Positions 1-64,000 of a stretch of DNA of 64,000 bases are shown here, one piece after another (the stretch's first letter is position 1; the number at the start of each line of letters is the position of its first letter). The translations under genes and the position numbers were made by a program. The notes beneath the pieces are model-generated. The model did not search any database and was not told where the DNA came from. It saw nothing but the letters and a program-made list of their open reading frames with translations. Origin of the DNA: Arthrobacter sunyaminii. GTDB taxonomy: Bacteria > Actinomycetota > Actinomycetes > Actinomycetales > Micrococcaceae. Location of the stretch: assembly GCF_018866305.1 (NCBI RefSeq), contig NZ_CP076456.1:930001-994000 (forward strand), in the 5' to 3' direction.

Positions 1-630
1 GCCGGTCTGGGCGCGCTCGTCCTGGCTCATGCCGGCGATCGGTTCATCCAGGAGCAGCAGTTCCGAGTTCTGCACCAGCAGCATTCCGATTTCCAGCCAC
101 TGTTTCTGCCCGTGCGCGAGGGTTCCCGCCTGCTTGGACGCCAGACGCTCCAAACCGATGATTTCCAGGGCCTCATCCACGGCCGGGTCGGTGCCGCGGC
201 CCCGGCGCAGCAACTCCAACGGCCGCCGCCGGGCACCGGCCGCAATGTCCAGGTTCTGCAGCACCGAGAGGTTCTCAAAGACGCTGGCTGTCTGGAACGT
301 GCGGCCGACGCCGAGCTTGGCGATTTGGTGGACCTTTCGGCCGAGAATCTCGATACCGGTGTGGTTGACGGATCCGGTGGCCGGAACCAGTCCGGTCATC
401 GCGTCAATGATGGTGGTCTTGCCGGCGCCGTTGGGACCGATCAGGAACCGCAGGTCGCCCTGCGTGACGTCAAGGTTGACCCCGTCGACAGCGGTGAACC
501 CGTCAAACACCACCCGCAGGTTTCGGACCTCCAGGTACTGCGGCCGTCCGGAGCGCCGGCCGCCGGCCTGCGGCTCTCCCTGGGGCAGCAGCAGGTGCGG
601 CTGTTCCGCGGCAATCATCTGGTGTTTCAC
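1..630 (-). CDS. urtD: Urea ABC transporter ATP-binding protein UrtD (3' end outside window)
   Basis: One of the two ATPases that power urea uptake through the UrtBC permease. The 210 visible residues show a Walker A motif GPNGAGKT (about 65-72), an ABC signature region AHGQKQ (172-177) and Walker B LLLLDEP (191-197), as in branched-chain-amino-acid/urea type ATPases. The start is a GTG that overlaps the urtC stop codon (GTGA), so the two are translationally coupled. The C-terminal part runs off the left edge, and urtE would be expected beyond it. About 30 poorly conserved residues precede the ABC domain. UrtD rather than LivG is inferred from the order urtA-B-C-D and the UrtA-like binding protein. 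Confidence 0.9.
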   Translation of the reverse strand, partial: MKHQMIAAEQPHLLLPQGEPQAGGRRSGRPQYLEVRNLRVVFDGFTAVDGVNLDVTQGDLRFLIGPNGAGKTTIIDAMTGLVPATGSVNHTGIEILGRKVHQIAKLGVGRTFQTASVFENLSVLQNLDIAAGARRRPLELLRRGRGTDPAVDEALEIIGLERLASKQAGTLAHGQKQWLEIGMLLVQNSELLLLDEPIAGMSQDERAQTG

Positions 631-1871
631 GGGCGGAGCTCCTTAGCTGCGGGAACAGTGGCAAGCGGTGAAGCAACGGCGGAGACTGCCGGCGCCGGGG
701 GCACGGCCGGCGGGACAGGCGGTGCACTTGTCGGCGGGCCGGACTCCCGGGCGGCTCCGCCGTCGTCGTTCCTCTTCCGCCGCAGCCTGCCCAGGACGGC
801 GGGCAGCGAGGCCAGGCCGCCGGGCAGGAACCCGATGACCAGGACAAACAGCAGTCCCTGGAAGTAGACCCAGAAGGACGGAAAGGAGGACGCGAGCGAG
901 GTTTGCGCGATGGCCACCCCCAGCGCGCCGAGGACCGGGCCCAGCACCGTGGACCGGCCGCCGATTGCCACCCCGATGAGGAACGCGATGGAGGGGGTGA
1001 CGCCAACATCGGCAGGGGAAATGATGCCCACGAGCGGCACGAACAGCGCGCCCGCCACGCCGGCCATCACTGCAGCCAGCACGTAGACCACGGTTTTGAC
1101 GGTCGCGGGGTCGTAGCCCAGGAACCGAACCCGTTCCTCCTGGTCGCGCACGGCCACCAGCAGTTCACCGAACCGGCTGTGCATCAGCTGCCGTGCCGCA
1201 GCAACGACCAGCAGCAGCACCACGGCGGTCAGCAGGTACAGCATCCGCTTGTTGGCCGGATCCGCCAGGTCGAAGCCGAAGAAGGACCGGAAACCGCTGA
1301 GCCCGTTGGATCCTCCGGTGGTGGCCTGCTGCCCGATGAGCAGGACGGCAAACGCGGCGGCCAGGGCCTGGCTGAGGATGGCGAAGTAGGCGCCCTTGAC
1401 CCGGCGCTTGAAGATGGCCAGACCCAGGACCAGCGCCACCAGCCCGGGCACCAGCACGACGGCGAGAACGGTCACCACGGGGCTGCGGAACGGCTCCCAC
1501 CAGCCGGGAACGGTGCCGGTGCCGTACAGGGCCATGAAGTCCGGTACGCCGGAACCGCCGAACAGCGCGGCGTCGGCCAGCTTCATATGCATGGCCATGA
1601 TGTAGGCGCCGAGACCGAAGAACACGCCCTGGCCAAGGGTCAGCATCCCGCCGCGGCCCCAGGCCAGACCGATGCCCACGGCCACAATGGCGAAGCAGAG
1701 GAATTTTCCGAACAGCCCCAGGCTGAAAACCGGCAGCAGCGCGGGCGCAGCCACCAGCAGCAGGACTGCCGCGGCGGCGAAGCCGGCCAGGACCCCTGCC
1801 CGGGACTGCCGTACGGAGGAAAGGCGGGCGGCGAAACCGCCGGTGGTGCTGCGGACTGTATCGGTGCTCAT
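627..1871 (-). CDS. urtC: Urea ABC transporter permease UrtC
   Basis: Membrane permease subunit of the high-affinity urea transporter. The 414-residue protein is mostly hydrophobic helices, with the LivM/UrtC-type features GRGGMLTLGQGVFFGLGAY near residue 90 and a PADVGVTPSIAFL segment near residue 290. The N-terminal 25 residues are polar, and the last 45 form a Pro/Ala-rich cytoplasmic tail. The start ATG overlaps the urtB stop (ATGA) and the stop overlaps the urtD GTG, so urtB, urtC and urtD form one tight operon read leftwards. Family assignment is firm; urea specificity comes from the operon. Confidence 0.92.
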   Translation of the reverse strand: MSTDTVRSTTGGFAARLSSVRQSRAGVLAGFAAAAVLLLVAAPALLPVFSLGLFGKFLCFAIVAVGIGLAWGRGGMLTLGQGVFFGLGAYIMAMHMKLADAALFGGSGVPDFMALYGTGTVPGWWEPFRSPVVTVLAVVLVPGLVALVLGLAIFKRRVKGAYFAILSQALAAAFAVLLIGQQATTGGSNGLSGFRSFFGFDLADPANKRMLYLLTAVVLLLVVAAARQLMHSRFGELLVAVRDQEERVRFLGYDPATVKTVVYVLAAVMAGVAGALFVPLVGIISPADVGVTPSIAFLIGVAIGGRSTVLGPVLGALGVAIAQTSLASSFPSFWVYFQGLLFVLVIGFLPGGLASLPAVLGRLRRKRNDDGGAARESGPPTSAPPVPPAVPPAPAVSAVASPLATVPAAKELRP

Positions 1872-2752
1872 GCCAGGCTCCTCGTCTTGAGGGTGAAGAT
1901 GCCCTGCGGGCGGACCTGCAGGAAAATCACGATGGCCGCGAGGATCAGCACTTTGCCGATGCTGGCGGTGGTGGAGAATTCGAACACCGATTGCAGCACG
2001 CCCAGGGCGAAGGCGGCGATGGCGGCTCCCTTGATCTGCCCAATGCCTCCGGCCACCACCACGAGGAAGGCGTCCACGATGTAGTTGGGACCCAGATACG
2101 GGCTGGTGGATCCGATCAGCGTTACTGCGACTCCCGCGATCCCGGCCAGGCCGGAACCGACAAAGAATGTCAGCTGGTCGGTGCGCCGGGAGGAAATGCC
2201 GCTGGACTCGGCCAGGTCCCGGTTCACGACGACGGCGCGGATCCGCCGGCCCAGCGGGGTTGCCTTCAGCAGCAGTGCCAGCGCCGCGAGGCAGGTGAGT
2301 GCCAGGGCAAGGATGAACAGCCGGGTCAGCGGAATGGGCGCGCCGAGAAGCTCCACGTTGCCCTGCAGCCAGGCGGGCACCCGGACGTCCACGCTCGGTG
2401 CACCGAAAATGTCCCGGGCCACCTGCTGGAGGATCAGGGAGACCCCAAAGGTCACCAGGAGGGTGTCCAGCGGACGGTGGTACATCCGCTTGAGCAGCAG
2501 TTCTTCCAGGATCAGGCCCATGGTTCCGCCCACGAGGAAGGCCGCCGGCAGCGAAACCAGGAGGGAGGCTCCGGCGCTGCCCAGGGTCTGCTGCACCACA
2601 AACGCGGTGTAGGCACCGGCCATGATGAATTCACCGTGGGCCATGTTAATGACCCCCATCTGGCCGAAGGTCAGCGACAGGCCCAGTGCTGCCAGCAGCA
2701 GCACCGAGCCCAGGCTGAGCCCGGCAAACATTTGTCCAATCAGCAGTTCCAT
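1868..2752 (-). CDS. urtB: Urea ABC transporter permease UrtB
   Basis: Second permease subunit of the urea ABC transporter, 294 residues, the usual length for LivH/UrtB permeases without a signal-peptide extension. Family hallmarks are LTFGQMGVINMAHGEF near residue 28, a conserved GISSRRTDQLTFFVGSGLAG stretch near 195, and NYIVDAFLVVVAGG near 223. It overlaps urtC by four bases (ATGA) and lies 48 bases after urtA, so it probably shares the urtA promoter. Confidence 0.93.
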   Translation of the reverse strand: MELLIGQMFAGLSLGSVLLLAALGLSLTFGQMGVINMAHGEFIMAGAYTAFVVQQTLGSAGASLLVSLPAAFLVGGTMGLILEELLLKRMYHRPLDTLLVTFGVSLILQQVARDIFGAPSVDVRVPAWLQGNVELLGAPIPLTRLFILALALTCLAALALLLKATPLGRRIRAVVVNRDLAESSGISSRRTDQLTFFVGSGLAGIAGVAVTLIGSTSPYLGPNYIVDAFLVVVAGGIGQIKGAAIAAFALGVLQSVFEFSTTASIGKVLILAAIVIFLQVRPQGIFTLKTRSLA

Positions 2753-2800
2753 TGCGGCGGACCTTTCAGGTGGAAGAACGGGCGGGGACGACGGCGGGAA

Positions 2801-4063
2801 TCAGGACAGGCCCGACGCCCAGTCGTAGTTCTCCAGATACGGGTCCGGTTCCACGGCCTCCGGCGCTTCCCAGACGGTTTCGATCAAGCCGTCGGAGGTG
2901 ATCTTGCCGATCCGAGGCGTCTTGGTGATGTGGTTGTTTTCCCCGTTGACCGTGACGGTGCCTTCGGGCGCTTCGAAACTCACGCCGTCGGCGGCGTCCT
3001 GAACCTTGTCCACGTCGAAGGAACCGGCCTTTTCCACCATTTCCTTCCACAGGTAAAGGGAGGTGTAGGCGGCTTCCATCGGATCGCTGGTGACGCGGTC
3101 CGCGCCGTACTTGTCCTTGAACGCGCTGACAAATGCGGTGTTCGCCGGGGTGTCCAGGGTCTGGTAGTAATCCCAGGCGGTGAGCTGGCCTTCGATGTTC
3201 TCCAGGCCGATGCCCGGTACTTCCTCCTCGGCGATGGACACCGAAACCACGGGCATGGTGTCGGGGGTGAGGCCCACTGACGTGTACTGGCGGAAGAACG
3301 CCACATTGGAATCGCCGTTCAGGGTGTTGAAGACGGCGTCGGCCCCGGAATCGCGGACCTTGTTCACGATGGTGGAGAACTCCGTGGAACCCAGCGGCGT
3401 GTACTCCTCGCCGACGATTTCCATCCCGTGGGCCTCGGCGTAGGCGTTGATGATCTTGTTGGCGGTGCGGGGGAAGACATAGTCGCTGCCCACCAGGAAG
3501 ATGGTCTTGGTGCCCTGCTCCGCGAGGTAGTCCAGCGCGGGAATGATCTGCTGGTTGGTAGTGGCGCCCGTGTAGAAAATGTTCTCCGAGGACTCCAGCC
3601 CCTCATACTGCACCGGGTAGAACAGCAGTGCGTTGTTGGATTCAAAGACGGGGAGCATGGCCTTGCGGGAGGACGAGGTCCAGCCGCCGAACACGGCGGC
3701 CGTGCAGTCCTGCTGGATCAGCTTGCCGGCGCGTTCGGCGAACTTGGTGGGTTCGGAGGCGCCGTCTTCGCTGATGACTTCCAATTGCTTGCCCAGCACG
3801 CCGCCGTCGGCGTTGATTTCCTCGGCGGCCAGGGTGAGGGAGTCAAAAACGGTGGTTTCGGAAATGGCCATGGTGCCGGAGAGGGAATTCAGAAAGCCGA
3901 TCTTGATGCTGTCCCCGGATGTGTCAACGCAGGAATCTGTTCCGCCGCTGGGCTGGCCGGCCGCTGCGGGGTCTGCAATCTGGGAACCGCACCCTGCCAA
4001 AACCGCAGCCAGTGCAGTGGCTGCAACGGGAATGAAAGCGCCTTTAATGCTTTGTACTTTCAC
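2801..4063 (-). CDS. urtA: Urea ABC transporter substrate-binding lipoprotein UrtA
   Basis: Periplasm-facing, lipid-anchored binding protein that delivers urea to UrtBC. The 420-residue product starts at a GTG preceded by AAGG and has a lipoprotein signal ending in the lipobox LAGC at about residue 25. The mature part follows the type I periplasmic-binding fold: [15 protein letters not shown], then [25 protein letters not shown] and NDWA-like C-terminal residues (ENYDWA), typical of UrtA rather than LivJ/K. First gene of the urt operon. The 137-base upstream gap carries repeated GTTTC/GTGAC motifs that could be nitrogen-control sites (inference). Confidence 0.92.
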
Positions 4064-4129
4064 TGAGCACCTTATTTCTGAGGGCCGTGCTGATGATCAG
4101 CGAGGCCGGTGAACGGGCCTCTCTTCGGG

Positions 4130-4202
4130 CCGTTTCCTCAATTTAGGTGACTCGTGTTTCAGGTTTTGGGTATTCGCGTTTCCTCGATATTTCTTTTGTT
4201 TC
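4130..4202 (-). promoter_or_regulatory. Possible nitrogen-control region upstream of urtA
   Basis: Four GTTTC words (GAAAC on the coding strand) start at 4132, 4156, 4178 and 4198, with GTGAC at 4147. Spacings of 20-24 bases between GAAAC half-sites recall GlnR-type control of nitrogen genes, but the intervening GTnAC half-sites are poor. Assignment is tentative. Confidence 0.25.
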
Positions 4203-5217
4203 AAGTGCTTTTCGGAGGTGTGTCCGTTGAGCACACGTCCTTGAGGAAGGCGAGTGTTTCCGTCAGGGCCTGCTGCGCTTCCGGCCGATCCAGGAGGAAT
4301 TGGTATTCATGCGGCAGTGCCGGTTCATGGTCCCGGGGCCAGAATTGGAACCGGACATCCGTCTTCAGCTGGATGAGACGTTCAGCCAGCGGAATGGACT
4401 GCGTTCCCGTCAGGTTGTCTCCGTTGCCGCCGGTAATGAGCGCCGGCGGAAACAGGCCGGTGACGTCGTTCAGCACGGACATGTCACGCCCGGCGGCGGT
4501 CGGGGACCAGTCCCGTTTCCCGGAGTAGGCCCACAACGCGGTCCGGAAGCCCCAGCCGAGGATCCCCGGCAGCGGGTCCAGTGCGGCGACGTCATAGATC
4601 CCGCAGTGCAGAATGACGCCGCGGAGGTCGTCGCGGCTCAGGGGAACAGGGAGTCCGGTCCGCAGCGCGTAGTCCGGGTTGGTGGCGAGCACCGCCAGTT
4701 GCGCTGCCAATTGTGCGCCGGCGGAGTCTCCGGCCAGGACCACCCGGCGGGGGTCCGCACCATAGTCCGCTGAGTGCTTTTCCAGGAAAGCCAGTGCTGC
4801 TGCCACTTCTTCCACGGCCTGCGGATAGACGGCGCGCGGGGAACGGGTGTAGCTCACGCCGGCCGCCGCGAATCCGGAGGCCGCCAGGATGCGCAGGTAG
4901 GGTTCGACGTCGTTCCGGCTGCCCGAGAGCCAGGCGCCGCCGTGGATCCACACCACCAGGGGCACCGGTTCGCCGGCTGCCTCCGGAACGAAGAGGTCCA
5001 GGGTGCCGCTGCCGCTGTCCGTTTCAAAGGCCAGCCCCCGGTGTTCCGTCACACCGCCCGCCGGTACATGGCCGCGCATGACGGCGGCCGTCTGCCGGGC
5101 ACCGCGGTAGAACACTGCCCGGATGAGCAGCGCCGACGGCCACGGGCTGAGCCGGAACCCGGCGGCGACGGCGGCGGTTGCGGCTGCAGCTGCCGCTAAG
5201 CGGGAAAGACGGGGCAT
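4201..5217 (-). CDS. Alpha/beta hydrolase, HSL/esterase-lipase type
   Basis: Predicted carboxylesterase of the hormone-sensitive-lipase-like branch, 338 residues. An N-terminal Ala-rich hydrophobic stretch (about residues 5-35) could be a membrane anchor or signal. The core has the oxyanion-hole motif WIHGGAW (about 90-96), the nucleophile elbow GDSAGAQ (about 163-169, Ser in the middle), a downstream Asp region ITGGNGDN, and a late RDHEPALPHEY His region. It lies 138 bases upstream of urtA on the same strand and 82 bases from lctP. The substrate cannot be deduced. Confidence 0.85.
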   Translation of the reverse strand: MPRLSRLAAAAAATAAVAAGFRLSPWPSALLIRAVFYRGARQTAAVMRGHVPAGGVTEHRGLAFETDSGSGTLDLFVPEAAGEPVPLVVWIHGGAWLSGSRNDVEPYLRILAASGFAAAGVSYTRSPRAVYPQAVEEVAAALAFLEKHSADYGADPRRVVLAGDSAGAQLAAQLAVLATNPDYALRTGLPVPLSRDDLRGVILHCGIYDVAALDPLPGILGWGFRTALWAYSGKRDWSPTAAGRDMSVLNDVTGLFPPALITGGNGDNLTGTQSIPLAERLIQLKTDVRFQFWPRDHEPALPHEYQFLLDRPEAQQALTETLAFLKDVCSTDTPPKST

Positions 5218-5299
5218 GGACCCATCCTAGACGCGGACCGCTGCCGGTCGCGGGCGAACCGCTGCGGGCGGGGCCTGATCGGCCGGCTCCGGACGGAGT

Positions 5300-7039
5300 C
5301 TACGGCAGCATCCAGCCGAGCACCGGCGTGGACTGCAGGAAGACAATGCAGCACAGGGCCAGCAGCAGGATGACGCTCCAGCCCACCACTTTGCGGAACA
5401 AGACCGATTCCTGCCCGCTCATGTTCACAGCGGCCGCGCCGATGGCCAGGTTCTGCGGGCTGATCAGCTTGCCCATCACCCCGCCGCCGGTGTTGGCGGC
5501 AACCAGGAGCTGGGGATCAATCCCGGCCTGAATCCCGGCGGTCTGCTGCAGCTTGGCAAACAGCGCGTTCGCCGAGGTGTCCGAACCGGTCACGGCGGTG
5601 CCGATCCATCCCAGCACCGGGGAGAGGAACGCGAAGAATGCTCCCGTTCCGGCCAGCCAGGTTCCAATCGAGACGGTCTGTCCGGAGAAGTTCATGACGT
5701 AGGCCAGGGCCAGCACCGCCAGGATGGTCATGGCTGCAGAGCGCATCCGGACCGCCGTGCGGCCGATTTCCTTCACGGCCTCCCCGACGGCCAGCGGATA
5801 CCGCCCGCCGTCGTTGAACCGGGAATAGACCACAGCCACAATGAGCCCGCTGATCAATAGCAGGGTGCCCGGGCTGATCAGCCACTCGAAGTTGTAGACG
5901 GTGGAGGACTGCTGCTGCCCGTTGGCGTCCAGGAGCTTCTCATGCAGGACAGGCCAGGGAATCTTGATAATCGTCTTCTCCAGGGCCTCGGGAATGTTGA
6001 TGCCCCAGGTCCACAGATTCACGATGCCGAATACGGCAATCACCAGGACATAGGGAAACAGTGCCATCCACGCCCGGCCCGGCGTGAGACGGTCCGCTGC
6101 CGTGTCCGTGGCAGCCGTGCCGACGTCCGCGTTCCCGTCGCCGCCGGCCGGAGTCCAGCCTGACGCGCGGGCGGCGGCGAGTTCCTCGCTCATCCGCGCA
6201 TCGGCCTCTGCTCCGTTACGCGGATGCCAGACGCGCAGGAAGCCGACGGCGGCGGCCATCGCCACCAGCGAGGCGACAATGTCGGTGAGTTCGTAGGAGA
6301 AGTAGTTGGAGCACAGGAACTGCATCACGGAGAAGACGACGCCGGTGAGCAGGGCCACCGGCCAGCAGTCCCGCAGACCCTTGCGTCCGTCCAGGATGAA
6401 CAGCAGCACCAGCGGGATGAAGAAGGCCAGCAGCGGGGTTTGGCGTCCCACTACGGCACCGATCTCTTCGCCCGTGTAATTGGTAAGGTTGGCCGCCGTC
6501 GTAATGGGAATGGCCAGTGCGCCAAACGCCACCGGCGCAGTGTTGGCAACCAGGACTGCGGCGGCGGCACGGATGGGGGCGATCCCCAGTGCCAGGAGCA
6601 TCGTGACGGTGATTGCCACCGGAGCCCCGAAGCCGGCCAGCGCTTCCAGCAGCCCACCGAAGCAGAAGGCCACGAGGATGGCCTGGACCCGCAGGTCGCC
6701 GCCGCCCACGGCGTCGAACACGCGGCGCAGATCCTCGAACCGGCCGCTCAGGACCGTGACCTGGTACAGCCACACGGCCATGATGATGATCCACACCACC
6801 GGGAACAATCCGAACGCTGCTCCCTGCGTGGCCGAGAGCAGCGCCAGGCCCACGGGCATCGAGAAACCCAGCACAGCGATGAGCAGGGCGGCCAGCAGCG
6901 ACCAGGCTCCGGCAATGTAGGCCTTGGTTTTGACGACAGCCAGCAGGAAGAAGAACAACAGCAGGGGAACGAGCGCCAGAAGTGCTGACCAGATAATGCT
7001 GTTGGCTACCGCGTCGGTGCTGGGGGTGAAGCTGTCCAT
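5300..7039 (-). CDS. lctP: L-lactate permease (LctP family)
   Basis: Twelve-or-more-helix membrane carrier of the LctP family, taking up L-lactate (often also glycolate) with protons. The product is 579 residues, close to the family norm, if translation starts at the ATG at 7039, preceded by a clear GGAGG; a longer in-frame reading adds 42 atypical residues without a ribosome site. Landmarks include ALAGFGAPVAI (about 155), NTAPVAFGALAIP (about 190) and, near the end, NTGGGVMGKLISPQNLAIG, a family signature. A hydrophilic loop of about 40 residues (position 315-350) is longer and more acidic than the rest. L-lactate dehydrogenase is encoded 5 kb away. Confidence 0.92.
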   Translation of the reverse strand: MDSFTPSTDAVANSIIWSALLALVPLLLFFFLLAVVKTKAYIAGAWSLLAALLIAVLGFSMPVGLALLSATQGAAFGLFPVVWIIIMAVWLYQVTVLSGRFEDLRRVFDAVGGGDLRVQAILVAFCFGGLLEALAGFGAPVAITVTMLLALGIAPIRAAAAVLVANTAPVAFGALAIPITTAANLTNYTGEEIGAVVGRQTPLLAFFIPLVLLFILDGRKGLRDCWPVALLTGVVFSVMQFLCSNYFSYELTDIVASLVAMAAAVGFLRVWHPRNGAEADARMSEELAAARASGWTPAGGDGNADVGTAATDTAADRLTPGRAWMALFPYVLVIAVFGIVNLWTWGINIPEALEKTIIKIPWPVLHEKLLDANGQQQSSTVYNFEWLISPGTLLLISGLIVAVVYSRFNDGGRYPLAVGEAVKEIGRTAVRMRSAAMTILAVLALAYVMNFSGQTVSIGTWLAGTGAFFAFLSPVLGWIGTAVTGSDTSANALFAKLQQTAGIQAGIDPQLLVAANTGGGVMGKLISPQNLAIGAAAVNMSGQESVLFRKVVGWSVILLLALCCIVFLQSTPVLGWMLP

Positions 7040-7173
7040 GATTACCTCCGGGTCGCGCCGGACGGCGGCGTCAATGGAAAAACACGGGAAGCGGGCAAGG
7101 CCGCCACAACGCGGGCTGCAGACAGCACGGGAGAGCCCACCATCAGAGTAGATCCGGCAGGGCATTTAGGCGC

Positions 7174-7211
7174 CCGGTACCGGAAAAATGCCCCGCTACC
7201 GCGGAACGGGG
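7174..7211 (-). terminator. Possible rho-independent terminator after the GNAT gene
   Basis: Read leftwards, CCCCG and CGGGG (7191-7211) form a short stem around a CCGCGG-containing loop, followed by CATTTTT. A 10-bp perfect palindrome CCGGTACCGG (7174-7183) lies just beyond, 135 bases ahead of the lctP start, and could instead be an operator for lctP. Confidence 0.45.
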
Positions 7212-7268
7212 TTGACCGCCGGGCTCACCCCGGGTTTGCTGCGGAGAATCTTTGCAGCCGACGGGTCC

Positions 7269-7823
7269 TTATGGGCGCTCGGTGTACCAGCCCCGGGCCA
7301 GATAGATGTCCCGGTAGGTGCCGCGGTCAACGTCAAGGTCCTCCCGCCGGTCCAATCCCGCGGCAAGGGCAGTGTGCTGGGAACCAATGTTGTCCGCAGT
7401 CGTGTAGGCGACCACCGGCAGGCCCGGAAGAAGTTCATCCGCGAGCCGGACGGCCTCCCGGGCTCCCTCGGTGGCGTAGCCGCGGCCCCAGACTTCAGGA
7501 AGGTAGCGGTAATAGAGGTTCAACGCCGGCCGGGCATGGACCAGCCGGTGGGAGAGGCCGGTGAACCCGATCAGTGTCTGCGGATCCTCCTGGGTGCTGA
7601 CGGCCCAAACGCCGAACCCGTGGCGGTACCAGTGGAGCCCTATTTCATGAAAAATCCGGGCCGAGGAAGCGCGGGTGACGGTGCGCGGAGCGGGATGGTG
7701 CACGTTGGTCCGGGGATCGGTGTGCAGATCCAGGGCGGCATGTTCATCACTGCCTTCGGGACGGCGGAGTATCAGCCGGCGGGTGTGGACCGGAGTCCAG
7801 TCGGCTACATCCTGTGCGGGCAT
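7269..7823 (-). CDS. GNAT family N-acetyltransferase (RimJ/RimL type)
   Basis: Acetyl-CoA-dependent N-acetyltransferase of 184 residues, single GNAT domain. The N-terminal beta strand TRRLILRRP and the acetyl-CoA loop region WGRGYATEGAREAV (about 112-125) followed by a C-terminal TADNIGSQHTALAAGLDRRED match the RimJ/RimL-like subgroup that acetylates protein N-termini or small amines. No substrate can be named. It follows the DUF1275 gene by nine bases and probably shares its transcript. Confidence 0.85.
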   Translation of the reverse strand: MPAQDVADWTPVHTRRLILRRPEGSDEHAALDLHTDPRTNVHHPAPRTVTRASSARIFHEIGLHWYRHGFGVWAVSTQEDPQTLIGFTGLSHRLVHARPALNLYYRYLPEVWGRGYATEGAREAVRLADELLPGLPVVAYTTADNIGSQHTALAAGLDRREDLDVDRGTYRDIYLARGWYTERP

Positions 7824-7832
7824 GGATCCACT

Positions 7833-8558
7833 CTAAGGCACGCCTGGGGCGCCGGTCCGGAGCTCGCGGTGGTGGCGAACGTAGCCCATCACAGCCACCG
7901 CAATGGAGATGGCAGCCGAGACTGCCAGGCCCAGCCACAAGTCGACCTTCAAGGCTGCTGCACCGGCCACGGCACCCAGCAGGATCAACGCGATGGCAAG
8001 CGCCCGCCGCTGCCAGAACTGGCTGTTGCCGCCGGCCAGCCTGGAATCCGATGCCAGACCGGTGATGGTGGAGGTGACCACCACTGTGGTGATTTCGGCT
8101 ACCTTCAGCCGCTTCGCCGTGGCTGCCTGCACCCCCATCACCGTAGCCATGGAGGACGTGGTGAGGCTGCCCAGGGTGGCGTTGCCCTGCACATCCGCCA
8201 CCGCCACAAACACAGCGAGCGCAGTGAGACCGCCGGCCACCACGGTCAGGGCCACCGACGTGCGCCAGGACCAGCCCTCCGGCCCCTTGCGCAGCATCCG
8301 TCCGGCCAGGGCTGCGCCGAGCATGAAGAAGATCAGTGCCAGCAGCGGCCGCAGGATCGGCAGATCGGCTCCGCCGGCGAAGGCCATGCCCAGAAGGACC
8401 ACGTTTCCCGTCATGTTGCCGGTGAACACCCGGTCCAAACCCAGATAGCCGACGGCGTCCACCACTCCGGTGGAGAAGGTCAGCAACAGCATCAGCCACA
8501 GGTGGACCCGTTCGGTGGGCACAGCATTCAACCGCTTCACGCCGGGGAACTCCTTCAT
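7833..8558 (-). CDS. DUF1275 (YoaK-like) membrane protein
   Basis: Membrane protein of unknown function with the DUF1275 pattern: a polar N-terminus, then a first helix ending in STGVVDAVGYLGL, the highly conserved VFTGNMTGNVVLLG, and a total of about six to seven hydrophobic segments. 241 residues from the ATG at 8558. A GTG at 8627 would add 23 residues, but the family usually begins close to the first helix. Neither start has a convincing ribosome site, so a leaderless message is possible. Divergent from the gamma-glutamyltransferase gene. Confidence 0.8.
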   Translation of the reverse strand: MKEFPGVKRLNAVPTERVHLWLMLLLTFSTGVVDAVGYLGLDRVFTGNMTGNVVLLGMAFAGGADLPILRPLLALIFFMLGAALAGRMLRKGPEGWSWRTSVALTVVAGGLTALAVFVAVADVQGNATLGSLTTSSMATVMGVQAATAKRLKVAEITTVVVTSTITGLASDSRLAGGNSQFWQRRALAIALILLGAVAGAAALKVDLWLGLAVSAAISIAVAVMGYVRHHRELRTGAPGVP

Positions 8559-8647
8559 CTGGATGTGATGCAGGCAACTGTATACGATCCACCGGGTGTA
8601 GTTTCGATGGTATTCAGCAGTGGCCACCTCCAGCCGAAAGCGACCCC

Positions 8648-10456
8648 GTGACCTACACAGCCCCCGATTCCTTCACCACCCGCCCCACTCTTCAAGGCAC
8701 CTTCGGCATGAGCGCTTCCACCCACTGGCTGGCCACAGCTTCCTCCCAAGCAGTGCTGGAACGCGGCGGGAACGCCTTTGATGCGGCCACCGCCGCAGCA
8801 TTCGTCCTGCACGTGGTGGAGCCCCACCTCAATGGGCCCGGCGGAGACATGACCGGAGTGTTCGTGACCGCCGACAACCCGTCCGAGCCCGTGGTCCTGA
8901 TGGGACAGGGCGCCGCTCCTGGCGGTGCCACCCGGGAACACTACCTTGCCCAGGGACTGGAACTGGTTCCCGGAGCCGGGGCCCTGGCCGCGGCGGTGCC
9001 GGCCGCCGTCGACGCCTGGCTGATGCTGCTGCGGGACCACGGCACCTGGGAACTGGGGGATGTCCTTGCCTTCGCCGTCGGCTACGCCCGCAACGGCCAT
9101 CCGGTGCTGGGCCGGGTGGGCAGCACCATCGCCTCGGTGGCGGACCTCTTCACGGAGCACTGGCCCAGCTCCGCTGCGCAGTGGATGCCCGGCGGGCGGA
9201 TCCCGGCGGACGGCGAAATGATCCGGAATCCAGCCTACGCGGCGGTGCTGGACCGGCTTGCGGCGGCAGGCAAACCGGGGGACAGCCGTGAGGAGCGGAT
9301 CGAGGCCGCCCGCCGCGAATGGCGCGAAGGCTTCGTGGCGCGTGCCGCCGTGGACTTCCTGTCCGTCCCGCACCGCCACTCCTCCGGCGCGGACCACGCC
9401 GGCGTCATGACCTTGGAGGATTTCGCGTCCGCCAGTGCTTCGTATGAACCCGCACTGACCTTTGAATTCCGCGGGCACACCATCGCCAAGACCGGGCCCT
9501 GGGGCCAGGGGCCGGCGCTGCTGCAGACTCTTGCCATTCTGGCCGGCTACGACGACGAATACCTGGACCCCTCTACTGAGCTGGGCGCCCACACGATCCT
9601 GGAGGCGCAGAAACTGGCCATAGCAGACCGCGAGGCCTACTACGGCGACGCGGATGTTCCCATGGATTACCTGCTGAGCGAGGAATACGCCGCCACCCGC
9701 CGCGCACTGGTCACGGATAAGGCCTCGCATGAATTCCGCCCCGGTACGGTGCCCGGCCACACGCCGTTTGTCCCGCCGCTGCGCACCGGGTACATCGCGC
9801 CGGCCCTTGCCGGGCAGCAGGCCTTCGCCGGAGTGGGGGAACCCACCGTTCTTCCCACGGGGGAGACCCGCGGCGACACCTGCCATGTGGACGTGGTGGA
9901 CCAGTGGGGGAACATGGTTTCGGCGACGCCGTCGGGCGGCTGGCTGCAGTCCTCGCCCACCATTCCGGAGCTGGGCTTCTGCCTGGGGTCACGCCTGCAG
10001 ATGACCTGGCTGGAGGAGGGCGCGCCGTCCACCCTTACCGCGGGCAAGCGGCCCCGAACCACGCTGACGCCCACTTTGGTCCTCAAGGACGGCAAACCGG
10101 TCACGGCCCTGGGCTCGCCCGGCGGAGACCAGCAGGACCAGTGGCAGCTGCTGTACCTGCTGCGCACGCTGGTTGGCGGTTACTCGCCGCAGCAGGCAGT
10201 GGATGCCCCTGCCCTGCACACCACTTCCATTCCCGGGTCCTTCTATCCGCGGACCTGGACCCCGGGCGGAGCCGTGGTGGAGGACCGGCTGGGGGAGGCC
10301 GTCATTGAAGGCCTCGAAGCCCGCGGCCACGTGGTCACCCGGGCAGGAGACTGGGCCCTGGGCCGCCTGTCCTCGGTGGTCAGCGATCCCGCCACGGGAG
10401 TGCTTGGGGCCGCGGCAAATCCGCGGGGAGCGCAGGGATACGCCGCCGGACGCTAG
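8648..10456 (+). CDS. Gamma-glutamyltransferase family protein
   Basis: Ntn-hydrolase of the gamma-glutamyltranspeptidase family, 602 residues, made as a proenzyme that cleaves itself before a Thr nucleophile. The large-subunit motif GGNAFDAATAAAF (about 38-50) is present, and the cleavage region GDTCHVDVVD places the nucleophile at Thr411. The sequence then continues with SGGWLQSSPTIP and GSPGGDQQ. Unlike classical periplasmic or extracellular enzymes it has no signal peptide, so it may act in the cytoplasm on gamma-glutamyl compounds or be an acylase-like relative. Starts at GTG, 89 bases from the divergent DUF1275 start. Confidence 0.88.
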   Translation: MTYTAPDSFTTRPTLQGTFGMSASTHWLATASSQAVLERGGNAFDAATAAAFVLHVVEPHLNGPGGDMTGVFVTADNPSEPVVLMGQGAAPGGATREHYLAQGLELVPGAGALAAAVPAAVDAWLMLLRDHGTWELGDVLAFAVGYARNGHPVLGRVGSTIASVADLFTEHWPSSAAQWMPGGRIPADGEMIRNPAYAAVLDRLAAAGKPGDSREERIEAARREWREGFVARAAVDFLSVPHRHSSGADHAGVMTLEDFASASASYEPALTFEFRGHTIAKTGPWGQGPALLQTLAILAGYDDEYLDPSTELGAHTILEAQKLAIADREAYYGDADVPMDYLLSEEYAATRRALVTDKASHEFRPGTVPGHTPFVPPLRTGYIAPALAGQQAFAGVGEPTVLPTGETRGDTCHVDVVDQWGNMVSATPSGGWLQSSPTIPELGFCLGSRLQMTWLEEGAPSTLTAGKRPRTTLTPTLVLKDGKPVTALGSPGGDQQDQWQLLYLLRTLVGGYSPQQAVDAPALHTTSIPGSFYPRTWTPGGAVVEDRLGEAVIEGLEARGHVVTRAGDWALGRLSSVVSDPATGVLGAAANPRGAQGYAAGR

Positions 10457-10472
10457 GAAGGCACCCCCAATG

Positions 10473-10511
10473 ACTGCAGCTGCCGCCCCGGGGCAGGGCA
10501 GCAGCTGCAGT
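10473..10511. terminator. Hairpin between convergent genes
   Basis: ACTGCAGCTGC (10473-10483) and GCAGCTGCAGT (10501-10511) form an 11-bp stem between the convergent gamma-glutamyltransferase and membrane-protein genes. There is no T-run, so it is terminator-like only. Confidence 0.4.
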
Positions 10512-10554
10512 TGCACACTTTGCTGGCAGGGGCAGGGGCAGGGGCGGCGGCAGG

Positions 10555-11271
10555 TTAGGCGGCCGACGCCGCGCTTCCGCCGGTGGGGCCGCGGGCAATC
10601 CGCCGGCGCTGCCAGAGCGACCAGATCAGCCACAGGCCCCACACGGCCAGGAGGACGGCCGCTCCCATAATGACGGTGGACACGTCCAGCGGCCCGGTCC
10701 GCCCGGCGATAACCAGGAATCCCCACCAGGACACCGCCGCCACCACGAGCAGGTTCACTGCGGGGGCAAGGGCGGCTGTTCCGCTGCGGGACCGGACAGC
10801 GGTCGCCACCATATCGACCGCCATCAGCACCGTGATTGCCGTGACCGTGCCGGTGGCGAAGGCCGCCACCTCCGGGGAGACGGTGCGGTTAATGAACCAC
10901 AGGATCAGCACCACCGCCGCTGCCGCCAGCGCCAGTGCCTGTACGACGGCGGCCAGCAGGTTCAGGCCCAGCAAACGCCGGTCCGAATCCCGGCGCTTGC
11001 CCGGGATGTTGGACCACGCCTCGCGCCGGAACCAGGCCGCTGCCAGGTTGGCGAAGAGCATTGTCGATCCGGCAGCGATAAAAGGGACCACGAAGTTGTT
11101 GCTTCCCACCCACACCAGGGCCGCGACGGCGGCAAAAACCTGGGGCGAGCCGATAATGCCCATCACCCAGGCCAGCAGGAACGGCCGGCGGGCCTGTGCA
11201 AGATCCAGTGGATGGACTAGATACTGTTCGTTGGCGTCGGGTAGCTGGACGCGTTCATTGATCTGTTTCAC
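10555..11271 (-). CDS. Unrecognised polytopic membrane protein
   Basis: I do not recognise this family. The 238-residue product has a polar N-terminus (about 35 residues), then six or so hydrophobic segments in pairs, short charged loops (FRREAWSNIPGKRRDSDRR near 90) and a basic C-terminal tail. The start chosen is the GTG at 11271, which overlaps the stop of the upstream HTH gene (GTGA) and has GGAGG five bases ahead; a TTG at 11283 would sit inside that ribosome site. Translational coupling to a DNA-binding protein suggests a functional pair. Confidence 0.7.
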   Translation of the reverse strand: MKQINERVQLPDANEQYLVHPLDLAQARRPFLLAWVMGIIGSPQVFAAVAALVWVGSNNFVVPFIAAGSTMLFANLAAAWFRREAWSNIPGKRRDSDRRLLGLNLLAAVVQALALAAAAVVLILWFINRTVSPEVAAFATGTVTAITVLMAVDMVATAVRSRSGTAALAPAVNLLVVAAVSWWGFLVIAGRTGPLDVSTVIMGAAVLLAVWGLWLIWSLWQRRRIARGPTGGSAASAA

Positions 11272-11705
11272 GGAGACCTCCAAGGGACCGTGTCCAGGTG
11301 CGGGCCGCGCAGGCCGCCCCGGGCAATCTCATATATCTTCTGCCGGGACACACCCAGCTCTTCGGCGACCGTTACCGCGCTGAAGTCCTCGAGCAGGTCA
11401 GCTGCAGCGAGTGACCTGATGCCCGAAGCCCGGCGGCCCAGCTGGGCTGCCAGGGCGCCGACCTCAGCAGCCAGGAGGGCTGCGGCCAGGGTGCCGCCAA
11501 ACGGGTCCGCCCAGCCGGGGGATCCTTCGACGGCTGCAGCGTAAAGCCGGTCTCCGCCGTCGGCCAGGACGGTTCGCACCTGCTCTGCTGACAATCCGGC
11601 CGCCTCGAAGCGGCCGCCAATGGCTCCCCGCTCTTCCGGGGGCCGGTGGGACAGAACGCTGTCCCATGCGGGTTCGGGGCTGTCATCCCCGGGGTGACTA
11701 TCCAT
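11268..11705 (-). CDS. Small HTH protein coupled to a membrane protein
   Basis: 145 residues, not assigned to a named family. The N-terminal two thirds are acidic and helical (AGLSAEQVRTVLADGGDRLY and Ala-rich helices). The C-terminal part LEDFSAVTVAEELGVSRQKIYEIARG (about 104-129) has the shape of a helix-turn-helix that reads DNA, as in small MerR/LuxR-like heads. Its stop overlaps the membrane-protein GTG. No clear ribosome site precedes the ATG, so the message may be leaderless. It could regulate its own operon or the divergent ldh gene 219 bases away (inference). Confidence 0.65.
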   Translation of the reverse strand: MDSHPGDDSPEPAWDSVLSHRPPEERGAIGGRFEAAGLSAEQVRTVLADGGDRLYAAAVEGSPGWADPFGGTLAAALLAAEVGALAAQLGRRASGIRSLAAADLLEDFSAVTVAEELGVSRQKIYEIARGGLRGPHLDTVPWRSP

Positions 11706-11923
11706 GTTTTGAAGTGTGCGCGCGGTTTTGACGACTGTCTACCCCCTGGTGACAAGTTTCTGCGGGGGCTTTTCGGCGGGAGCCGGACCTCCGGCGGAAC
11801 AGCAGCAGAACAAGCTAGTCCCCATGAACCGAAGCCCGCGGATGCTCCGGCCGTTCCCCTGCACCGGACCCGCGCCTACCATTGCTGAAAAGGGATCCAA
11901 ACCTATGTGAGCGAGGCTCTGCA

Positions 11924-12886
11924 ATGGCCAACATCACCACCCGGCCCGTGACCAAGCTGGGAATCGTAGGTGCGGGAAGCGTGGGAACATCCCTCGCCTA
12001 CGCCGCCCTTATCCGGGACGCGGCACGGGAAATTGCGATCTACGACATTGACGCCGTCAGGGCCGAAGCCGAGGGGCTGGACCTGGCCCACGGCACGCAG
12101 TTCACCGGCGCAAACACGGTGACCGGCGGCGGAAATATCGAGGCGCTGGCAGGATCGGACGTCATCGTGATTACGGCCGGGGCGCGGCAGAAGCCGGGGC
12201 AATCGAGGCTTGACCTGGCCGGGGTCAACGTCGGGATCATCCAAAACCTGATGACGCAGCTGATGGAACAGGCGCCGGACGCCGTGTACGTCGTCGTCAC
12301 GAACCCCTGTGACGTGCTGACCGTGGCGGCCCAGAAGGCCTCCGGCCTTCCGTGGAACCGGATTTTCTCCTCCGGCACCGTGCTGGACACCTCCCGGCTG
12401 CGTTTGCTGCTGGCCCGGGAGGCGCACGTGCTGATGACCAGCGTGCACGCCACCATCATCGGTGAGCACGGGGACTCGGAGTTTCCGGTGTGGTCCAGCG
12501 CCTCCATCGGTCCGGTGCCGATTCGGGACTGGAAAATCAGCGGCCGGCAGGTTTTCACCCAGGAGTATCTGGACGCGGTCACCCATGACGTGGTGACGGC
12601 CGCCTACCAGGTCATTGAGGGCAAGGGTGCCACCAACTACGCCATCGGGCTGGCCGGAATCAGGATTGTGGAAGCCATTATGCAGGCGGAGAACGCGGTG
12701 CTGCCGGTGTCGGCGATCATGCAGGGCGCCTACGGCATTGAGGGCGTCGCGCTGTCCCTGCCCTCAATAGTTGGCATCAACGGCGTCTACGGCATGCTGG
12801 AAATGCCGCTGGACGAGACGGAGACCCGGCAGTTCCAGGACTCCGCCGAGACCCTGCGGAACACCCTCACCAAACTCGGTGTGTAG
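11924..12886 (+). CDS. ldh: L-lactate dehydrogenase
   Basis: NAD-dependent interconversion of pyruvate and L-lactate in the cytoplasm. The 320-residue product starts at the ATG at 11924, preceded by GAGG; an earlier in-frame ATG lacks support. It has the dinucleotide-binding loop GAGSVG (16-21), the substrate-specificity loop GARQKPGQSR (86-95) with Gln as in lactate rather than malate dehydrogenases, the Asp/Asn region TNPCDV, and the catalytic His182 in GEHGDSEFPVW. With lctP this allows lactate to be taken up and used or excreted. Convergent with putP. Confidence 0.93.
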   Translation: MANITTRPVTKLGIVGAGSVGTSLAYAALIRDAAREIAIYDIDAVRAEAEGLDLAHGTQFTGANTVTGGGNIEALAGSDVIVITAGARQKPGQSRLDLAGVNVGIIQNLMTQLMEQAPDAVYVVVTNPCDVLTVAAQKASGLPWNRIFSSGTVLDTSRLRLLLAREAHVLMTSVHATIIGEHGDSEFPVWSSASIGPVPIRDWKISGRQVFTQEYLDAVTHDVVTAAYQVIEGKGATNYAIGLAGIRIVEAIMQAENAVLPVSAIMQGAYGIEGVALSLPSIVGINGVYGMLEMPLDETETRQFQDSAETLRNTLTKLGV

Positions 12887-12944
12887 CCGGTGAGGGTGCT
12901 CGTTCCCGTGGACGCAGCAGCTGATCCCGCGGGGTCCCGCGGAA

Positions 12945-14456
12945 CTAGGCGGGGACGGTCGCTGCCGGTTCGCCGTCGCCCTTGGAAATTCGCACGGCGT
13001 CGTCGAATTCGGCGTCGATCTCAGCTGAGGGCTTGAAGGTGACCCGGCTGACAATGACGGTCAGCAGCAGGTTGATCAGGAAGCCGGGAATGATCTCGTA
13101 CACGTCGCCCAGGATGCCGGGCATTTCCAGGGTGCCCCAGAGGAATGCAGTGACTGCGCCGGCGATCATGCCGGTCAGGGCGCCGGCGGTGGTGAGCTTG
13201 CGCCAGAACAGGGCCAGCAGGATGGTCGGGCCGAAGGCGGCGCCGAAGCCGGCCCAGGCAAAGCCCACCAGTTCCAGGATGGAAGCGTTGCGGCTCACGG
13301 CGATCAGGATCGAGATCACCGAGACCACCAGCACGCCCATGCGGCCCAGCAGCACCATGGAGCCCGGGGAAGCATCGCGCTTGAGCACGATCTTGTAGAG
13401 GTCCTCCACCAGGGCCGAGGACGTGACGATCAGCTGCGAGGAAATGGTGCTCATGATCGCTGCCAGGACTGCGGCGAGAACGAAACCGGCCACCAGCGGG
13501 TGGAAGAAGATCAGAGAGAGCTCCAGGAACACGGCTTCGGGATCGCTCAGGGTGAGGTTGTTCTGCTGGAAGTAGGCAGCACCGATCAGTGCGGTCATCA
13601 AGGCGCCGATCACGGTCAGCAGCATCCAGCCCACACCGATCCGGCGGCCGGCCACGGCATCCTTGGGGGAGCGCAGTGCCATGAAACGGACAATGATGTG
13701 CGGCTGGCCAAAGTAGCCCAGGCCCCACGCAAGCGCCGAGATGATACCGACGGCGGTGCCGCCGGCGATCGGATCCAGCATGTCCGGGTTAATCTCGCGG
13801 AGGGAGTCGGTCATGCCGCCGAAGCCGCCAACCTGGCCCAGGCCCACCAGCGGAACGAGGATCAGGGCAGCGAGCATCATCAGGCCCTGGACAACGTCGG
13901 TGTAGCTCGCGGCCAGGAAGCCGCCGAAGAGCGTGTACGCGATGGTCACGCCGGCGACGATCAGCATGCCCACGAGGTAGGAGGAGCCGAAGGAACTCTC
14001 AAAGAAGACGCCGCCGGCCACCATGCCGGAGGAGACGTAGAACGTGAAGAACACCAGGATGATGACCCCGGAGACCACGCGCAGGATCCGGGAACGGTCC
14101 TTCAGCCGGTTCTCGAGGAAGCTGGGCACCGTAATGGAGTTGTTGGAGACCAAAGTGTAGGAGCGCAGGCGGGGAGCCACGAACTTCCAGTTCAGCCACG
14201 CGCCGGCGGTGAGGCCGACGGCGATCCAGCCCTCCACCAGGCCGGAGACATAGATGGCGCCGGGCAAACCCATCAGCAGCCAGCCGGACATGTCCGACGC
14301 GCCGGCGCTGAGGGCTGCGACGCCGGGCTTCAAATCCCGTCCGGCGAGCATGTAGTCGTCGAGGTCGGTGGTACGCCGGTAGGCCCACCAACCGATCGCC
14401 AGCATGGCGAGCATATAAATCGCCATGGCGATCAGTTTGTACGTCTGGTCAGTCAT
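12945..14456 (-). CDS. putP: Sodium/proline symporter PutP (SSS family)
   Basis: Sodium-coupled solute symporter, 503 residues with about 13 membrane segments. PutP-like landmarks are the N-terminal YRRTTDLDDYMLAGRDL, the sodium-site region SAGASDMSGWLLMGLPGA (about 51-68), GVTIAYTLFGGFLAASYTDV (about 170) and a C-terminal cytoplasmic tail. Proline is the best guess, but other SSS substrates are possible. The 177-base upstream gap holds its promoter. Confidence 0.85.
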   Translation of the reverse strand: MTDQTYKLIAMAIYMLAMLAIGWWAYRRTTDLDDYMLAGRDLKPGVAALSAGASDMSGWLLMGLPGAIYVSGLVEGWIAVGLTAGAWLNWKFVAPRLRSYTLVSNNSITVPSFLENRLKDRSRILRVVSGVIILVFFTFYVSSGMVAGGVFFESSFGSSYLVGMLIVAGVTIAYTLFGGFLAASYTDVVQGLMMLAALILVPLVGLGQVGGFGGMTDSLREINPDMLDPIAGGTAVGIISALAWGLGYFGQPHIIVRFMALRSPKDAVAGRRIGVGWMLLTVIGALMTALIGAAYFQQNNLTLSDPEAVFLELSLIFFHPLVAGFVLAAVLAAIMSTISSQLIVTSSALVEDLYKIVLKRDASPGSMVLLGRMGVLVVSVISILIAVSRNASILELVGFAWAGFGAAFGPTILLALFWRKLTTAGALTGMIAGAVTAFLWGTLEMPGILGDVYEIIPGFLINLLLTVIVSRVTFKPSAEIDAEFDDAVRISKGDGEPAATVPA

Positions 14457-14577
14457 AGTGTTGTTAGCCGTTCACTCTGGTTACGTATCGCGGTTGGAGC
14501 CCGAAGGCCCCACCAAGTATGCCAAGCGTCACAGTGAGCGGTGAAATCAGGGAATTCAGCGGGACCGAAACCACCCC

Positions 14578-14611
14578 GGTCAGCGGCGCGTCCCGGAACA
14601 CGCCGCTGACC
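14578..14611 (-). terminator. Hairpin after the aminotransferase gene
   Basis: GGTCAGCGGCG (14578-14588) and CGCCGCTGACC (14601-14611) form an 11-bp stem with a 12-base loop, 23 bases past the aminotransferase stop and ahead of the putP promoter. There is no T-run on the leftward strand. Confidence 0.45.
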
Positions 14612-14633
14612 AAACAAGGGGCACCCGGGTCGG

Positions 14634-16007
14634 TTAGCCGGTCACGAAGGTGTCGGCGATGCCCAGGACGTCATCGATGATGTCCAGTCCCGTGCGGGCT
14701 TCCTCACCGGTGACGTTCAGCGGCGGAACCACGTGGAGGCGGTTGAAGTTGGCAAAGGGCAGCAGCCCGCGGTCCTTGCAGGCCGCGATCAGCGTGTTCA
14801 TCTCCGGGCTGGAGCCGCCGTAGGGTGCCAGTGGCTCCCGGGTCTGACGGTTCTTGACGAGTTCAATGGCCCAGAAGGCGCCGGTGCCGCGGACTTCGCC
14901 CACGCTTTGGTGCCTGGCGGCTATTTCCGCCAGCCCGGGTCCGAACACGGCGTCGCCCAGGCGTGCGGCGTTTTCCACCATCCCCTCTTCGCGCATGGCG
15001 CCGATGGTGGCCACCGCCGCAGCGCAGGCCAGCGGATGTCCGGAGTAGGTCAGCCCGCCGGGGTATGCCGTGTCCGCAAAGGTCGCGGCAATTTCATCGG
15101 AGATGGCCACGCCGCCCAGCGGCACGTAACCCGAGTTCACGCCCTTGGCGAAGGTGAGCAGGTCCGGCACCACATCCCCGCCGTGTTCGACGGCGAACCA
15201 CTTGCCGGAGCGGCCGAAACCGGCCATCACCTCATCGGCAATGAACATGATGCCGTAGCGGCGGGTCAGTTCCCGGACCCCGGCCAGATATCCGGGCGGC
15301 GGAACCATGATCCCGGCGGTGCCGGGAATGGATTCCAGCACCACGGCGGCAAACGCGGACGGCCCCTCCAGCTGGATGATGGATTCCAGATGGTCCAGGG
15401 CCCGCCGGCATTCCTCCTGCTCGGTGGTGGCGTGGAACTGGGACCGGTAGAGGAACGGGGCATGGAAATGGACGGTGCCGGCAGTGCCGTAGTCGTTGGG
15501 AATCCGGCGGGGATCCCCGGTGACGTTTACTGCCAGTGCCGTGCCGCCGTGATAGGACCGGTAGGCGGAGAGGACCTTGTAACGTCCCGTGTGCAGGCGG
15601 GCCATGCGGACGGCGTGCTCAATGGCGTCGGCTCCGCCGTTGGTGAAGAAAACCGTGTCCAGATTCCCCGGTGTCAGTTCCGAAACCAGCCGGGCCGCTT
15701 CCGAGCGTGCGTCGTTGACGTACTGCGGGGCGATGGTGCAGAGCTTGCCGGCCTGCTCCTGAATGGCCGCGACCACCTTGGGATGCTGATGGCCGATATT
15801 GGTGTTGACCAGCTGCGAGGAGAAGTCCAGCAGCTTCCGGCCCTCGCCGTCCCACACGTGGGAGCCCTCTGCGCGGATCACCGTCATGGGCTTGATCTGC
15901 TTCTGCGCGGACCAGGAATGGAAGACGTGCTCGCGGTCCAGCTCATAGGCGCGTCGGCCCGCGGCGAGTTCCGCTTCGGTGACTGCGGATTCGGTGGTGG
16001 TGTTCAT
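14634..16007 (-). CDS. Class III aminotransferase (beta-alanine/GABA type)
   Basis: PLP-dependent omega-aminotransferase, 457 residues, cytoplasmic. The PLP-binding features are NGGADAIEHAVRMAR (about 123-137), the Asp motif FIADEVMAGFGRSG (about 255-268) and the Schiff-base Lys288 in LLTFAKGVNSGY. It is 21 bases downstream of the semialdehyde dehydrogenase gene, and this pairing fits transfer of the amino group from beta-alanine (or a similar amine) to give a semialdehyde that the partner oxidises to an acyl-CoA. Exact donor and acceptor are unknown; taurine and GABA are alternatives. Confidence 0.85.
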   Translation of the reverse strand: MNTTTESAVTEAELAAGRRAYELDREHVFHSWSAQKQIKPMTVIRAEGSHVWDGEGRKLLDFSSQLVNTNIGHQHPKVVAAIQEQAGKLCTIAPQYVNDARSEAARLVSELTPGNLDTVFFTNGGADAIEHAVRMARLHTGRYKVLSAYRSYHGGTALAVNVTGDPRRIPNDYGTAGTVHFHAPFLYRSQFHATTEQEECRRALDHLESIIQLEGPSAFAAVVLESIPGTAGIMVPPPGYLAGVRELTRRYGIMFIADEVMAGFGRSGKWFAVEHGGDVVPDLLTFAKGVNSGYVPLGGVAISDEIAATFADTAYPGGLTYSGHPLACAAAVATIGAMREEGMVENAARLGDAVFGPGLAEIAARHQSVGEVRGTGAFWAIELVKNRQTREPLAPYGGSSPEMNTLIAACKDRGLLPFANFNRLHVVPPLNVTGEEARTGLDIIDDVLGIADTFVTG

Positions 16008-16028
16008 GTTCGGTATTCCTCCTGGGTC

Positions 16029-17519
16029 TTAGGCGTTCTGCGGGAAGCCGAGGTTCAATCCGCCGTGGCTGGGGTCCAGCCAGCGGGTGGTGACCACCTT
16101 CCCGCGGGTGAAGAAGTGCACTCCCTCGGTGCCGTGTGCGTGCGAGTCGCCGAAGAGCGAGTTCTTCCAGCCGCCGAAGGAGTAATAGGCCATGGGCACG
16201 GGGATGGGCACGTTGATGCCCACCATTCCCACCTCCACCTCGTTCTCGAAGCGCCGGGCGGCGCCGCCGTCGTTGGTGAAGATGGCGGTGCCGTTGCCGT
16301 AGGGGTTTGCATTGATCAGTGCCAGCGCCTCGTCGTAGCTTTCGACCCGAATGACGGAGAGGACCGGGCCGAAGATTTCATCGGTGTAGATGGACATGTC
16401 CGGGGTGACCCGGTCGAACAGGGTCGGGCCGAGGAAGAACCCCTCGCCCTCGGCGTCGGGCGCCACGTCCCGACCGTCCACCACCACGCCGGCGCCGGCG
16501 GCAGCGCCGGCTTCGATGTAGCCGGCCACCCTGTCGCGGTGGGCAGCGGTCACCAGCGGCCCCATATCGGCGCCGCGCAGCCCGTCACCGACGCGCAGCG
16601 TACGGGTGCGCTCGGCGATCTTGGCCACCAGCTCATCGGCAATCGGTTCGACGGCAACCAGCGCGGAGATTGCCATGCAGCGCTCGCCGGCGGACCCGAA
16701 GCCCGCGTTGACGGCGGCGTCGGCGGCCAGGTCCAGGTCGGCGTCGGGCAGGACAATCATGTGGTTCTTGGCGCCGCCCAGGGCCTGGACGCGCTTTCCG
16801 GCGGCCGTGGCCTCACGGTAGACGTACTGGGCAATGGGCGTAGAGCCGACGAAGGAGACGGACTTGATGTCCGGGTGGTGCAGCAGGGTGTCCACCGCTT
16901 CCTTGTCACCGTGGACCACGTTGAAGACGCCGTCCGGCAGGCCCGCTTCCTTCCACAGTTCCGCCATCCAGTTCGCCGCGGTCGGATCCTTTTCGCTGGG
17001 CTTGACGACGACGGTGTTGCCGGCCGCGATGGCGACCGGGAAGAACCACATGGGCACCATGGCCGGAAAATTGAAAGGGCTGATGATGGCGGCCGGACCC
17101 ACCGGCTGGCGCAGGGAATGCACGTCCACGTTGGTGGAGGCGTTTTCGGTGTAGCCGCCCTTGAGCAGGTGCGGGATGCCGCAGGCGAATTCCACGACTT
17201 CCTGGCCGCGGCTGATCTCGCCGAGGGCGTCGTCGAGCACCTTGCCGTGCTCAGCGGTGATGATCGCTGCCAGCTCCGGCTTGCGGGCGTTCAGGAGCTC
17301 GCGGAAGGTGAAGAGGATCTGCACGCGGCGGGCCAGCGACGTGTCGCGCCAAAGCGGGAAAGCCGCCGTTGCCGCGGCGACGGCGTCGTTGACCGTCTCC
17401 GCGGAGGCCAGGGCCACCTGGGACGTGACCTTGCCCGTGGCCGGATTGGTGACGTCGGCCAGCCGGCTGTCGGCCGGTTTAGTGAAAGTGCCGTTGATCC
17501 AGTGCTGAGTGGTCTGCAT
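16029..17519 (-). CDS. mmsA: CoA-acylating (methyl)malonate-semialdehyde dehydrogenase
   Basis: Aldehyde dehydrogenase that converts malonate or methylmalonate semialdehyde to acetyl- or propionyl-CoA with NAD and CoA. The 496-residue reading starts at the ATG at 17519, which has AGGAG six bases ahead. It shows ISPFNFPAMVPMWFFP (about 146-161), the NAD motif FVGSTPIAQYVY (about 224) and the catalytic Cys281 in GSAGERCMA, the MmsA signature. First gene of a two-gene operon with the aminotransferase, divergent from pucR. Confidence 0.9.
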   Translation of the reverse strand: MQTTQHWINGTFTKPADSRLADVTNPATGKVTSQVALASAETVNDAVAAATAAFPLWRDTSLARRVQILFTFRELLNARKPELAAIITAEHGKVLDDALGEISRGQEVVEFACGIPHLLKGGYTENASTNVDVHSLRQPVGPAAIISPFNFPAMVPMWFFPVAIAAGNTVVVKPSEKDPTAANWMAELWKEAGLPDGVFNVVHGDKEAVDTLLHHPDIKSVSFVGSTPIAQYVYREATAAGKRVQALGGAKNHMIVLPDADLDLAADAAVNAGFGSAGERCMAISALVAVEPIADELVAKIAERTRTLRVGDGLRGADMGPLVTAAHRDRVAGYIEAGAAAGAGVVVDGRDVAPDAEGEGFFLGPTLFDRVTPDMSIYTDEIFGPVLSVIRVESYDEALALINANPYGNGTAIFTNDGGAARRFENEVEVGMVGINVPIPVPMAYYSFGGWKNSLFGDSHAHGTEGVHFFTRGKVVTTRWLDPSHGGLNLGFPQNA

Positions 17520-17667
17520 GCCTGCTCCTGTGGGTGGAACGCGAAACGGAAGTGGCACCATCCTGCCGTGGGAGGCCCCGCGAAACCATTGCCAACATGT
17601 CAGGAAATCTGGCGCAATCTTTACGGTTTGTAAGGACGCGCGCCCGGAACCGGCCTAGACTCGCGGC

Positions 17668-19311
17668 ATGATGCTGACGGTGGCCGCAGTGCTGGAACTG
17701 GACGTGATGCGCGCGGGGGCGCCGGAAGTGCTCGCGGGGAGGGAACTGCTGGAGCGCCCGGTGCGCTGGGTTCATGTCGCGGAACTGCGCAACCTGGCCG
17801 ATCTGTTGGAGGGCGGGGAGCTGGTGCTCACCACGGGCCTGGCTTTCGGGGATTCGGCTGCGGCTGCGGCGGACTATCTGGCCGGGCTGGAGGCTGCCGG
17901 AGCGGCGGGTGTGATCGTGGAGCTCACCGGGGACCGGCCGGCGGACGCGGCGGCTTTGACCACTGCTGCCGCCGGTGCCCGGCTGCCGGTAATCCGGCTG
18001 CACCGGCGGATCCGTTTCGTGGAGGTCACCGAGGTGGTGCACCGGCGCATCGTGGCCCGGCAGTTTGAACAGGTGGCCCGGGCACGGGAGGTCCACGAGG
18101 TCTTCACCATGCTGAGCCTGCAAAGCGCCGGCGTCCAGGAGATTGTGGACCGGGCAGCGCAGCTGCTGGACTCTCCGGTGGTCCTGGAAGACAGCTCGCA
18201 CCTGGTGGTGGCTTTTGCACCGGGCCCGGTACCGCCAAAGGATCTGCTGCGGGACTGGCAGCGCCGTTCCCGCGCGGTGCACCGTTCCGGTTTAGCAGAC
18301 GGAAATTCTCCGGCGGCAGCGGACGCAGCGTGGCTGCAGGCGCCGGTGGGGCTGGGCAGCCAGCGCTGGGGCCGCCTGGTGATCCCCGGTCTTCCGGTTG
18401 CATCGGAAGCCGCCGCGGCGGAGGCGTCCATGGTGCTGGAACGTGCCGGCCAGGCACTGTCCATCAACCGGCTGGCCGAGCGCGACCAGGCAGGCTTGTC
18501 GCAGCAGGCCCAAGCCGGCCTGATCCATGAACTGCGCTCGCCGCGGGTGCCCGATGAAGCCGAGGCCCGAACCCGGGCGGAGGCGCTGGGGTTGAAACCT
18601 TCCCCGGCCTACCTTCCGCTGGTGCTGCATCTGGAAGCAGGTGCGGGCCAGGATCCCATGTCCATGCAGCGTAAAGAGCGCGCGTTGCTCGAAATGCTGG
18701 ACAGTGTCCTGTCCTCCACCCGGAATACTGCGCTGGCTGCCGCTGTGCAGACCGGCCAGGTGGCAGTACTGCTGGCCCTGCCGGCCCGGCTGCTCGAGGA
18801 CAGTGTGCTGGAGCGCATCTGCGGGGTGCTGGCCGAACGATCCGCGGAGGCCGCCGAACCGCTGACCTGGACCGCCGGGGCGGGACGTGCCCGTTCTGCT
18901 CTCTCGGATGCCGCCGCCGGCCTTGATGAGGCTGCCCACGTGGCGCAGACAGCGGGAACCCTGTCCGCCGGGACCCGACGGTACTTCCGGTCCACCGACG
19001 TCCGGCTCAGGGGACTGCTGGCCCTGCTGCGCGAAGATCCGCGGGCCGTCACGTTTGCCGACACCGAGCTGAGCGGCATCCTGGAGGATGGCGCGGGGGA
19101 GGACCTGGCACTGCTGCAGAAATTTCTTGAATGCGGAGGCAACAAAACGGAGCTGGCCCGCCGCGGTTACCTAAGCCGCCCCACCCTGTACGCCCGGCTG
19201 GAACGGCTGGAAGCGAAGCTGGGGGTGTCCCTGGACGATCCCGAATCCCGGACCTCACTGCACGTGGCGGTGCTCCTGCGGCAGCTGCGGTCGCTCTCGG
19301 CGGCAGGGTGA
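17668..19311 (+). CDS. PucR family transcriptional regulator
   Basis: 547-residue regulator with an N-terminal PucR purine-catabolism-like domain (residues 4-125, starting LTVAAVLELDVMRAGAPEVL), a middle GGDEF-related region, and a C-terminal PucR-type helix-turn-helix (CGGNKTELARRGYLSRPTLYARL, about 490-512). It is divergent from mmsA by 148 bases, so it most likely controls the mmsA-aminotransferase operon in response to an amine or a pathway intermediate (inference). Confidence 0.87.
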   Translation: MMLTVAAVLELDVMRAGAPEVLAGRELLERPVRWVHVAELRNLADLLEGGELVLTTGLAFGDSAAAAADYLAGLEAAGAAGVIVELTGDRPADAAALTTAAAGARLPVIRLHRRIRFVEVTEVVHRRIVARQFEQVARAREVHEVFTMLSLQSAGVQEIVDRAAQLLDSPVVLEDSSHLVVAFAPGPVPPKDLLRDWQRRSRAVHRSGLADGNSPAAADAAWLQAPVGLGSQRWGRLVIPGLPVASEAAAAEASMVLERAGQALSINRLAERDQAGLSQQAQAGLIHELRSPRVPDEAEARTRAEALGLKPSPAYLPLVLHLEAGAGQDPMSMQRKERALLEMLDSVLSSTRNTALAAAVQTGQVAVLLALPARLLEDSVLERICGVLAERSAEAAEPLTWTAGAGRARSALSDAAAGLDEAAHVAQTAGTLSAGTRRYFRSTDVRLRGLLALLREDPRAVTFADTELSGILEDGAGEDLALLQKFLECGGNKTELARRGYLSRPTLYARLERLEAKLGVSLDDPESRTSLHVAVLLRQLRSLSAAG

Positions 19312-19372
19312 ACGAAGCAGGCCATCGCTTAACATCCTTCGGCAACCGCCGGTGCTGGGGTAGGTTTTCCCC

Positions 19373-19681
19373 ATGACTTCGACCACCTCGGTCTACGGCC
19401 AGGCCGTAGCTTCCGTACAGATCGACAATGCCCGCATCCGTGTGACCGAATGGCGTTTTCCGCCGGGGACCCAAACGGGCTGGCACCGCCATGAACTGGA
19501 CTATGTGGTGGTACCCACCATTGACGGCCACATGAGCTATGAGACCGCTGAGGAGCAGGTCACCAAGGACCTGGTGGTGGGTGCCTCCTATGCCCGGGAA
19601 GCCGGGGCCGAGCACAACGTCATCAACAAAACCGACACTGAATTCGCGTTCATCGAGATTGAGCTCAAGCAGCAGGGCTAG
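19373..19681 (+). CDS. Small cupin-domain protein
   Basis: 102-residue single cupin barrel. The metal-ligand region is PGTQTGWHRHELDYVVVP (about 31-48; His38, His40 and a following Glu), and the second motif is weaker (GAEHNVIN, about 79-86). Similar small cupins act as metal-dependent isomerases, dioxygenases or sensors, so no reaction can be stated. It lies 61 bases after pucR and may be read with it, which would place it in the amine-catabolism module. Confidence 0.8.
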   Translation: MTSTTSVYGQAVASVQIDNARIRVTEWRFPPGTQTGWHRHELDYVVVPTIDGHMSYETAEEQVTKDLVVGASYAREAGAEHNVINKTDTEFAFIEIELKQQG

Positions 19682-19683
19682 CC

Positions 19684-19989
19684 TCAGCGTCTGCGGCGGA
19701 TGCGGATCGGTCCGCGGGCCGTGGAAAGATCGACGACGCCGCCGCCCTGGGTGATCTCTACGTCGCCGCTCGCCACCAGCCTGGCCGCCGCACTGCGGGC
19801 CGCGTCCATCAGCGGCCGCCAGTTGTCCGGGGCCACCGCCCGGGCCGCGTCCGAGGGGCAAATGGTGGCGGTGTCCGCCCGGGCAGAGAGCAAGGCCAGG
19901 ATGGCTGCCTCCAGGCGCGGCCCGACGTCGTCCTTTGATCTGTCCGCGCTTCCGGCCTGTGATGTTCCGCTGGCATCCATGCAGGCCAT
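19684..19989 (-). CDS. DUF3253 protein
   Basis: About 101 residues from the ATG at 19989; another ATG lies nine bases later, and neither has a strong ribosome site. The sequence follows the DUF3253 pattern: LEAAILALLSAR, TICPSDAARAV, WRPLMDAARSAAARL, and GDVEITQGG before a C-terminal GPIRIRRRR. This small winged-helix-like family is widespread in actinobacteria and has no established function. It ends two bases from the convergent cupin gene. Confidence 0.8.
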   Translation of the reverse strand: MACMDASGTSQAGSADRSKDDVGPRLEAAILALLSARADTATICPSDAARAVAPDNWRPLMDAARSAAARLVASGDVEITQGGGVVDLSTARGPIRIRRRR

Positions 19990-20130
19990 TGTGCCGCGGA
20001 CGGGCGACTCACCGGAACCGGGTCCGGTGGAATGCCGCCGCCGGTTCCCGTTTGCCGCAGCGGTCTGGCCACGCCGGCATGCGGCGGACCACACTTGAAG
20101 ACAGATTCGGGCGGAACCGAGAGGACGGTC

Positions 20131-20619
20131 ATGGCTGATCCGGTGTCACCGCAGGGAGCAGAGAATGAGCTGTTGATGGTGCGGGATTTCCCGGTCCCGC
20201 AGCAGGCTGTTTACGATGCCTGGGCAGATCTGGCGCATGCCACGGACTGGTGGGGACCCGAGGGCTTTATTGTGCCGCCGGATCGGGTGAGCATCGACAA
20301 CCGCGTGGGCGGAACCTACCGTGCCTGCATGGTGAACACCCTGACCGGGGATGAGCTGTGGTGGGGCGGAACCCTGCGGGACCTGGAGCCTCCCCGCCGG
20401 CTGGCCATGACACAGCAGTGGCAGTCTCCGGACGGAACGCCGTCGAGCCCGGAAACCCTGATCACCGTGGACCTGGCCCCGCATGACGGCGGTACGCGCC
20501 AGACGTTCCGGCAGGGGCCGTTTGCGGACCGGCGTGATTTGGACGGGCACCAGAGCGGCTGGAACTCTTCCTTTGACCGGCTCTCCCGGTATCTGGTCCG
20601 CCGCCGCGGCGGCGGATGA
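20131..20619 (+). CDS. SRPBCC (AHSA1-like) domain protein
   Basis: 162 residues from the ATG at 20131, which has GAGAGG upstream; an earlier in-frame ATG at 20032 would add a Cys/Pro-rich stretch unlike the family. The START/Bet v1-like fold is shown by VRDFPVPQQAVYDAWAD, HATDWWGPEGF and a C-terminal GWNSSFDRLSRYL helix. These proteins bind small hydrophobic ligands or act as Hsp90-activator relatives. Function here is unknown. Confidence 0.82.
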   Translation: MADPVSPQGAENELLMVRDFPVPQQAVYDAWADLAHATDWWGPEGFIVPPDRVSIDNRVGGTYRACMVNTLTGDELWWGGTLRDLEPPRRLAMTQQWQSPDGTPSSPETLITVDLAPHDGGTRQTFRQGPFADRRDLDGHQSGWNSSFDRLSRYLVRRRGGG

Positions 20620-20767
20620 GGTAAACGGCGGCAGGCAGGCGGCGGCAGACGGGCAGCGGCATGAAAAGGAGCGCGTGAAATAAGAGCGTGCCCTCCGCTG
20701 TTGCACCAGAAGTGCCCGGGCAAACAGCCGGCAGGGTGCAACGTGCAACGAAAGGCCGAAAACCCAC

Positions 20768-21757
20768 ATGACTGTTCCGCTGTCGATCCTCGATCTTGCC
20801 ATCATTGACGAGGGCGAAACCGCACGCGACTCCTTCGCCTCCAGCCTCGCCCTGGCACAGCACGCCGAGAAGCTGGGCTACACCCGCATCTGGTACGCCG
20901 AGCACCACAACATGCCCACCATCGCCTCCTCGGCCACCAGCGTGCTGGTGGGCTACATTGCCGCCCACACCGAGAACATCCGGCTCGGTGCCGGCGGGGT
21001 CATGCTGCCCAACCACGCCCCGCTGACCATTGCGGAGCAGTTCGGCACCCTGGAGACACTCTTCCCCGGCCGGATTGACCTGGGCCTGGGCCGCGCCCCC
21101 GGCAGCGACCAGAAGACCATGCGCGCCCTGCGCCGCGATCCCATGTCCTCGGACAGCTTTCCGCAGGATGTGCAGGAACTGCAGGGCTACCTCACCGGCA
21201 ACACGCTGATCCCCGGCATCGACGCCACCCCCGGCAAGGGCACCAACGTGCCGCTGTACATTCTGGGCTCGTCCCTGTTTGGCGCGAAGCTCGCCGCCGC
21301 CCTGGGGCTGCCCTACTCGTTCGCCTCGCACTTTGCCCCGCAGGCACTGCAGGATGCCGTGGCCATCTACCGCCGCGACTTCCGTCCCTCGGAACAGCTG
21401 GCCGAGCCGTACGTCATCGCCGGCGTCAACGTCATTGCCGCGGACACCTCCGAAGAAGCGCAGCAGATGTTCACCGACGGTCAGCGCCGCCGCGTCACCC
21501 AGCTCTTTGGCCGGGACCGGACCTTCACACCCGAGGAAGCTGACATGATCCTGGAATCCCCGGGCGGGCAGCAGGTTAAGCAGATGGGACGTTATTCCGC
21601 GGTGGGTACGCCGGCAGAGGTCCGCGACTACCTGGACTGGTTCAGCACCCACGCCGATGCCGACGAGCTGATCGTGGCCACCCAGACCCCCACCCTCGAA
21701 TCACGGCTCCACTCGTTCGAGCTGCTGGCTTCAGTGACGGAGCTGGTCCGGGCCTAA
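20768..21757 (+). CDS. LLM class flavin-dependent oxidoreductase
   Basis: Luciferase-like TIM-barrel monooxygenase, 329 residues, probably using FMNH2 supplied by another enzyme. It has the early strand [13 protein letters not shown], the [11 protein letters not shown] motif (about 42-52), [13 protein letters not shown] (about 76-88) and [11 protein letters not shown] (about 104-114), which match the MsnO8/alkanal-monooxygenase-like subgroup. The substrate is unknown. Its last codons and stop are copied as a 14-bp direct repeat just downstream. Confidence 0.87.
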
Positions 21758-21773
21758 CTTGGTCCGGGCCTAA
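21744..21773 (+). repeat. 14-bp direct repeat at the end of the LLM gene
   Basis: TGGTCCGGGCCTAA occurs at 21744-21757, where it contains the stop codon, and again at 21760-21773 after a two-base spacer. It is followed by a 7-bp stem CTGCCGG/CCGGCAG (21776-21792). Confidence 0.8.
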
Positions 21774-21813
21774 GGCTGCCGGGGACCGGCAGGCCTCCGG
21801 CGCCCGTCCCCGG

Positions 21814-21828
21814 TCCCGCTGGCCGGGA
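21814..21828. promoter_or_regulatory. TCCCG-N5-CGGGA palindrome, site A
   Basis: Perfect inverted repeat TCCCG CTGGC CGGGA, 70 bases ahead of the FAD-dehydrogenase start at 21899. It matches the palindromes at 29368, 33289 and 33335 and (one mismatch) 37070, all in promoter gaps of the steroid island. Proposed operator of the island regulator. Confidence 0.65.
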
Positions 21829-21898
21829 CTGGCGCGGACGTGTTCCTCCTTCGTGTGCCTAAGTAGCCCTACGAATGGCCAAACGAAGGGGCTCGAGG

Positions 21899-23380
21899 AT
21901 GAGCGCGCAAAAAGCTGCAGGACCGGTGGACTCCCGCGAGGCGGACCCGGCGGATTACGAGACGGACGTGCTGGTGATCGGTTACGGCTGCGCCGGTGCC
22001 GCGGCTGCGCTTGAAGCGCGGGCGCTGGGTGCCGAGGTAATTCTCCTGGAGCGGGCGGGCGGGGGAGGCGGCTCGTCAGCCCATTCCGGCGGTGAGATTT
22101 ATCTGGGCGGCGGCACGCCGATCCAGCAGGCCTGCGGGTTCACCGATACTGCGGGGGACATGGAGGCCTACCTGCTGGCGGCACTGGGGCCAAACGCCGA
22201 CGCCGAGAAAATCCGCCTCTACTGCGAAGGCAGCCTTGAACACTACGAGTGGCTGAGCAGCCGCGGCGTCCCGTTCAAACCCTCACTGTGGGACAGCCCG
22301 TCCTGGGTGCCGCCCACCGACGACGGACTGATGTGGCTGGGCGAAAACGCCATGCCCTTTGCTGCCCTGGCAAAGCCGGCACCACGCGGCCACCGGGTTA
22401 CCTCGGAAGGTTACGGCGGCAAGGTGTTGATGAAGGTCCTGGCCGAGGCCGTGGATGAGGCGGACATCCCGGTCCACACCGATACCTATGCCGGGCAGTT
22501 CATCCTCGACGGCGGCACCGTTGCCGGCGTCGTCGCCACCCGTTTCGGAAAGACGGTGACCTACCGTGCCCGCCGCGGCGTCATCCTGGCCACGGGCGGC
22601 TTTGCGGACAACGCCGAGATGGTGGCCCTGCACGCCCCGCGGCTGACCGGGCTGGGGGTAACCAGCGACGGCGGCGATGACGGACACGGAATCCGCATGG
22701 CCCAGGCGCTCGGTGCCGGCACTGCACGGATGTCCTCCGCCCAGGTGGGAATCACCCTGATCCCGGGGCTGGTGGTGCGCGGCATGCTGGTCAACGCCGT
22801 CGGGCAGCGGTTCATCAACGAAGACCAGTATCCCGGGCTGCTCGGACAGGCCGCCCTGTTCAAGCAGGACCTGGCAGTCTGGGTCATCCTGGATGAGAAG
22901 GCCTACGAGGAAGTTCCGGAACAGGAGCGCTGGGGCGTGGTTCCGCATTTCGCGGCGGAGACCGTCGAAGAACTCGAACAGGAAGTGGGTATGCCGGAGG
23001 GTTCGCTGACAGGAAGCGTGCGCGAGTACAACCGGCATGCGGCGGCGGGGGAGGACCCGTACTTCTTCAAAAACAAGCGCTGGCTGCGGCCCTTGGAGCC
23101 GCCGTTTGCCGCCATCGACGTCCGCCGCGGCATGACCGCTCCGGAATCGGGTTCCGCCGGCGGAGGCGGTGCGAGCGTCTTCACGCTCGGCGGACTGCAA
23201 ACCGGTCCGGACGGCGAAGTGCTGGACGTCTCCGGGGTACCGGTTCCCGGTCTCTACGCTGCCGGCCGCGCCACCGCCGGGATCTACGGACAGGGGTACA
23301 TCAGCGGCACTTCCCTCGGCGAGGGTACGTTCTTCGGCCGGCGTGCCGGTGCAGCCGCAGCTGCAGTGCCGGGGCGGTGA
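21899..23380 (+). CDS. FAD-dependent dehydrogenase, 3-ketosteroid dehydrogenase/fumarate reductase-like
   Basis: Flavoprotein of 493 residues from the ATG at 21899, which has AAGGGG seven bases ahead; an upstream ATG at 21875 lacks a ribosome site. The FAD-binding motif DVLVIGYGCAGAAAALEA lies at about 22-39, and the C-terminal FAD cap PGLYAAGRATAGIYGQGYISG near 455. The family includes fumarate reductases, KstD and 3-ketosteroid delta4-(5-alpha) dehydrogenases. Preceded by operator site A and followed at 28 bases by a thioesterase gene, it probably joins the steroid regulon. A delta4-dehydrogenase role is possible but not shown by any residue I can point to. Confidence 0.75.
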   Translation: MSAQKAAGPVDSREADPADYETDVLVIGYGCAGAAAALEARALGAEVILLERAGGGGGSSAHSGGEIYLGGGTPIQQACGFTDTAGDMEAYLLAALGPNADAEKIRLYCEGSLEHYEWLSSRGVPFKPSLWDSPSWVPPTDDGLMWLGENAMPFAALAKPAPRGHRVTSEGYGGKVLMKVLAEAVDEADIPVHTDTYAGQFILDGGTVAGVVATRFGKTVTYRARRGVILATGGFADNAEMVALHAPRLTGLGVTSDGGDDGHGIRMAQALGAGTARMSSAQVGITLIPGLVVRGMLVNAVGQRFINEDQYPGLLGQAALFKQDLAVWVILDEKAYEEVPEQERWGVVPHFAAETVEELEQEVGMPEGSLTGSVREYNRHAAAGEDPYFFKNKRWLRPLEPPFAAIDVRRGMTAPESGSAGGGGASVFTLGGLQTGPDGEVLDVSGVPVPGLYAAGRATAGIYGQGYISGTSLGEGTFFGRRAGAAAAAVPGR

Positions 23381-23408
23381 GAACCGGAGCCTGTGCTAGA
23401 AACAAACC

Positions 23409-23876
23409 ATGAATAAAACCCCGCAGGTCATCCGGTGTTCCGTCGGCATGCGCTGGGGGGACATGGATGCTTACGGGCACGTGAACAACGTGGAAATCCT
23501 GCGGATTCTCGAAGAAGCCCGGATCCACGCCTTCGGCCCGCCCGGCGGTACCGGCGGGCCGGGGCGGGAACCCGTCGTCGCACTCTTCAACAACGTGCCC
23601 GAGGGCACCCAGGCGCTGGTGGCGGAGCACCGGGTGAAGTACCTTTCGCCCCTGACCTACCGCAACATCCCGGCCGAGATCGACGTCTGGATCAGCGCCC
23701 TGAAGGGGGCCAGCCTCACCATCGCCTATGTCATCAGCGATCCCGTAACAGCGGAAACCTGCGCCAAGGCGGAGACCACCCTCGCTTTTGTCGACGCCGC
23801 TTCCGGGCGGCTGCTGCGGATCGCCCCGGACCAGAAGGCCCTCATGCTGCCCTACCTCGGGGCATCAGTGTTCTAA
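23409..23876 (+). CDS. Hot-dog fold acyl-CoA thioesterase
   Basis: 155-residue thioesterase of the 4-hydroxybenzoyl-CoA thioesterase/YbgC type. The active-site strand MRWGDMDAYGHVNNVEI (about 14-30) carries the conserved Asp, the Gly-His and the Asn-Asn. It probably hydrolyses an acyl-CoA in the cytoplasm. Set between the FAD dehydrogenase and the double TetR gene on the same strand, it may free CoA trapped in a steroid- or aromatic-CoA intermediate (inference). Confidence 0.85.
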   Translation: MNKTPQVIRCSVGMRWGDMDAYGHVNNVEILRILEEARIHAFGPPGGTGGPGREPVVALFNNVPEGTQALVAEHRVKYLSPLTYRNIPAEIDVWISALKGASLTIAYVISDPVTAETCAKAETTLAFVDAASGRLLRIAPDQKALMLPYLGASVF

Positions 23877-23981
23877 ACGGTATCGCTGGCCGGGATTGCC
23901 CCTGACGAGCCGGCGGTGCTGTGTAAGGATGGAGGGCCGAGGCCGAAACGGGTTTGGAACCGGAGAACATTGGGTGGGGTA

Positions 23982-25286
23982 GTGGCGCAGCGCAAGACGG
24001 ACCGGAAGAACCGGCAGGGTGAACAGACCCGCGAACGGATCCTCGAAGAGACCATGCGCCTCGCCGCCCGCCACGGCTATGAGGGAACCAGGATCTCCAT
24101 GGTCCGCAAAGCCACCGGCTTGTCCGCCAGCTCCATCTACTGGCACTTCTCGGACAAGGAGCAACTCATTGCAGCGGCCCTGGAACATGCCATTGGCACT
24201 CACCTGCAGACGATCCCCACGTGGCCGGAGTTTTCTTCCGGCGAAGACCGCAGCGCCGAGTTGTATGAGCAGATTTTCCAGTGGCCCCGTGAGGACTTTT
24301 GGCGCTTCGGGCTGCAGATGGCTGTGGTCCGGCCTCCGGAGGAGTCTCCGGCCAGGGACAGGTTCCTGGAGATTCGCCGGGAAAGCATCGACTGGCTGGC
24401 CCGCTGGTGGAAACCCAGCCTGCCGGAGCAGATGGAGCAGCGGGGGATGGGATCGGTGCTGCTGGGCAGCCTCACGTTCGCGGTCCGGGACAGTTACTTT
24501 CTCCGGCGGCATGCCGGGCGCCAATTCGACGAGAACCGCATCACCTGGATGCTGGCGCTGTCCGTGGATGCGATGGCTGACCGTCTGGGGGAGCTGGCAG
24601 GGGAGGCCCCGATCGCCATTGAAGGGGAACCACCGGCACAGGCCGTGGAGTGCGCCGGCACGCAGACCGGACGCCGGGCCTTCCTGCAGGCTGCAGAGGA
24701 CATCATCGCCGAATTCGGGTACGACGGCGTCACGGTAGCCCGGGTTTGCGAACGCGCCGAGTTGCCGGCCAGCTCGCTCTACTGGTTCTTCAAAGACAAG
24801 GACGACCTCGTGGCCGAGGTGGTGGCCGGAGCCGTGCAGAATTGGGAAGCGGCCCGGCTGGACCTGACCGGGCAACGGGCGCAGGGGGACTGGACGGTGC
24901 CGCTTCGCGGCCAGCTCCGTGGTGTGCTCGAGGGGACCGCCGCCGGAACCGGGATCCTGCGGCTGGGCCTGCTGCTCCTGCTCCAGGACGGCAACCGAAC
25001 CTCCCCCGGCGTGCAAAGCCTGGAGACGGTGATGGAGAACATGCAGAGCATCACGACGGACTGGTTCTCCGCGGTGCTGCCGGACACGGAAAGCGAAGAA
25101 CAGCGCACCGAGCTGGCGGAGTATCTGTCCGAGTGCCTCTTCCGGTTCCTGGAAGGCCTGATGCTCGCCAGGCAGATCGACGCCCATTCCTGGGAACCGG
25201 GACTGCTGGCTGATTTGTTGGCCGTGGGTCTGCACCGGGCAGTTGAGAAGCTGCTGGCAGGATCGGCAGCTCCCGCCGGGCGCTGA
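23982..25286 (+). CDS. TetR-type regulator with two DNA-binding domains
   Basis: A single chain of 434 residues (from GTG 23982) containing two complete TetR N-terminal domains. The first, about 17-63, has ILEETMRLAARHGYEGTRI and ATGLSASSIYWHFSDKEQL. The second, about 230-277, has FLQAAEDIIAEFGYDGVTV and AELPASSLYWFFKDKDDL. Each is followed by its own helical ligand-binding-type domain, so the protein resembles a covalent TetR dimer. Start is uncertain: TTG 23970 after GGAG is an alternative, and an ATG at 23916 would add 22 atypical residues. It ends three bases from the convergent hsaB and is a candidate reader of the TCCCG-N5-CGGGA sites. Confidence 0.85.
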   Translation: MAQRKTDRKNRQGEQTRERILEETMRLAARHGYEGTRISMVRKATGLSASSIYWHFSDKEQLIAAALEHAIGTHLQTIPTWPEFSSGEDRSAELYEQIFQWPREDFWRFGLQMAVVRPPEESPARDRFLEIRRESIDWLARWWKPSLPEQMEQRGMGSVLLGSLTFAVRDSYFLRRHAGRQFDENRITWMLALSVDAMADRLGELAGEAPIAIEGEPPAQAVECAGTQTGRRAFLQAAEDIIAEFGYDGVTVARVCERAELPASSLYWFFKDKDDLVAEVVAGAVQNWEAARLDLTGQRAQGDWTVPLRGQLRGVLEGTAAGTGILRLGLLLLLQDGNRTSPGVQSLETVMENMQSITTDWFSAVLPDTESEEQRTELAEYLSECLFRFLEGLMLARQIDAHSWEPGLLADLLAVGLHRAVEKLLAGSAAPAGR

Positions 25287-25289
25287 ACC

Positions 25290-26477
25290 TCAGGCGTCGG
25301 CTACCGCACCAATGGCCTGCGCCGCAGCCTGCATTTCCTGGGCCAGTGCCTGGATCCGGGACGCCTCTGCATTCCGGGGCAGATTGGCGACGCGCAGCAC
25401 CAGCCGGACCTTCCCTGCGGCGTCAAAGACGGGCGCGAGCAGGGAATCGACGTCGTACGTCCGCCCTTCCTCCAGCTGCACCGGAGCGTAGCTGTTGGAG
25501 GTGCGGGAGATGATCTCGCGGATTTCGCGTTCCTGGGCCGGGGTGTAGGTGCCGGCGGAGTACTCGCGGAGGGCCTCGAAAACCTGCTCGTCCCGGTAAC
25601 CGCCCCGCATGGTGATGGACCAGCCGCGCTGACGCACTGCTTCCAGGCGCCCCCGGTACTCGTCCGGGGTGCATTCGTCGCTCGGCAGGGCACGGGAGAG
25701 CCAGCGGTCGATGGTCTTCGGGTCTTCCCAGGCCAGGCAGAGTTCACCCATGGGCGGCATCAGCGGAATGCGTTCTCCGAGGCGGTCGTCCTGTTCCGGA
25801 GCCGTGCCGGCGGCGGCGACTATGACCGCCAGCTGATCGCTGATGACGGCCATGGCTGTGCACTCGGCTCCCAGCTCGGCGGCGAGCCGCTCCATTTCGT
25901 TCCGTCCCCGCTCAGCCAGCCGAACGCCGGCTATCAGGTCCGCGTCGAAAGGCGCGCTCAGCGACATGGGGGCAAACCGTCCGTACCCGCCCTGGAAGAA
26001 CAGCAGCGGCGCCACCGGGCTGCACACCTGCAGCTCATGGACCGCGCCCAGGACAATGTAGTGGTCACCGGCGTCGTTGATTGAATCGAAGGTGCAGTCG
26101 ATGTAGGCCACCACCCCGTCCAGCACCGGCGCGCCGAGCGGCGACGGCCGCCAGGACAAGCCGTCGAACTTGTCAGCGGACTTGCCGGCAAAGCGGCGGC
26201 ACAGGTCCTCCTGGTCCGCGGCCAGCACATTGACGCAGAAGGAACCGGCCGTGCGGAGCTTGCTGAAGGTCTGCGACGCAACGGTGGGCAGGAACGCCAC
26301 CAGCGGCGGATCCAGCGACACCGAGGTGAAGGAACCCACGATCATGCCCACCGGTTCGCCGTCCTCAGCCATGCCCGTAATCAGAACCACGCCGGTGGGG
26401 AAGTGGCCCAGCACGTTGCGGAACACCATCGGATCGCTCGTGAGGGGCCGCTGTTGTTCCATGCTGATTTCGGTCAT
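25290..26477 (-). CDS. hsaB: Flavin reductase HsaB fused to an IclR-type ligand-binding domain
   Basis: The N-terminal 165 residues are a flavin reductase (FRNVLGHFPTGVVLITG, IVGSFTSVSLDPPLVAF, GSFCVNVLAADQ, HYIVLGAV), the partner that supplies reduced flavin to the HsaA oxygenase. Residues 170-395 instead resemble the effector-binding domain of IclR regulators (AVISDQLAVIVAAAG, GERIPLMPPMGELCLAW, then YAPVQLEEG and a C-terminal helix), with no DNA-binding part. Stand-alone HsaB proteins are about 190 residues, so this is a fusion. ATG at 26477 has AAGGAAA ahead. Last gene of hsaE-G-F-B. The domain may gate reductase activity by a steroid metabolite. Confidence 0.85.
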   Translation of the reverse strand: MTEISMEQQRPLTSDPMVFRNVLGHFPTGVVLITGMAEDGEPVGMIVGSFTSVSLDPPLVAFLPTVASQTFSKLRTAGSFCVNVLAADQEDLCRRFAGKSADKFDGLSWRPSPLGAPVLDGVVAYIDCTFDSINDAGDHYIVLGAVHELQVCSPVAPLLFFQGGYGRFAPMSLSAPFDADLIAGVRLAERGRNEMERLAAELGAECTAMAVISDQLAVIVAAAGTAPEQDDRLGERIPLMPPMGELCLAWEDPKTIDRWLSRALPSDECTPDEYRGRLEAVRQRGWSITMRGGYRDEQVFEALREYSAGTYTPAQEREIREIISRTSNSYAPVQLEEGRTYDVDSLLAPVFDAAGKVRLVLRVANLPRNAEASRIQALAQEMQAAAQAIGAVADA

Positions 26478-26509
26478 TGTGTTTCCTTTCCAAATGCTGT
26501 GGGACGGGG

Positions 26510-27517
26510 TTACTTCTGAGCGAGCAGGTCCAGAGCCACGTCCACGATCATGTCTTCCTGACCGCCGACCATGCGCCGCTTGCCCAGCTCCATCAGGATG
26601 TCCGTGGTGGGGATGCCGTAGCGGGTGCTGGCCGTTTCCGCGTGCCGCAGGAAGCTGGAGTACACCCCGGCGTAGCCCAGCGACAGGGTCTCGCGGTCCA
26701 CCCGGACGGGGCGGTCCTGCAGCGGGCGCACCAGGTCGTCGGCGGCGTCCATCAGCGCCGGCAGGTTGCAGCCGTGGTCAAGCCCGAACTTGTCTGCAGC
26801 GGCAATAAACGCCTCCAGCGGAGCATTTCCGGCTCCTGCTCCCATGCCGGCCAGGGACGCGTCCACCCGGTTGGCGCCGTGTTCCACGGCGGTGAGGGAG
26901 TTCGCCACCGACAGCGAGAGGTTCTCATGGGCGTGAATGCCGATTTCAGTGGCCGGATCCAGCACCTGACGGAAGGCATCAACTCGTTCGGCTACGCCGG
27001 GCATGGTGAGGGCTCCGCCGGAGTCCACAACGTACACGCAGGTGGCTCCGTAGCTCTCCATCAGTTTTGCCTGCTTGGCGAGTTCGGCAGGCGGACTCAT
27101 ATGGGACATCATCAAAAAGCCCACGGTGTCCATGCCCAAATCGCGGGCGGCACCGATGTGCTGCGCGGACACATCGGCCTCGGTGCAGTGGGTGGCCACA
27201 CGCACCACCGACGCTCCGGCGCTGTTGGCGTCCTTGAGATGGTGGATGGTGGCGATGCCGGGCAGCGCCAGCGTGGCAACCTTGGCCTGTTTGACGGCCC
27301 CCGCAACCGCGGAAATCCATTCCAGGTCCGTGTGGGCACCGAAGCCGTACACGCAGGAGGAGCCGTTGATTCCGTCGCCGTGCGCAACCTCGATGGAGGC
27401 GACGCCGGCGGCGTCCAGCGCGGTGGCGATGGCGACGGCCTGGTCCACCGTGTACTGGTGCCGGATGGCATGCATGCCGTCACGCAGGGTGACGTCGGAG
27501 ATGTAGAGCCTGCTCAT
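26510..27517 (-). CDS. hsaF: 4-hydroxy-2-oxoacid aldolase HsaF
   Basis: Metal-dependent class II aldolase (335 residues) that splits 4-hydroxy-2-oxohexanoate or -valerate into pyruvate and an aldehyde, which is channelled to HsaG. The active-site strand [15 protein letters not shown] is at about 8-22, with the HxH-type metal region [16 protein letters not shown] near residue 195. The ATG at 27517 has AGGAGG seven bases ahead. It follows hsaG by two bases, in the usual aldolase-dehydrogenase pairing. Equivalent to BphI/MhpE/DmpG; HsaF is chosen from the steroid context. Confidence 0.9.
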
Positions 27518-27519
27518 GG

Positions 27520-28494
27520 TTATGCCTCCTGCATCGCCGCGGCGATGTGTTGTTCTTGTACTCCGCCGCGTTCGGCCCACCGCTCGGCGACGGCCATGGC
27601 GGCGGAGGTCATGATGTCCAGGTTGCCCGCGTAGGCGGGAAGATAATGCGCGGCGCCGGTCACCTCCAGCATCACTGTGACCCGGGTGCCGGTGAAGCTG
27701 CCCGTGCCCGGAATGTGCAGGGCATTCTCCGGGCCGAAGGTTTCAAACTGCACTTCCTGCTTGAGCTTGTATCCGGGAACGTACTCCTGCACCTGTGCGG
27801 CCATGGCTTTGACCGACGCCGCGATGGCGGCATGGTCCGTTTCACCGTCGACCAGGCAGTACACCGTGTTCCGCATCATCATCGGCGGCTCGGCGGGGTT
27901 CATGATGATGATGGCCTTGCCTTCGGCCGCACCTCCGACCTCAACCAGGGCGCGGGAAGTGGTCTCGGTGAACTCGTCGATGTTGGCGCGGGTGCCGGGA
28001 CCGGCGGAACGGGAGGCAACGGAGGACACGATCTCCGCGTAGCGCACCGGAGCCACCCGCGTGACGGCAGCCACCATGGGCACCGTGGCCTGTCCGCCGC
28101 AGGTGACCATGTTCAGGTTGGCATCGTCCAGATGGTCCTCAAGGTTCACCACGGGGACGCAGTAGGGGCCGACGGCGGCCGGTGTCAGGTCCAGCACGCG
28201 GACGCCGGTGTCCTTCAGCAGGTCCCAGTTGGTGAGGTGGGCGGAGGCGCTGGTGGCATCGAAGACCACCTTGATGTCCTTGAAGTTCGGCAGGTCAAGC
28301 AGGCCCTGGATGCCGTCGGCAGTAGTGGGAACGCCCATGCTGGCGGCGCGCCGGAGCCCGTCGGACTCCGGGTCGATGCCCACCATGGCGCCCATTTCCA
28401 GCCGCTTGGCCCCGCGGAGCACCTTGATCATCAGATCGGTTCCGATGTTGCCGGAGCCGATGATGGCCACCGGCCAGAGTTCGTTGGTTCCCAC
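27520..28494 (-). CDS. hsaG: Acetaldehyde/propionaldehyde dehydrogenase (acylating) HsaG
   Basis: CoA-dependent dehydrogenase of 324 residues that turns propionaldehyde (or acetaldehyde) from HsaF into propionyl-CoA with NAD. It has an N-terminal Rossmann motif [12 protein letters not shown] (10-21), the catalytic Cys132 in [11 protein letters not shown], and a late [15 protein letters not shown] stretch typical of BphJ/MhpF/HsaG. The GTG start shares one base with the hsaE stop (TAGTG), so the two genes are coupled. Confidence 0.92.
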
Positions 28495-29309
28495 TACTTC
28501 TCCTCATGTTTGATGCGGACCTGTCCAAGTCCCTGGATGTTCACTACTGCGTTGGCGCCGGGCGGAAAGGCGACCATGGGGCCGAGGGCGCCGGTCATCA
28601 GGATTTCGCCGGCCTTCAGCGGCCGTTCCAGCTCCGCCATGCGCCTCACCAGCCAGAGGGCGGCACGGTAGGGATGGCCCAGGCAGGCAGCGCCCGAGCC
28701 CACTGATTCCACGCTGCCGTTGACTTCCATGACCATGCCGGCGGCCGCCAGGTCAATCGACGACGGCGCGACGGGCCTGGTGCCGGTCACTATCTGGCCG
28801 CTGGACGCGTTGTCGGCGATGGTGTCCAGGATGGAGATGTCCCAGTTGGTGATTCTTGACCCGACAATCTCAATAGCCGGAAGCAGGTAGTCCACGGCGG
28901 CGATCAGCTCGGTGAGCGTGGTATCCGGCTCGGGGAGGTCCCTTTTCAGGACGAGGGCAACTTCGGCTTCCACCCGCGGCTGCAGGACTGCCCCGGCAGC
29001 CAGCGCTTCGCCGTCGGCCAGGCACATGTCGGCAAAGAGAACGCCGAAGTCCGGCTGGTCCACGCCCATCTGCGCCTGTACGGCCCGTGACGTGAGCCCG
29101 ATCTTGCGCCCCACCACGCGGCGGCCCTCGGCGATCCAGGCGTCCTCGTTGGTCCGCTGGACGTCGTAGGCCGCGCTGATGCCGCCGTCTGCGAGCAGGT
29201 CGCGGATCGGCTCAATCGGCGTTCCGTCCCGCTCTGCACGGCGCAGGCGTGCGGCCAATTCTGCAATGCCTGCCGGATAAGCAGGTGCAGTCTCGATGGT
29301 TGCAGTCAT
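28494..29309 (-). CDS. hsaE: 2-hydroxy-dienoate hydratase HsaE
   Basis: Hydratase of the fumarylacetoacetate-hydrolase-like family, 271 residues. It adds water to 2-hydroxyhexa-2,4-dienoate, the small product of HsaD, to give 4-hydroxy-2-oxohexanoate. It shows the family metal-site segments [12 protein letters not shown] (about 105-116), [11 protein letters not shown] (about 140-150) and LTGALGPM-like [12 protein letters not shown] near 250. The ATG at 29309 follows GGGAGG; the TTG four codons earlier would overlap that site. First gene of hsaE-G-F-B, with operator and CRP-like sites upstream. Confidence 0.9.
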
Positions 29310-29367
29310 CTGTCCTCCCAAGTGAGCCTTCAGTATTGCGCCGATGAGCTGTCCTGCCCCGGGGCAG

Positions 29368-29382
29368 TCCCGAAGAGCGGGA
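29368..29382. promoter_or_regulatory. TCCCG-N5-CGGGA palindrome, site B
   Basis: Perfect inverted repeat TCCCG AAGAG CGGGA, 58 bases ahead of hsaE and in the divergent gap to the IclR gene. Part of the five-site set. Confidence 0.65.
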
Positions 29383-29433
29383 TGGGAGAAGGGTGGTGCA
29401 AATCCTGTAGCGATGTGTACAGTGAAGCTCTCA

Positions 29434-29449
29434 TGTGCGTTAGCTCACA
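29434..29449. promoter_or_regulatory. CRP/GlxR-like binding site
   Basis: TGTGC GTTAGC TCACA differs at one base from the CRP/GlxR consensus TGTGA-N6-TCACA, and the symmetry extends one more A/T pair on each side. It lies between hsaE and the IclR gene, 125 bases from hsaE, and suggests cAMP-linked control of the island. Confidence 0.5.
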
Positions 29450-29553
29450 TAGTTTTTGTGGTCCATAGATGTGCCAAGGAGGTCCCAGCTAATGAATGTT
29501 CCCTGTTGCAGGTTCCGCCGGCGTTCCGCCGGTGTCTCCTTCGGGCGGTGCCG

Positions 29554-30369
29554 ATGAGTGTTTCCCTGACTGCACCCCCTGTTGCCTGGCCTCCGGCTCC
29601 CTCCGGACCGCCCCCGGCAATGGCGGCGCGGATGACGCTGATCATGGAGGTGTTCGATTCACGCTCCGTCCGGCTGCTGCTGGACGAAATAGCGTCCAGG
29701 ACGCGCCTGCCGCGCTCCACCACGCACCGGATCCTGGATCAGCTGGTGCAGCTGGGCTGGCTGGAACACACGCCCGACGGCTACGGCATGGGCTGGCGCT
29801 CGCTGCAGTTCGGCGGCTTGGACAACGGAAACAGCCGGATCCGGGCTGAGGCCGCGCCCCTGCTGCACAGCCTGCAGATACGGACCGGAATGGTGGTCCA
29901 CCTGGCCGTCCTCAACGGCACCAACATCCATTACCTGGACAAGGCCGGCGGCCGCTCGGCCACCTCGGTGCCGTCCCGGGTGGGCGGCAATGCTCCGGCC
30001 CATGCAACGGCACTGGGAAAGTCCATGCTGGCCTGGATCAACCCCGAGCAGCTGGACGAAATGTTCCGGCACGGACTGTCCGCCAACACGCCCCGGACCA
30101 TCAGGGATGTCCCCGCGCTGTACGCGGAGCTGAACCGGATTCGCCAGCGCGGCGGGCTGGCGTACGAATCCGGTGAGAGCTACGAGGGTATCTCCTGCGT
30201 GGCCGCGGCCATCCGCAACCGGCGGGAGCCGGTGGCAAGCATTTCCCTGGTGGGCACCGCCGGGGATCCGATTGAACGTGTCGCTCCACTGGTCCTGGAT
30301 GCGGCACGCCGCGTGTCAGCAGCGCTGTTTCCCGGTGACCTGCCCCAGGACCGGTATTCCGGGTCCTGA
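29554..30369 (+). CDS. IclR family transcriptional regulator
   Basis: 271 residues from the ATG at 29554; the reading frame extends further upstream but through Cys-rich sequence unlike the family. The N-terminal winged helix is at about 28-85 (SVRLLLDEIASRTRLPRSTT, then HRILDQLVQLGWL). The effector-binding domain has NIHYLDKAGG, AHATALGKSMLAW (about 150-162) and YEGISCVAAAIRN. Divergent from hsaE, so likely to control the hsa genes, with a ring-cleavage intermediate as possible ligand. The fused domain of HsaB belongs to the same effector family. Confidence 0.87.
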   Translation: MSVSLTAPPVAWPPAPSGPPPAMAARMTLIMEVFDSRSVRLLLDEIASRTRLPRSTTHRILDQLVQLGWLEHTPDGYGMGWRSLQFGGLDNGNSRIRAEAAPLLHSLQIRTGMVVHLAVLNGTNIHYLDKAGGRSATSVPSRVGGNAPAHATALGKSMLAWINPEQLDEMFRHGLSANTPRTIRDVPALYAELNRIRQRGGLAYESGESYEGISCVAAAIRNRREPVASISLVGTAGDPIERVAPLVLDAARRVSAALFPGDLPQDRYSGS

Positions 30370-30381
30370 GCGCCCCGGAAC

Positions 30382-30420
30382 GGCACACGGGTCCAGGCGT
30401 GTCGCTTGGACCCATGTGCC
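30382..30420. terminator. Hairpin between convergent IclR and NTF2-like genes
   Basis: GGCACACGGGTCCA (30382-30395) and TGGACCCATGTGCC (30407-30420) make a 14-bp stem with one mismatch around an 11-base loop. No T-run follows on either strand; it is placed to end both genes. Confidence 0.55.
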
Positions 30421-30452
30421 TGTCCCCGGGAGTTCTCACTGGACCGGGTTGC

Positions 30453-30923
30453 TCAGTCAGCGGCCGGGGGCGTCAGCAGACCGGACACCGACCGGCGTGC
30501 AAACTTCCATCCACGGGCGGTCCTGGCGAACGAGTCTGAATACAGTCCCAGGGAATCCTGCAGGCTGCCGTCGAGGCGCCGGCCAAAGGCATGGAAGTAG
30601 GCGGTTCCCTTCGCTGCGTCGCCGTCAACGTCAATGATGTGGTTGAGGACCAGATGGCAGGTGCCGCGGTTTGAGGCCATGGTGGATGTGAAGAACTCCC
30701 GCAGGGCGGCCGTACCCTGAACCGCGGGGATCCCCCAGCCGGTGCCGTCCCAGACACCGTCCTCGGTGAACAGGGCCAGCAGATCGTCCAGCCGGCCGCC
30801 GTCAAGGGCCGAAACATATTCGTGGGTTAGGCGCCGGATCAGCTCAATGTCGCTGTCCGCTGCCGCGCCGGCGGCAGAAGCAGTGCGGGGTGCAGCGGCC
30901 GTGCCGGTTGGAGAGTGAGTCAC
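30453..30923 (-). CDS. NTF2-like/SnoaL-like protein in the steroid island
   Basis: 156 residues, single NTF2-fold domain: DIELIRRLTHEYVSALDGGRLDDLLALFTEDGVW (about 25-58, split here by its Asp-rich turn), HLVLNHIIDVDGDAAKGTAYF and YSDSFARTARGWKFARRSV. This superfamily holds ketosteroid isomerase, scytalone dehydratase and SnoaL cyclases, so a delta5-3-ketosteroid isomerase or dehydratase role would fit, but most SnoaL-like proteins are not isomerases and I cannot confirm the catalytic Asp pair. GTG start. The ribosome-site segment is present twice upstream. Same strand as hsaA-hsaC but separated from hsaC by a long hairpin. Confidence 0.75.
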   Translation of the reverse strand: MTHSPTGTAAAPRTASAAGAAADSDIELIRRLTHEYVSALDGGRLDDLLALFTEDGVWDGTGWGIPAVQGTAALREFFTSTMASNRGTCHLVLNHIIDVDGDAAKGTAYFHAFGRRLDGSLQDSLGLYSDSFARTARGWKFARRSVSGLLTPPAAD

Positions 30924-30948
30924 GGGGTTCCTTAAACGGGGTTCCTTA
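30922..30948 (-). repeat. Duplicated ribosome-binding segment
   Basis: ACGGGGTTCCTTA occurs at 30922-30934 and 30936-30948. On the coding strand this gives two copies of TAAGGAACCCCGT, the nearer placing AAGGA five bases ahead of the GTG start of the NTF2-like gene. Confidence 0.75.
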
Positions 30949-30960
30949 CAGCGATTGAAT

Positions 30961-31021
30961 GCCGCCGCCCGTCGGGCGGAGGAAGCACCACGTCGCTTCC
31001 TCCGCCCGACGATGGGCGGCG
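30961..31021. terminator. Long inverted repeat after hsaC
   Basis: The arms 30961-30986 and 30995-31021 pair over about 24 bases (inner core GTCGGGCGGAGGAAGC with GCTTCCTCCGCCCGAC) around an eight-base loop. It lies 10 bases after the hsaC stop, read leftwards, and probably ends the hsaA-hsaC message or protects its 3' end. No T-run. Confidence 0.6.
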
Positions 31022-31030
31022 TCCTGTTTC

Positions 31031-31957
31031 CTAAACGGCAGCGCGTTTGGGGACAAACGCGGCCAGCGGCTCGTGCGCGGCTGCGGAGTGATCATGGCCC
31101 CAGTAGCTCTCGGCCGTGATCTCCTCGGCGGTGAAATAGGTTTCATCCACCAGCATGCCCTCGGTGCCGTACTCGATGTCCCAGCCCCCGGGCGCCCGAA
31201 CGTAGAAGGAAACCATCTTGTCGTTGGTGTGGCGTCCGAGTGAAGCCGAGAGAGTGAAGCCCTGCTTCGTGACCTTGTCCAGCGCCCGCCCCACGGTGTC
31301 CAGGTCCTCGACCTCAACCATCAGGTGCACCAGACCCGGAGCATCGGCATGCGGTGCGCCGCCGATGGCCAGGCTGTGATGGCGCTGGTTGACGCCGAAG
31401 AACCGGAACCGGTTGGCCGGGCGCTGCGGGCCCAGCCGCACTGCGCCGCGGGGCAGGAAGCCCAGCACATCGGTGTAGAAGGACGTGGTTTCCTCCATGG
31501 CCATGGTGGGCAGGACAACGTGGCCCATGCCCTGCGCACCGGTGACAAATTTCTGCGCGTAACCGGTCTTCAGGATGCTGTGGTCCAGACGGGGGCCGAA
31601 GAAAACTTCGACCGGAGTTCCACCCGGATCGGCGAAGGTGATGACCTGTTCCAGACCGCGCAGGTCCGCTTCTTCCTCGTTGAGCCAGGTGACGGCAATG
31701 CCGGCCGCCTCCACGTCCCTGGCCACCTGGGCCAGGGCGAACTGGTCGCGGACTTCCCAGCCCACGGCCAGGACCCGGTCGGAAGTTCCCGGCAGCACGA
31801 TCAGGCGCGCTTCCCGTTCGTCCATGCGCAGGTACAGGCCGTCGGGGTCCGGTCCCACGGCCTCGGCGAAGCCGAGACCTTCGACGGTGAGTTCACGCCA
31901 GCGGTCAATGTGCTCGGTCTGGACCTTGAGATAGCCCAGTCCTCGAATATGAGTCAT
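31031..31957 (-). CDS. hsaC: 3,4-DHSA extradiol dioxygenase HsaC
   Basis: Fe(II)-dependent type I extradiol dioxygenase, 308 residues, two vicinal-oxygen-chelate domains. It cleaves the catechol ring of 3,4-dihydroxy-9,10-secoandrosta-1,3,5(10)-triene-9,17-dione. The iron ligands are visible as His146 (GMGHVVLP), His211 (LVHLMVEV) and Glu262 (DIEYG); active-site His195 (RHHSLA), His243 (GRHTND) and Tyr252 also fit the BphC/HsaC pattern. Lies 62 bases after hsaA on the same strand. Confidence 0.92.
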   Translation of the reverse strand: MTHIRGLGYLKVQTEHIDRWRELTVEGLGFAEAVGPDPDGLYLRMDEREARLIVLPGTSDRVLAVGWEVRDQFALAQVARDVEAAGIAVTWLNEEEADLRGLEQVITFADPGGTPVEVFFGPRLDHSILKTGYAQKFVTGAQGMGHVVLPTMAMEETTSFYTDVLGFLPRGAVRLGPQRPANRFRFFGVNQRHHSLAIGGAPHADAPGLVHLMVEVEDLDTVGRALDKVTKQGFTLSASLGRHTNDKMVSFYVRAPGGWDIEYGTEGMLVDETYFTAEEITAESYWGHDHSAAAHEPLAAFVPKRAAV

Positions 31958-32019
31958 GGTGTTCCTTGCCTTGCTGTTGTGTTGAGGGTTGTTGCTGTAT
32001 CCGGAGGTTTCCCGGCGGG

Positions 32020-33204
32020 TTAGACCATGGCGGCCAGGTTTGCCGGCGGTTCCACGCCCAGCTCCGTGAGGACGGCTGCGTGGTAGGTGGGGCCGGGCAC
32101 GTGGATGGCGTGGGCAAGGCCCATGTGGGCGTCGCGCCAGAATCGCTGAATCGGGTTGTTCATCCGCAGCCCGTTGCCGCCGGAACGGGACAGGATGGTG
32201 TCTACGGCGGCGACGGCCCGCCAGGCAGCCTGGATCTGGGTGCGGCGCCCCACGGCGCGCTGCTCAAGGCTGATCTCACGGCCGGCAGCCGCTGTGTCAT
32301 AGATCCTGCTGATGTTGTCCAGAACTGCCGACCGGGAGGCCCGGATTTCTCCGGCCGCCTCGCTGACCGCGTACATCGAGTACGGATCCTCGACGCTCTT
32401 GAATCCGTTGACCTGCATTCGGTCGCGCTGGTAATCCAGGTGCGCGTGCAACGCTCCTTCAGCGATGCCCACCACTGCGGAGGTCAGGCCGAGCGGAAAC
32501 AGGCTGTAGAACGGGATGCGGTGAATGGGGTCGGTCTTGCCGGCATCGCGTGCCACTTTGCCGCTGAACAGGTCGGCCTGGTTGATGACCCGGTACTCGG
32601 GAACAAAGACGTCCTTGATGATGACGTCTTTGCTGCCCGTGCCGCGCAGTCCAACCACGTCCCAGGAGTCTTCAACGATGGTGTAATCAGCGCGGGGGAC
32701 AACCACGTGCACTGATTCATAGGGCATCAGGGGTTTGCCTTCGGCGTCGCCGATGAATGCTCCCAGGATGACCCACTGTGCATGGTCGGTGCCGCTGGAG
32801 AACTGCCAGTGCCCGGTGAACCGGTAGCCGCCGTCGGTCGGGATGACAACGCCCATCGGCGCGTAGGGGGAGGACACCCAGGTGTTGTCGTCCGCTCCCC
32901 AGATTTCTTCCTGGAGCTTCGGAGCCATGAGCTCCAGTTCCCAGGGATGTACGCCAACGACGCCGGCCACCCAGCCCGCTGCTCCGTCCAGGCTGGCGAT
33001 CTTCATGACCGTCTCGGCAAATTCCGTGGGGTGCGCCCGGGTGCCGCCGTATTCAACGGGGGCAAGCAGCTTCATGACACCGGACTGGCGAAGGATGTCC
33101 ACGGTGGCGTCATTGAGCTTTCCCAGGTCTTCGTTGGCCTGGCCGTAAGAGCGCAGCTCTTCGCCGCGCTCGGTCAGCACATCGGAATTTACAGTGGTTG
33201 TCAT
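32020..33204 (-). CDS. hsaA: 3-HSA hydroxylase oxygenase component HsaA
   Basis: Flavin-dependent monooxygenase with the acyl-CoA-dehydrogenase fold (group D), 394 residues, which uses reduced flavin from HsaB to hydroxylate the phenolic ring of 3-HSA to a catechol. Family marks include DILRQSGVMKLLAPVEYGG (about 36-54), WQFSSGTDHAQWVILGA (about 133-149), DVVGLRGTGSKDVI (about 178-191) and the C-terminal HMGLAHAIHVPGPTY. The ATG at 33204 is preferred over an earlier frame start at 33252. First gene of hsaA-hsaC, divergent from hsaD-kshB across two operator palindromes. Confidence 0.92.
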   Translation of the reverse strand: MTTTVNSDVLTERGEELRSYGQANEDLGKLNDATVDILRQSGVMKLLAPVEYGGTRAHPTEFAETVMKIASLDGAAGWVAGVVGVHPWELELMAPKLQEEIWGADDNTWVSSPYAPMGVVIPTDGGYRFTGHWQFSSGTDHAQWVILGAFIGDAEGKPLMPYESVHVVVPRADYTIVEDSWDVVGLRGTGSKDVIIKDVFVPEYRVINQADLFSGKVARDAGKTDPIHRIPFYSLFPLGLTSAVVGIAEGALHAHLDYQRDRMQVNGFKSVEDPYSMYAVSEAAGEIRASRSAVLDNISRIYDTAAAGREISLEQRAVGRRTQIQAAWRAVAAVDTILSRSGGNGLRMNNPIQRFWRDAHMGLAHAIHVPGPTYHAAVLTELGVEPPANLAAMV

Positions 33205-33288
33205 TGCTGCTTCTCGCTTCCTCGTCAGGGCTTGTACTCCGCCTCTGTGCAAAATCTAGGGTCCTTCGACAAGGGGGAGCCCGGGATG

Positions 33289-33303
33289 TCCCGGTCACCG
33301 GGA
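33289..33303. promoter_or_regulatory. TCCCG-N5-CGGGA palindrome, site C
   Basis: TCCCG GTCAC CGGGA, a perfect 15-bp palindrome apart from the central base, in the hsaA/hsaD divergent gap. An extra CGGGA half-site lies at 33282-33286. Confidence 0.65.
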
Positions 33304-33334
33304 TTGGCGGCTCGGCCGCGGCACAGGCAACCCA

Positions 33335-33349
33335 TCCCGGTGATCGGGA
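33335..33349. promoter_or_regulatory. TCCCG-N5-CGGGA palindrome, site D
   Basis: TCCCG GTGAT CGGGA, 46 bases from site C centre to centre, in the same hsaA/hsaD gap. The paired spacing could allow binding by two regulator molecules, one for each divergent promoter. Confidence 0.65.
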
Positions 33350-33425
33350 TCTGCGTGGCCGCATACCGGGGGACTGTTTATGGTTCAGGAAGACCGAAGA
33401 GATTCGTACATGAGGAGCCTGAGAA

Positions 33426-34325
33426 ATGACCACGGACCTTCGCCATGAAGAGGGCAGTGCAGCCCGGACCGGCAACGCAGTGCTGCGGGAGCTGCAGACC
33501 GGCAACGGCGTGCTGCGCTACCACGAGGCAGGTGAAGGCCCGCCGCTGGTCTTCCTGCACGGTTCCGGCCCCGGCGTGACCGGCATGGGCAACTTCAAGG
33601 GCATCCTTCCGGCCTTCGCCGCGCACTTCCACTGCTACGTCCTGGAATTCCCCGGGTTCGGCGTCAGCGACCCCTCGGACCTGCATCCCATGCAGGCCGG
33701 CGGGCAGGCCGTCGTCGATCTGGTGGACGGTCTGGGCCTGGACCGGGTGGACATCATCGGCAACTCGATGGGCGGCATGATCGGCACGCGGTTTGCCATC
33801 AACCACCCGGACCGGGTGGCCAAGCTGGTAACGCTGGGCGGCATGGGCGTGAATATCTTCAGCCCGTCCCCCGCTGAGGGGATCAGCCTCCTGATTGCCT
33901 TCACCGAGGACCCCACCCGCGAGCGGCTTATCCAGTGGCTGCAGTCCATGGTTTACGACCAGGAGCTGGTCACCGAGGAGCTGATCAACGAACGCTGGCA
34001 GCAGGCCACGGAACCGAAGACACTGGCCAGCGCCCGCAGAATGTACAGCCGGGCGGCGATGAAAGCCGCGGCCGCAGCTGCTGCTGCCTCCGATGCTGCC
34101 CCGGCCTGGGCACAGCTGCACAAGCTGAAGGCCAAAACCCTGATCACCTGGGGCCGTGATGACCGCGTCTCCCCTCTGGACGGGGTGCTGGTGCCGCTGA
34201 GGACCATTCCCGACGTGGAACTTCATGTATTCCCCAACTGCGGGCACTGGGCAATGATCGAGCAGAAGGCCGCCTTTGAAAGCACCGTACTGGCATTCCT
34301 GCAGCGGGAAGAGGCAGCAGTATGA
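33426..34325 (+). CDS. hsaD: Meta-cleavage product hydrolase HsaD
   Basis: Alpha/beta hydrolase of 299 residues that breaks the C-C bond of the HsaC product (4,9-DSHA) into 2-hydroxyhexa-2,4-dienoate and the C/D-ring acid HIP. Motifs are FLHGSGPGVTGMGNF (about 43-57, oxyanion region), the nucleophile Ser114 in GNSMGG, Asp245 in WGRDDRVSPLDG and His274 in CGHWAMIEQ, all in BphD/HsaD positions. An unusual run of Ala (about 211-222) sits in the lid region. Its stop overlaps the kshB start (ATGA). Confidence 0.92.
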   Translation: MTTDLRHEEGSAARTGNAVLRELQTGNGVLRYHEAGEGPPLVFLHGSGPGVTGMGNFKGILPAFAAHFHCYVLEFPGFGVSDPSDLHPMQAGGQAVVDLVDGLGLDRVDIIGNSMGGMIGTRFAINHPDRVAKLVTLGGMGVNIFSPSPAEGISLLIAFTEDPTRERLIQWLQSMVYDQELVTEELINERWQQATEPKTLASARRMYSRAAMKAAAAAAAASDAAPAWAQLHKLKAKTLITWGRDDRVSPLDGVLVPLRTIPDVELHVFPNCGHWAMIEQKAAFESTVLAFLQREEAAV

Positions 34326-35368
34326 GCACTTTGTCAGTGGTAACGCCCCAACAGGTGAGGGTGGTGGAGGTCATCCGGGAAACGTCCGATGCTCACACGC
34401 TCGTCCTGGAGCCGGAGGGGGAAGTGGGGGATACCTTCAGCTACAAGCCCGGCCAATTCCTCACCCTCCGCATCCCCAGCGACCGTCCCGGCGGCGCAGC
34501 GCGATGCTACTCGCTGTGCAGCTCGCCGCAGCAGGACGAAAAGCTGAAGGTCACGGTCAAGCGCACCCGGGACGGCTACGGATCGAACTGGATCTGCGAC
34601 AACGTAGTGGAAGGCAACGTCCTGGACGTCCTGCGCCCGGCGGGAACCTTCACCCCGACCTCGCTGGACAAGGACTTCCTCCTGTTCGCCGGGGGAAGCG
34701 GCGTTACGCCTGTCATGTCCATTCTGAAGTCGGCACTTGCTGCCGGCAACGGACTGGTGACGCTGGTCTACGCCAACCAAGATGAGTCCTCCATTATTTT
34801 TCGGGATGAGCTCATTGCTCTTTCCAAGCAGCATCCCGGCAGGCTTACGGTTATCCACTGGCTGGGAACCGTGCAGGGGCTGCCAGACCAGCCCTCCATC
34901 GGTGCCCTGGCCGCCCCCTACACAGACCGCGAAGTTTTCATCTGCGGTCCCGGACCGTTCATGGACTGCGTTGCCCAAGCACTGGAAACCCTCGGCCTGC
35001 CGCCGGAGCGGGTCCACATTGAACGCTTCACCTCGCTGGGAACCGATCCCTTTGCTCCGGTGGCTGCCGTGGTTCACGACGTCGAGGGGGAGAGCACGGA
35101 GGTGGAGGTCCAATTGGACCGCCAGACCCGGTCCTTGTCCTGGCCCGGAGGAAACCGCCTGCTGGACGTCCTGATCAACGCCGGCATAGACGCGCCATAC
35201 TCCTGCCGGGAGGGCGCCTGCAGTGCCTGCACGTGCCGCGTCCTCGAAGGCGAGATACGGATGGAAAGGAACGAGGTCCTGGACGCAGCGGACCTCGACG
35301 AGGGGTACATCCTCGCCTGCCAGGCGGTGGCAGTCAGCGAGAAGGTCAGGATCACTTACGACGAGTAG
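34322..35368 (+). CDS. kshB: 3-ketosteroid 9-alpha-monooxygenase reductase KshB
   Basis: Electron-transfer flavoprotein, 348 residues, that passes electrons from NADH to KshA. The domain order is FAD-binding (ARCYSLCSSP near residue 60), NAD-binding (FAGGSGVTPVMSIL near 122) and a C-terminal plant-type [2Fe-2S] domain with CREGACSACTC and a distant Cys in ILACQAV. This order is as in KshB and phenylacetate/HMP-type reductases. Coupled to hsaD by a four-base overlap. KshB is favoured because kshA is on the opposite strand close by. Confidence 0.88.
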   Translation: MSTLSVVTPQQVRVVEVIRETSDAHTLVLEPEGEVGDTFSYKPGQFLTLRIPSDRPGGAARCYSLCSSPQQDEKLKVTVKRTRDGYGSNWICDNVVEGNVLDVLRPAGTFTPTSLDKDFLLFAGGSGVTPVMSILKSALAAGNGLVTLVYANQDESSIIFRDELIALSKQHPGRLTVIHWLGTVQGLPDQPSIGALAAPYTDREVFICGPGPFMDCVAQALETLGLPPERVHIERFTSLGTDPFAPVAAVVHDVEGESTEVEVQLDRQTRSLSWPGGNRLLDVLINAGIDAPYSCREGACSACTCRVLEGEIRMERNEVLDAADLDEGYILACQAVAVSEKVRITYDE

Positions 35369-35408
35369 GTCGATCGCACCCGGCCCATCCCGGCAGCGAA
35401 ACAGCAGG

Positions 35409-35451
35409 GCACTGCCCGGCTCCCCGTGGGGGTGGTCGGGCAGTGCTTTTT
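35409..35451 (+). terminator. Rho-independent terminator of hsaD-kshB
   Basis: GCACTGCCCG (35409-35418) pairs with CGGGCAGTGC (35437-35446), followed directly by TTTTT. It begins 40 bases after the kshB stop. Confidence 0.85.
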
Positions 35452-35477
35452 GCTGAGGAAGCCCAAGGGCACAACAA

Positions 35478-35520
35478 AAGCGGGAGGGATCAGTTCCAGC
35501 TGAACTGATCCCTCCCGCTT
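35478..35520 (-). terminator. Terminator of kshA operon
   Basis: A perfect 19-bp stem (35478-35496 with 35502-35520, outer arms AAGCGGGAGG/CCTCCCGCTT) with a five-base loop. Read leftwards it is followed by TTGTTGT after the closing TT, and lies just past the Cys-rich small gene. Confidence 0.8.
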
Positions 35521-35541
35521 GCCTTTCCAAGCGTCCAGGCG

Positions 35542-35823
35542 CTACGTTTCCGGCACGTCCTTGAAAATCACATCGATCCTGCCTTCCAGGGAAGCATCGC
35601 GGATGGTTGCCGCCAGGGTCCCGCAACCGGCGAACTGCTCCGTTGGGGTGCCGCCGCGGCACGCTAGTGGCCGTTCCAGGCACGCCTTCTGCGAGGTCTC
35701 CTGCCACTGAATGGTGGTTTGTTGCCAGTTCGACTTGCGTACAAGCACAGTGGCAGCACAAGCACTGCAATCCAGTGGCTGCATTGGGTTATCGACGAGT
35801 CGGAGATCGGTCTGTGCTGTCAT
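35542..35823 (-). CDS. Cys-rich small protein coupled to kshA
   Basis: 93 residues, unknown function. It has a CxxC pair (Cys19, Cys22 in LDCSACAATVLVRK) and three more Cys (48, 55, 67), a Trp-rich middle (SNWQQTTIQW) and an acidic, Ile/Val-rich end. Its ATG shares one base with the kshA stop (TAATG), so it is made with the oxygenase. A metal-binding accessory, an assembly factor or a small redox partner of KshA are all possible (inference). Confidence 0.75.
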   Translation of the reverse strand: MTAQTDLRLVDNPMQPLDCSACAATVLVRKSNWQQTTIQWQETSQKACLERPLACRGGTPTEQFAGCGTLAATIRDASLEGRIDVIFKDVPET

Positions 35824-36980
35824 TAGATCAGCTGTCCCTCTGCAGCTCTGCGAAGGGCCAAATTGTCCGCTACTTCCTTCTTCCAGCTCTCATTTGGCCT
35901 GCTGGTGTCCAACTCATGCTCAAAGCGGTCGGTCATCTCGGGCTTGACGTCCGCGACATCCACGAAGAACTGCTCGTACCACCGGCGCAGCTGGTAGACG
36001 GCGCCGTCCTCCTCGCACAGGAGCGGGTTGTCGATGCGGGCCTTGTTCTGCCAGATCTCCACATCCTGGTTGAAGCCGCCCAGGATCCACTGGGCCTGGG
36101 TAGCGGCAATCTGGTCCGGGTCGCCCGGAAGTTCAGGCTTCTTCTCCACGATGATTCCGGACATCAGCACGAAGGAGTTCTCATCAATCGGGTAGTGCGC
36201 ATTGATGAGGACGGTCTTCATATTGAAGGTCTCGTAGATGTACGTCAGGTCGTCGATCATAAATGACGGGCCGTAGTATGAGGCGACCGAACGGGTCTCT
36301 AGCATTTTGGGGGCACTGGGATCGGGGTCTGCTGGAGTCACGTCCTCGCGGGAAATTCCGTCAAAGTACTGGGTAGCGATGTGCCCCTCGAAGACATTCT
36401 TGAAATAGGTGGGGAAGTTTTTGTGGATGTAGAAAAAATGGGCCATGTCGACGATGTTGTCGATGACTTCTCGAGTGCTGGTGTTGACCACAATTTCGTT
36501 CCAGACCCACTTGGTCCAGCCTTCGTCCTCGGCGCCCTCGATGCGGGGGACGACGACGTTCTCCGGCGGCGGATTGCCTTCCGGGTCATTCCAGACGAAC
36601 AGCAGTCCGTCCTGGTCCAGCGTCTGCCAAGTGCTGGTGCGGGCGCGCATGGGCACCCGCCGGCTGTACGGAACGGACTTGCAGCGTCCGTCGCCGCCCC
36701 ATCGCCAGTCATGGAAAGGGCAGGCAATTTCGTTGCCCTTGACCTCACCCAGGGACAAATCCCCACCCATGTGGCGGCAGTAGGCGTCCAACACGTTGAC
36801 CTTGCCGTCGCTACCCGTGAAAATCACCAGTTTCTGACCAAAGGCCTTCACCGTATGCGGCTTGCCGTCCTTGTACTTTTCAGCCAGGCCCAGGCAATGC
36901 CATCCGCGCGCGTAGCGCGTGGGCACTTGGCCTGATTCAATTTGCCTGATCTCGTCCTGGTCTGACTCAACAATGCTCAT
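35823..36980 (-). CDS. kshA: 3-ketosteroid 9-alpha-monooxygenase oxygenase KshA
   Basis: Rieske non-haem iron oxygenase, 385 residues, that hydroxylates C9 of 1,4-androstadiene-3,17-dione-type steroids, which opens ring B. The Rieske ligands are Cys68-His70 and Cys87-His90 in YCRHMGGD and CPFHDWRW. The mononuclear-iron site is in DNIVDMAHFFYIH (Asp178, His181, His186). The N-terminal TRYARGWHCLG and the C-terminal YQLRRWYEQFFVDVADVKPE closely follow known KshA proteins. First gene of a two-gene operon, divergent from the kstD-like gene across site E. Confidence 0.95.
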   Translation of the reverse strand: MSIVESDQDEIRQIESGQVPTRYARGWHCLGLAEKYKDGKPHTVKAFGQKLVIFTGSDGKVNVLDAYCRHMGGDLSLGEVKGNEIACPFHDWRWGGDGRCKSVPYSRRVPMRARTSTWQTLDQDGLLFVWNDPEGNPPPENVVVPRIEGAEDEGWTKWVWNEIVVNTSTREVIDNIVDMAHFFYIHKNFPTYFKNVFEGHIATQYFDGISREDVTPADPDPSAPKMLETRSVASYYGPSFMIDDLTYIYETFNMKTVLINAHYPIDENSFVLMSGIIVEKKPELPGDPDQIAATQAQWILGGFNQDVEIWQNKARIDNPLLCEEDGAVYQLRRWYEQFFVDVADVKPEMTDRFEHELDTSRPNESWKKEVADNLALRRAAEGQLI

Positions 36981-37069
36981 GTGGAACCGTTCCCTTCAAA
37001 TTCACCTGTGCGGTGTCGAACGTCTCGAACCTTGAATTTAGGCACAGGCGTAACCGTGTGAGGGGCCAG

Positions 37070-37084
37070 TCCCGGTGTATGGGA
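37070..37084. promoter_or_regulatory. TCCCG-N5-CGGGA-like palindrome, site E
   Basis: TCCCG GTGTA TGGGA has one mismatch to the consensus seen at the other four sites. It lies in the kshA/kstD divergent gap, 89 bases from kshA and 105 from kstD. Confidence 0.5.
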
Positions 37085-37189
37085 CCGTCGTGAGCGGCGC
37101 ATTTCCCGCCTGACAATCTGGTGGTCGGGCCGCCGGCGGAATGCCGCAGCCAGGCCTGCGTTCCACCGACGACGACGAAAAGGGAAACG

Positions 37190-38743
37190 ATGACAATCGG
37201 GCAGGTAAATGTGCAGGACTGGGACAGCGAGTATGACGTCATTGTGGTGGGTTCCGGAGCAGGTGCGATGGCAGGCGCCTTCAGTGCTGCCTCCCGTGGA
37301 TTCAAAACGCTGGTAGTTGAAAAGACACCGTTCCTTGGCGGCACGTCGTCCTATTCCGGAGCTTCCTGCTGGCTGCCCGCCACGCAGGTGCAGGAGCGGG
37401 CGGGGGTGGCCGATTCCCTCGACGCTGCACGCGCCTATCTGCAGTCCCTGCTGGGAGAGGCTGAAGCTGACCGGCGGGAAGCCTTCCTGGCCAGTGCCCC
37501 GGAGCTGGTCAAAGCCCTTGAACATGACCCGGCCATTGAGTTCCGCTGGACTGCATTCCCCGATTACTTTGCGGGTCCCGGAAGAATGGACGCGGGACGG
37601 TCCATGATGCCGCTGGATCTTCCGAGAAGCGAGATTGGGAACCTGGCCGCTCTGGTGCGGCCGAACATAGAGAGTGACCGCAAAGGGGAGTCACACCCTG
37701 ACGGTCCACTGACCGCCGGACAGGCACTCATCGGGCGCCTTTTGCTGGGCTTCATGAATACCGGCAACGGCTCTGTGCGCACCGAAACCGAGATGACCGG
37801 CCTCATTGTCGAGGAAGGACGAGCAGTCGGCATCTCCGTGGAGACCGCTGATGGGGCGCACACACTGAAGGCTGCAGCGGGAGTGCTGCTGGGCGCCGGC
37901 GGGTTTGAATCGAACACCCGGATGCGCGCGGAGAACGGAACACCCGGTTCAGCAGATTGGAGCATGGCGCCGCGCGGTTCAAACACCGGCACCGCCATCC
38001 GAAGCGCGCAGGAGATAGGGGCCGCTGTTGAGCTGATGGATGAGGGCTGGTGGTGCCCCGGGGTATTGCAGCCGTCGGGCGACGGCGCCTTTACCCTGGG
38101 CTTCCGGGGAGGCCTGATGGTGAGCGGGGACGGACGGCGTTTCGCCAATGAATCACTGCCCTATGACCGGATGGGCCGCCAAATGGCCTTCGCCGCGGAA
38201 GACCGGATCCCTTCATGGTTTGTCTTCGATTCACGTTTCGGCGGCGGGCTGCCCGCCATCATGCGCCCGGACATCACGTCACCCCGGGAGCACCTCGCTG
38301 CCGGAACCTGGGTTCAGGCGCAAACCCTCGAGGAGCTGGCTGAACGCACCGGGCTGCCGGCGGAAGCGTTGAGCGAAACCGTGCAGCGGTTCAACGGTTT
38401 TGCCGAAACCGGCGTGGACGAGGACTTCCACCGCGGTGAAGACCCCTATGACCTCTTTTTCACGGATCCTTCGCACGGTCCCAATCCTGCCCTGGTGGCA
38501 CTGGACCAGCCGCCGTACTTCGCGGCGCGGATGGTGCTCAGCGATCTGGGCACCAAGGGTGGTCTGCGCACGGACCCCGACGCACGGGTCCTGGCCGAAG
38601 ACGGGGAGCCTATCCCCGGGTTGTACGCCGTGGGAAACACGAGCGCGTCCTTCTCCGGCCGGTTCTATCCGGGGCCGGGCATTCCCATCGGCACCGCCAT
38701 GGTCTTTGCCTACCGCGCGGTCCAGTCCATGGCGGCGCGCTAG
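37190..38743 (+). CDS. kstD: 3-ketosteroid delta1-dehydrogenase-like flavoprotein
   Basis: FAD enzyme of 517 residues from the ATG at 37190, with AAAGGGAA ahead. N-terminal VIVVGSGAGAMAGAFSAASR (about 16-35) and EKTPFLGGTSSYSGASCW, and the C-terminal cap GLYAVGNTSASFSGRFYPGP followed by GIPIGTAMVFAYRA, match the KstD/3-oxosteroid 1-dehydrogenase family, which introduces the C1-C2 double bond before KshAB acts. The NTSASFSGRFYPGP variant differs from the commonest KstD wording, so a related steroid dehydrogenase is possible. Divergent from kshA. Confidence 0.82.
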   Translation: MTIGQVNVQDWDSEYDVIVVGSGAGAMAGAFSAASRGFKTLVVEKTPFLGGTSSYSGASCWLPATQVQERAGVADSLDAARAYLQSLLGEAEADRREAFLASAPELVKALEHDPAIEFRWTAFPDYFAGPGRMDAGRSMMPLDLPRSEIGNLAALVRPNIESDRKGESHPDGPLTAGQALIGRLLLGFMNTGNGSVRTETEMTGLIVEEGRAVGISVETADGAHTLKAAAGVLLGAGGFESNTRMRAENGTPGSADWSMAPRGSNTGTAIRSAQEIGAAVELMDEGWWCPGVLQPSGDGAFTLGFRGGLMVSGDGRRFANESLPYDRMGRQMAFAAEDRIPSWFVFDSRFGGGLPAIMRPDITSPREHLAAGTWVQAQTLEELAERTGLPAEALSETVQRFNGFAETGVDEDFHRGEDPYDLFFTDPSHGPNPALVALDQPPYFAARMVLSDLGTKGGLRTDPDARVLAEDGEPIPGLYAVGNTSASFSGRFYPGPGIPIGTAMVFAYRAVQSMAAR

Positions 38744-38914
38744 GCAGCCGGGTATTGGACTGCACGGATCACGGAGCCGTCCGGCAGTCCTGCAGCACCG
38801 GCCTGTTGGAACCGCACCGCCGGGGCTAGCATTTTTCCTATCGGCCCAGGCGGCTGCCGGTGCCATCCTCAGTTCAGCGTCGGCTTCCTGTTTATCTCCA
38901 AGCCGGCTGAGGGT

Positions 38915-38937
38915 CCGGGACCGGAATAAGGTCCCGG
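38915..38937. terminator. GC-rich hairpin between kstD and DUF421 genes
   Basis: CCGGGACC and GGTCCCGG form a perfect 8-bp stem with loop GGAATAA. There is no T-run. It may end the kstD message or lie in the DUF421 leader. Confidence 0.4.
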
Positions 38938-38961
38938 CCTTGCCCTGTAAGGAGAATGACC

Positions 38962-39510
38962 GTGTGGTCCCACAACCTCGGAATTTCACCCTTGGAGGCC
39001 CTCTGGGTCATCCTTTCTGCGACTGGTATATATGCCGCATTTTTCGTCCTGATCCGGACAGCCGGGCAGCGCGCACTGGCCAGCTGGTCCACGATGGACA
39101 AGGCCATTGTGATTGCTTTCGGGTCGGTGCTGGGGCGGGTGGTTTTGGGCTACACGCCTACCCTGGCCGCCGGCGTCATCGGCTTGGCAACTATGTTTGC
39201 CCTCTTCCGTTTGGAGGCCGTCCTGCGCCGGACCAGGCGGGGTGCCTACTTCTCCAGCAAACCGATCCTGCTCATGGCGGGGGAGCAGGTTCTGCAGGCC
39301 GGACTGCGTTCAGCCAAAATTGTGGAGGACGAGCTGTACTTCAAGCTGCGCCAAGCCGGCATCAGGAACTTTTCCGAAGTTGCGCTTGTCGTCCTGGAAC
39401 CCACCGGTGATGTCTCGGTCCTGCGGCGCGGGGAGCTCATCGACCCGCTGCTGCTGCGCAGAATCCCCAACAGGGACAGCATTCCGGCCCACCTGGTGCT
39501 GCCCGGCTGA
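38962..39510 (+). CDS. DUF421 (YetF-like) membrane protein
   Basis: 182 residues from the GTG at 38962. An ATG two codons earlier sits only one base from the AGGAG site, so the GTG, with seven bases of spacing, is the likelier start. Three hydrophobic helices (about 10-85) precede a soluble DUF421 domain with KPILLMAGEQVL, the KIVEDELYFKLRQAGI motif (about 118-133) and a C-terminal VLRRGELIDP stretch. The YetF family is of unknown function. Confidence 0.85.
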   Translation: MWSHNLGISPLEALWVILSATGIYAAFFVLIRTAGQRALASWSTMDKAIVIAFGSVLGRVVLGYTPTLAAGVIGLATMFALFRLEAVLRRTRRGAYFSSKPILLMAGEQVLQAGLRSAKIVEDELYFKLRQAGIRNFSEVALVVLEPTGDVSVLRRGELIDPLLLRRIPNRDSIPAHLVLPG

Positions 39511-39538
39511 GCTGATCCAAGCTGCGGGGATGCCCCGT

Positions 39539-39567
39539 TTTGCCTTTCGGTAGATCTCGTGTAGAGT
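39539..39567 (+). promoter_or_regulatory. Promoter of first csp gene
   Basis: A -10-like TAGAGT (39562-39567) with TTTGCC (39539-39544) 17 bases upstream. This would give a leader of about 140 bases before the cold-shock gene, comparable to that of the second csp gene. Confidence 0.45.
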
Positions 39568-39589
39568 CTTACTCAGTTGTTGGTTGTTG

Positions 39590-39716
39590 CGCATTTTGTA
39601 TTTCAAGCGGCGAAACCCAAACGGGCTAGCCGCTTTTCTGTAAAAGCGGTAAATGAACACCGCGACTGAAGCTCCCCGAAAGTCGGGACCAGCTTCACTC
39701 CAGAAGGAATATTAAA
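39590..39716 (+). ncRNA. Structured cold-shock leader, copy 1
   Basis: Shared with the leader at 44541-44678: GTTGCGCAT, then hairpin 1 (AAGCGGC 39605-39611 with GCCGCTT 39629-39635, inner CCC/GGG, followed by TT and CTGTAA), then hairpin 2 (TGAAGCT 39667-39673 with AGCTTCA 39691-39697, inner CCCGA/TCGGG), ending seven bases before the AAGGA ribosome site. Likely a temperature- or stability-sensing 5' element. Confidence 0.65.
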
Positions 39717-39920
39717 ATGGCTACAGGTACAGTAAAATGGTTTAACTCCGAAAAGGGCTTCGGCTTCATCGAGCCCGATGACGGCAGCGCCGACGTGTTC
39801 GCTCACTACTCCGCTATCAACTCCAATGGTTACAAGTCCCTGGACGAGAACCAGAAGGTTAGCTTTGATACCGAGCAGGGCCCCAAGGGTCCCCAGGCTA
39901 CGAACATCCAGGCGCTCTAA
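39717..39920 (+). CDS. cspA: Cold shock protein (CspA family), copy 1
   Basis: 67-residue single cold-shock domain that binds single-stranded RNA and DNA and acts as an RNA chaperone. It has the RNP1 motif KGFGFI (about 15-20) and RNP2 VFAHYS (about 28-33), beginning [14 protein letters not shown]. It differs from the copy at 44679 at only four positions, all conservative or surface changes. Long structured leader and a strong terminator frame a single-gene unit. Confidence 0.95.
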
Positions 39921-39961
39921 TTTAGAGACTTCGGTTCAGTACTAGTACTGAATTGCCTTAC

Positions 39962-39992
39962 AAAAGCAGGACGGGTTACCCGTCCTGCTTTT
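39962..39992. terminator. Bidirectional terminator between csp and LGFP genes
   Basis: AAAAGCAGGACGGG (39962-39975) pairs perfectly with CCCGTCCTGCTTTT (39979-39992), giving T-runs on both strands. It serves csp and the convergent LGFP-repeat gene. Confidence 0.85.
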
Positions 39993-40015
39993 GTGTTTAA
40001 CCAGGAACCTTTCGC

Positions 40016-41347
40016 CTAGGCAGGGATCACGCCGAAATACGCCTTGTAGGAGGCGCCGGAGCCGGAGACCAGTCCGCTCTCAACTTTGTACCCGATACCG
40101 TGGAAATCGGTGTTCGGGGTTCGTGCCGCGAGCAGCACCATCTGTTTGGCGGAAACAGTAATGGAGGAACTGCCAATCCGGTCATCGCCCAGGTTGAGGG
40201 CGTTGTTGATGGCGCCTCCGATGCTTGGCATCAGTGTTTTCAGCGCCGGGCCGGCGACGGCTGCGATCACGGGTCCCACAACCGGTATCAGCCCAAGAGC
40301 CAGCGTGCCGGCGGCATGCACGCCCATCACCACGTTCTGGATGTCTTCCTTGTACTTGTCCGGGTCGCCAAAATCGTTTTCCATCACAACGGCGCAGATA
40401 TTCATGCCGTATGGACGTCCGCGGTAAACCTCGATGAGGTCCGGCCGGGACTCACCAGCGTCAACATCGTTATAGATCCCGGACCGGTGAACCGTAGCCA
40501 CCTGCGGAGAGGTGACGCCCATAATGACGTAGGGTTCGTCCGCTGACGAACTCTGGTCCCAGTCCGTCTCACCGAAACAGTACAAGCCGGTGTAGTGCAC
40601 GACGACGTCGCGCAGGTCGATCGCGCCGGTGTCGGACCACCAATAGATCCCGCCGTTTTGAAACTCATTGGCCCGGCCGCCTTCGGCAAAGTCCACCTCG
40701 TCGCTGACCGGATAACCTAGATATGAGGTTTCCCAGCCCATGGCTTCCCAGCGGGCACGGATGTCACCGTAAACAGCGTGGGCACCGGTCCCCGGCGTCC
40801 AATACACGGAGCCGGCGTTGCTGAAGTGGTTAAACCTCCCGACGCCGTCGGGCGTACCGGATTCATCCGTCACGGGATAGCCGAGCGCTGAGCGTTCCCA
40901 TCCTATTTGTGCCCACTTCTCCCGGATGAGCCCCCAGATCCCCGCGGCACCCGTGGCTGGCGTCCAGTAGATTGAAGCTGTGTTGGCGTTGAAGTGGTTG
41001 AACCTCCCAACGCCGTCCGGGGTTCCGGTCTCGTCAGTGCAGGGTATGCCCCATGCCATGCCGCCCAGGGCGAGCCACTTCGCGTAGATGTCGCCGTGGA
41101 TTTCAAATGCGGCGAACATGTCCGGGTTGTAGCAAAGGCAGGATCCGTTTGCGAAGGTCCAGATCTTTCCCTCCTCCTTGCTCACCGGTTCGCCAAGGGC
41201 GGCAGCTCCGCCGAGGGCGTCGTATTTCCGGCGCAGGTTTCCCTCCCCGGAAATCAGGGCAGGGAGCTTAATGCGGTCGGATATTTTTATTCTCCCGGTC
41301 CCTGGGGTCAGTGGTGTGCCGGCAGGCACACGATGGGTATCCGGCAT
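40016..41347 (-). CDS. LGFP-repeat protein with a glycine-rich hydrophobic C-terminal segment
   Basis: 443 residues from the ATG at 41347 (AAGGAG ahead). Three or four LGFP-type repeats cover about 45-215, each with LG.PV.DE.GTPDGVGRFNHF and SIYWTP-like parts; such repeats usually bind the mycolyl or cell-wall layer. After about 225 comes an unrecognised beta-rich region (VVVHYTGLYCFGETDWDQSS), then a glycine/alanine-rich hydrophobic helix pair (about 341-386, LALGLIPVVGPVIAAVAGPA) and a C-terminal beta segment. No signal peptide is seen. The layout is reminiscent of a pore-forming or contact-type protein, but that is inference. Confidence 0.75.
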   Translation of the reverse strand: MPDTHRVPAGTPLTPGTGRIKISDRIKLPALISGEGNLRRKYDALGGAAALGEPVSKEEGKIWTFANGSCLCYNPDMFAAFEIHGDIYAKWLALGGMAWGIPCTDETGTPDGVGRFNHFNANTASIYWTPATGAAGIWGLIREKWAQIGWERSALGYPVTDESGTPDGVGRFNHFSNAGSVYWTPGTGAHAVYGDIRARWEAMGWETSYLGYPVSDEVDFAEGGRANEFQNGGIYWWSDTGAIDLRDVVVHYTGLYCFGETDWDQSSSADEPYVIMGVTSPQVATVHRSGIYNDVDAGESRPDLIEVYRGRPYGMNICAVVMENDFGDPDKYKEDIQNVVMGVHAAGTLALGLIPVVGPVIAAVAGPALKTLMPSIGGAINNALNLGDDRIGSSSITVSAKQMVLLAARTPNTDFHGIGYKVESGLVSGSGASYKAYFGVIPA

Positions 41348-41468
41348 GATTCCATCTCCTTGTTTGATGCGGCGCACCGGCCCGGGACGGGCCGTAGCTG
41401 TTGCCGTTGTTCCCTCAACGTAATCCCGGTCAACGCTCCTTCGCGGCTGCGTTTCCAAGGTGGAATCA

Positions 41469-41543
41469 CCCCTCGACGGCGAGGGGATGCAGGGCAACAA
41501 CACTGAACGGATTCCACGGCACACGTATCGTTTTTGGCCGTGG
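41469..41543. promoter_or_regulatory. Inverted repeats upstream of the LysR gene
   Basis: CCCCTC/GAGGGG (41469-41486, six-base loop) and CCACGGC (41514-41520) with GCCGTGG (41537-41543). The second, 42 bases ahead of the LysR start, is placed where a LysR protein would bind to control itself and the divergent LGFP gene. Confidence 0.35.
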
Positions 41544-41584
41544 ATCTCTAAAATGTGATGGACGGACAGGGCAGGAGCGCTCCC

Positions 41585-42523
41585 ATGGACTTGGACCTGG
41601 CGTGCGTATCAAGTTTTCTGATTCTTGTGGACGAGAGGCATTTCGGCCGTGCCTCTGCTCGGTTGCACCTCTCTCCATCAGCCCTCAGCAAAAGGCTGCA
41701 GCGGCTCGAGCACCAGCTTGGGACCGGGCTGGTGGAACGGGGACCCTCGGGCATGCTGGCCCTGACTCCGGCCGGATCCAGATTTGCCAGGGAAGCCGGA
41801 CCCCTGCTGACTCATGCCGCCGCGGTCCGGCATGCAGCAACGGAGGCATCTGCTCCCTTCCGCGTTCGGCTGGGCTTCCCGGGCGTCATCGGCGAGCACA
41901 TAACGCGAAGCGAGCTGGCTGAGCTTGGAGCCCTGATGCGGCATTTGGTGGCGGGGGTCGCGCTCAACTGCCGCGGCGTACCTTTTCATTCACTGACCGA
42001 CGCAGTGCTGGTCGGAGCGGTTGATGTGATCCTGACGGCGTCACCGGTGCAGCATTCCGGCATCGATTCGAGTCCGCTCGTCACTGTGGATCGGAGCGGA
42101 ATAGTGCCCGCCCGCCATGATTGGGCCAATGCCAGCGTTCAGGTTGAAGAGTTTGTGCAGGAACCGATGGTCTATGACTCGTCATTGCCGGCCGGCTGGA
42201 TGGCGCAGTGGTATCTGGGCGATGTCCGGCCTGCTCAAGAGGCCAGGCTGGTGGATATCCGGGCCGATGATTCATCGGCTGTGCTGGCGAGCGTGGCAGG
42301 CGGCGCGGGTTTTGCGGCATTCCCCTCACCTTTTGCCGGGCACCTGGATCCAAGACTGGCGGCGGTCCAGCTGGTAGGCGTGCCCCCGATAACCTTCTTC
42401 GCCGGGTCCCGTCACGGGGACCACCGTGAGCCGGTCACGGCCCTCATCCACGCCCTTCGTACATTTTTCACACGGGCAGCGGGTCAGCCGCAGAGCTTGC
42501 GGCTTCCTGCAGCCGCCGGGTAG
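41585..42523 (+). CDS. LysR family transcriptional regulator
   Basis: 312 residues from the ATG at 41585, with GGAG eight bases ahead. The N-terminal winged helix is LDLACVSSFLILVDERHFGRA (split across about 2-22) with LHLSPSALSKRLQRLEHQLG (about 27-46) and the GTGLVERG wing. A periplasmic-binding-like effector domain follows, with EFVQEPMVYDSSLP and GVPPITFFAGSR. Divergent from the LGFP-repeat gene, its most likely target; the inducer is unknown. Confidence 0.87.
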   Translation: MDLDLACVSSFLILVDERHFGRASARLHLSPSALSKRLQRLEHQLGTGLVERGPSGMLALTPAGSRFAREAGPLLTHAAAVRHAATEASAPFRVRLGFPGVIGEHITRSELAELGALMRHLVAGVALNCRGVPFHSLTDAVLVGAVDVILTASPVQHSGIDSSPLVTVDRSGIVPARHDWANASVQVEEFVQEPMVYDSSLPAGWMAQWYLGDVRPAQEARLVDIRADDSSAVLASVAGGAGFAAFPSPFAGHLDPRLAAVQLVGVPPITFFAGSRHGDHREPVTALIHALRTFFTRAAGQPQSLRLPAAAG

Positions 42524-42525
42524 CA

Positions 42526-42573
42526 GAACGGCGCCCCCCATCAGCGTCTGTCTACGGGGCGCCGTTCTTTTTT
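42526..42573. terminator. Terminator between LysR and glutaminase genes
   Basis: GAACGGCGCCCC (42526-42537) pairs with GGGGCGCCGTTC (42556-42567), followed by TTTTTT. It ends the LysR message; the convergent glutaminase gene stops 10 bases beyond. Confidence 0.85.
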
Positions 42574-42582
42574 GTAGCCGAA

Positions 42583-44466
42583 TCAGTCCCGGGCGCGTAG
42601 GGCACTTTCGCGCAGGTACTGTTCCACCCGCGTATAGGCGTCGCGGGTGAGAGCCTTCCAGAGTTCCACGGCCAGACGCGGATTCTCTTCCTCAAGGGTG
42701 TCCATGGCGTCAGCGGTGAGAACCTTGAGCCGAACCGGTCCGGCGGCCTTCACTGTTGTTTCCTGACGTTTGTCCGTGCCCAGAGCCATCTCGCCGAAGG
42801 TCATCCCCGGGCCCAGAGTGGTGAGTTTGATCCGGGAACCGTCCGGTGCCGGCATGGAGGTGGCAATGTTGCCGGCGACGATGAAGAACACGCCTCCGAA
42901 ACGCTGGCCCACCCGCCGGACCACGTCGCCGTCGTCATAAGAACGCTCTTCCATGAGGTCCTGGACGGTTTGGGCATCCTCGGGATCCAGCTGGTTTAGG
43001 GCCGGCGAATCGACCGGCTCCATGACGTCCGGAAGCACCAGTTCACTGCCGTAAGCATCAATGAGATGTGTCTCGCAGTATTCAACGGCAGCGTTGCGGG
43101 TGGGGAAGGACGGAACCTCGCGGCCGCGTGCGGCCAGATCTTCGGTGACCGTTCCTTCGCTGTCCACCAGCACCAGACCCCGTCCGTTCAGCGCCAGCAT
43201 TTCGGCGGACTCGGCGAACAGGCGAAGGGCAACCTCGGAGACTTCGTCAACGCTCCGCAGGTCCAGGATCACCATTTCGACGTCGTCGTCCAGGTTGGAG
43301 AGCGCCCGCACCACCGACTCGGCACCGGCAAAGAGAAGATCCCCGTTCAGTTCCAGCACCTGGGCGCGGTGGCCGTGGCTGCGCAGCACCTCAACGGCTT
43401 CGTCTGTGCGCCGGATACCCGACGGCGCGGCGGTGATGTCATAGACGTTGCGGATGGCAGAACGGCCGGTGCGGGCAGCGCGGACAAAGTGCAGCTGCAT
43501 GTCGTGGGAGATCCGCTGGCTGGTGGCAACCCCGCGGACACTGGAGCCGTGGGCGTCCAGCGGAGGGGAATAGACCGCCAGTCCAACCTGCCCGGGCAGC
43601 ACCGCGATGGTTCCACCGCCAACCCCGGACTTGGCCGGCATACCCACGCTGGACAGCCAGGCGCCGGCGTCGTCATACATGCCACAGGTGGTCATGACGG
43701 AAAGCACCCGTTCCACCGGTTCAATCTCCAGTACCTGATCGCCGGAGAGCGGGTTGCGGCCGCTGTTGGCCAGCGTAGCGGCCATCATGGCCAGGTCCAG
43801 TGCATTGACCATCACCGAGCATTGGCGGAAATAATCCTTGATGACCGGAGCCGGGTCGGATTCGATGATGTCAAAGGAGCGCAACAGGTACGCGAGAGCG
43901 TGATTGCGGTGGCCTGACTTTAATTCCGACCGGTAAATCCGTTCACTGACGGACAGCTGGCGCCCGGCGAAGGCGGAGTACGTGTTCAGGATCCGCTTGA
44001 AGCGGGTGCTGCCGCCGGAGCCGCGGACCAGGGAGGTGGCGGTGAGGGCACCGGCGTTAATCATGGCGTTGGCAGGCCGCCCGGTGCCTTCGGCAAGGGA
44101 GATCTCATTAAAGGAATCCCCGGAGGGTTCCACATCCACCTTCGCGTCCACGGCGTCCATTCCCCTGTCGGCCAGGGCCAGCCCGTAGGTGAAGGGTTTG
44201 GAGATGGACTGGATGCTGAATTCCTCCCGGGTGTCGCCCACCTCGTAGACATATCCGTCGGCCGTGGCCAGCGCAATGCCGAAGTTATTCGGGTCCACAT
44301 TCGCCATGGCAGGAATGCTGCTGTACGGCTTGCCGTCCTTGAGTTCCGCTATTTCGGTGTGAATCCTGCGGAGGTATGTCTCGATGGGGGAGGAGCCGGG
44401 ATAGGAGCCGGACGCGGACGGGGACGTCGCCGCGTGAGCGGCAGTCACGGAGGAAGTGGAACGCAT
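42583..44466 (-). CDS. glsA: Glutaminase A fused to STAS and cyclic-nucleotide-binding domains
   Basis: 627 residues. Part 1 (about 25-340) is a serine-dependent beta-lactamase-like glutaminase that hydrolyses glutamine to glutamate and ammonia: SxxK pair Ser87/Lys90 in SIQSISKPF, GRPANAMINAGA (about 128), GMYDDAGAWLSSVGMPAKSGVGGG (split, about 270-293). Part 2 (about 355-465) is a STAS domain (VLELNGDLLFAGAESVVRAL, VILDLRSVDEVSEVAL). Part 3 (about 500-610) is a Crp-like cNMP-binding domain (FFIVAGNIATS, GPGMTFGEMALG). Plain glutaminases are about 310 residues. The tail suggests nucleotide- or partner-controlled activity. Confidence 0.9.
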   Translation of the reverse strand: MRSTSSVTAAHAATSPSASGSYPGSSPIETYLRRIHTEIAELKDGKPYSSIPAMANVDPNNFGIALATADGYVYEVGDTREEFSIQSISKPFTYGLALADRGMDAVDAKVDVEPSGDSFNEISLAEGTGRPANAMINAGALTATSLVRGSGGSTRFKRILNTYSAFAGRQLSVSERIYRSELKSGHRNHALAYLLRSFDIIESDPAPVIKDYFRQCSVMVNALDLAMMAATLANSGRNPLSGDQVLEIEPVERVLSVMTTCGMYDDAGAWLSSVGMPAKSGVGGGTIAVLPGQVGLAVYSPPLDAHGSSVRGVATSQRISHDMQLHFVRAARTGRSAIRNVYDITAAPSGIRRTDEAVEVLRSHGHRAQVLELNGDLLFAGAESVVRALSNLDDDVEMVILDLRSVDEVSEVALRLFAESAEMLALNGRGLVLVDSEGTVTEDLAARGREVPSFPTRNAAVEYCETHLIDAYGSELVLPDVMEPVDSPALNQLDPEDAQTVQDLMEERSYDDGDVVRRVGQRFGGVFFIVAGNIATSMPAPDGSRIKLTTLGPGMTFGEMALGTDKRQETTVKAAGPVRLKVLTADAMDTLEEENPRLAVELWKALTRDAYTRVEQYLRESALRARD

Positions 44467-44498
44467 CTCTCAAGCCTAACGAGTAGCGCGGAAAGGGG

Positions 44499-44527
44499 GT
44501 GACGCCTGGGAGGCCTCTGTGTATACT
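44499..44527 (+). promoter_or_regulatory. Promoter of second csp gene
   Basis: -35 GTGACG (44499-44504) and -10 TATACT (44522-44527) separated by 17 bases, with a TG just upstream of the -10. This predicts a leader of about 145 bases. Confidence 0.7.
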
Positions 44528-44540
44528 AATTTCAGTTGCA

Positions 44541-44678
44541 GTGTTGCGCATGTTGATAGTCCAAGCGGCGAAACCCACATCAAGGGCCAGCCGCTTTTTC
44601 TGTAACATGCCGCGTACGGCACAGCAACGTGAAACTCCTCGAAGGTCGGGGGTGGTTTCTTTAGAAGGATGATTAAAA
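44541..44678 (+). ncRNA. Structured cold-shock leader, copy 2
   Basis: Shares with copy 1 the words GTTGCGCAT, CAAGCGGCGAAACCCA and AGCCGCTTTT. Hairpin 1 pairs AAGCGGC (44563-44569) with GCCGCTT (44590-44596); its loop is longer, but the CCC/GGG inner pairing is kept. Hairpin 2 pairs GAAAC (44631-44635) with GTTTC (44655-44659), where copy 1 has GAAGCT/AGCTTC, a compensatory change. AGAAGGA follows at once. Confidence 0.65.
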
Positions 44679-44882
44679 ATGGCAACAGGTACCGTGAAAT
44701 GGTTCAACTCCGAAAAGGGCTTTGGCTTCATCGAGCCCGATGACGGAAGCGCCGACGTTTTCGCTCACTACTCCGCTATCAACTCGAGTGGCTACCGCTC
44801 CCTCGAAGAGAACCAGAAGGTTAGCTTCGATACAGAGCAGGGCCCCAAGGGTCCCCAGGCCGTAAACATCCAGGCCCTCTAA
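44679..44882 (+). CDS. cspA: Cold shock protein (CspA family), copy 2
   Basis: 67-residue cold-shock domain protein with the same RNP1 (KGFGFI) and RNP2 (VFAHYS) motifs as the copy at 39717, from which it differs at four residues (Ser/Asn 41, Arg/Lys, Glu/Asp and Val/Thr near the C-terminus). It has its own promoter and structured leader, so it can be expressed alone. The two genes probably come from a duplication that kept the leader structure. Confidence 0.95.
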
Positions 44883-44922
44883 ATCTAGACTTTGGGTTCC
44901 CCCGGGAACCGGCTTGAATAAG

Positions 44923-44954
44923 TTGCAGGACGGGAAGAAATTCCCGTCCTGCAA
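44923..44954 (+). terminator. Hairpin after second csp gene
   Basis: TTGCAGGACGGGAA (44923-44936) pairs perfectly with TTCCCGTCCTGCAA (44941-44954) around a GAAA tetraloop, 41 bases past the stop. There is no T-run, but the stem core GCAGGACGGG equals that of the terminator after the first csp gene. Confidence 0.7.
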
Positions 44955-45120
44955 CTGCGTTAACACCTCGTTCTGCAGGTGTCCGGCGTCTGGAACAGCG
45001 GCTACTTGCCTTCCAGAGCGTGGGACCGGTAACAGCCCGCATCTTATGGAACGGATTCCCCAGCAGCACAACGGGACCTCCTAGCCTCACAACTTGGTCA
45101 GCGGCCCGCCTTCCGCGGCC

Positions 45121-45156
45121 GCCGGCATCACCGCCGGCATCACTGCCGGCACCAGT
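45121..45156 (+). repeat. 12-bp tandem repeat
   Basis: Three successive units beginning GCCGGCAYCA (45121-45132, 45133-45144, 45145-45156), the last with two changes. Intergenic, about 140 bases ahead of the ABC operon. Confidence 0.7.
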
Positions 45157-45218
45157 GCCCAGCGGCGCTTCGGCCGTGCCGAGACGATTTCCGCTCTGTT
45201 CCCGAGCGAGTTCATACT

Positions 45219-45229
45219 ATGTAGGACAA
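45219..45229. promoter_or_regulatory. GntR-like operator upstream of dipeptide-type ABC operon
   Basis: ATGTAGGACAA matches the FadR/GntR-type pattern TnGTnnnACnA at all fixed positions but one. It lies 68 bases ahead of the binding-protein gene, overlapping the most AT-rich part of the gap. Confidence 0.3.
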
Positions 45230-45296
45230 CATTTGGCGCGGACGCATTGTCCGCAGCCGTCCGGGCACCGCCCGCCCCACCGATGGAGAACAAAAG

Positions 45297-46832
45297 ATGC
45301 GCCGAATTCCCGTCCGCTCGTCGGCTGCCCTTCTGCTGACGGCGCTGACACTCAGCGCCTGTTCCGCAGGATCGGGCGCCGGCCAAAGCGGCTCCGGCCA
45401 GGACGGTGCGGGGAACGGTCAGGAGAGCGGCGGCGTCGTCGTCGCATTGACGGGTGAACCCGCAAACCTGGACTTCACCACTACGGCCGGCGCTGCCATT
45501 CCGCAGGCGCTGATGGCCAACGTGTATGAGGGACTCGTGGAAATCGACCAGGACGGACAGATCCAGCCGCTGCTCGCGGAGTCCTGGGACATCAGCGGGG
45601 ACCGGACTACTTACACTTTCACCCTGCAGCCGGAAGTAACGTTTTCCAACGGGGAGGCCTTCACCGCCGACGACGTTAAGTTCAGCCTGGAACGGGTGAA
45701 GTCGGACGCGTGGCTGTCCAGCCTGAAATCCAAGATGGATGTGGTGGAATCCGTCACCGTCCTCAGCGACAGCGAAGTGAGTGTGAAGCTGTCCCGCCCG
45801 TCCAATGCCTGGCTCTTCGACCTGGGCACCCCCGTGGGCGCCATGTTTGATGAAAGCGGCGTCGCGGACCTGGCATCCACTGCCATCGGCACCGGACCCT
45901 TCACTGTCCAGGCTTGGAACCGCGGCGAATCCATTGAATTGGCGGCGCGGTCCGATTACTGGGGGGAGGCGCCCAAGGTGGAGAGTGCAACCCTGCGCTA
46001 CTTCGCGGACGCCGTGGCCACCACCAACGCCCTCCGCTCCGGAGACGTGGACGTGGTCTACAACATGCAGGCTCCCGAACTGCTGTCCAGCTTCGCGGAC
46101 GACGACTCCTTCCAGGTTCTTGAGGGGACCTCCAACGGCGAAATCATGCTGTCCATGAACAACGCCCGTCCTCCGTTTAACGACGTGCGCGTCCGCCAGG
46201 CCGTGCTGCATGCCGTGGACCGCCAAGCCGTTCTGGACACGGCCTGGAGCGGCTACGGAACGCTGGTGGGTGGACCCGTGCCGCCCACCGACCCGTACTA
46301 CGAGGACCTCAACGACACCTATCCCTACGACCCCGAAAAGGCCCGCGCGCTGCTGGCCGAAGCCGGCGCGGAAAACCTGGACGTCACCTTCACGGTGCCC
46401 ACCCGCCCGTACGCCACGGCTGTGTCTGAAATTGTGGTGTCCCAGCTGGCCGAAGTGGGCATCAACGCCACCATCGAATCCGCCGAGTTCCCCGCCGTCT
46501 GGCTGGACAAGGTCTTCACCCGCCACGACTACGACATGTCAGTGGTCCTGGCCGTGGAGAGCCGCGACCTGCTCACCATGTTCAACAACCCCAATTACTA
46601 CCTTGGCTACGACAACGCCAAAATCAAGGACGCCGCGGCAGCAGCGGATGCCGCGGATGAAGCCGGCTACATTTCCGGCATGCAGCAGGTGGTGCGCACC
46701 ATCAACGACGACGCCGCCGCGGATGTCCTGTTCCTGTTTCCCAACATTGTGGTGGCCAAGGCCGGCGTGACCGGCATTCCCGCCAACTCGGTCACTGAAG
46801 CGCTGGACCTGGGCTCAGCAGGGTGGCAGTAG
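45297..46832 (+). CDS. Peptide/nickel-type ABC transporter substrate-binding lipoprotein
   Basis: Family 5 extracellular solute-binding protein, 511 residues, lipid-anchored. Signal with lipobox LSAC (about residue 20-23), then a Gly/Ser-rich linker (about 24-45) and the mature domain: GGVVVALTGEPANLDF, LAESWDISGDRTTYTFTL, FSNGEAFTADDVKFSLER (about 115-132) and NNARPPFNDVRVRQAV (about 283-298), the family signature. GGAGAAC precedes the ATG. First gene of a four-gene import operon; peptides are the usual cargo, though related systems carry other solutes. Confidence 0.9.
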   Translation: MRRIPVRSSAALLLTALTLSACSAGSGAGQSGSGQDGAGNGQESGGVVVALTGEPANLDFTTTAGAAIPQALMANVYEGLVEIDQDGQIQPLLAESWDISGDRTTYTFTLQPEVTFSNGEAFTADDVKFSLERVKSDAWLSSLKSKMDVVESVTVLSDSEVSVKLSRPSNAWLFDLGTPVGAMFDESGVADLASTAIGTGPFTVQAWNRGESIELAARSDYWGEAPKVESATLRYFADAVATTNALRSGDVDVVYNMQAPELLSSFADDDSFQVLEGTSNGEIMLSMNNARPPFNDVRVRQAVLHAVDRQAVLDTAWSGYGTLVGGPVPPTDPYYEDLNDTYPYDPEKARALLAEAGAENLDVTFTVPTRPYATAVSEIVVSQLAEVGINATIESAEFPAVWLDKVFTRHDYDMSVVLAVESRDLLTMFNNPNYYLGYDNAKIKDAAAAADAADEAGYISGMQQVVRTINDDAAADVLFLFPNIVVAKAGVTGIPANSVTEALDLGSAGWQ

Positions 46833-46838
46833 CAGGCC

Positions 46839-47786
46839 GTGGGAATCCGCCTGCTGATTAACGCTGTCCGGTTTGCCGCCACGTTCCTGGCGGCCACCGT
46901 GGCCGTGTTCCTCTTCATGCGTGCCATCCCCGGCGATCCCGCCCAGATAGCCCTGGGCGTCAACGCCACCCCGGAGTTGCTGGAGCAGACCCGCCGGGAG
47001 TTCGGCACCGACCGACCGCTGCCGGTGCAGTATCTCGACTGGGTAGGGGGACTGTTCCGGGGTGACTTCGGGGTTTCCTACGTCACCCGCCAGGACATCA
47101 GCCCCCTGCTGCTGGACCGCCTGCAGGTCTCGCTCATCCTTGTGGGGCTGGCCATGGCTGCGGCGCTGGTTATCGCCGTGCCCTTCGGGACCATTGCCGC
47201 GCTGCGGCACCGCAAACCCAGTGGAGTCCTGCTCAGCGGGCTGAGCCAGCTGGGCGTGGCGGTGCCGGGCTTCCTGGCCGGGATCATGCTGGTGGTGGTC
47301 TTTGCCGTGGGGCTGGGCTGGTTCCCGGCCAACGGCTGGACTCCGCCGGGCGTGGACTTTGCCGATTTCCTGCACCGGGTGACCCTGCCGGTGCTCGCCC
47401 TGGCTTCCGTCCAAGGCGCTGTCCTGACCCGCTACGTCCGGTCCGCCGTCCTGGAAGTCATGAGCGAGGACTATCTGCGTACTGCCCGGGCCAAGGGGCT
47501 CGGCAAACTGGAAGCACTGGTTCGGCACGGGCTGCGCAATGCCGCGGTTCCGGTGCTGACGGTCGCCAGCGTACAGCTGGCGGCACTGATCATTGGCGCC
47601 GTGGTCATTGAACGCGTCTTCGTCATTCCCGGCCTGGGGTCCATGCTCCTGGACGCCGTGGGGAACCGGGATCTGCTTACCGTCCAGTCGGTGGTGATGG
47701 TCCTGGTGGCCCTCACCCTGATCATCAACCTGGCCGTTGACGTCCTGTATACGATCATCGATCCCCGGCTGAGGAAACGCTCATGA
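46839..47786 (+). CDS. Dipeptide-type ABC transporter permease (DppB-like)
   Basis: Inner-membrane permease, 315 residues, six helices. DppB/OppB landmarks are the N-terminal VAVFLFMRAIPGDPAQIALG (about 24-43), RREFGTDRPLPVQYLDW (about 53-69), and the ATPase-contact loop SEDYLRTARAKGL (about 208-220) followed by VRHGLRNAAVPVLTV. GTG start six bases after the binding-protein stop, and its stop overlaps the next permease gene (ATGA). Confidence 0.92.
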   Translation: MGIRLLINAVRFAATFLAATVAVFLFMRAIPGDPAQIALGVNATPELLEQTRREFGTDRPLPVQYLDWVGGLFRGDFGVSYVTRQDISPLLLDRLQVSLILVGLAMAAALVIAVPFGTIAALRHRKPSGVLLSGLSQLGVAVPGFLAGIMLVVVFAVGLGWFPANGWTPPGVDFADFLHRVTLPVLALASVQGAVLTRYVRSAVLEVMSEDYLRTARAKGLGKLEALVRHGLRNAAVPVLTVASVQLAALIIGAVVIERVFVIPGLGSMLLDAVGNRDLLTVQSVVMVLVALTLIINLAVDVLYTIIDPRLRKRS

Positions 47787-48610
47787 GGACCGCCCGCAGG
47801 ATCTCTCCCACGCTGCTGGTCGGAGCCGTGCTGGTCACGGTGGTGCTGCTGGCGGCACTGGTGTCCTTTTTCTGGACGCCCTACGATCCGGTCCGTGCTT
47901 TTCCCGCCGACCGGCTGCAGGGCTCCACCCCCGATCACCTGATGGGCACGGACCGCTACGGGCGGGACGTTTTCTCCGGCATCCTCTATGGAGCCCGCAT
48001 CACGCTGTCGGTGGGGCTGGTCGCCGTGGGCATCGCCGCCCTCATCGGCACCCCCATCGGTATCCTGGCCGGCATGCGCCGGGGGGCGGTGGACGAAGTG
48101 GCGATGCGCGGCGCGGACATCCTGCTGGCCTTCCCCGCCCTGTTGCTGGCGATCATGTTCGGTGCGGTGTTCGGCGGGGGAACGACGACGGCGATGGTCG
48201 CTATCGGGATTGGCTCCATTCCCGGCTTCGCCCGCGTTGCCCGGTCCGGCACCCTGCAGGTCATGAGCACCGAATACGTGCTGGCGGCCCGGGCAGCCAG
48301 CCAGCCGGCGCTGCGCATCGCCCGCCGGCACGTCCTGCCCAATATTGCCGGGATGGTGGTGGTGCAGTGCTCCGTCACCTTTGGCCTGGCCGTCCTGGCA
48401 GAGGCTGCGCTGTCCTTTCTGGGCCTGGGAACGCCGCCGCCGGTGCCGTCCTGGGGCCGGATGCTGCAGGAGTCCCAGCAGTTTCTGGGCACCTATCCGT
48501 CGCTGGCGATCTGGCCCGGAGCGGCCATTGCCGTGGCGGTGCTGGGCTTCAATCTGCTGGGCGACGGCCTGCGGGACCGGTTCGATCCCAAACTGAACGG
48601 AGAACGCTGA
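47783..48610 (+). CDS. Dipeptide-type ABC transporter permease (DppC-like)
   Basis: Second permease, 275 residues. Features are the N-terminal [20 protein letters not shown] (about 46-65) typical of DppC/OppC, the [20 protein letters not shown] segment, and the coupling loop [14 protein letters not shown] (about 160-173) with ARRHVLPNI. It pairs with the DppB-like subunit. The stop shares one base with the ATPase start (TGATG). Confidence 0.92.
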
Positions 48611-50337
48611 TGTCAGCACCGCATGCGGCATCTGTGCCCCTGTTGGAGGTCACAGGGCTGAAAGTCAGCGCCGGAAGCCGGGTGCTGGTGAAGGATTTTG
48701 CCCTTTCCCTGTCCCGCGGTGAACGCGTGGGCCTGATCGGAGAATCCGGGTCGGGAAAATCCGTGACAGCGGCCGCTCTCATGGGACTGTTACCGGACGA
48801 GCTCCGGACCAGCGGATCGGTCCGGCTGGACGGCGTTCCGCACAATCTGGTGGGAGCTTCCGACCGCCAGATGAGCCGCATCCGCGGCCGGCGGACGGGA
48901 ATGGTGTTTCAGGAGCCGCTGAGTGCCCTGAACCCGCTGATGCGGGTGGGCCGTCAGGTGGCTGAGGCGCTGACCCGGCACGGAACCCTCCGCGGCCAGG
49001 CCGCCGTGGCGCGCAGTGTTGAGCTGCTGGCGTCCGTACAGTTGCCGGATCCGGCCGAGGCTGCCCGCGCCTATCCGCACCAGCTTTCGGGCGGGCAGCG
49101 CCAGCGCGTCATGCTGGCCATGGCGCTGGCCAATGACCCGGACCTGCTGATCTGTGATGAACCGACCACCGCGCTGGACGTAAGCGTGCAGCGCCAAATG
49201 CTGCAGCTGATCTCAGAGGGTGTCGCCCGGCGCGGGAGCGGGCTGCTGTTCATCACCCATGACCTGGCTGTGGCGGCCAGCATCTGTGACCGCATTCTGG
49301 TGATGCGCGACGGCGTGCTGGTGGAACAGGGACCCACTGCGGACGTGTTTGTCCGGCCGCAGCACGAATACACCCGCGGGCTGCTGGCGGCTTCGGATCT
49401 GGAGGCCACGGACGGTTCCGGGCGGTTGTTCACGGTTTCTTCTGCGGCCGGGTACGTTCCGGGGGCTGCGCGGGACCAGGCACCTGCAGCGCCGGCGGTC
49501 ACAGTGCCCTCGGGCTCTGAGGCTGCAGAGCCGTTGATCCGGGTGAACGGGCTCAACCGCACCTACCGCCGCGGGCGCAGTTCCCTGTTCCGCGCTCCTG
49601 CGGAAGTGGCCGCCCTGCGGGACGTGTCCTTCCAGGTTGCCGCCGGTCAGCGCTTTGGCATCGTAGGGGAGTCCGGGTCCGGCAAGTCCACCCTGCTGCG
49701 GATCCTCGCAGGTCTGGACCAGCCGACGTCGGGCTCCGTGCAGGTGGCCGGCAATGAAGTGGGCGGTGCGAAAGAGAACCAGCTGCTGGAACTGCGCCGG
49801 CAGCTGCAGATTGTCTTCCAGGATCCGATGGGATCCCTCAATCCCCGCATGCGCGTGCGGGATCTGGTTGCTGAACCGCTGCTGCTGCCCGGCGAGCCGG
49901 TGGCCGCCCGGCACCATGCCGGCAAGGTGGCGGAAATGCTGAACGCGGTGGGCCTGCCTTCGGATGCCGCGGAGCGTTTTCCGCACCAGTTCTCCGGCGG
50001 TCAGCGCCAGCGGATCGCCATAGCGCGTGCCCTGATCTGCGAGCCCCGCATCCTGGTGGCGGATGAGCCGGTCAGCGCCCTGGACGTTTCAGTGCGGGCG
50101 CAGGTGCTGAACCTGCTCTCTGATTTGGTGGACAAATATCGGCTCACGCTCGTGTTCGTTTCCCACGACCTGGGCGTCGTGAAACACCTGTGCGACACGG
50201 TGGCCGTCATGCATCAGGGACGGATCGTGGAGTCCGGTCCAACCGGACAGGTTTATGCCGCTCCGGAGCACGAGTACACTCAACGGCTCGTGGCCTCGTC
50301 GCTGTCCCTGCATGCCGGCTCTCCGGCGCGGACCTAG
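48610..50337 (+). CDS. Fused double ATPase of dipeptide-type ABC transporter (DppD-DppF)
   Basis: 575 residues with two full ABC domains in one chain. Domain 1 (about 10-255): Walker [10 protein letters not shown], signature LSGGQRQRV, Walker [13 protein letters not shown]. Domain 2 (about 310-570): Walker [10 protein letters not shown], signature FSGGQRQRI, Walker [14 protein letters not shown] linker of about 45 residues ([19 protein letters not shown] and a Pro/Ala-rich part) joins them. It replaces separate DppD and DppF subunits. An upstream in-frame ATG at 48367 lies inside dppC and is rejected. Confidence 0.93.
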
Positions 50338-50400
50338 TCCACACCTCGGGCACGAAACTCCACACCTCGGGCACAGGACTCCACACCTCGGGCACAAGAC
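50338..50400 (+). repeat. 21-bp tandem repeat, three units
   Basis: Units at 50338-50358, 50359-50379 and 50380-50400 share the core TCCACACCTCGGGCAC and differ only in the last five bases (GAAAC, AGGAC, AAGAC). It starts at the stop codon of the double ATPase gene. Reverse-strand translation gives an illusory CPRCG repeat. Confidence 0.9.
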
Positions 50401-50607
50401 ACAGAAGGCAATACGGCCGGCACAGCGGCAAAACTGGCTATACTTCCAAGCAGCTTCAAGAACTGCGGCCGCCAAGCTCCGACTTGGCCGCATACCAACC
50501 CCACGCTCGTTGGGTGGTTCGGATGAAGAAGTGGCCTGCACTCGCCCTCGGGTAACCGGTGCGGGCAAGAGCACGCCGAAAGGACCGGCGCACGTCGCCG
50601 TATTCTC

Positions 50608-50784
50608 ATGGACAATTCCGTTTATGCCGCTGACCGCCCTGCCACAGGCAGGCCTGCTGACACCGCTGATCCCCGCCGCGCAGCAGAACCCCGGGGAGTT
50701 TCCCTTTCGGATTACCGGGCTATCACGGCGGCCCGCCAGGAGTTTCTGGACTTCCTGCTGGCCCGTGCCGAGCATCCGGCATGA
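50608..50784 (+). CDS. Putative antitoxin-like small protein upstream of PIN protein
   Basis: 58 residues, too small to be recognised. The N-terminal half is Arg/Ala/Pro-rich (YAADRPATGRPADTADPRR) and the C-terminal part is a likely amphipathic helix (LSDYRAITAARQEFLDFLLA). The stop overlaps the PIN gene start (ATGA), the usual organisation of an antitoxin followed by a VapC toxin. No good ribosome site; TATTCT directly before the ATG looks promoter-like. No DNA-binding fold can be assigned, so the antitoxin role is inference from position. Confidence 0.5.
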   Translation: MDNSVYAADRPATGRPADTADPRRAAEPRGVSLSDYRAITAARQEFLDFLLARAEHPA

Positions 50785-51221
50785 ACGGGCAGTCCGGGCT
50801 CCTGCTGGACACCGCCGTTCTGGCTGACATCCGAAGCCCTGATCCCAGCGCAGCTCTGCGGGATTTTCTGCGGTGCCGCAGCAGCCTGCGGATCTTCATC
50901 TCGGCGCTGACCCTGGGCGACCTGCCGAAGCCGGACCGCGCCTGGCTGCAGGAGCTCACCGGCCGCTTCGGCTGCCATATCCTGCCGGTGGATCCCGGGG
51001 TGGCACTGGCGTCCACAGGACTGGACCACGACACCGGCACTCTCACCGTGGTGGTGGCTGCGACCGCCCTGCACCATGACCTGACAGTGGTGACCGACCG
51101 GCCGGAGGATTTCCGCCGGTTGGGAGCCGCCGCAGTTGACCCGTGGCACGCTGCACCGGTGCCGCCTGCGCATCCGCCCCAGGGTGAGGGTACCGACGCA
51201 GGAACCGGTGTAACCGCATAG
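50781..51221 (+). CDS. PIN-domain protein (VapC-like), degenerate active site
   Basis: 146 residues. PIN-fold features are LLLDTAVLADIR with Asp10, ISALTLGDL with Asp47, VVVAATALHHDLTVVTDRPEDF with Asp106/Asp110. In VapC toxins a third acidic residue starts the helix before IAATA, but here that position is Thr89. The C-terminal 30 residues (PWHAAPVPPAHPPQGEGTD) are Pro/Gly-rich and extra to the fold. Coupled to the 58-residue gene upstream. Either an altered RNase or a non-catalytic PIN relative. Confidence 0.7.
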   Translation: MNGQSGLLLDTAVLADIRSPDPSAALRDFLRCRSSLRIFISALTLGDLPKPDRAWLQELTGRFGCHILPVDPGVALASTGLDHDTGTLTVVVAATALHHDLTVVTDRPEDFRRLGAAAVDPWHAAPVPPAHPPQGEGTDAGTGVTA

Positions 51222-51328
51222 TCCTCATTCAGGGAATAGTCAAGGGTTGTGGGAGAATACATACATCCCAGTGACCGTCAGCACACCTGCTTTCGGCTGC
51301 CCAAAAACTAGAGTTAGGAGTGCTGGCC

Positions 51329-52630
51329 ATGGCCGATGAAAGCACTGTTCCCCCGTCGCGGGTCGCGCACGCGGACCGGATAGATGATGACGGCGGTGCC
51401 CCTGCCAAATGGAAGGTTGTCGGTCCCGGACTCGTGGTGGCGGCCACCGGCGTTGGCGCTGCGGACATGGTGGCTACGCTCGTCGCCGGATCCCGCTACG
51501 GGTACGGTCTGCTCTGGGCGGTCATCCTTGGTGTCATCCTGAAGATCATTCTGGTTGAAGGTGCCGGCCGCTACACCCTGGCCACGGGCAAGACGATTTT
51601 TGAAGGGTGGCGCTCACTCGGCAAATGGACCACCTGGTACTTCGGCCCCTACATCATGATCTGGGGCTTCGTCTACGGAGCCACGGCCATGTCCTCCGCC
51701 GCGCTTCCGCTGGCGGCACTGTTCCCCGCGGTTGATTTGTGGGTCTTTGCCATCCTCATGGGCCTGGCCGGTTTCGCCATGGTGTGGTTCGGGCGGTATG
51801 CGACCTTCGAAAAGATCACTGCGGCACTGGTGGGCATCATGTTCGTCACCGTGGTGGGGCTGGCCGTTATTGCCGCGCCCAACATTCCGGAAATGATGTC
51901 CGGACTTGTACCCATGATTCCCGAAGGCGGCGTGGTGTACACGCTGGCACTTGCCGGCGGCGTGGGCGGAACCATCACCCTGGCGGCCTACGGCTACTGG
52001 CTGCGGGAAAAGGGCTGGTACACGCCCAAGTGGATGCGCGTCATGCGGATCGACAACTCCATGGCGTACGTGATGACCGGCATCTTTGTGGTCGCCATGC
52101 TGATCGTCGGTGCGGAAGTTGTCCGGGCCGCAGGGATCTCCCTCAGCTCAGGCGACGAAGGCCTGCTGGATCTGTACGACGTGCTCAAGGCCGAGTACGG
52201 CGATTTTGTGGGCACCGGCTTCCTGGTGGGGTTCTGGGCCGCATCCTTCTCCTCGATCATCGGTGTCTGGAACGGCGTCTCGCTGATGTTCGCTGACTTC
52301 TGGGGCAACATGCGCGGCAAGGAATCCGGCCACGAAGACACCCGGGTGGGCGGAAAGTACTTCAAGTTCTATCTGCTCTGGCTGACCTTCCCGCCGATGC
52401 TGCTGTTCATCCTGGGCAAGCCGATCGGTCTGATCCTGGCCTACGGTGTCCTGGGTTCACTGTTCATGCCCTTCCTCGCGGTTACGCTGCTGGGGCTGCT
52501 CAACGGCCACCGCGTGCCGAAGGCCTGGGCCAACAAGCTGCACACCAACATTGCTCTGGGCATCACCGCCCTGCTGTTCATCGCGCTCGGCGTACAGCAG
52601 GTGATCGACGCCATCGTCAAGGCGTTCTGA
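51329..52630 (+). CDS. Divergent Nramp family transporter
   Basis: 433 residues from the ATG at 51329 (AGGAG eight bases ahead; a GTG at 51320 overlaps that site). Eleven or so helices with the Nramp overall pattern (GPGLVVAATGVGAADMVATL, VLGVILKIILVEGAGRYTLATGKTIF split, GGVGGTITLAAYGYW). The first-helix DPGN metal motif is replaced by GAAD, and the helix-6 MPH motif is absent. Such relatives are annotated as metal or magnesium transporters, but the substrate here is open. Confidence 0.85.
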   Translation: MADESTVPPSRVAHADRIDDDGGAPAKWKVVGPGLVVAATGVGAADMVATLVAGSRYGYGLLWAVILGVILKIILVEGAGRYTLATGKTIFEGWRSLGKWTTWYFGPYIMIWGFVYGATAMSSAALPLAALFPAVDLWVFAILMGLAGFAMVWFGRYATFEKITAALVGIMFVTVVGLAVIAAPNIPEMMSGLVPMIPEGGVVYTLALAGGVGGTITLAAYGYWLREKGWYTPKWMRVMRIDNSMAYVMTGIFVVAMLIVGAEVVRAAGISLSSGDEGLLDLYDVLKAEYGDFVGTGFLVGFWAASFSSIIGVWNGVSLMFADFWGNMRGKESGHEDTRVGGKYFKFYLLWLTFPPMLLFILGKPIGLILAYGVLGSLFMPFLAVTLLGLLNGHRVPKAWANKLHTNIALGITALLFIALGVQQVIDAIVKAF

Positions 52631-52661
52631 CCTTTTTCAGACAGCTGAAACCTCAGTGCAA

Positions 52662-52697
52662 AACTGCCCTGCCGCGGCTTTCGCGGCAGGGCAGTTT
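52662..52697 (+). terminator. Terminator after Nramp-family gene
   Basis: AACTGCCCTGCCGCG (52662-52676) pairs with CGCGGCAGGGCAGTT (52682-52696), 31 bases past the stop. The T-run is short (TTT). Confidence 0.8.
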
Positions 52698-52812
52698 AGC
52701 GCAACGCAGACACTTCTGCGAGGGCCCCCGCAGAGGGTAAAAAAACTCGTCCCGGGCCATCCACGCCATGATTTCCCTCGGCTACGCTGGAAAGGCGAGA
52801 AGAGGTTGCAGC

Positions 52813-54204
52813 ATGGAAAGTTTCGCAGCAGATGGCCCCCACAGGCTCATTTCAGGGCGATACCGACTCATCGAACCCATAGGCCACGGTGGCATGGCCA
52901 CCGTCTATCGTGGACAGGACGAGGCTCTCGGCCGAGACATCGCCGTGAAGCTCTTCCGGGCCAGCGCCGTCGCTCCAGACGACGTTGGCCGCCAGGAAAC
53001 CGAAATGCGGTTACTGGCGTCCCTCTCCCATCCGGGCCTGGTAACCCTATTCGACGCCGGCAAGGACGATGCCGGACGCGACGACGGCGAGGCCGGCGAA
53101 CCGCGGGCCTTCCTTGTCATGGAGCTTGTGGACGGCCCGGACCTGCGCAAGCGGCTCCGCGACGCCGAGCCTCTGAGCCCGTCGGACGTCGCTTACATTG
53201 GGGCGGAACTTGCCGGAGCCCTGGCGTACATCCATGGGCGCGGGGTGATCCACCGGGATGTAAAGCCGGCCAACATTCTGCTTCCCCCGGCCATTTCGGG
53301 GACCCTCCCGCGGGCCAAACTCACCGATTTCGGCATAGCACGCATGTTGGACGGGGCCCGGATCACGGCCGCGAATGCCACGCTCGGCACCGCCAACTAT
53401 CTGAGCCCGGAACAGGCCAGCTCCCGTGACGTGGGATTCTCCAGCGACATCTACTCTCTGGGTCTGGTGCTTCTCGAAGCGGTAACGGGCCGCATCGAGT
53501 TCGGCGGCAGCGCGGTGGAGGCAGCCATTGCCCGGCTGAGCCGTAATCCCGAGGTGCCGGATGCACTTGGAAGCTATTGGTGTTCGCTGCTCAGGTCCAT
53601 GACCTCCCGCGACCCCGACCAGCGGCCAACCGCAGCGGAAGTATCGGCCGCGCTGCTCGAGTACAGGTGGTCCGGGCACGCCGAGCCGGTGGCGGAGCCG
53701 CGAAACCGGGAGACCGAATGGGAAGCGGACGACGGCGGGCCTCCCACCGCCGACGTCGTCATCCAAACCGCTGGCGAGGGAAACCAACAGGAGCAGGGGC
53801 CGGGAGGCGGGTCCGGCCGGGAAGATGAAACGATGCCGGAAACCGAGCCTGCACCGCCGGAACGGGGCGTGCTGCCGGAACGGGGCGTGCTGCCGGCGCC
53901 GGCGACCGCACGCGCCGCAGGTTCCTCAACGCCCGCTCCGCCGCGGACGCCGCCTCGGGTCGGTTCCGGCAAGAGGCAGCCGGCATCCGCGGCGGCAGCG
54001 CTGCAGGCGGTCCCGGTACGGCCGACAAAGCTGGCGCTGGCGGGACGGACCCTGCTGGGATTCGTGGCCGTGGCGGTCCTGGCAATGGCCGTGATGATGG
54101 TGGCCGACCGGTTGGGCATCTTTCCCCAGGACCAGGGTTATCCGGCAGTTCCCGGCCAGCTGGGGGAGAGCCTTCGCCAGCTGCAGGAAAGCGTCACGCC
54201 GTGA
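52813..54204 (+). CDS. Serine/threonine protein kinase (PknB-like)
   Basis: 463 residues from the ATG at 52813; a longer frame from 52768 lacks a ribosome site. Kinase domain about 15-275: glycine loop GHGGMATVY, Lys46 in IAVKLF, catalytic Asp149 in IHRDVKPANI, DFG Asp172 and an activation loop with GTANYLSPEQA. A Pro/Glu-rich linker (about 290-410), which holds an 18-bp tandem repeat, leads to one membrane helix (about 418-440) and a short outer tail. It lacks PASTA repeats. The stop overlaps the lipoprotein start. Confidence 0.9.
   Translation: MESFAADGPHRLISGRYRLIEPIGHGGMATVYRGQDEALGRDIAVKLFRASAVAPDDVGRQETEMRLLASLSHPGLVTLFDAGKDDAGRDDGEAGEPRAFLVMELVDGPDLRKRLRDAEPLSPSDVAYIGAELAGALAYIHGRGVIHRDVKPANILLPPAISGTLPRAKLTDFGIARMLDGARITAANATLGTANYLSPEQASSRDVGFSSDIYSLGLVLLEAVTGRIEFGGSAVEAAIARLSRNPEVPDALGSYWCSLLRSMTSRDPDQRPTAAEVSAALLEYRWSGHAEPVAEPRNRETEWEADDGGPPTADVVIQTAGEGNQQEQGPGGGSGREDETMPETEPAPPERGVLPERGVLPAPATARAAGSSTPAPPRTPPRVGSGKRQPASAAAALQAVPVRPTKLALAGRTLLGFVAVAVLAMAVMMVADRLGIFPQDQGYPAVPGQLGESLRQLQESVTP
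53856..53896 (+). repeat. 18-bp tandem repeat inside the kinase linker
   Basis: Two exact copies of an 18-base unit (53856-53873, 53874-53891) plus five bases of a third encode PERGVL twice in the juxtamembrane linker, an in-frame length-variable spot. Confidence 0.8.
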
Positions 54205-54506
54205 GGCGCCGGAGAACGCTTTCCGTGGCAGGGGTTCTGCTGGCCGGCACTGCATTGAGCGGCTGCGGGTTTGCCGCACTTGAACCGGGCGCTGCGGAGG
54301 AACTCCGGAAGGAGGTGGCTTCCGTAACGGAGGCAGCACATTCCGGCCGGTATCAGGAGGCACTCCGGGATCTGGACAACCTGGCCGAGCGGCTGGAGAC
54401 TGCTGCCGAAGAGGGGGACGTGTCCCAGACCCGTGAGGAACGGATCAGCGCGGCCATCGACGCCGTGCGACTGAGCCTGGAAGCGGAGATCGCCCTGCAG
54501 AAATGA
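54201..54506 (+). CDS. Small lipoprotein coupled to Ser/Thr kinase
   Basis: 101 residues starting at a GTG that overlaps the kinase stop (GTGA). An Arg-rich n-region, a hydrophobic core and lipobox LSGC (Cys21 or close) mark it as a lipoprotein. The mature part is acidic and helical (ELRKEVASVTEAAHSGRY, NLAERLETAAEEG), possibly a short coiled coil. Function unknown. Coupling suggests a sensor or scaffold outside the membrane for the kinase (inference). Confidence 0.75.
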   Translation: MRRRRTLSVAGVLLAGTALSGCGFAALEPGAAEELRKEVASVTEAAHSGRYQEALRDLDNLAERLETAAEEGDVSQTREERISAAIDAVRLSLEAEIALQK

Positions 54507-54545
54507 CCTGCCCGAACGGAGGACGGCACCGGAGATAATGGGTTC

Positions 54546-54992
54546 ATGACTTCAGCCGAGCGTGCCTCCCATTCTGTCTCCGCAGCCGACTCCGGCAGCG
54601 CACCCGCCTCTCCCGCCGCGGATGACCGGTGCCCCTGCCTGAGCGGGGAAACCTACGCCGGCTGCTGCGGGAAGTACCATTCCGGTGCACAAGACGCTCC
54701 CACCGCCGAGGCACTGATGCGTTCGCGGTACTCTGCCTTCGCCGTCGGCGACCAGCCCTATCTGTTGAAGACCTGGCACCCGTCCACCCGCCCGGCCGTT
54801 CTGGAACTCGACCGCGGACTGCAGTGGCGGCGGCTGGATATTGTGGAAACGTCCGCCGGAGGTCCGCTCGACGATCACGGGGTGGTCCGGTTCAGGGCCC
54901 ATTACCGGGACGGAGCCGCCCGCGGGATCCAGGAGGAAACCAGCCGCTTTGTCCGCGCCAACGGAGTCTGGCTCTATGTGGACGGTGAATAG
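54546..54992 (+). CDS. YchJ/UPF0225 family protein with SEC-C motif
   Basis: 148 residues. A zinc-binding SEC-C-like motif CPCLSGETYAGCC (Cys29, 31, 40, 41) is followed by the YchJ pattern EALMRSRYSAFAVGDQPYL (about 58-76), TWHPSTRP and WRRLDIVE, ending in an NTF2-like half domain. The first 25 residues are Ser/Ala-rich and variable. Function of the family is not established. Confidence 0.87.
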   Translation: MTSAERASHSVSAADSGSAPASPAADDRCPCLSGETYAGCCGKYHSGAQDAPTAEALMRSRYSAFAVGDQPYLLKTWHPSTRPAVLELDRGLQWRRLDIVETSAGGPLDDHGVVRFRAHYRDGAARGIQEETSRFVRANGVWLYVDGE

Positions 54993-55137
54993 CCCGCAGG
55001 TCTTCCACTACCTCGCGCCCGGCTCCTAGGCTGGAACAGACCGACCAGGCGGCGCCTGCCGCCCCGTGTTCCGGAAACCGCCGGACCAGGTTGCTGTAGC
55101 GGCCTGTCAACGATCGGTCCGAGCAGACGAGGACACC

Positions 55138-56193
55138 ATGAAAGCACTTGTCTATGAGGGTCCAGGACAAAAATCGTGGAAGGACGTTCCGAACCCGCAA
55201 ATTCAGGAATCGCGCGACGCCATCGTCAAGATAGACGCCACCACCATCTGCGGCACAGATCTGCACATCCTCAAAGGCGACGTTCCGGCGGTGACGCCGG
55301 GCCGGATCCTGGGTCACGAAGGGGTGGGCACCATCACCGAAGTCGGCAGCGGCGTAAGCAACTTTAAGGTGGGAGACAAAGTCATCCTGTCCTGCGTGTC
55401 CGCCGACGGTTCCTGCACCTTCTGCCGTGACGGCCTGTACTCGCACTGCGTCGGCGAGGAGGGCAGCTCCGGCATCGGCTGGATATTCGGCCACCTGATT
55501 GACGGCACCCAGGCCGAATACGTGCGGGCTCCGTATGCCGACACGTCGCTGTACCACCTGCCGGAGGAGGTCTCCCCTGAACACGGTGTGCTGCTCAGCG
55601 ACATCTTCCCCACGGGCTTTGAAATGGGAGTGCAGTACGGGCAGACGAAGCCCGGTGACGTCGTGGCCGTGATTGGTGCCGGACCGGTTGGCCTGGCCGT
55701 CATCGCCACAGCGAAGCTTTACGGGGCGGCGAAAGTCATCGCCGTGGATTTGGACGCGAACCGGGTGGAGCAGGCACACAAGTTCGGTGCCACGCACGGG
55801 GTGAATTCCGGCGATGCGGACTGGCGCGAGCAGATCATGGCCCAGACGGACGGATGGGGAGTGGACGTTGCCGTGGAGGCGGTGGGCATACCGGCCACCT
55901 TCGAGATGTGCACGAACATTGTCCGCCCCGGCGGGAACGTTGCCAACGTGGGGGTGCACGGCAAGCCTGTGAGCCTTGAGCTGGACCGGCTCTGGATCGA
56001 GAACATCAACATCAGCATGGGGCTCGTGAACACCAATACCCTGCCCATGCTCCTGAAACTGGTTGCCGAGGGAAAGCTCCCGGCCGAGGAGTTCATCAGC
56101 CACCGCTATCCGCTCGATGACATCCTCACCGCCTATGACACCTTTTCCCGTGCGGCGGAAACGGACGCACTGAAAGTGATTCTGCAGGCCTAA
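55138..56193 (+). CDS. Zinc-dependent alcohol dehydrogenase (threonine/sorbitol-dehydrogenase-like)
   Basis: Medium-chain dehydrogenase, 351 residues from the ATG at 55138 with GAGG ahead. It has the catalytic-zinc Cys in TTICGTDLHIL (about 36-46), the GHEGVGTITEVGSG motif (about 60-73), the four structural-zinc Cys in ILSCVSADGSCTFC plus GLYSHC (about 83-103) and the NAD motif GAGPVGLAVIA (about 175-185). The actual alcohol is unknown. Ends with its own terminator. Confidence 0.88.
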   Translation: MKALVYEGPGQKSWKDVPNPQIQESRDAIVKIDATTICGTDLHILKGDVPAVTPGRILGHEGVGTITEVGSGVSNFKVGDKVILSCVSADGSCTFCRDGLYSHCVGEEGSSGIGWIFGHLIDGTQAEYVRAPYADTSLYHLPEEVSPEHGVLLSDIFPTGFEMGVQYGQTKPGDVVAVIGAGPVGLAVIATAKLYGAAKVIAVDLDANRVEQAHKFGATHGVNSGDADWREQIMAQTDGWGVDVAVEAVGIPATFEMCTNIVRPGGNVANVGVHGKPVSLELDRLWIENINISMGLVNTNTLPMLLKLVAEGKLPAEEFISHRYPLDDILTAYDTFSRAAETDALKVILQA

Positions 56194-56207
56194 ACAGATC
56201 CCACCAG

Positions 56208-56245
56208 GCCGCAGGCCGCCGTTCCCCGGCGGCCTGCGGCTTTTT
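56208..56245 (+). terminator. Rho-independent terminator after first alcohol dehydrogenase
   Basis: GCCGCAGGCCGCCG (56208-56221) pairs with CGGCGGCCTGCGGC (56227-56240), followed by TTTTT. Begins 14 bases past the stop. Confidence 0.9.
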
Positions 56246-56275
56246 GCTGCCCGCCCGGCGGAGGAAGATAATGGG

Positions 56276-56297
56276 GGCGGCGCTTTATATAGCCGCC
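56276..56297 (+). promoter_or_regulatory. AT-rich core within GC inverted repeat, promoter-like
   Basis: GGCGGC (56276-56281) and GCCGCC (56292-56297) flank GCTTTATATA, an unusually AT-rich decamer 25-35 bases ahead of the next start. It could be the -10 region of the second dehydrogenase gene. No -35 match is clear. Confidence 0.35.
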
Positions 56298-56322
56298 GCG
56301 GTTTTCGAGAGAGGGGTTTGCC

Positions 56323-57339
56323 ATGTCAGCCGGCACCATGCTTGCAGGACGTCTCAACGTTGAGACGAAGGAATTTGCGCTTCAGGAAGTTCCCATTCCG
56401 GAGCCCGGGCCGGGCTTTGTCCGCGTCAAAGTGGGAGCGGCCGGCGTCTGCCTCTCCGATGTTCATTTGATTCAGGGCCTGCTGCGTCCCCAGTTCCTTC
56501 AGGGCAGCGAAGTGACCCTCGGTCATGAGGTCGCGGGCACCGTGGACCTGCCCGGCCCGGGCGTGACCTCGGCGAAGCCGGGGGACCGCGTGGTCATCCA
56601 GGCCGGCTACGAGTACAACGGCGCCACCCTCACGATGGGCGTGGACTACGACGGCGGCTGGGCCGAGTACGTCGTCGTGCCGGCCGGTGTCCTGGTGCCG
56701 CTGGGAGACGACATTCCCTTTGACCAGGCCTCAATTATTCCGGATGCCGTCTCCACTCCCTGGGGCGCCATTTCCTCCACCGCCGATGTGCGTGCCGGGG
56801 AAGCCGTGGGCGTCTGGGGTATTGGCGGACTGGGCGCGCACGGCGTCCAGCTGCTGCGCCTGATTGGCGCCGCCCCCATCATTGCCGTGGACCCGATTGC
56901 CGAGGCCCGAGAACGCGCCCTGGAATTCGGTGCGGATTATGCGCTGGATCCGATGGCCGAAGACTTCCCGGACGCCATGAAAGCTGCCACCGCGGGCAAG
57001 GGGCTGGACGTGGCGCTGGACTTTGCCGGCGTGGACGCGGTGCGTGCGCAGGCCATCAAATGCCTCGGCCGGCACGGGCGGCTGGTCCTGGTGGGCCTGA
57101 GCGGCACCCCCATCACCATCGCTGACAGCACCGGATTCTCCTTTGCGCGCAAGCAGATCCTGGGTCACTACGGGTCCGAAGCCCACCACGTGCCGCAGCT
57201 GGTGAACCTCACCAGGCTGGGCCGGCTGGACTTCGCAAAATCCGTCAGCGGCCGCATTCCGCTGAGCGAAGCCGCGCAGGCGGTGAAGGCGCTGGACACC
57301 AAAGAGGGCAATCCCATCCGTCTGGTGCTGATCCCCTAA
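56323..57339 (+). CDS. Medium-chain alcohol dehydrogenase without structural-zinc lobe
   Basis: 338 residues, ATG with GAGAGGGG ahead. Catalytic-zinc region GVCLSDVHLIQG (about 44-55), GHEVAGTVDLPGPG (about 68-81) and the dinucleotide motif GIGGLGAHGVQLL (about 166-178). The segment that normally carries four Cys reads QAGYEYNGATLTMGVDYDGG and has none, so the structural zinc is missing. Similar enzymes act on alcohols or quinones; the substrate is unknown. Confidence 0.85.
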   Translation: MSAGTMLAGRLNVETKEFALQEVPIPEPGPGFVRVKVGAAGVCLSDVHLIQGLLRPQFLQGSEVTLGHEVAGTVDLPGPGVTSAKPGDRVVIQAGYEYNGATLTMGVDYDGGWAEYVVVPAGVLVPLGDDIPFDQASIIPDAVSTPWGAISSTADVRAGEAVGVWGIGGLGAHGVQLLRLIGAAPIIAVDPIAEARERALEFGADYALDPMAEDFPDAMKAATAGKGLDVALDFAGVDAVRAQAIKCLGRHGRLVLVGLSGTPITIADSTGFSFARKQILGHYGSEAHHVPQLVNLTRLGRLDFAKSVSGRIPLSEAAQAVKALDTKEGNPIRLVLIP

Positions 57340-57515
57340 GGGAGAAGAAATAACGACGGCGCCCGCACACGAGGCCAGTGAGCCCGGCATCCGGGAAGCG
57401 CTGGCAACTGATACGTCTGCGTGGCTGTTGACGCCCTAGCCACTGCACACCGGCACAGGGCCGGTTTACGCTGGAATGAAAGCAGATCCCACCCAACCGA
57501 CAAAGTGGGTTTGGC

Positions 57516-58157
57516 GTGACAGACTTCATTGCGCAGCGCTGGAATGACATCCTCTTTTCCAGCTGGCAGCATTTTTCGCTGGTGGTGCAGTGCCTCATTG
57601 TCGCCGCAGTCGTGGGCGTGCTGATCGCGGCTTTGGCTTATCGGCGGTCGTCCCTGCGGTCTGCGGCGGACAGCATCAGTGCCGTGGGTTTGACCATTCC
57701 GTCCTTTGCCCTCATCGGCCTCCTTATTGCCCCGCTGGGATTCGGCGTGCTTCCAGCCGTCATCGTGGTGGGCTTTTACGCCCTGCTGCCCATCCTTCGC
57801 AATGGCATTGTTGGCCTGTCCGGTGTGCCCCGGAACACGGTGGAAGCCGCCCGGGGACTGGGGATGGGACGGCTGCGGCTGTTCTTCCGGATCGAACTTC
57901 CGCTGGCGTGGCCGGTCATCCTCTCCGGCATCCGGGTCTCCGGCCAAATGGTGATGGGGATAGCGGCGGTTGCAGCCTACGCCCTTGGCCCGGGCTTGGG
58001 CGGCTTCATCTTTTCAGGCCTGTCCCGGCTGGGCGGTGCCAATTCCCTGGAATCCGTGGTGACCGGCGTCGTGGGGGTGGTGCTGCTGGCACTCATCCTG
58101 GACCTTCTGCTGGTGGGCCTCGGCCGGCTGACCATACCGAGAGGCATCCGTGTCTGA
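57516..58157 (+). CDS. Osmoprotectant ABC transporter permease (OpuCB/D-like)
   Basis: 213 residues, five to six helices, starting at a GTG. The binding-protein-dependent permease motif is VPRNTVEAARGLGMGRLRLF (about 107-126) with RIELPLAWPVILSGIR. It is one of two permeases for glycine betaine, carnitine, choline or proline betaine uptake under salt stress. Its end overlaps the ATPase gene by eight bases. Confidence 0.9.
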   Translation: MTDFIAQRWNDILFSSWQHFSLVVQCLIVAAVVGVLIAALAYRRSSLRSAADSISAVGLTIPSFALIGLLIAPLGFGVLPAVIVVGFYALLPILRNGIVGLSGVPRNTVEAARGLGMGRLRLFFRIELPLAWPVILSGIRVSGQMVMGIAAVAAYALGPGLGGFIFSGLSRLGGANSLESVVTGVVGVVLLALILDLLLVGLGRLTIPRGIRV

Positions 58158-59382
58158 AACGAATTCTCCTTCTGCCCGGTCGTCTGCCGGAATCCTGCTC
58201 CGGGACGTGTCCAAACGGTTCCCCGGCCAGGACCGCGCGGCCGTGGACAACCTGAACATGGAGATCTCCTCCGGAGACATGGTCATGCTGGTGGGACCTT
58301 CAGGCTGCGGAAAGACCACCACGCTGAAAATGATCAACCGCCTCATTGAACCGTCCTCCGGGCAGATCCTGTTGGGCGGCCAGGACATCTCCGCCGCCGA
58401 TGGAGATCAGCTGCGCCGCGGCATCGGCTACGTGATCCAGGCCGGGGGTCTTTTCCCGCACATGACAGTGGCGGCGAACATCGGCGTCGTTCCCGCCATG
58501 CTGGGGTGGGACAAGGCACGCACCGCCCGCCGGGTCGATGAACTGCTGGACCTCGTTTCCCTGGACCCGGCGCGCTACCGGAACCGGTACCCCAAGGAGC
58601 TCTCCGGCGGACAGCAGCAGCGGGTGGGAGTGGCGCGGGCACTGGCCGCGGACCCGCCGGTGCTGCTCATGGATGAACCGTTTGGCGCAGTGGATCCGAT
58701 CACCCGGGAACGGCTGCAGGACGAATTGCTGCGCATCCACGCGGATCTGGAGAAAACCGTGGTGTTCGTGACCCATGATTTTGATGAGGCCCTCAAGCTG
58801 GGGGACCGCATCGCTGTTTTCGCCGAGGGCGGGCACCTGGTCCAGTACGACTCCCCGGAGAGGATCCTGGCGGAACCGGCCAATGATTTTGTGCGGCAGT
58901 TCACCGGCGCCGAAGCCGGCCTCAAACAGTTGGCCCTGGCCCGGATCAGCAGTGTCCCCGCCCTGCCGGTGGTCAGCGGAACCGCCGGAGAAGGACCGCA
59001 GAAACTCCTGGCCCGTGCCCTGGCAGCGGGCCAGCAATCAGCGGTGGTTGTTGACGAAACCCGCAGCCCCGTTGCCTGGTTCTCCGTGGCGGAACTGGAG
59101 CAGATGCAGGTGCTGCCCGCAGACCGGCAGCCGCAACTTCCCGTGGTGGGCCCCGGCGACAACCTTGCCGACGCCTTGAGCCTGGTGCTGGTGTCCAGCC
59201 GTGACGGGGTGCTCGTCACGGATGCGCAGGGGCACCTGCACGGCGTGGTTGACGCTCCGCTCATCCTGCAGACAGTGCGCACGCGGCAGTGGGTATCCAA
59301 CGCCCGACAGGAACGGGAGCGGAAGCGGGCTCCCAGGGGACGCCCGGCAGCGGCGGGTTCCACGGAAGCGGGGCAGCCATGA
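58150..59382 (+). CDS. Osmoprotectant ABC transporter ATP-binding protein (OpuCA-like)
   Basis: 410 residues. ABC domain about 10-245: Walker A GPSGCGKTT, signature LSGGQQQRVGVA, Walker B VLLMDEPFGAVDP. The ProV/OpuCA form continues with a CBS-like regulatory region (about 265-385: RALAAGQQSAVVVDETRSPV, then LPVVGPGDNLADAL and DGVLVTDAQGHLHGVVDAP), which senses ionic strength or nucleotides in relatives. GTG start within the permease gene. The stop overlaps the next permease start (ATGA). Confidence 0.92.
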   Translation: MSETNSPSARSSAGILLRDVSKRFPGQDRAAVDNLNMEISSGDMVMLVGPSGCGKTTTLKMINRLIEPSSGQILLGGQDISAADGDQLRRGIGYVIQAGGLFPHMTVAANIGVVPAMLGWDKARTARRVDELLDLVSLDPARYRNRYPKELSGGQQQRVGVARALAADPPVLLMDEPFGAVDPITRERLQDELLRIHADLEKTVVFVTHDFDEALKLGDRIAVFAEGGHLVQYDSPERILAEPANDFVRQFTGAEAGLKQLALARISSVPALPVVSGTAGEGPQKLLARALAAGQQSAVVVDETRSPVAWFSVAELEQMQVLPADRQPQLPVVGPGDNLADALSLVLVSSRDGVLVTDAQGHLHGVVDAPLILQTVRTRQWVSNARQERERKRAPRGRPAAAGSTEAGQP

Positions 59383-60197
59383 GCACCAACAGTGCGGCAG
59401 GTGTTGTCGCCGTACCGAAACCGGCGGAACGGGAACAGCGGCTCACCGATGCCGAAGCTGCTTCAGAACTCCGGGGAAACTCCCCGCGGGGGCTCATCTG
59501 GCAGCTGGCTGGGATCATTGCGGTCCTCGGGATTCTGCTGTTCTGGCTCTCGACAGCAGACCTGAGCCAGACCGAACTGACCACCCTGGATCCGGCCACC
59601 CTTTGGGTCTACACGCTGGAACACCTGCGGTTGACGGCGCTTTCAGCCGTCATCGTGCTGCTCATCGCTCTTCCGCTGGGGGTGCTCCTCACCCGCAGGC
59701 CGCTGCGCTTTTTGACCGGGCCGGTGCTGGCCGTGGTTAACATCGGCCAGGCGGCACCGGCCATCGGGCTGGTGGTTCTGCTGGCTTTCTGGCTGGGGTT
59801 CGGTTTCCGGACGGCAGTCGTGTCTCTGGTGCTTTATGCCCTGCTGCCCGTGCTGCGCAACACCATGCTGGGTCTGGACAACGTGGATTCCCGACTGGTG
59901 GAAGCCGGGCGCGGGATGGGCATGAGCGCCGCACGGGTGCTGTTCCGGGTGGAGCTGCCCCTGGCCGTCCCGCTCATGCTGGCCGGGATCCGCACCGCCC
60001 TGGTGCTGCTGGTGGGAACCGGAGCGCTCGCCACGTTCATCAACGGAGGCGGGCTGGGCGTCCTGATTACCACCGGTGTGAACCTGAACCTGCCCAGGGT
60101 GCTGATCAGCGGTGCCGTCATGGTAGCCCTGCTGGCCCTGATGGTGGACTGGATCGGCCGTGTGGTGGAGTACGTTGCCCGCCCGAAAGGTCTTTGA
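59379..60197 (+). CDS. Osmoprotectant ABC transporter permease, second subunit
   Basis: 272 residues from the ATG at 59379, which overlaps the ATPase stop. A polar N-terminus of about 40 residues precedes six helices. The coupling motif is VDSRLVEAGRGMGMSAARVL (about 169-188) with RVELPLAVPLMLAGIR. Same family as the product at 57516. The binding-protein gene begins at the very next base. Confidence 0.9.
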   Translation: MSTNSAAGVVAVPKPAEREQRLTDAEAASELRGNSPRGLIWQLAGIIAVLGILLFWLSTADLSQTELTTLDPATLWVYTLEHLRLTALSAVIVLLIALPLGVLLTRRPLRFLTGPVLAVVNIGQAAPAIGLVVLLAFWLGFGFRTAVVSLVLYALLPVLRNTMLGLDNVDSRLVEAGRGMGMSAARVLFRVELPLAVPLMLAGIRTALVLLVGTGALATFINGGGLGVLITTGVNLNLPRVLISGAVMVALLALMVDWIGRVVEYVARPKGL

Positions 60198-61214
60198 ATG
60201 AGTACGGCACCGCAGACACGCCGGGCACCGCGTACCCGGACTGCTGCAGCGCTCGCAGCAGCGCTCGCCGTCGTCGCCCTGTTGCTGTCAGGCTGCGGGC
60301 TGCAGCCGGCCGGTTCCTACGTCCCGCCGGTGGAGCCGGGGAGCATTGAACCGATTGAGGGTCTGCCCGAGGGGGCGTCCGTCACGGTGACCTCGAAGAA
60401 CTTCACGGAGCAGCTCATTCTGGGCAAGATGAGCGTCCTGGCCGCGAAAGCTGCCGGATTCGAGGTCACGGACCTGAGCAACGTGCCGGGCAGCACCCCT
60501 GCCCGGGAACTGCTGCGCAGCGGGCAGGCGGACATCATGTGGGAATATACGGGAACTGCGTGGCTTACGTATTTGGGCGAGGAGCAGGGGATCCCCGACC
60601 AGCAGGAGCAGTGGCAGGCGGTGTACGACGCCGATATCGCCAACGGGCTGACGTGGGGAGCCCCCGCGGAGTTGAACAACACGTACGCGCTGGCGATGAG
60701 CCGGGAGCGGGCCGAAGCGCTGGGCGTCAGCAGCATCTCCGACCTGGCGGCACTGCCGGTGCAGGATCTGACCTTTTGCGTGGAGGCAGAATTCAACTCC
60801 CGGCAGGACGGGTTCACCCCGATGCTTCAGCTCTACGGATTGGACCGCGGCAGCGTGGTTCCGGAAGGGAACGTGGGCCTGTATGACACCGGCGCGATCT
60901 ACGGAGCGGTGGACCAGGGGGAGTGCACGGTTGGGGAAGTCTTCGCGACGGACGGACGGATTGACGCCCTGGACTTGGTGGTGCTGGAAGATGACCGCAG
61001 CTTCTTTCCGGCCTACAACGCCGCACCGGTGATCTACACCAAGACCCTGCAGGAGTATCCGGAACTGGAAGCGGTTTTGGAACAGGTGGCCGCGAAGCTG
61101 AACGACGAAACCATGCGGTCATTGAACCGCAAAGTGGATGTCCAGGGCGAGGAACCGGAGCAGGTGGCCTATGACTGGATGGTGGCGGAGGGGTTGGTAA
61201 GTCCCGCGCAGTAG
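60198..61214 (+). CDS. Osmoprotectant-binding lipoprotein (OpuCC/ProX-like)
   Basis: 338 residues. Lipoprotein signal with lipobox LSGC (about residue 30-33), then the OpuAC-type domain: VTVTSKNFTEQLILGKM (about 61-77), GQADIMWEYTGTAW (about 112-125), CTVGEVFATDGRIDAL (about 242-257) and VIYTKTLQEYPELEAVLEQV. Binds the osmoprotectant outside the membrane. Last gene of the four-gene operon, starting directly after the permease stop. Confidence 0.92.
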   Translation: MSTAPQTRRAPRTRTAAALAAALAVVALLLSGCGLQPAGSYVPPVEPGSIEPIEGLPEGASVTVTSKNFTEQLILGKMSVLAAKAAGFEVTDLSNVPGSTPARELLRSGQADIMWEYTGTAWLTYLGEEQGIPDQQEQWQAVYDADIANGLTWGAPAELNNTYALAMSRERAEALGVSSISDLAALPVQDLTFCVEAEFNSRQDGFTPMLQLYGLDRGSVVPEGNVGLYDTGAIYGAVDQGECTVGEVFATDGRIDALDLVVLEDDRSFFPAYNAAPVIYTKTLQEYPELEAVLEQVAAKLNDETMRSLNRKVDVQGEEPEQVAYDWMVAEGLVSPAQ

Positions 61215-61316
61215 CGCAGTTTCGGTGCGGTTTTGTGACCTGGCTTTCTTTGCGTTCAACGGCAGAGCTGGGGTTGGATGAGGGGACGCCCGCCCACTCA
61301 TCTGGAGGACTGCACT

Positions 61317-62834
61317 GTGACACTGCCCAGTACCGCACCAAGTACAGAGACTGACGAACAGACCGCGCCGGGGATGCTTGCCCCTGCCGAAGATAGACGG
61401 GTGCTGCTGCGCAAGCGCCTTGGATTGTTGATCGGTGTTGTGTTGGGGGCGGTGGTCTACCTGATCATGCCGCAGGACCTCGCGCAGCCCGCCCGCGCAA
61501 CTGCAGCCGTTGCCGTCCTGATGGCGGTGTGGTGGATGACGGAGGCAATTCCGCTCGCCGCGACGGCGCTTCTTCCGCTCCTGCTGTTTCCGGCGTTGGG
61601 CGTTTCCACCATCAAGGAAACGGCGCCGCCCTACGCTGATCCCATCATTTTCTTGTTCATGGGCGGCTTTTTCCTCGCTCTGGCGCTGCAGCGCTGGAAC
61701 CTTCACCGCCGCATAGCACTGGCCACCGTGCTTCTGGTGGGGACCAAACCCAAGCAGTTGATTGCCGGTTTCATGGTGGCCACGGGCTTCCTGAGCATGT
61801 GGGTGTCCAACACGGCAACAGCGGTAATGATGCTGCCCATCGGCATCTCCGTGCTGACCCTGGTGGCCAACCTGAATGAAGAGAAGAAGGCTCCCCGGAA
61901 CTTCAGCATCGCGCTTATGCTTGGCATCGCCTACGCGGCGTCGATCGGGTCTCTGGGCACCATCATCGGCACACCCCCCAACGCCCTGATGGTTGGATAC
62001 ATGGCGGAAGCCCATGACGTGAACATCGGCTTTGGCCAGTGGATGCTGGTCGGAGTCCCGCTGGCTGTCATCTTCATGGCGCTCGCCTGGTACCTGCTGA
62101 CCTGCGTGATCTTCAAACCGGAAATAACGCAGATTCCGGGCGGCAAGGAAATGATCCAGCGTGAGTACAAGCGGCTGGGCCGAATGTCCCTGGGCGAAAA
62201 GCAGGTGCTGGCCATCTTTGTCCTGGCAGCCGCATCATGGATCACGGTGCCGCTGGTTTGGCCGGATTCCAACATCGCGGACGCCGTGATCGCCATGGGC
62301 GTGGCCGTCCTGCTCTTTGTCATCCCGGCCAGCATCAAGAAAGGCGTGCCGCTGCTGGACTGGTCCAGTGCCAAGGAGCTGCCCTGGGACATCCTGATCC
62401 TCTTCGGCGGCGGACTCGCCCTGTCCGCCCGCTTCACCGCCAGCGGCCTCAGCGAATGGATCGGCACGCAGGTATCCGCGCTGGAAACACTGCCGCTGAT
62501 CCTGATCGTTGTGGCGGTCGCGGCCCTGGTCCTGGGCCTGACGGAACTCACCAGCAATACAGCGACGGCGGCGACGTTCCTGCCGCTGATCGGCGGAGTG
62601 GCAATTGGCCTCGGCATCGATCCGATGCTGCTGGTCATTCCGGTGGCCATTGCGGCAACCTGTGCGTTTATGCTGCCGGTGGCCACCCCGCCCAACGCCA
62701 TCGCGTTCTCCTCCGGTCACGTCCAGATCGCAGACATGGTGAAAGCCGGGATCTGGCTGAACCTCATCGCGCTGGTGCTGACCACCCTGGTGACGTTCAC
62801 CCTGGCCGTCTGGGTGTTCGGGATCGTGTACTAG
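61317..62834 (+). CDS. SLC13/DASS family sodium:dicarboxylate symporter
   Basis: 505 residues from the GTG at 61317, which has GGAGG eight bases ahead; an ATG at 61278 has a weaker context. About 12 helices with the DASS motifs SMWVSNTATAVMMLPIG (about 159-175), GSLGTIIGTPPNALMVGY (about 211-228) and ELTSNTATAATFLP (about 415-428), which form the paired sodium/carboxylate sites. Likely substrates are succinate, malate, fumarate or related acids. It ends on a CTAG shared with the convergent hydrolase gene. Confidence 0.9.
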   Translation: MTLPSTAPSTETDEQTAPGMLAPAEDRRVLLRKRLGLLIGVVLGAVVYLIMPQDLAQPARATAAVAVLMAVWWMTEAIPLAATALLPLLLFPALGVSTIKETAPPYADPIIFLFMGGFFLALALQRWNLHRRIALATVLLVGTKPKQLIAGFMVATGFLSMWVSNTATAVMMLPIGISVLTLVANLNEEKKAPRNFSIALMLGIAYAASIGSLGTIIGTPPNALMVGYMAEAHDVNIGFGQWMLVGVPLAVIFMALAWYLLTCVIFKPEITQIPGGKEMIQREYKRLGRMSLGEKQVLAIFVLAAASWITVPLVWPDSNIADAVIAMGVAVLLFVIPASIKKGVPLLDWSSAKELPWDILILFGGGLALSARFTASGLSEWIGTQVSALETLPLILIVVAVAALVLGLTELTSNTATAATFLPLIGGVAIGLGIDPMLLVIPVAIAATCAFMLPVATPPNAIAFSSGHVQIADMVKAGIWLNLIALVLTTLVTFTLAVWVFGIVY

Positions 62835-63766
62835 ACGAAGAAGGCGAGAATCTCGTCCAGAACTTCCGCCGGGGCTTCCTCGGGAAGATAGTGCCCGGCG
62901 TCCACCGCCCTGCCGGTGGCGCCGGGCACTGCTTTGCCCCAGAGCGCCAGCGGTTCGAACTGCGACTCGATGACCCCGTGGGCTCCCCACAGCACGCGCA
63001 GCGGCACCTCGGGGGTGAGCCCGGCCTCGCGGTCCGCCCGGTCGTGTTCCAGGTCGATGGTGGCTGAGGCGCGGTAATCCTCGCACATGGCGTGAACCGC
63101 GCCGGGGGAGGAGAGCGCTGCCACGTAGGCTTCAAGCACCGGTGCGGGAAACGGCTCCAGTCCGGCATAGCGGCTGCCCATGATGTTCTCCACGTAGGCC
63201 CGCGGATTGGCTTCGATCAGGTCCTCGGGCAGCGGCGCCGGCTGGATCAGGAAGAACCAGTGAAAGTAGGCCTCGGCGAAGGCCCGGTCCGTAGCCGCGT
63301 ACATGTCGAGGGTGGGAGCAATGTCCAGGAACATGGCCCGCGTGACACGCTCCGGAAAATCGGCCAGCATCCGGTGCCCCACGCGGGCTCCGCGGTCATG
63401 GGCACACAGGGCAAACCGGTCAAAGCCCCGAACGGCGCCAAAATGCTCCATGACCGCGACGGCATCCTTTGCCATTTCCCGTTTGCTGTACGTGGAGTGG
63501 TCGGGCTCTCCGGCCGGCTTTGAAGAGCCGCCGTAGCCGCGCAGGTCCGGTGCCACCACGGTGAAGTGCTCCGCCAGTGCGTCGGCCACCTTGTGCCACA
63601 TCACATGCGTTTCCGGATGCCCGTGCAGCAGGAGCAGCGCCGGCTTGGAACTGCCGCCTCCGGTGCCCGCCGCATCGGCGCGTGAGACGCGTCCGGTAAC
63701 GGTGATGCCGTTGACCTCCACGGCAAATTGTTCAAAACGGGCAAAGCCGGGCAGGCCTTCAGTCAT
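62831..63766 (-). CDS. Haloacetate-dehalogenase-like alpha/beta hydrolase
   Basis: 311 residues from the ATG at 63766 (GAGAGG ahead). The oxyanion motif LLLHGHPETHVMWHKV (about 44-59) and the nucleophile elbow CAHDRGARVGHRM (about 122-134) with Asp in place of Ser match fluoroacetate dehalogenases and epoxide hydrolases. DLRGYGGSSKP and a late GHYLPEEAP His region complete the triad. Real substrates of this branch are often unknown; dehalogenation is a family-based guess. Confidence 0.87.
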   Translation of the reverse strand: MTEGLPGFARFEQFAVEVNGITVTGRVSRADAAGTGGGSSKPALLLLHGHPETHVMWHKVADALAEHFTVVAPDLRGYGGSSKPAGEPDHSTYSKREMAKDAVAVMEHFGAVRGFDRFALCAHDRGARVGHRMLADFPERVTRAMFLDIAPTLDMYAATDRAFAEAYFHWFFLIQPAPLPEDLIEANPRAYVENIMGSRYAGLEPFPAPVLEAYVAALSSPGAVHAMCEDYRASATIDLEHDRADREAGLTPEVPLRVLWGAHGVIESQFEPLALWGKAVPGATGRAVDAGHYLPEEAPAEVLDEILAFFV

Positions 63767-63860
63767 GATGCTTTCCTCTCGTGCAGGCACGCGGGTGCGG
63801 AGCTTGCACCAGCCAACCACCCCGTGCCTTCTTCCGCCAACCCCGCGCGGCGGGACGGGC

Positions 63861-64000
63861 TCAGCTTGTCAGCTCCGCCCGCCAGGCCTCAAACACGGCT
63901 CCCGCTTCCCGGTCCGCAGTGTGCGCCTGAACGCTGAGGCTGCGGGCCACTGCGCCGGGAGCCGCCAGATCGAACCGCCGTGTCCGGCCCGGTTCACGGG
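63861..64000 (-). CDS. C-terminal end of an unidentified gene
   Basis: An open frame enters from the right edge and ends with TGA at 63861, giving 46 residues (REPGRTRRFDLAAPGAVARS, then SLSVQAHTADREAG and EAWRAELTS). It is Ala/Arg-rich, with no recognisable domain. The gap of about 95 bases to the hydrolase start is consistent with a separate upstream gene on the same strand. Could also be chance coding in GC-rich DNA. Confidence 0.4.
   Translation of the reverse strand, partial: REPGRTRRFDLAAPGAVARSLSVQAHTADREAGAVFEAWRAELTS

Follow-up and report, generated by a model that had tools for sequence, protein, structure and literature searches.

The steroid island and its palindrome

The window, i.e. 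the whole stretch of 64,000 nucleotides that was analysed, holds an island of genes for steroid ring cleavage, which includes the genes of an IclR-family and a tandem TetR regulator. Matches that fell below the cut-off value are indicated:

21899..23380, + strand: FAD-binding dehydrogenase, KstD-like family
23409..23876, + strand: thioesterase-like protein (weak match, below cut-off)
23916..25286, + strand: tandem TetR regulator, two TetR_N domains (PF00440), Mce3R-like layout
25290..26477, - strand: hsaB-like flavin reductase, much extended at the C-terminus (match to HsaB over residues 15-170, below cut-off)
26510..27580, - strand: hsaF, 4-hydroxy-2-oxovalerate aldolase
27520..28494, - strand: hsaG, acetaldehyde dehydrogenase
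28494..29309, - strand: hsaE, 2-keto-4-pentenoate hydratase family (334 bits, below cut-off 350)
29554..30369, + strand: iclR, IclR-family regulator and proposed reader of the operator (HTH_IclR and IclR_C domains)
31031..31957, - strand: hsaC, extradiol dioxygenase (below equivalog cut-offs)
32020..33204, - strand: hsaA, 3-HSA monooxygenase (NF045629, 379 bits, below cut-off 450)
33426..34325, + strand: hsaD, hydrolase (NF045632, 282 bits, below cut-off 400)
34322..35368, + strand: kshB, reductase (by domain content; name from context)
35823..36980, - strand: kshA, 3-ketosteroid 9alpha-hydroxylase (KshA_C)
37190..38743, + strand: kstD, 3-ketosteroid dehydrogenase family (below equivalog cut-offs)

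The iclR product scores 38.7 bits for the Pfam domain HTH_IclR (cut-off 22) and 118.2 bits for IclR_C (cut-off 24), and its best NCBIfam match is TIGR02431 (PcaR/PcaU/PobR) with 114.8 bits, below the cut-off of 284.75.

A preliminary description had reported four perfect copies and one single-mismatch copy of the palindrome TCCCG-N5-CGGGA in the gaps before the steroid operons, and the positions were reproduced exactly:

21814..21828: operator O1, perfect, before the FAD-dehydrogenase/thioesterase/tandem-TetR operon
29368..29382: operator O2, perfect, in the gap that separates hsaE from iclR; conserved without mismatch in 9 of 11 genomes
33289..33303: operator O3, perfect, hsaA-proximal; 0-1 mismatches in 4 of 11 genomes, 2-3 mismatches in 7 of 11
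33335..33349: operator O4, perfect, hsaD-proximal; perfect in 9 of 11 genomes, at most one mismatch in 11 of 11
37070..37084: operator O5, one mismatch, in the gap that separates kshA from kstD; of 10 genomes, 9 have it with at most one mismatch, including 2 with a perfect copy

All five sites are intergenic. This includes O2, although the longest open reading frame of iclR, from the ATG at 29344, covers it: since conservation of the protein starts only at the ATG at 29554, the site lies upstream of the real gene. When the window was simulated 60 times with a third-order Markov model, the mean was 0.42 perfect copies and the maximum 3; the earlier estimate had been well under one copy per 64 kb. 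When one mismatch was allowed, the window gave 16 matches against 6.3 expected, a number reached in none of 100 shuffles.

In the genome scan that had been proposed, the 3.9-Mb genome was found to contain 19 perfect copies (10 for the reversed pattern as a control), 4 of which lie together on 11.5 kb in the steroid island (P about 1.5e-7 with the other 15 copies as background, or about 5e-5 after counting windows). However, 9 of the other 15 copies are inside coding-like ORFs and 6 are not, and the motif by itself is therefore not specific. A scan of the whole genome with TCCCGGTGATCGGGA at three mismatches returned 169 + 183 matches, from which the regulon could not be extended.

Conservation of the palindrome and its distance to the -10 element

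When 43 orthologous gaps were compared across 11 Micrococcaceae genomes (the 11th represented by locus L029), TCCCG-N5-CGGGA ranked first of 13,312 combinations of arm and spacer; it is perfect in 22 of the gaps and has at most one mismatch in 32. The same palindrome again ranks first in 35 upstream regions of 12 Nocardioides-type loci, with 15 perfect sites and 24 with at most one mismatch. For this ranking the 12 of 20 regions with a close hsaA were used (left out were L180, L181, L184, L185, L186, L188, L191 and L192). The proposal of one regulon is thus supported by position-specific conservation at orthologous promoters, albeit not equally for all five sites. O1 is the least conserved, being kept in three of the 11 Micrococcaceae genomes (perfect in the window and L029, one mismatch in L031), and the other eight lack an equivalent with at most one mismatch in the 300 bp before the first gene of the operon; in L030, a site with one mismatch lies about 100 bp ahead of the tandem TetR gene itself. 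In the two Glutamicibacter genomes O2 has two mismatches.

Beyond the island, a site with at most one mismatch was found within 450 bp upstream of the IclR homologue in 24 of 56 loci; 21 of the 32 loci without such a site belong to Streptomyces or Rhodococcus/Prescottella. With at most one mismatch, the site stands just ahead of the iclR homologue in 16 of the 17 named Mycobacterium/Mycolicibacterium loci, and TCCCACTGATCGGGA, with one mismatch, precedes hsaD in all 13 Streptomyces hsaD loci. Two Frankiales MAG loci whose hsaD is distant yielded no such site. Some of the deviations affect both arms symmetrically, as in TTCCG..CGGAA (L187) and TCTCG..CGAGA (L071).

The following -10 elements are predicted next to the operators:

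29332..29337, - strand: -10 of hsaE, AATACT, 30 nt from O2
33253..33258, - strand: -10 of hsaA, TAGATT, 30 nt from O3
33379..33384, + strand: -10 of hsaD, TATGGT, 29 nt from O4
37035..37040, - strand: -10 of kshA, TAAATT, 29 nt from O5
37114..37119, + strand: weak candidate -10 of kstD, CAATCT, 29 nt from O5

The geometry between operator and -10 element is a new element of this analysis. In all 11 Micrococcaceae genomes hsaD has a TANNNT hexamer 29-30 nt past the palindrome, and the same holds for hsaA (11 of 11, counted at the orthologous place with up to three mismatches allowed, seven of these sites having two or three). At hsaE all 11 genomes have NATACT at 29-30 nt, with ATACTG at the same distance as in the window in ten and 1 nt closer in one. 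Thirteen further hsaD loci from 12 genomes all show TANNNT at 29-30 nt. Twelve of these loci belong to the Nocardioides-type genus or to L037, a named member of it, and one (L191) to another family; L187 has two mismatches and L189 three, the spacing in L189 being read by eye. An RTG start follows the hexamer after 6-7 nt in 10 of the 11 rows of this hsaD set with 0-1 mismatches, a leaderless layout that anchors the transcription start. In Streptomyces all 13 hsaD loci have the hexamer as xANNNT, 30 nt from the site (strict TANNNT in 0 of 13), with an ATG at 42-43 nt in eight. The wider spacing set comprised 42 hand-picked rows with 0-1 mismatches (L037 and L174 being one genome) and 11 Mycobacterium rows, to which the six remaining Mycobacterium loci with a site were added.

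In its strict form the spacing is weaker or missing at other promoters. TANNNT was found at 28-30 nt from the site at kshA in 5 of 10 genomes, and kstD showed xANNNT at this distance in 5 of 10 and TANNNT in 0 of 10. For the operon behind O1 the strict spacing occurs in one of three genomes (L031, not the window), and it was absent upstream of iclR in the Micrococcaceae (0 of 11) and at hsaA, hsaB and iclR in the Nocardioides-type set (0 of 10 each). The position expected of an activator was thus found at hsaA, hsaD and hsaE, and not at kstD, iclR or the Nocardioides-type hsaA and hsaB. A gap of 29-30 nt puts the centre of the palindrome near -50, and this fixed spacing at several promoters suggests an activating role, which the preliminary description had not proposed.

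The probable reader of the operator

Both the IclR and the tandem TetR protein had been put forward as candidate readers. Considering that in Nocardioides-type, Streptomyces and Mycobacterium loci the site accompanies homologues of IclR, and that its arms change symmetrically, the former is favoured and the latter disfavoured. From the observed sites, their conservation, their spacing and their co-occurrence with iclR, we infer that the palindrome serves as operator for the IclR-family protein whose gene spans 29554-30369, most likely an activator that responds to a steroid-derived effector, a reading to which we assign a probability of around 0.68. A dimer of the protein would read a single palindrome, and the operators would join hsaE-G-F-B, hsaA-hsaC, hsaD-kshB, kshA and kstD into one regulon for steroid ring opening and cleavage, which in this genome would also take in the FAD-dehydrogenase/thioesterase/tandem-TetR operon. 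At hsaE, hsaA, hsaD and often kshA the centre of the dimer would be some 37 bp ahead of the -10 hexamer, a position from which it could aid RNA polymerase where the -35 box is poor once a steroid-derived effector has bound the C-terminal domain.

It is also conceivable, though unlikely, that the IclR protein reads the operators as a repressor and is released by a steroid metabolite. Repressors and dual regulators occur in the family (PMC8222616), all 17 Mycobacterium loci have a TANNNT just 4 nt away from the site, which is a repressor-like position, and the lack of a fixed spacing ahead of iclR in the Micrococcaceae is compatible with autorepression. Nevertheless, the operators of hsaE, hsaA and hsaD are near -50, outside the core promoter, at a distance that stays constant while the intervening DNA changes. 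That another IclR-family protein reads the sites appears improbable. NdgR/LtbR would be an example, as 9 of 10 arm positions fit, by eye, its published consensus KTYCRSMWYSYGRRM; yet in other families, too, the sites go together with the iclR gene.

A slightly smaller chance still is given to the tandem TetR protein. Its gene lies within the island and is conserved as a neighbour of hsaB in all 11 Micrococcaceae islands, and its own operon bears O1 in the window, but a site with at most one mismatch precedes the first gene of that operon in just 3 of 11 genomes. Furthermore, the protein shares the two-TetR layout of Mce3R, which binds asymmetric sites of 25 bp (PMC11667970); the match to Mce3R itself (9b7y, among the PDB matches) is weak, with an E value of 4e-5 and confined to the first HTH. 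In ten genomes of Nocardioides-type or other families with both site and IclR homologue, the matches to the tandem TetR are partial, the longest covering residues 5-208 of 432. HTH-level matches occur in nine of these ten, some in open frames of 500-600 codons, and a diverged tandem TetR protein may be present there. Up to 10 kb away from the iclR homologues of Streptomyces and Mycobacterium no tandem TetR was seen, and no full-length relative was found in the Nocardioides-type, Streptomyces and Mycobacterium loci. On the basis of the Mce3R-like layout, the partial matches and the absence near other iclR homologues it was dropped as the likelier reader, and it is probably a target instead.

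Chance, a repeat family or RNA hairpins, to which the 15 other perfect copies (nine in coding-like ORFs) and a hairpin-like copy at a csp gene might point, were rejected as very nearly negligible given the first rank of the palindrome in both genome sets, its position-specific conservation and the fixed spacing. The csp site itself (39674, one mismatch, before the csp gene) was discarded as a sixth operator: it is a look-alike with a 14-base core shared by 26 of 29 genomes of the genus, and only 4 of these 26 gave an hsaA match. This copy resembles a hairpin in a leader.

Relation to known regulators

The control of steroid catabolism in Actinobacteria has been described mainly in terms of KstR and KstR2. 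Their regulons hold the same pathway genes as the one proposed here, but both are TetR repressors. No KstR protein above the cut-off was found in this genome (best 66.6 against 280 bits), nor does the KstR motif, TnnAACnnGTTnnA, occur in the window, and KstR control was rejected on both grounds. The evidence points to a second, IclR-based control system for steroid breakdown in this group.

The view that no described regulator has such an operator did not hold, as its layout matches published motifs of IclR-family group 1. According to PMC8222616, these are 15-bp palindromes with KTYCR arms and a spacer of 5, like the PobR motif GTCCG-N5-CGGAC. By eye, the arm TCCCG fits KTYCR save for the second base, and the L187 variant TTCCG-N5-CGGAA fits fully. 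The protein has HTH_IclR and IclR_C in common with PobR, PcaU, PcaR and NdgR, as well as, judging from the same text, arms and spacer of 5 nt, aromatic-type targets and an operator at its own gene; it differs in that its regulon concerns steroid ring cleavage and its score is far under the PcaR/PcaU/PobR cut-off. The proposed regulon is new, of an already known kind. A literature search for the letters of the operator gave nothing relevant among the matches listed.

Among published systems, the nearest lead is SRTF2 from Pimelobacter simplex, likened here by description, an uncharacterised and predicted IclR-family factor that is steroid-induced and encoded in a steroid island with ksh and kstD; the accessible text of PMC7062782 gives no operator or target for it. 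Cluster D of Nocardioides simplex is similar in that it holds kshA, kshB, hsaB, hsaC, hsaD and kstD without predicted KstR/KstR2 sites, but PMC7807495 assigns the motifs Acin1/Acin3 and SRTF1, a TetR protein, to kstD2, and the word IclR is absent from its main text. EdcR of Caenibius tardaugens is likewise a steroid-responsive regulator with palindromic operators, but a repressor, with the operator TnnCnnTACnAnTnGTAnnGnnA overlapping the -10 box (PMC8700777).

As a tentative extension, at somewhat less than even odds, the IclR activator would be the master switch of the steroid ring genes where KstR is lacking, with one hsaD grammar shared by Arthrobacter, Nocardioides and Streptomyces although their operons are rearranged. 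One dimer may serve both divergent promoters, and in a cascade the activator would rank over the Mce3R-like tandem TetR, whereas the order is the opposite where SRTF1 acts on SRTF2. Target prediction, the design of steroid biosensors and a test of activation would all be eased by a definable operator and the simple rule that 29-30 nt separate it from the -10 element; the two also suggest a possible role and operator for uncharacterised regulators of the SRTF2 type.

A second palindrome, CTGTA-N8-TACAG, showed no further perfect copy in 17 island loci and five single-mismatch copies away from the gap, and in the other loci searched none was found at up to one mismatch. One of these five copies (L097, 5055) lies about 160 bp ahead of a tandem TetR gene.

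Conservation of the palindrome in the steroid island

The preliminary description placed four perfect copies and one single-mismatch copy of TCCCG-N5-CGGGA before the steroid operons and ascribed them to one regulon. All five were recovered exactly where claimed (the two candidate regulators are listed after them):

21814, perfect copy
29368, perfect copy
33289, perfect copy
33335, perfect copy
37070, copy with one mismatch
23916-25286, regulator with two TetR_N domains (tandem TetR)
29554-30369, IclR regulator

The island comprises hsaB-F-G-E, iclR, hsaC-hsaA, hsaD-kshB, kshA and kstD, preceded by an upstream operon of a FAD dehydrogenase, a thioesterase and the tandem TetR. Several hsa products score below equivalog cut-offs, so that the hsa names denote the closest family. 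Conservation puts the iclR start at 29554 and not at 29344, and site 29368 thus falls in the gap. No protein above the KstR cut-off was found anywhere in the genome, nor was the KstR motif found within the window. The HsaB-like protein (25290-26477, 395 aa) matches HsaB only over residues 15-170; the rest, a long C-terminal extension, is conserved among relatives.

Genome-wide there are 19 perfect copies, 4 of which lie within 11.5 kb, a cluster that is very unlikely to have arisen by chance against a background of 15 other copies. Frequent copies inside coding regions had been named as an argument against the motif, and 9 of the other 15 indeed lie in coding-like ORFs (6 do not), which makes the motif alone weak evidence elsewhere in the genome. 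All five island sites lie in gaps.

Within the Micrococcaceae, hsaA was present in 11 of 395 genomes (E <= 1e-80) and iclR in 7 of 197 (E <= 1e-40), with Arthrobacter, Paeniglutamicibacter and Glutamicibacter among the named genera. Of the 11 genomes with hsaA, 10 showed the iclR gene directly, and the eleventh (G323) was represented by a near-twin record, L029. In the latter, hsaA (12476-13704) and the FAD-dehydrogenase gene (2395-3782) each match as two overlapping pieces, as if the record were frameshifted or misassembled. Four gap classes in 11 genomes gave 43 gap-genome pairs (one kshA/kstD gap was missing at a contig end), in which all 1,024 five-base arms at spacers of 0-12, or 13,312 palindromes, were scored. 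TCCCG with spacer 5 ranked first (perfect in 22/43 gaps, at most one mismatch in 32/43), although the window is one of the 11 genomes and the test is therefore not wholly blind to the motif's origin; the best non-overlapping runner-up, CTGTA-N8-TACAG, was perfect in 11 of 43. Sites with at most one mismatch occurred in 9/11 hsaE/iclR gaps, 11/11 hsaA/hsaD gaps, 9/10 kshA/kstD gaps and 3/11 gaps before the upstream operon.

A second, more distant set consisted of 12 loci of one genus, taken as Nocardioides (including L037, Nocardioides sp. zg-DK7169), in which the hsa gene order differs and iclR identity is 53-62%. TCCCG/5 again came first (perfect in 15/35, at most one mismatch in 24/35), and a site with at most one mismatch preceded iclR itself in 6/12 loci. 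The palindrome ranks first in both sets of genomes, and its position-specific conservation supports the claim of one regulon. The regulon is real and conserved; comparison also supports a putative reader (IclR) and direction of control (activation).

The probable reader of the palindrome

Both the tandem TetR and IclR had been put forward as readers. IclR is the likely one, since sites accompany its homologues, arm changes are symmetric and the tandem TetR is only partially matched in the distant set (10 genomes). The latter shares its two-domain layout with Mce3R, but the sequence match is weak; the Mce3R binding site is described as non-palindromic (PMC11667970).

Of 56 IclR homologue loci in the named genome collection, 24 carry a site with at most one mismatch in the 450 bp upstream, and the other 32 lack one; because the scan patterns contained part of the recognition helix, helix identity among these homologues is no independent evidence. 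The site-positive loci include 16 of 17 from Mycobacterium/Mycolicibacterium (L065-L078, L080, L082, L084), which carry TCCCGGTGATCGGGA or a variant just upstream, near 9910 in most. The stretch examined around these homologues showed no hsa genes; most of the loci have a weak match nearby to the luciferase-like monooxygenase of the window (20768-21757). Symmetric double changes in both arms, TCTCGGTGATCGAGA in L071 and TTCCGGTCACCGGAA in L187, are as expected of a symmetric homodimer. In Streptomyces, TCCCACTGATCGGGA precedes hsaD in 13/13 hsaD loci (L041-L047, L049-L054), and a site with at most one mismatch lies upstream of iclR in only 1/14. Imperfect TWCCG-N5-CGGWA boxes 21 bp apart occur upstream of iclR in L049 and L054 (less exactly in L050 and L053), comparable to the tandem IclR sites of PMC8222616.

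That family-wide IclR study lists the operators GTCCG-N5-CGGAC for PobR and KTYCRSMWYSYGRRM for NdgR; 'steroid' and 'Arthrobacter' are absent from its main text. The P. simplex island encodes SRTF2, an uncharacterised IclR factor whose gene adjoins that of a ketosteroid dehydrogenase and has an upstream region bound by SRTF1 (PMC7062782). Among the open-licence papers searched, no publication on a TCCCG-N5-CGGGA operator was found.

Promoter geometry and direction of control

Alignment of the gaps reveals conserved hexamers whose spacing to the palindrome is constant. TANNNT, which serves as the main -10 motif in Mycobacterium tuberculosis (PMC3898074), starts 29-30 nt past the palindrome in 11/11 Micrococcaceae genomes at hsaD (shuffle expectation per position 0.13 for the 11 rows) and likewise at hsaA, including 7 with 2-3-mismatch operators; at hsaE, NATACT holds this position in 11/11. 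The spacing recurs at hsaD in 13/13 distant-set loci from 12 genomes, with an RTG start 6-7 nt further on in 10/11 rows, a leaderless layout. In Streptomyces, xANNNT stands 30 nt past the operator at hsaD in 13/13 loci (strict TANNNT in none), and an ATG follows at 42-43 nt in 8/13. Such fixed spacing puts the operator centre near -50. Together with the weak -35 matches at these promoters (at best 1-4 of 6 letters, a raw, uncontrolled count), this position favours activation.

At kshA the spacing is less consistent (5/10 with TANNNT at 28-30 nt), at kstD its strict form fails (TANNNT 0/10, xANNNT 5/10), and at the upstream operon it holds in 1/3 (L031, not the window). The rule was not seen upstream of iclR in Micrococcaceae (0/11) or at Nocardioides-type hsaA, hsaB and iclR (0/10 each). 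In the Mycobacterium loci TANNNT lies 4 nt from the site in 17/17, an arrangement suggestive of autorepression. All spacing results, for and against activation, would be compatible with a dual regulator.

Other elements and further sites

Two more elements in the hsaE/iclR gap are shared by 11/11 Micrococcaceae islands. The second palindrome, CTGTAGCGATGTGTACAGTGA (CTGTA-N8-TACAG, 29405-29425), may be an iclR promoter or a second factor's site, perhaps that of the tandem TetR. GTG-N7-TCACA (29435-29449) resembles a CRP/GlxR site and may tie steroid use to catabolite control.

Genes near the six non-coding-like sites outside the cluster were named with NCBIfam (n=6), and only one is of a possibly related kind: a FAD-binding dehydrogenase ORF (PRK12834 family) 80 bp downstream of the perfect site at G000:C1:624765 (L006 1501) in the window's own genome, where the spacing rule is absent by eye. 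CCCCGAAAGTCGGGA at 39674-39688, before a cold-shock gene at 39718, probably forms a hairpin in the leader and has no relation to the operator; its core is kept in 26/29 genus genomes. Finally, two genera carry TCCCGGTGGGCGGGA some 2.7 kb past kstD (L101 19276, L102 18933), marking a possible further regulon member.
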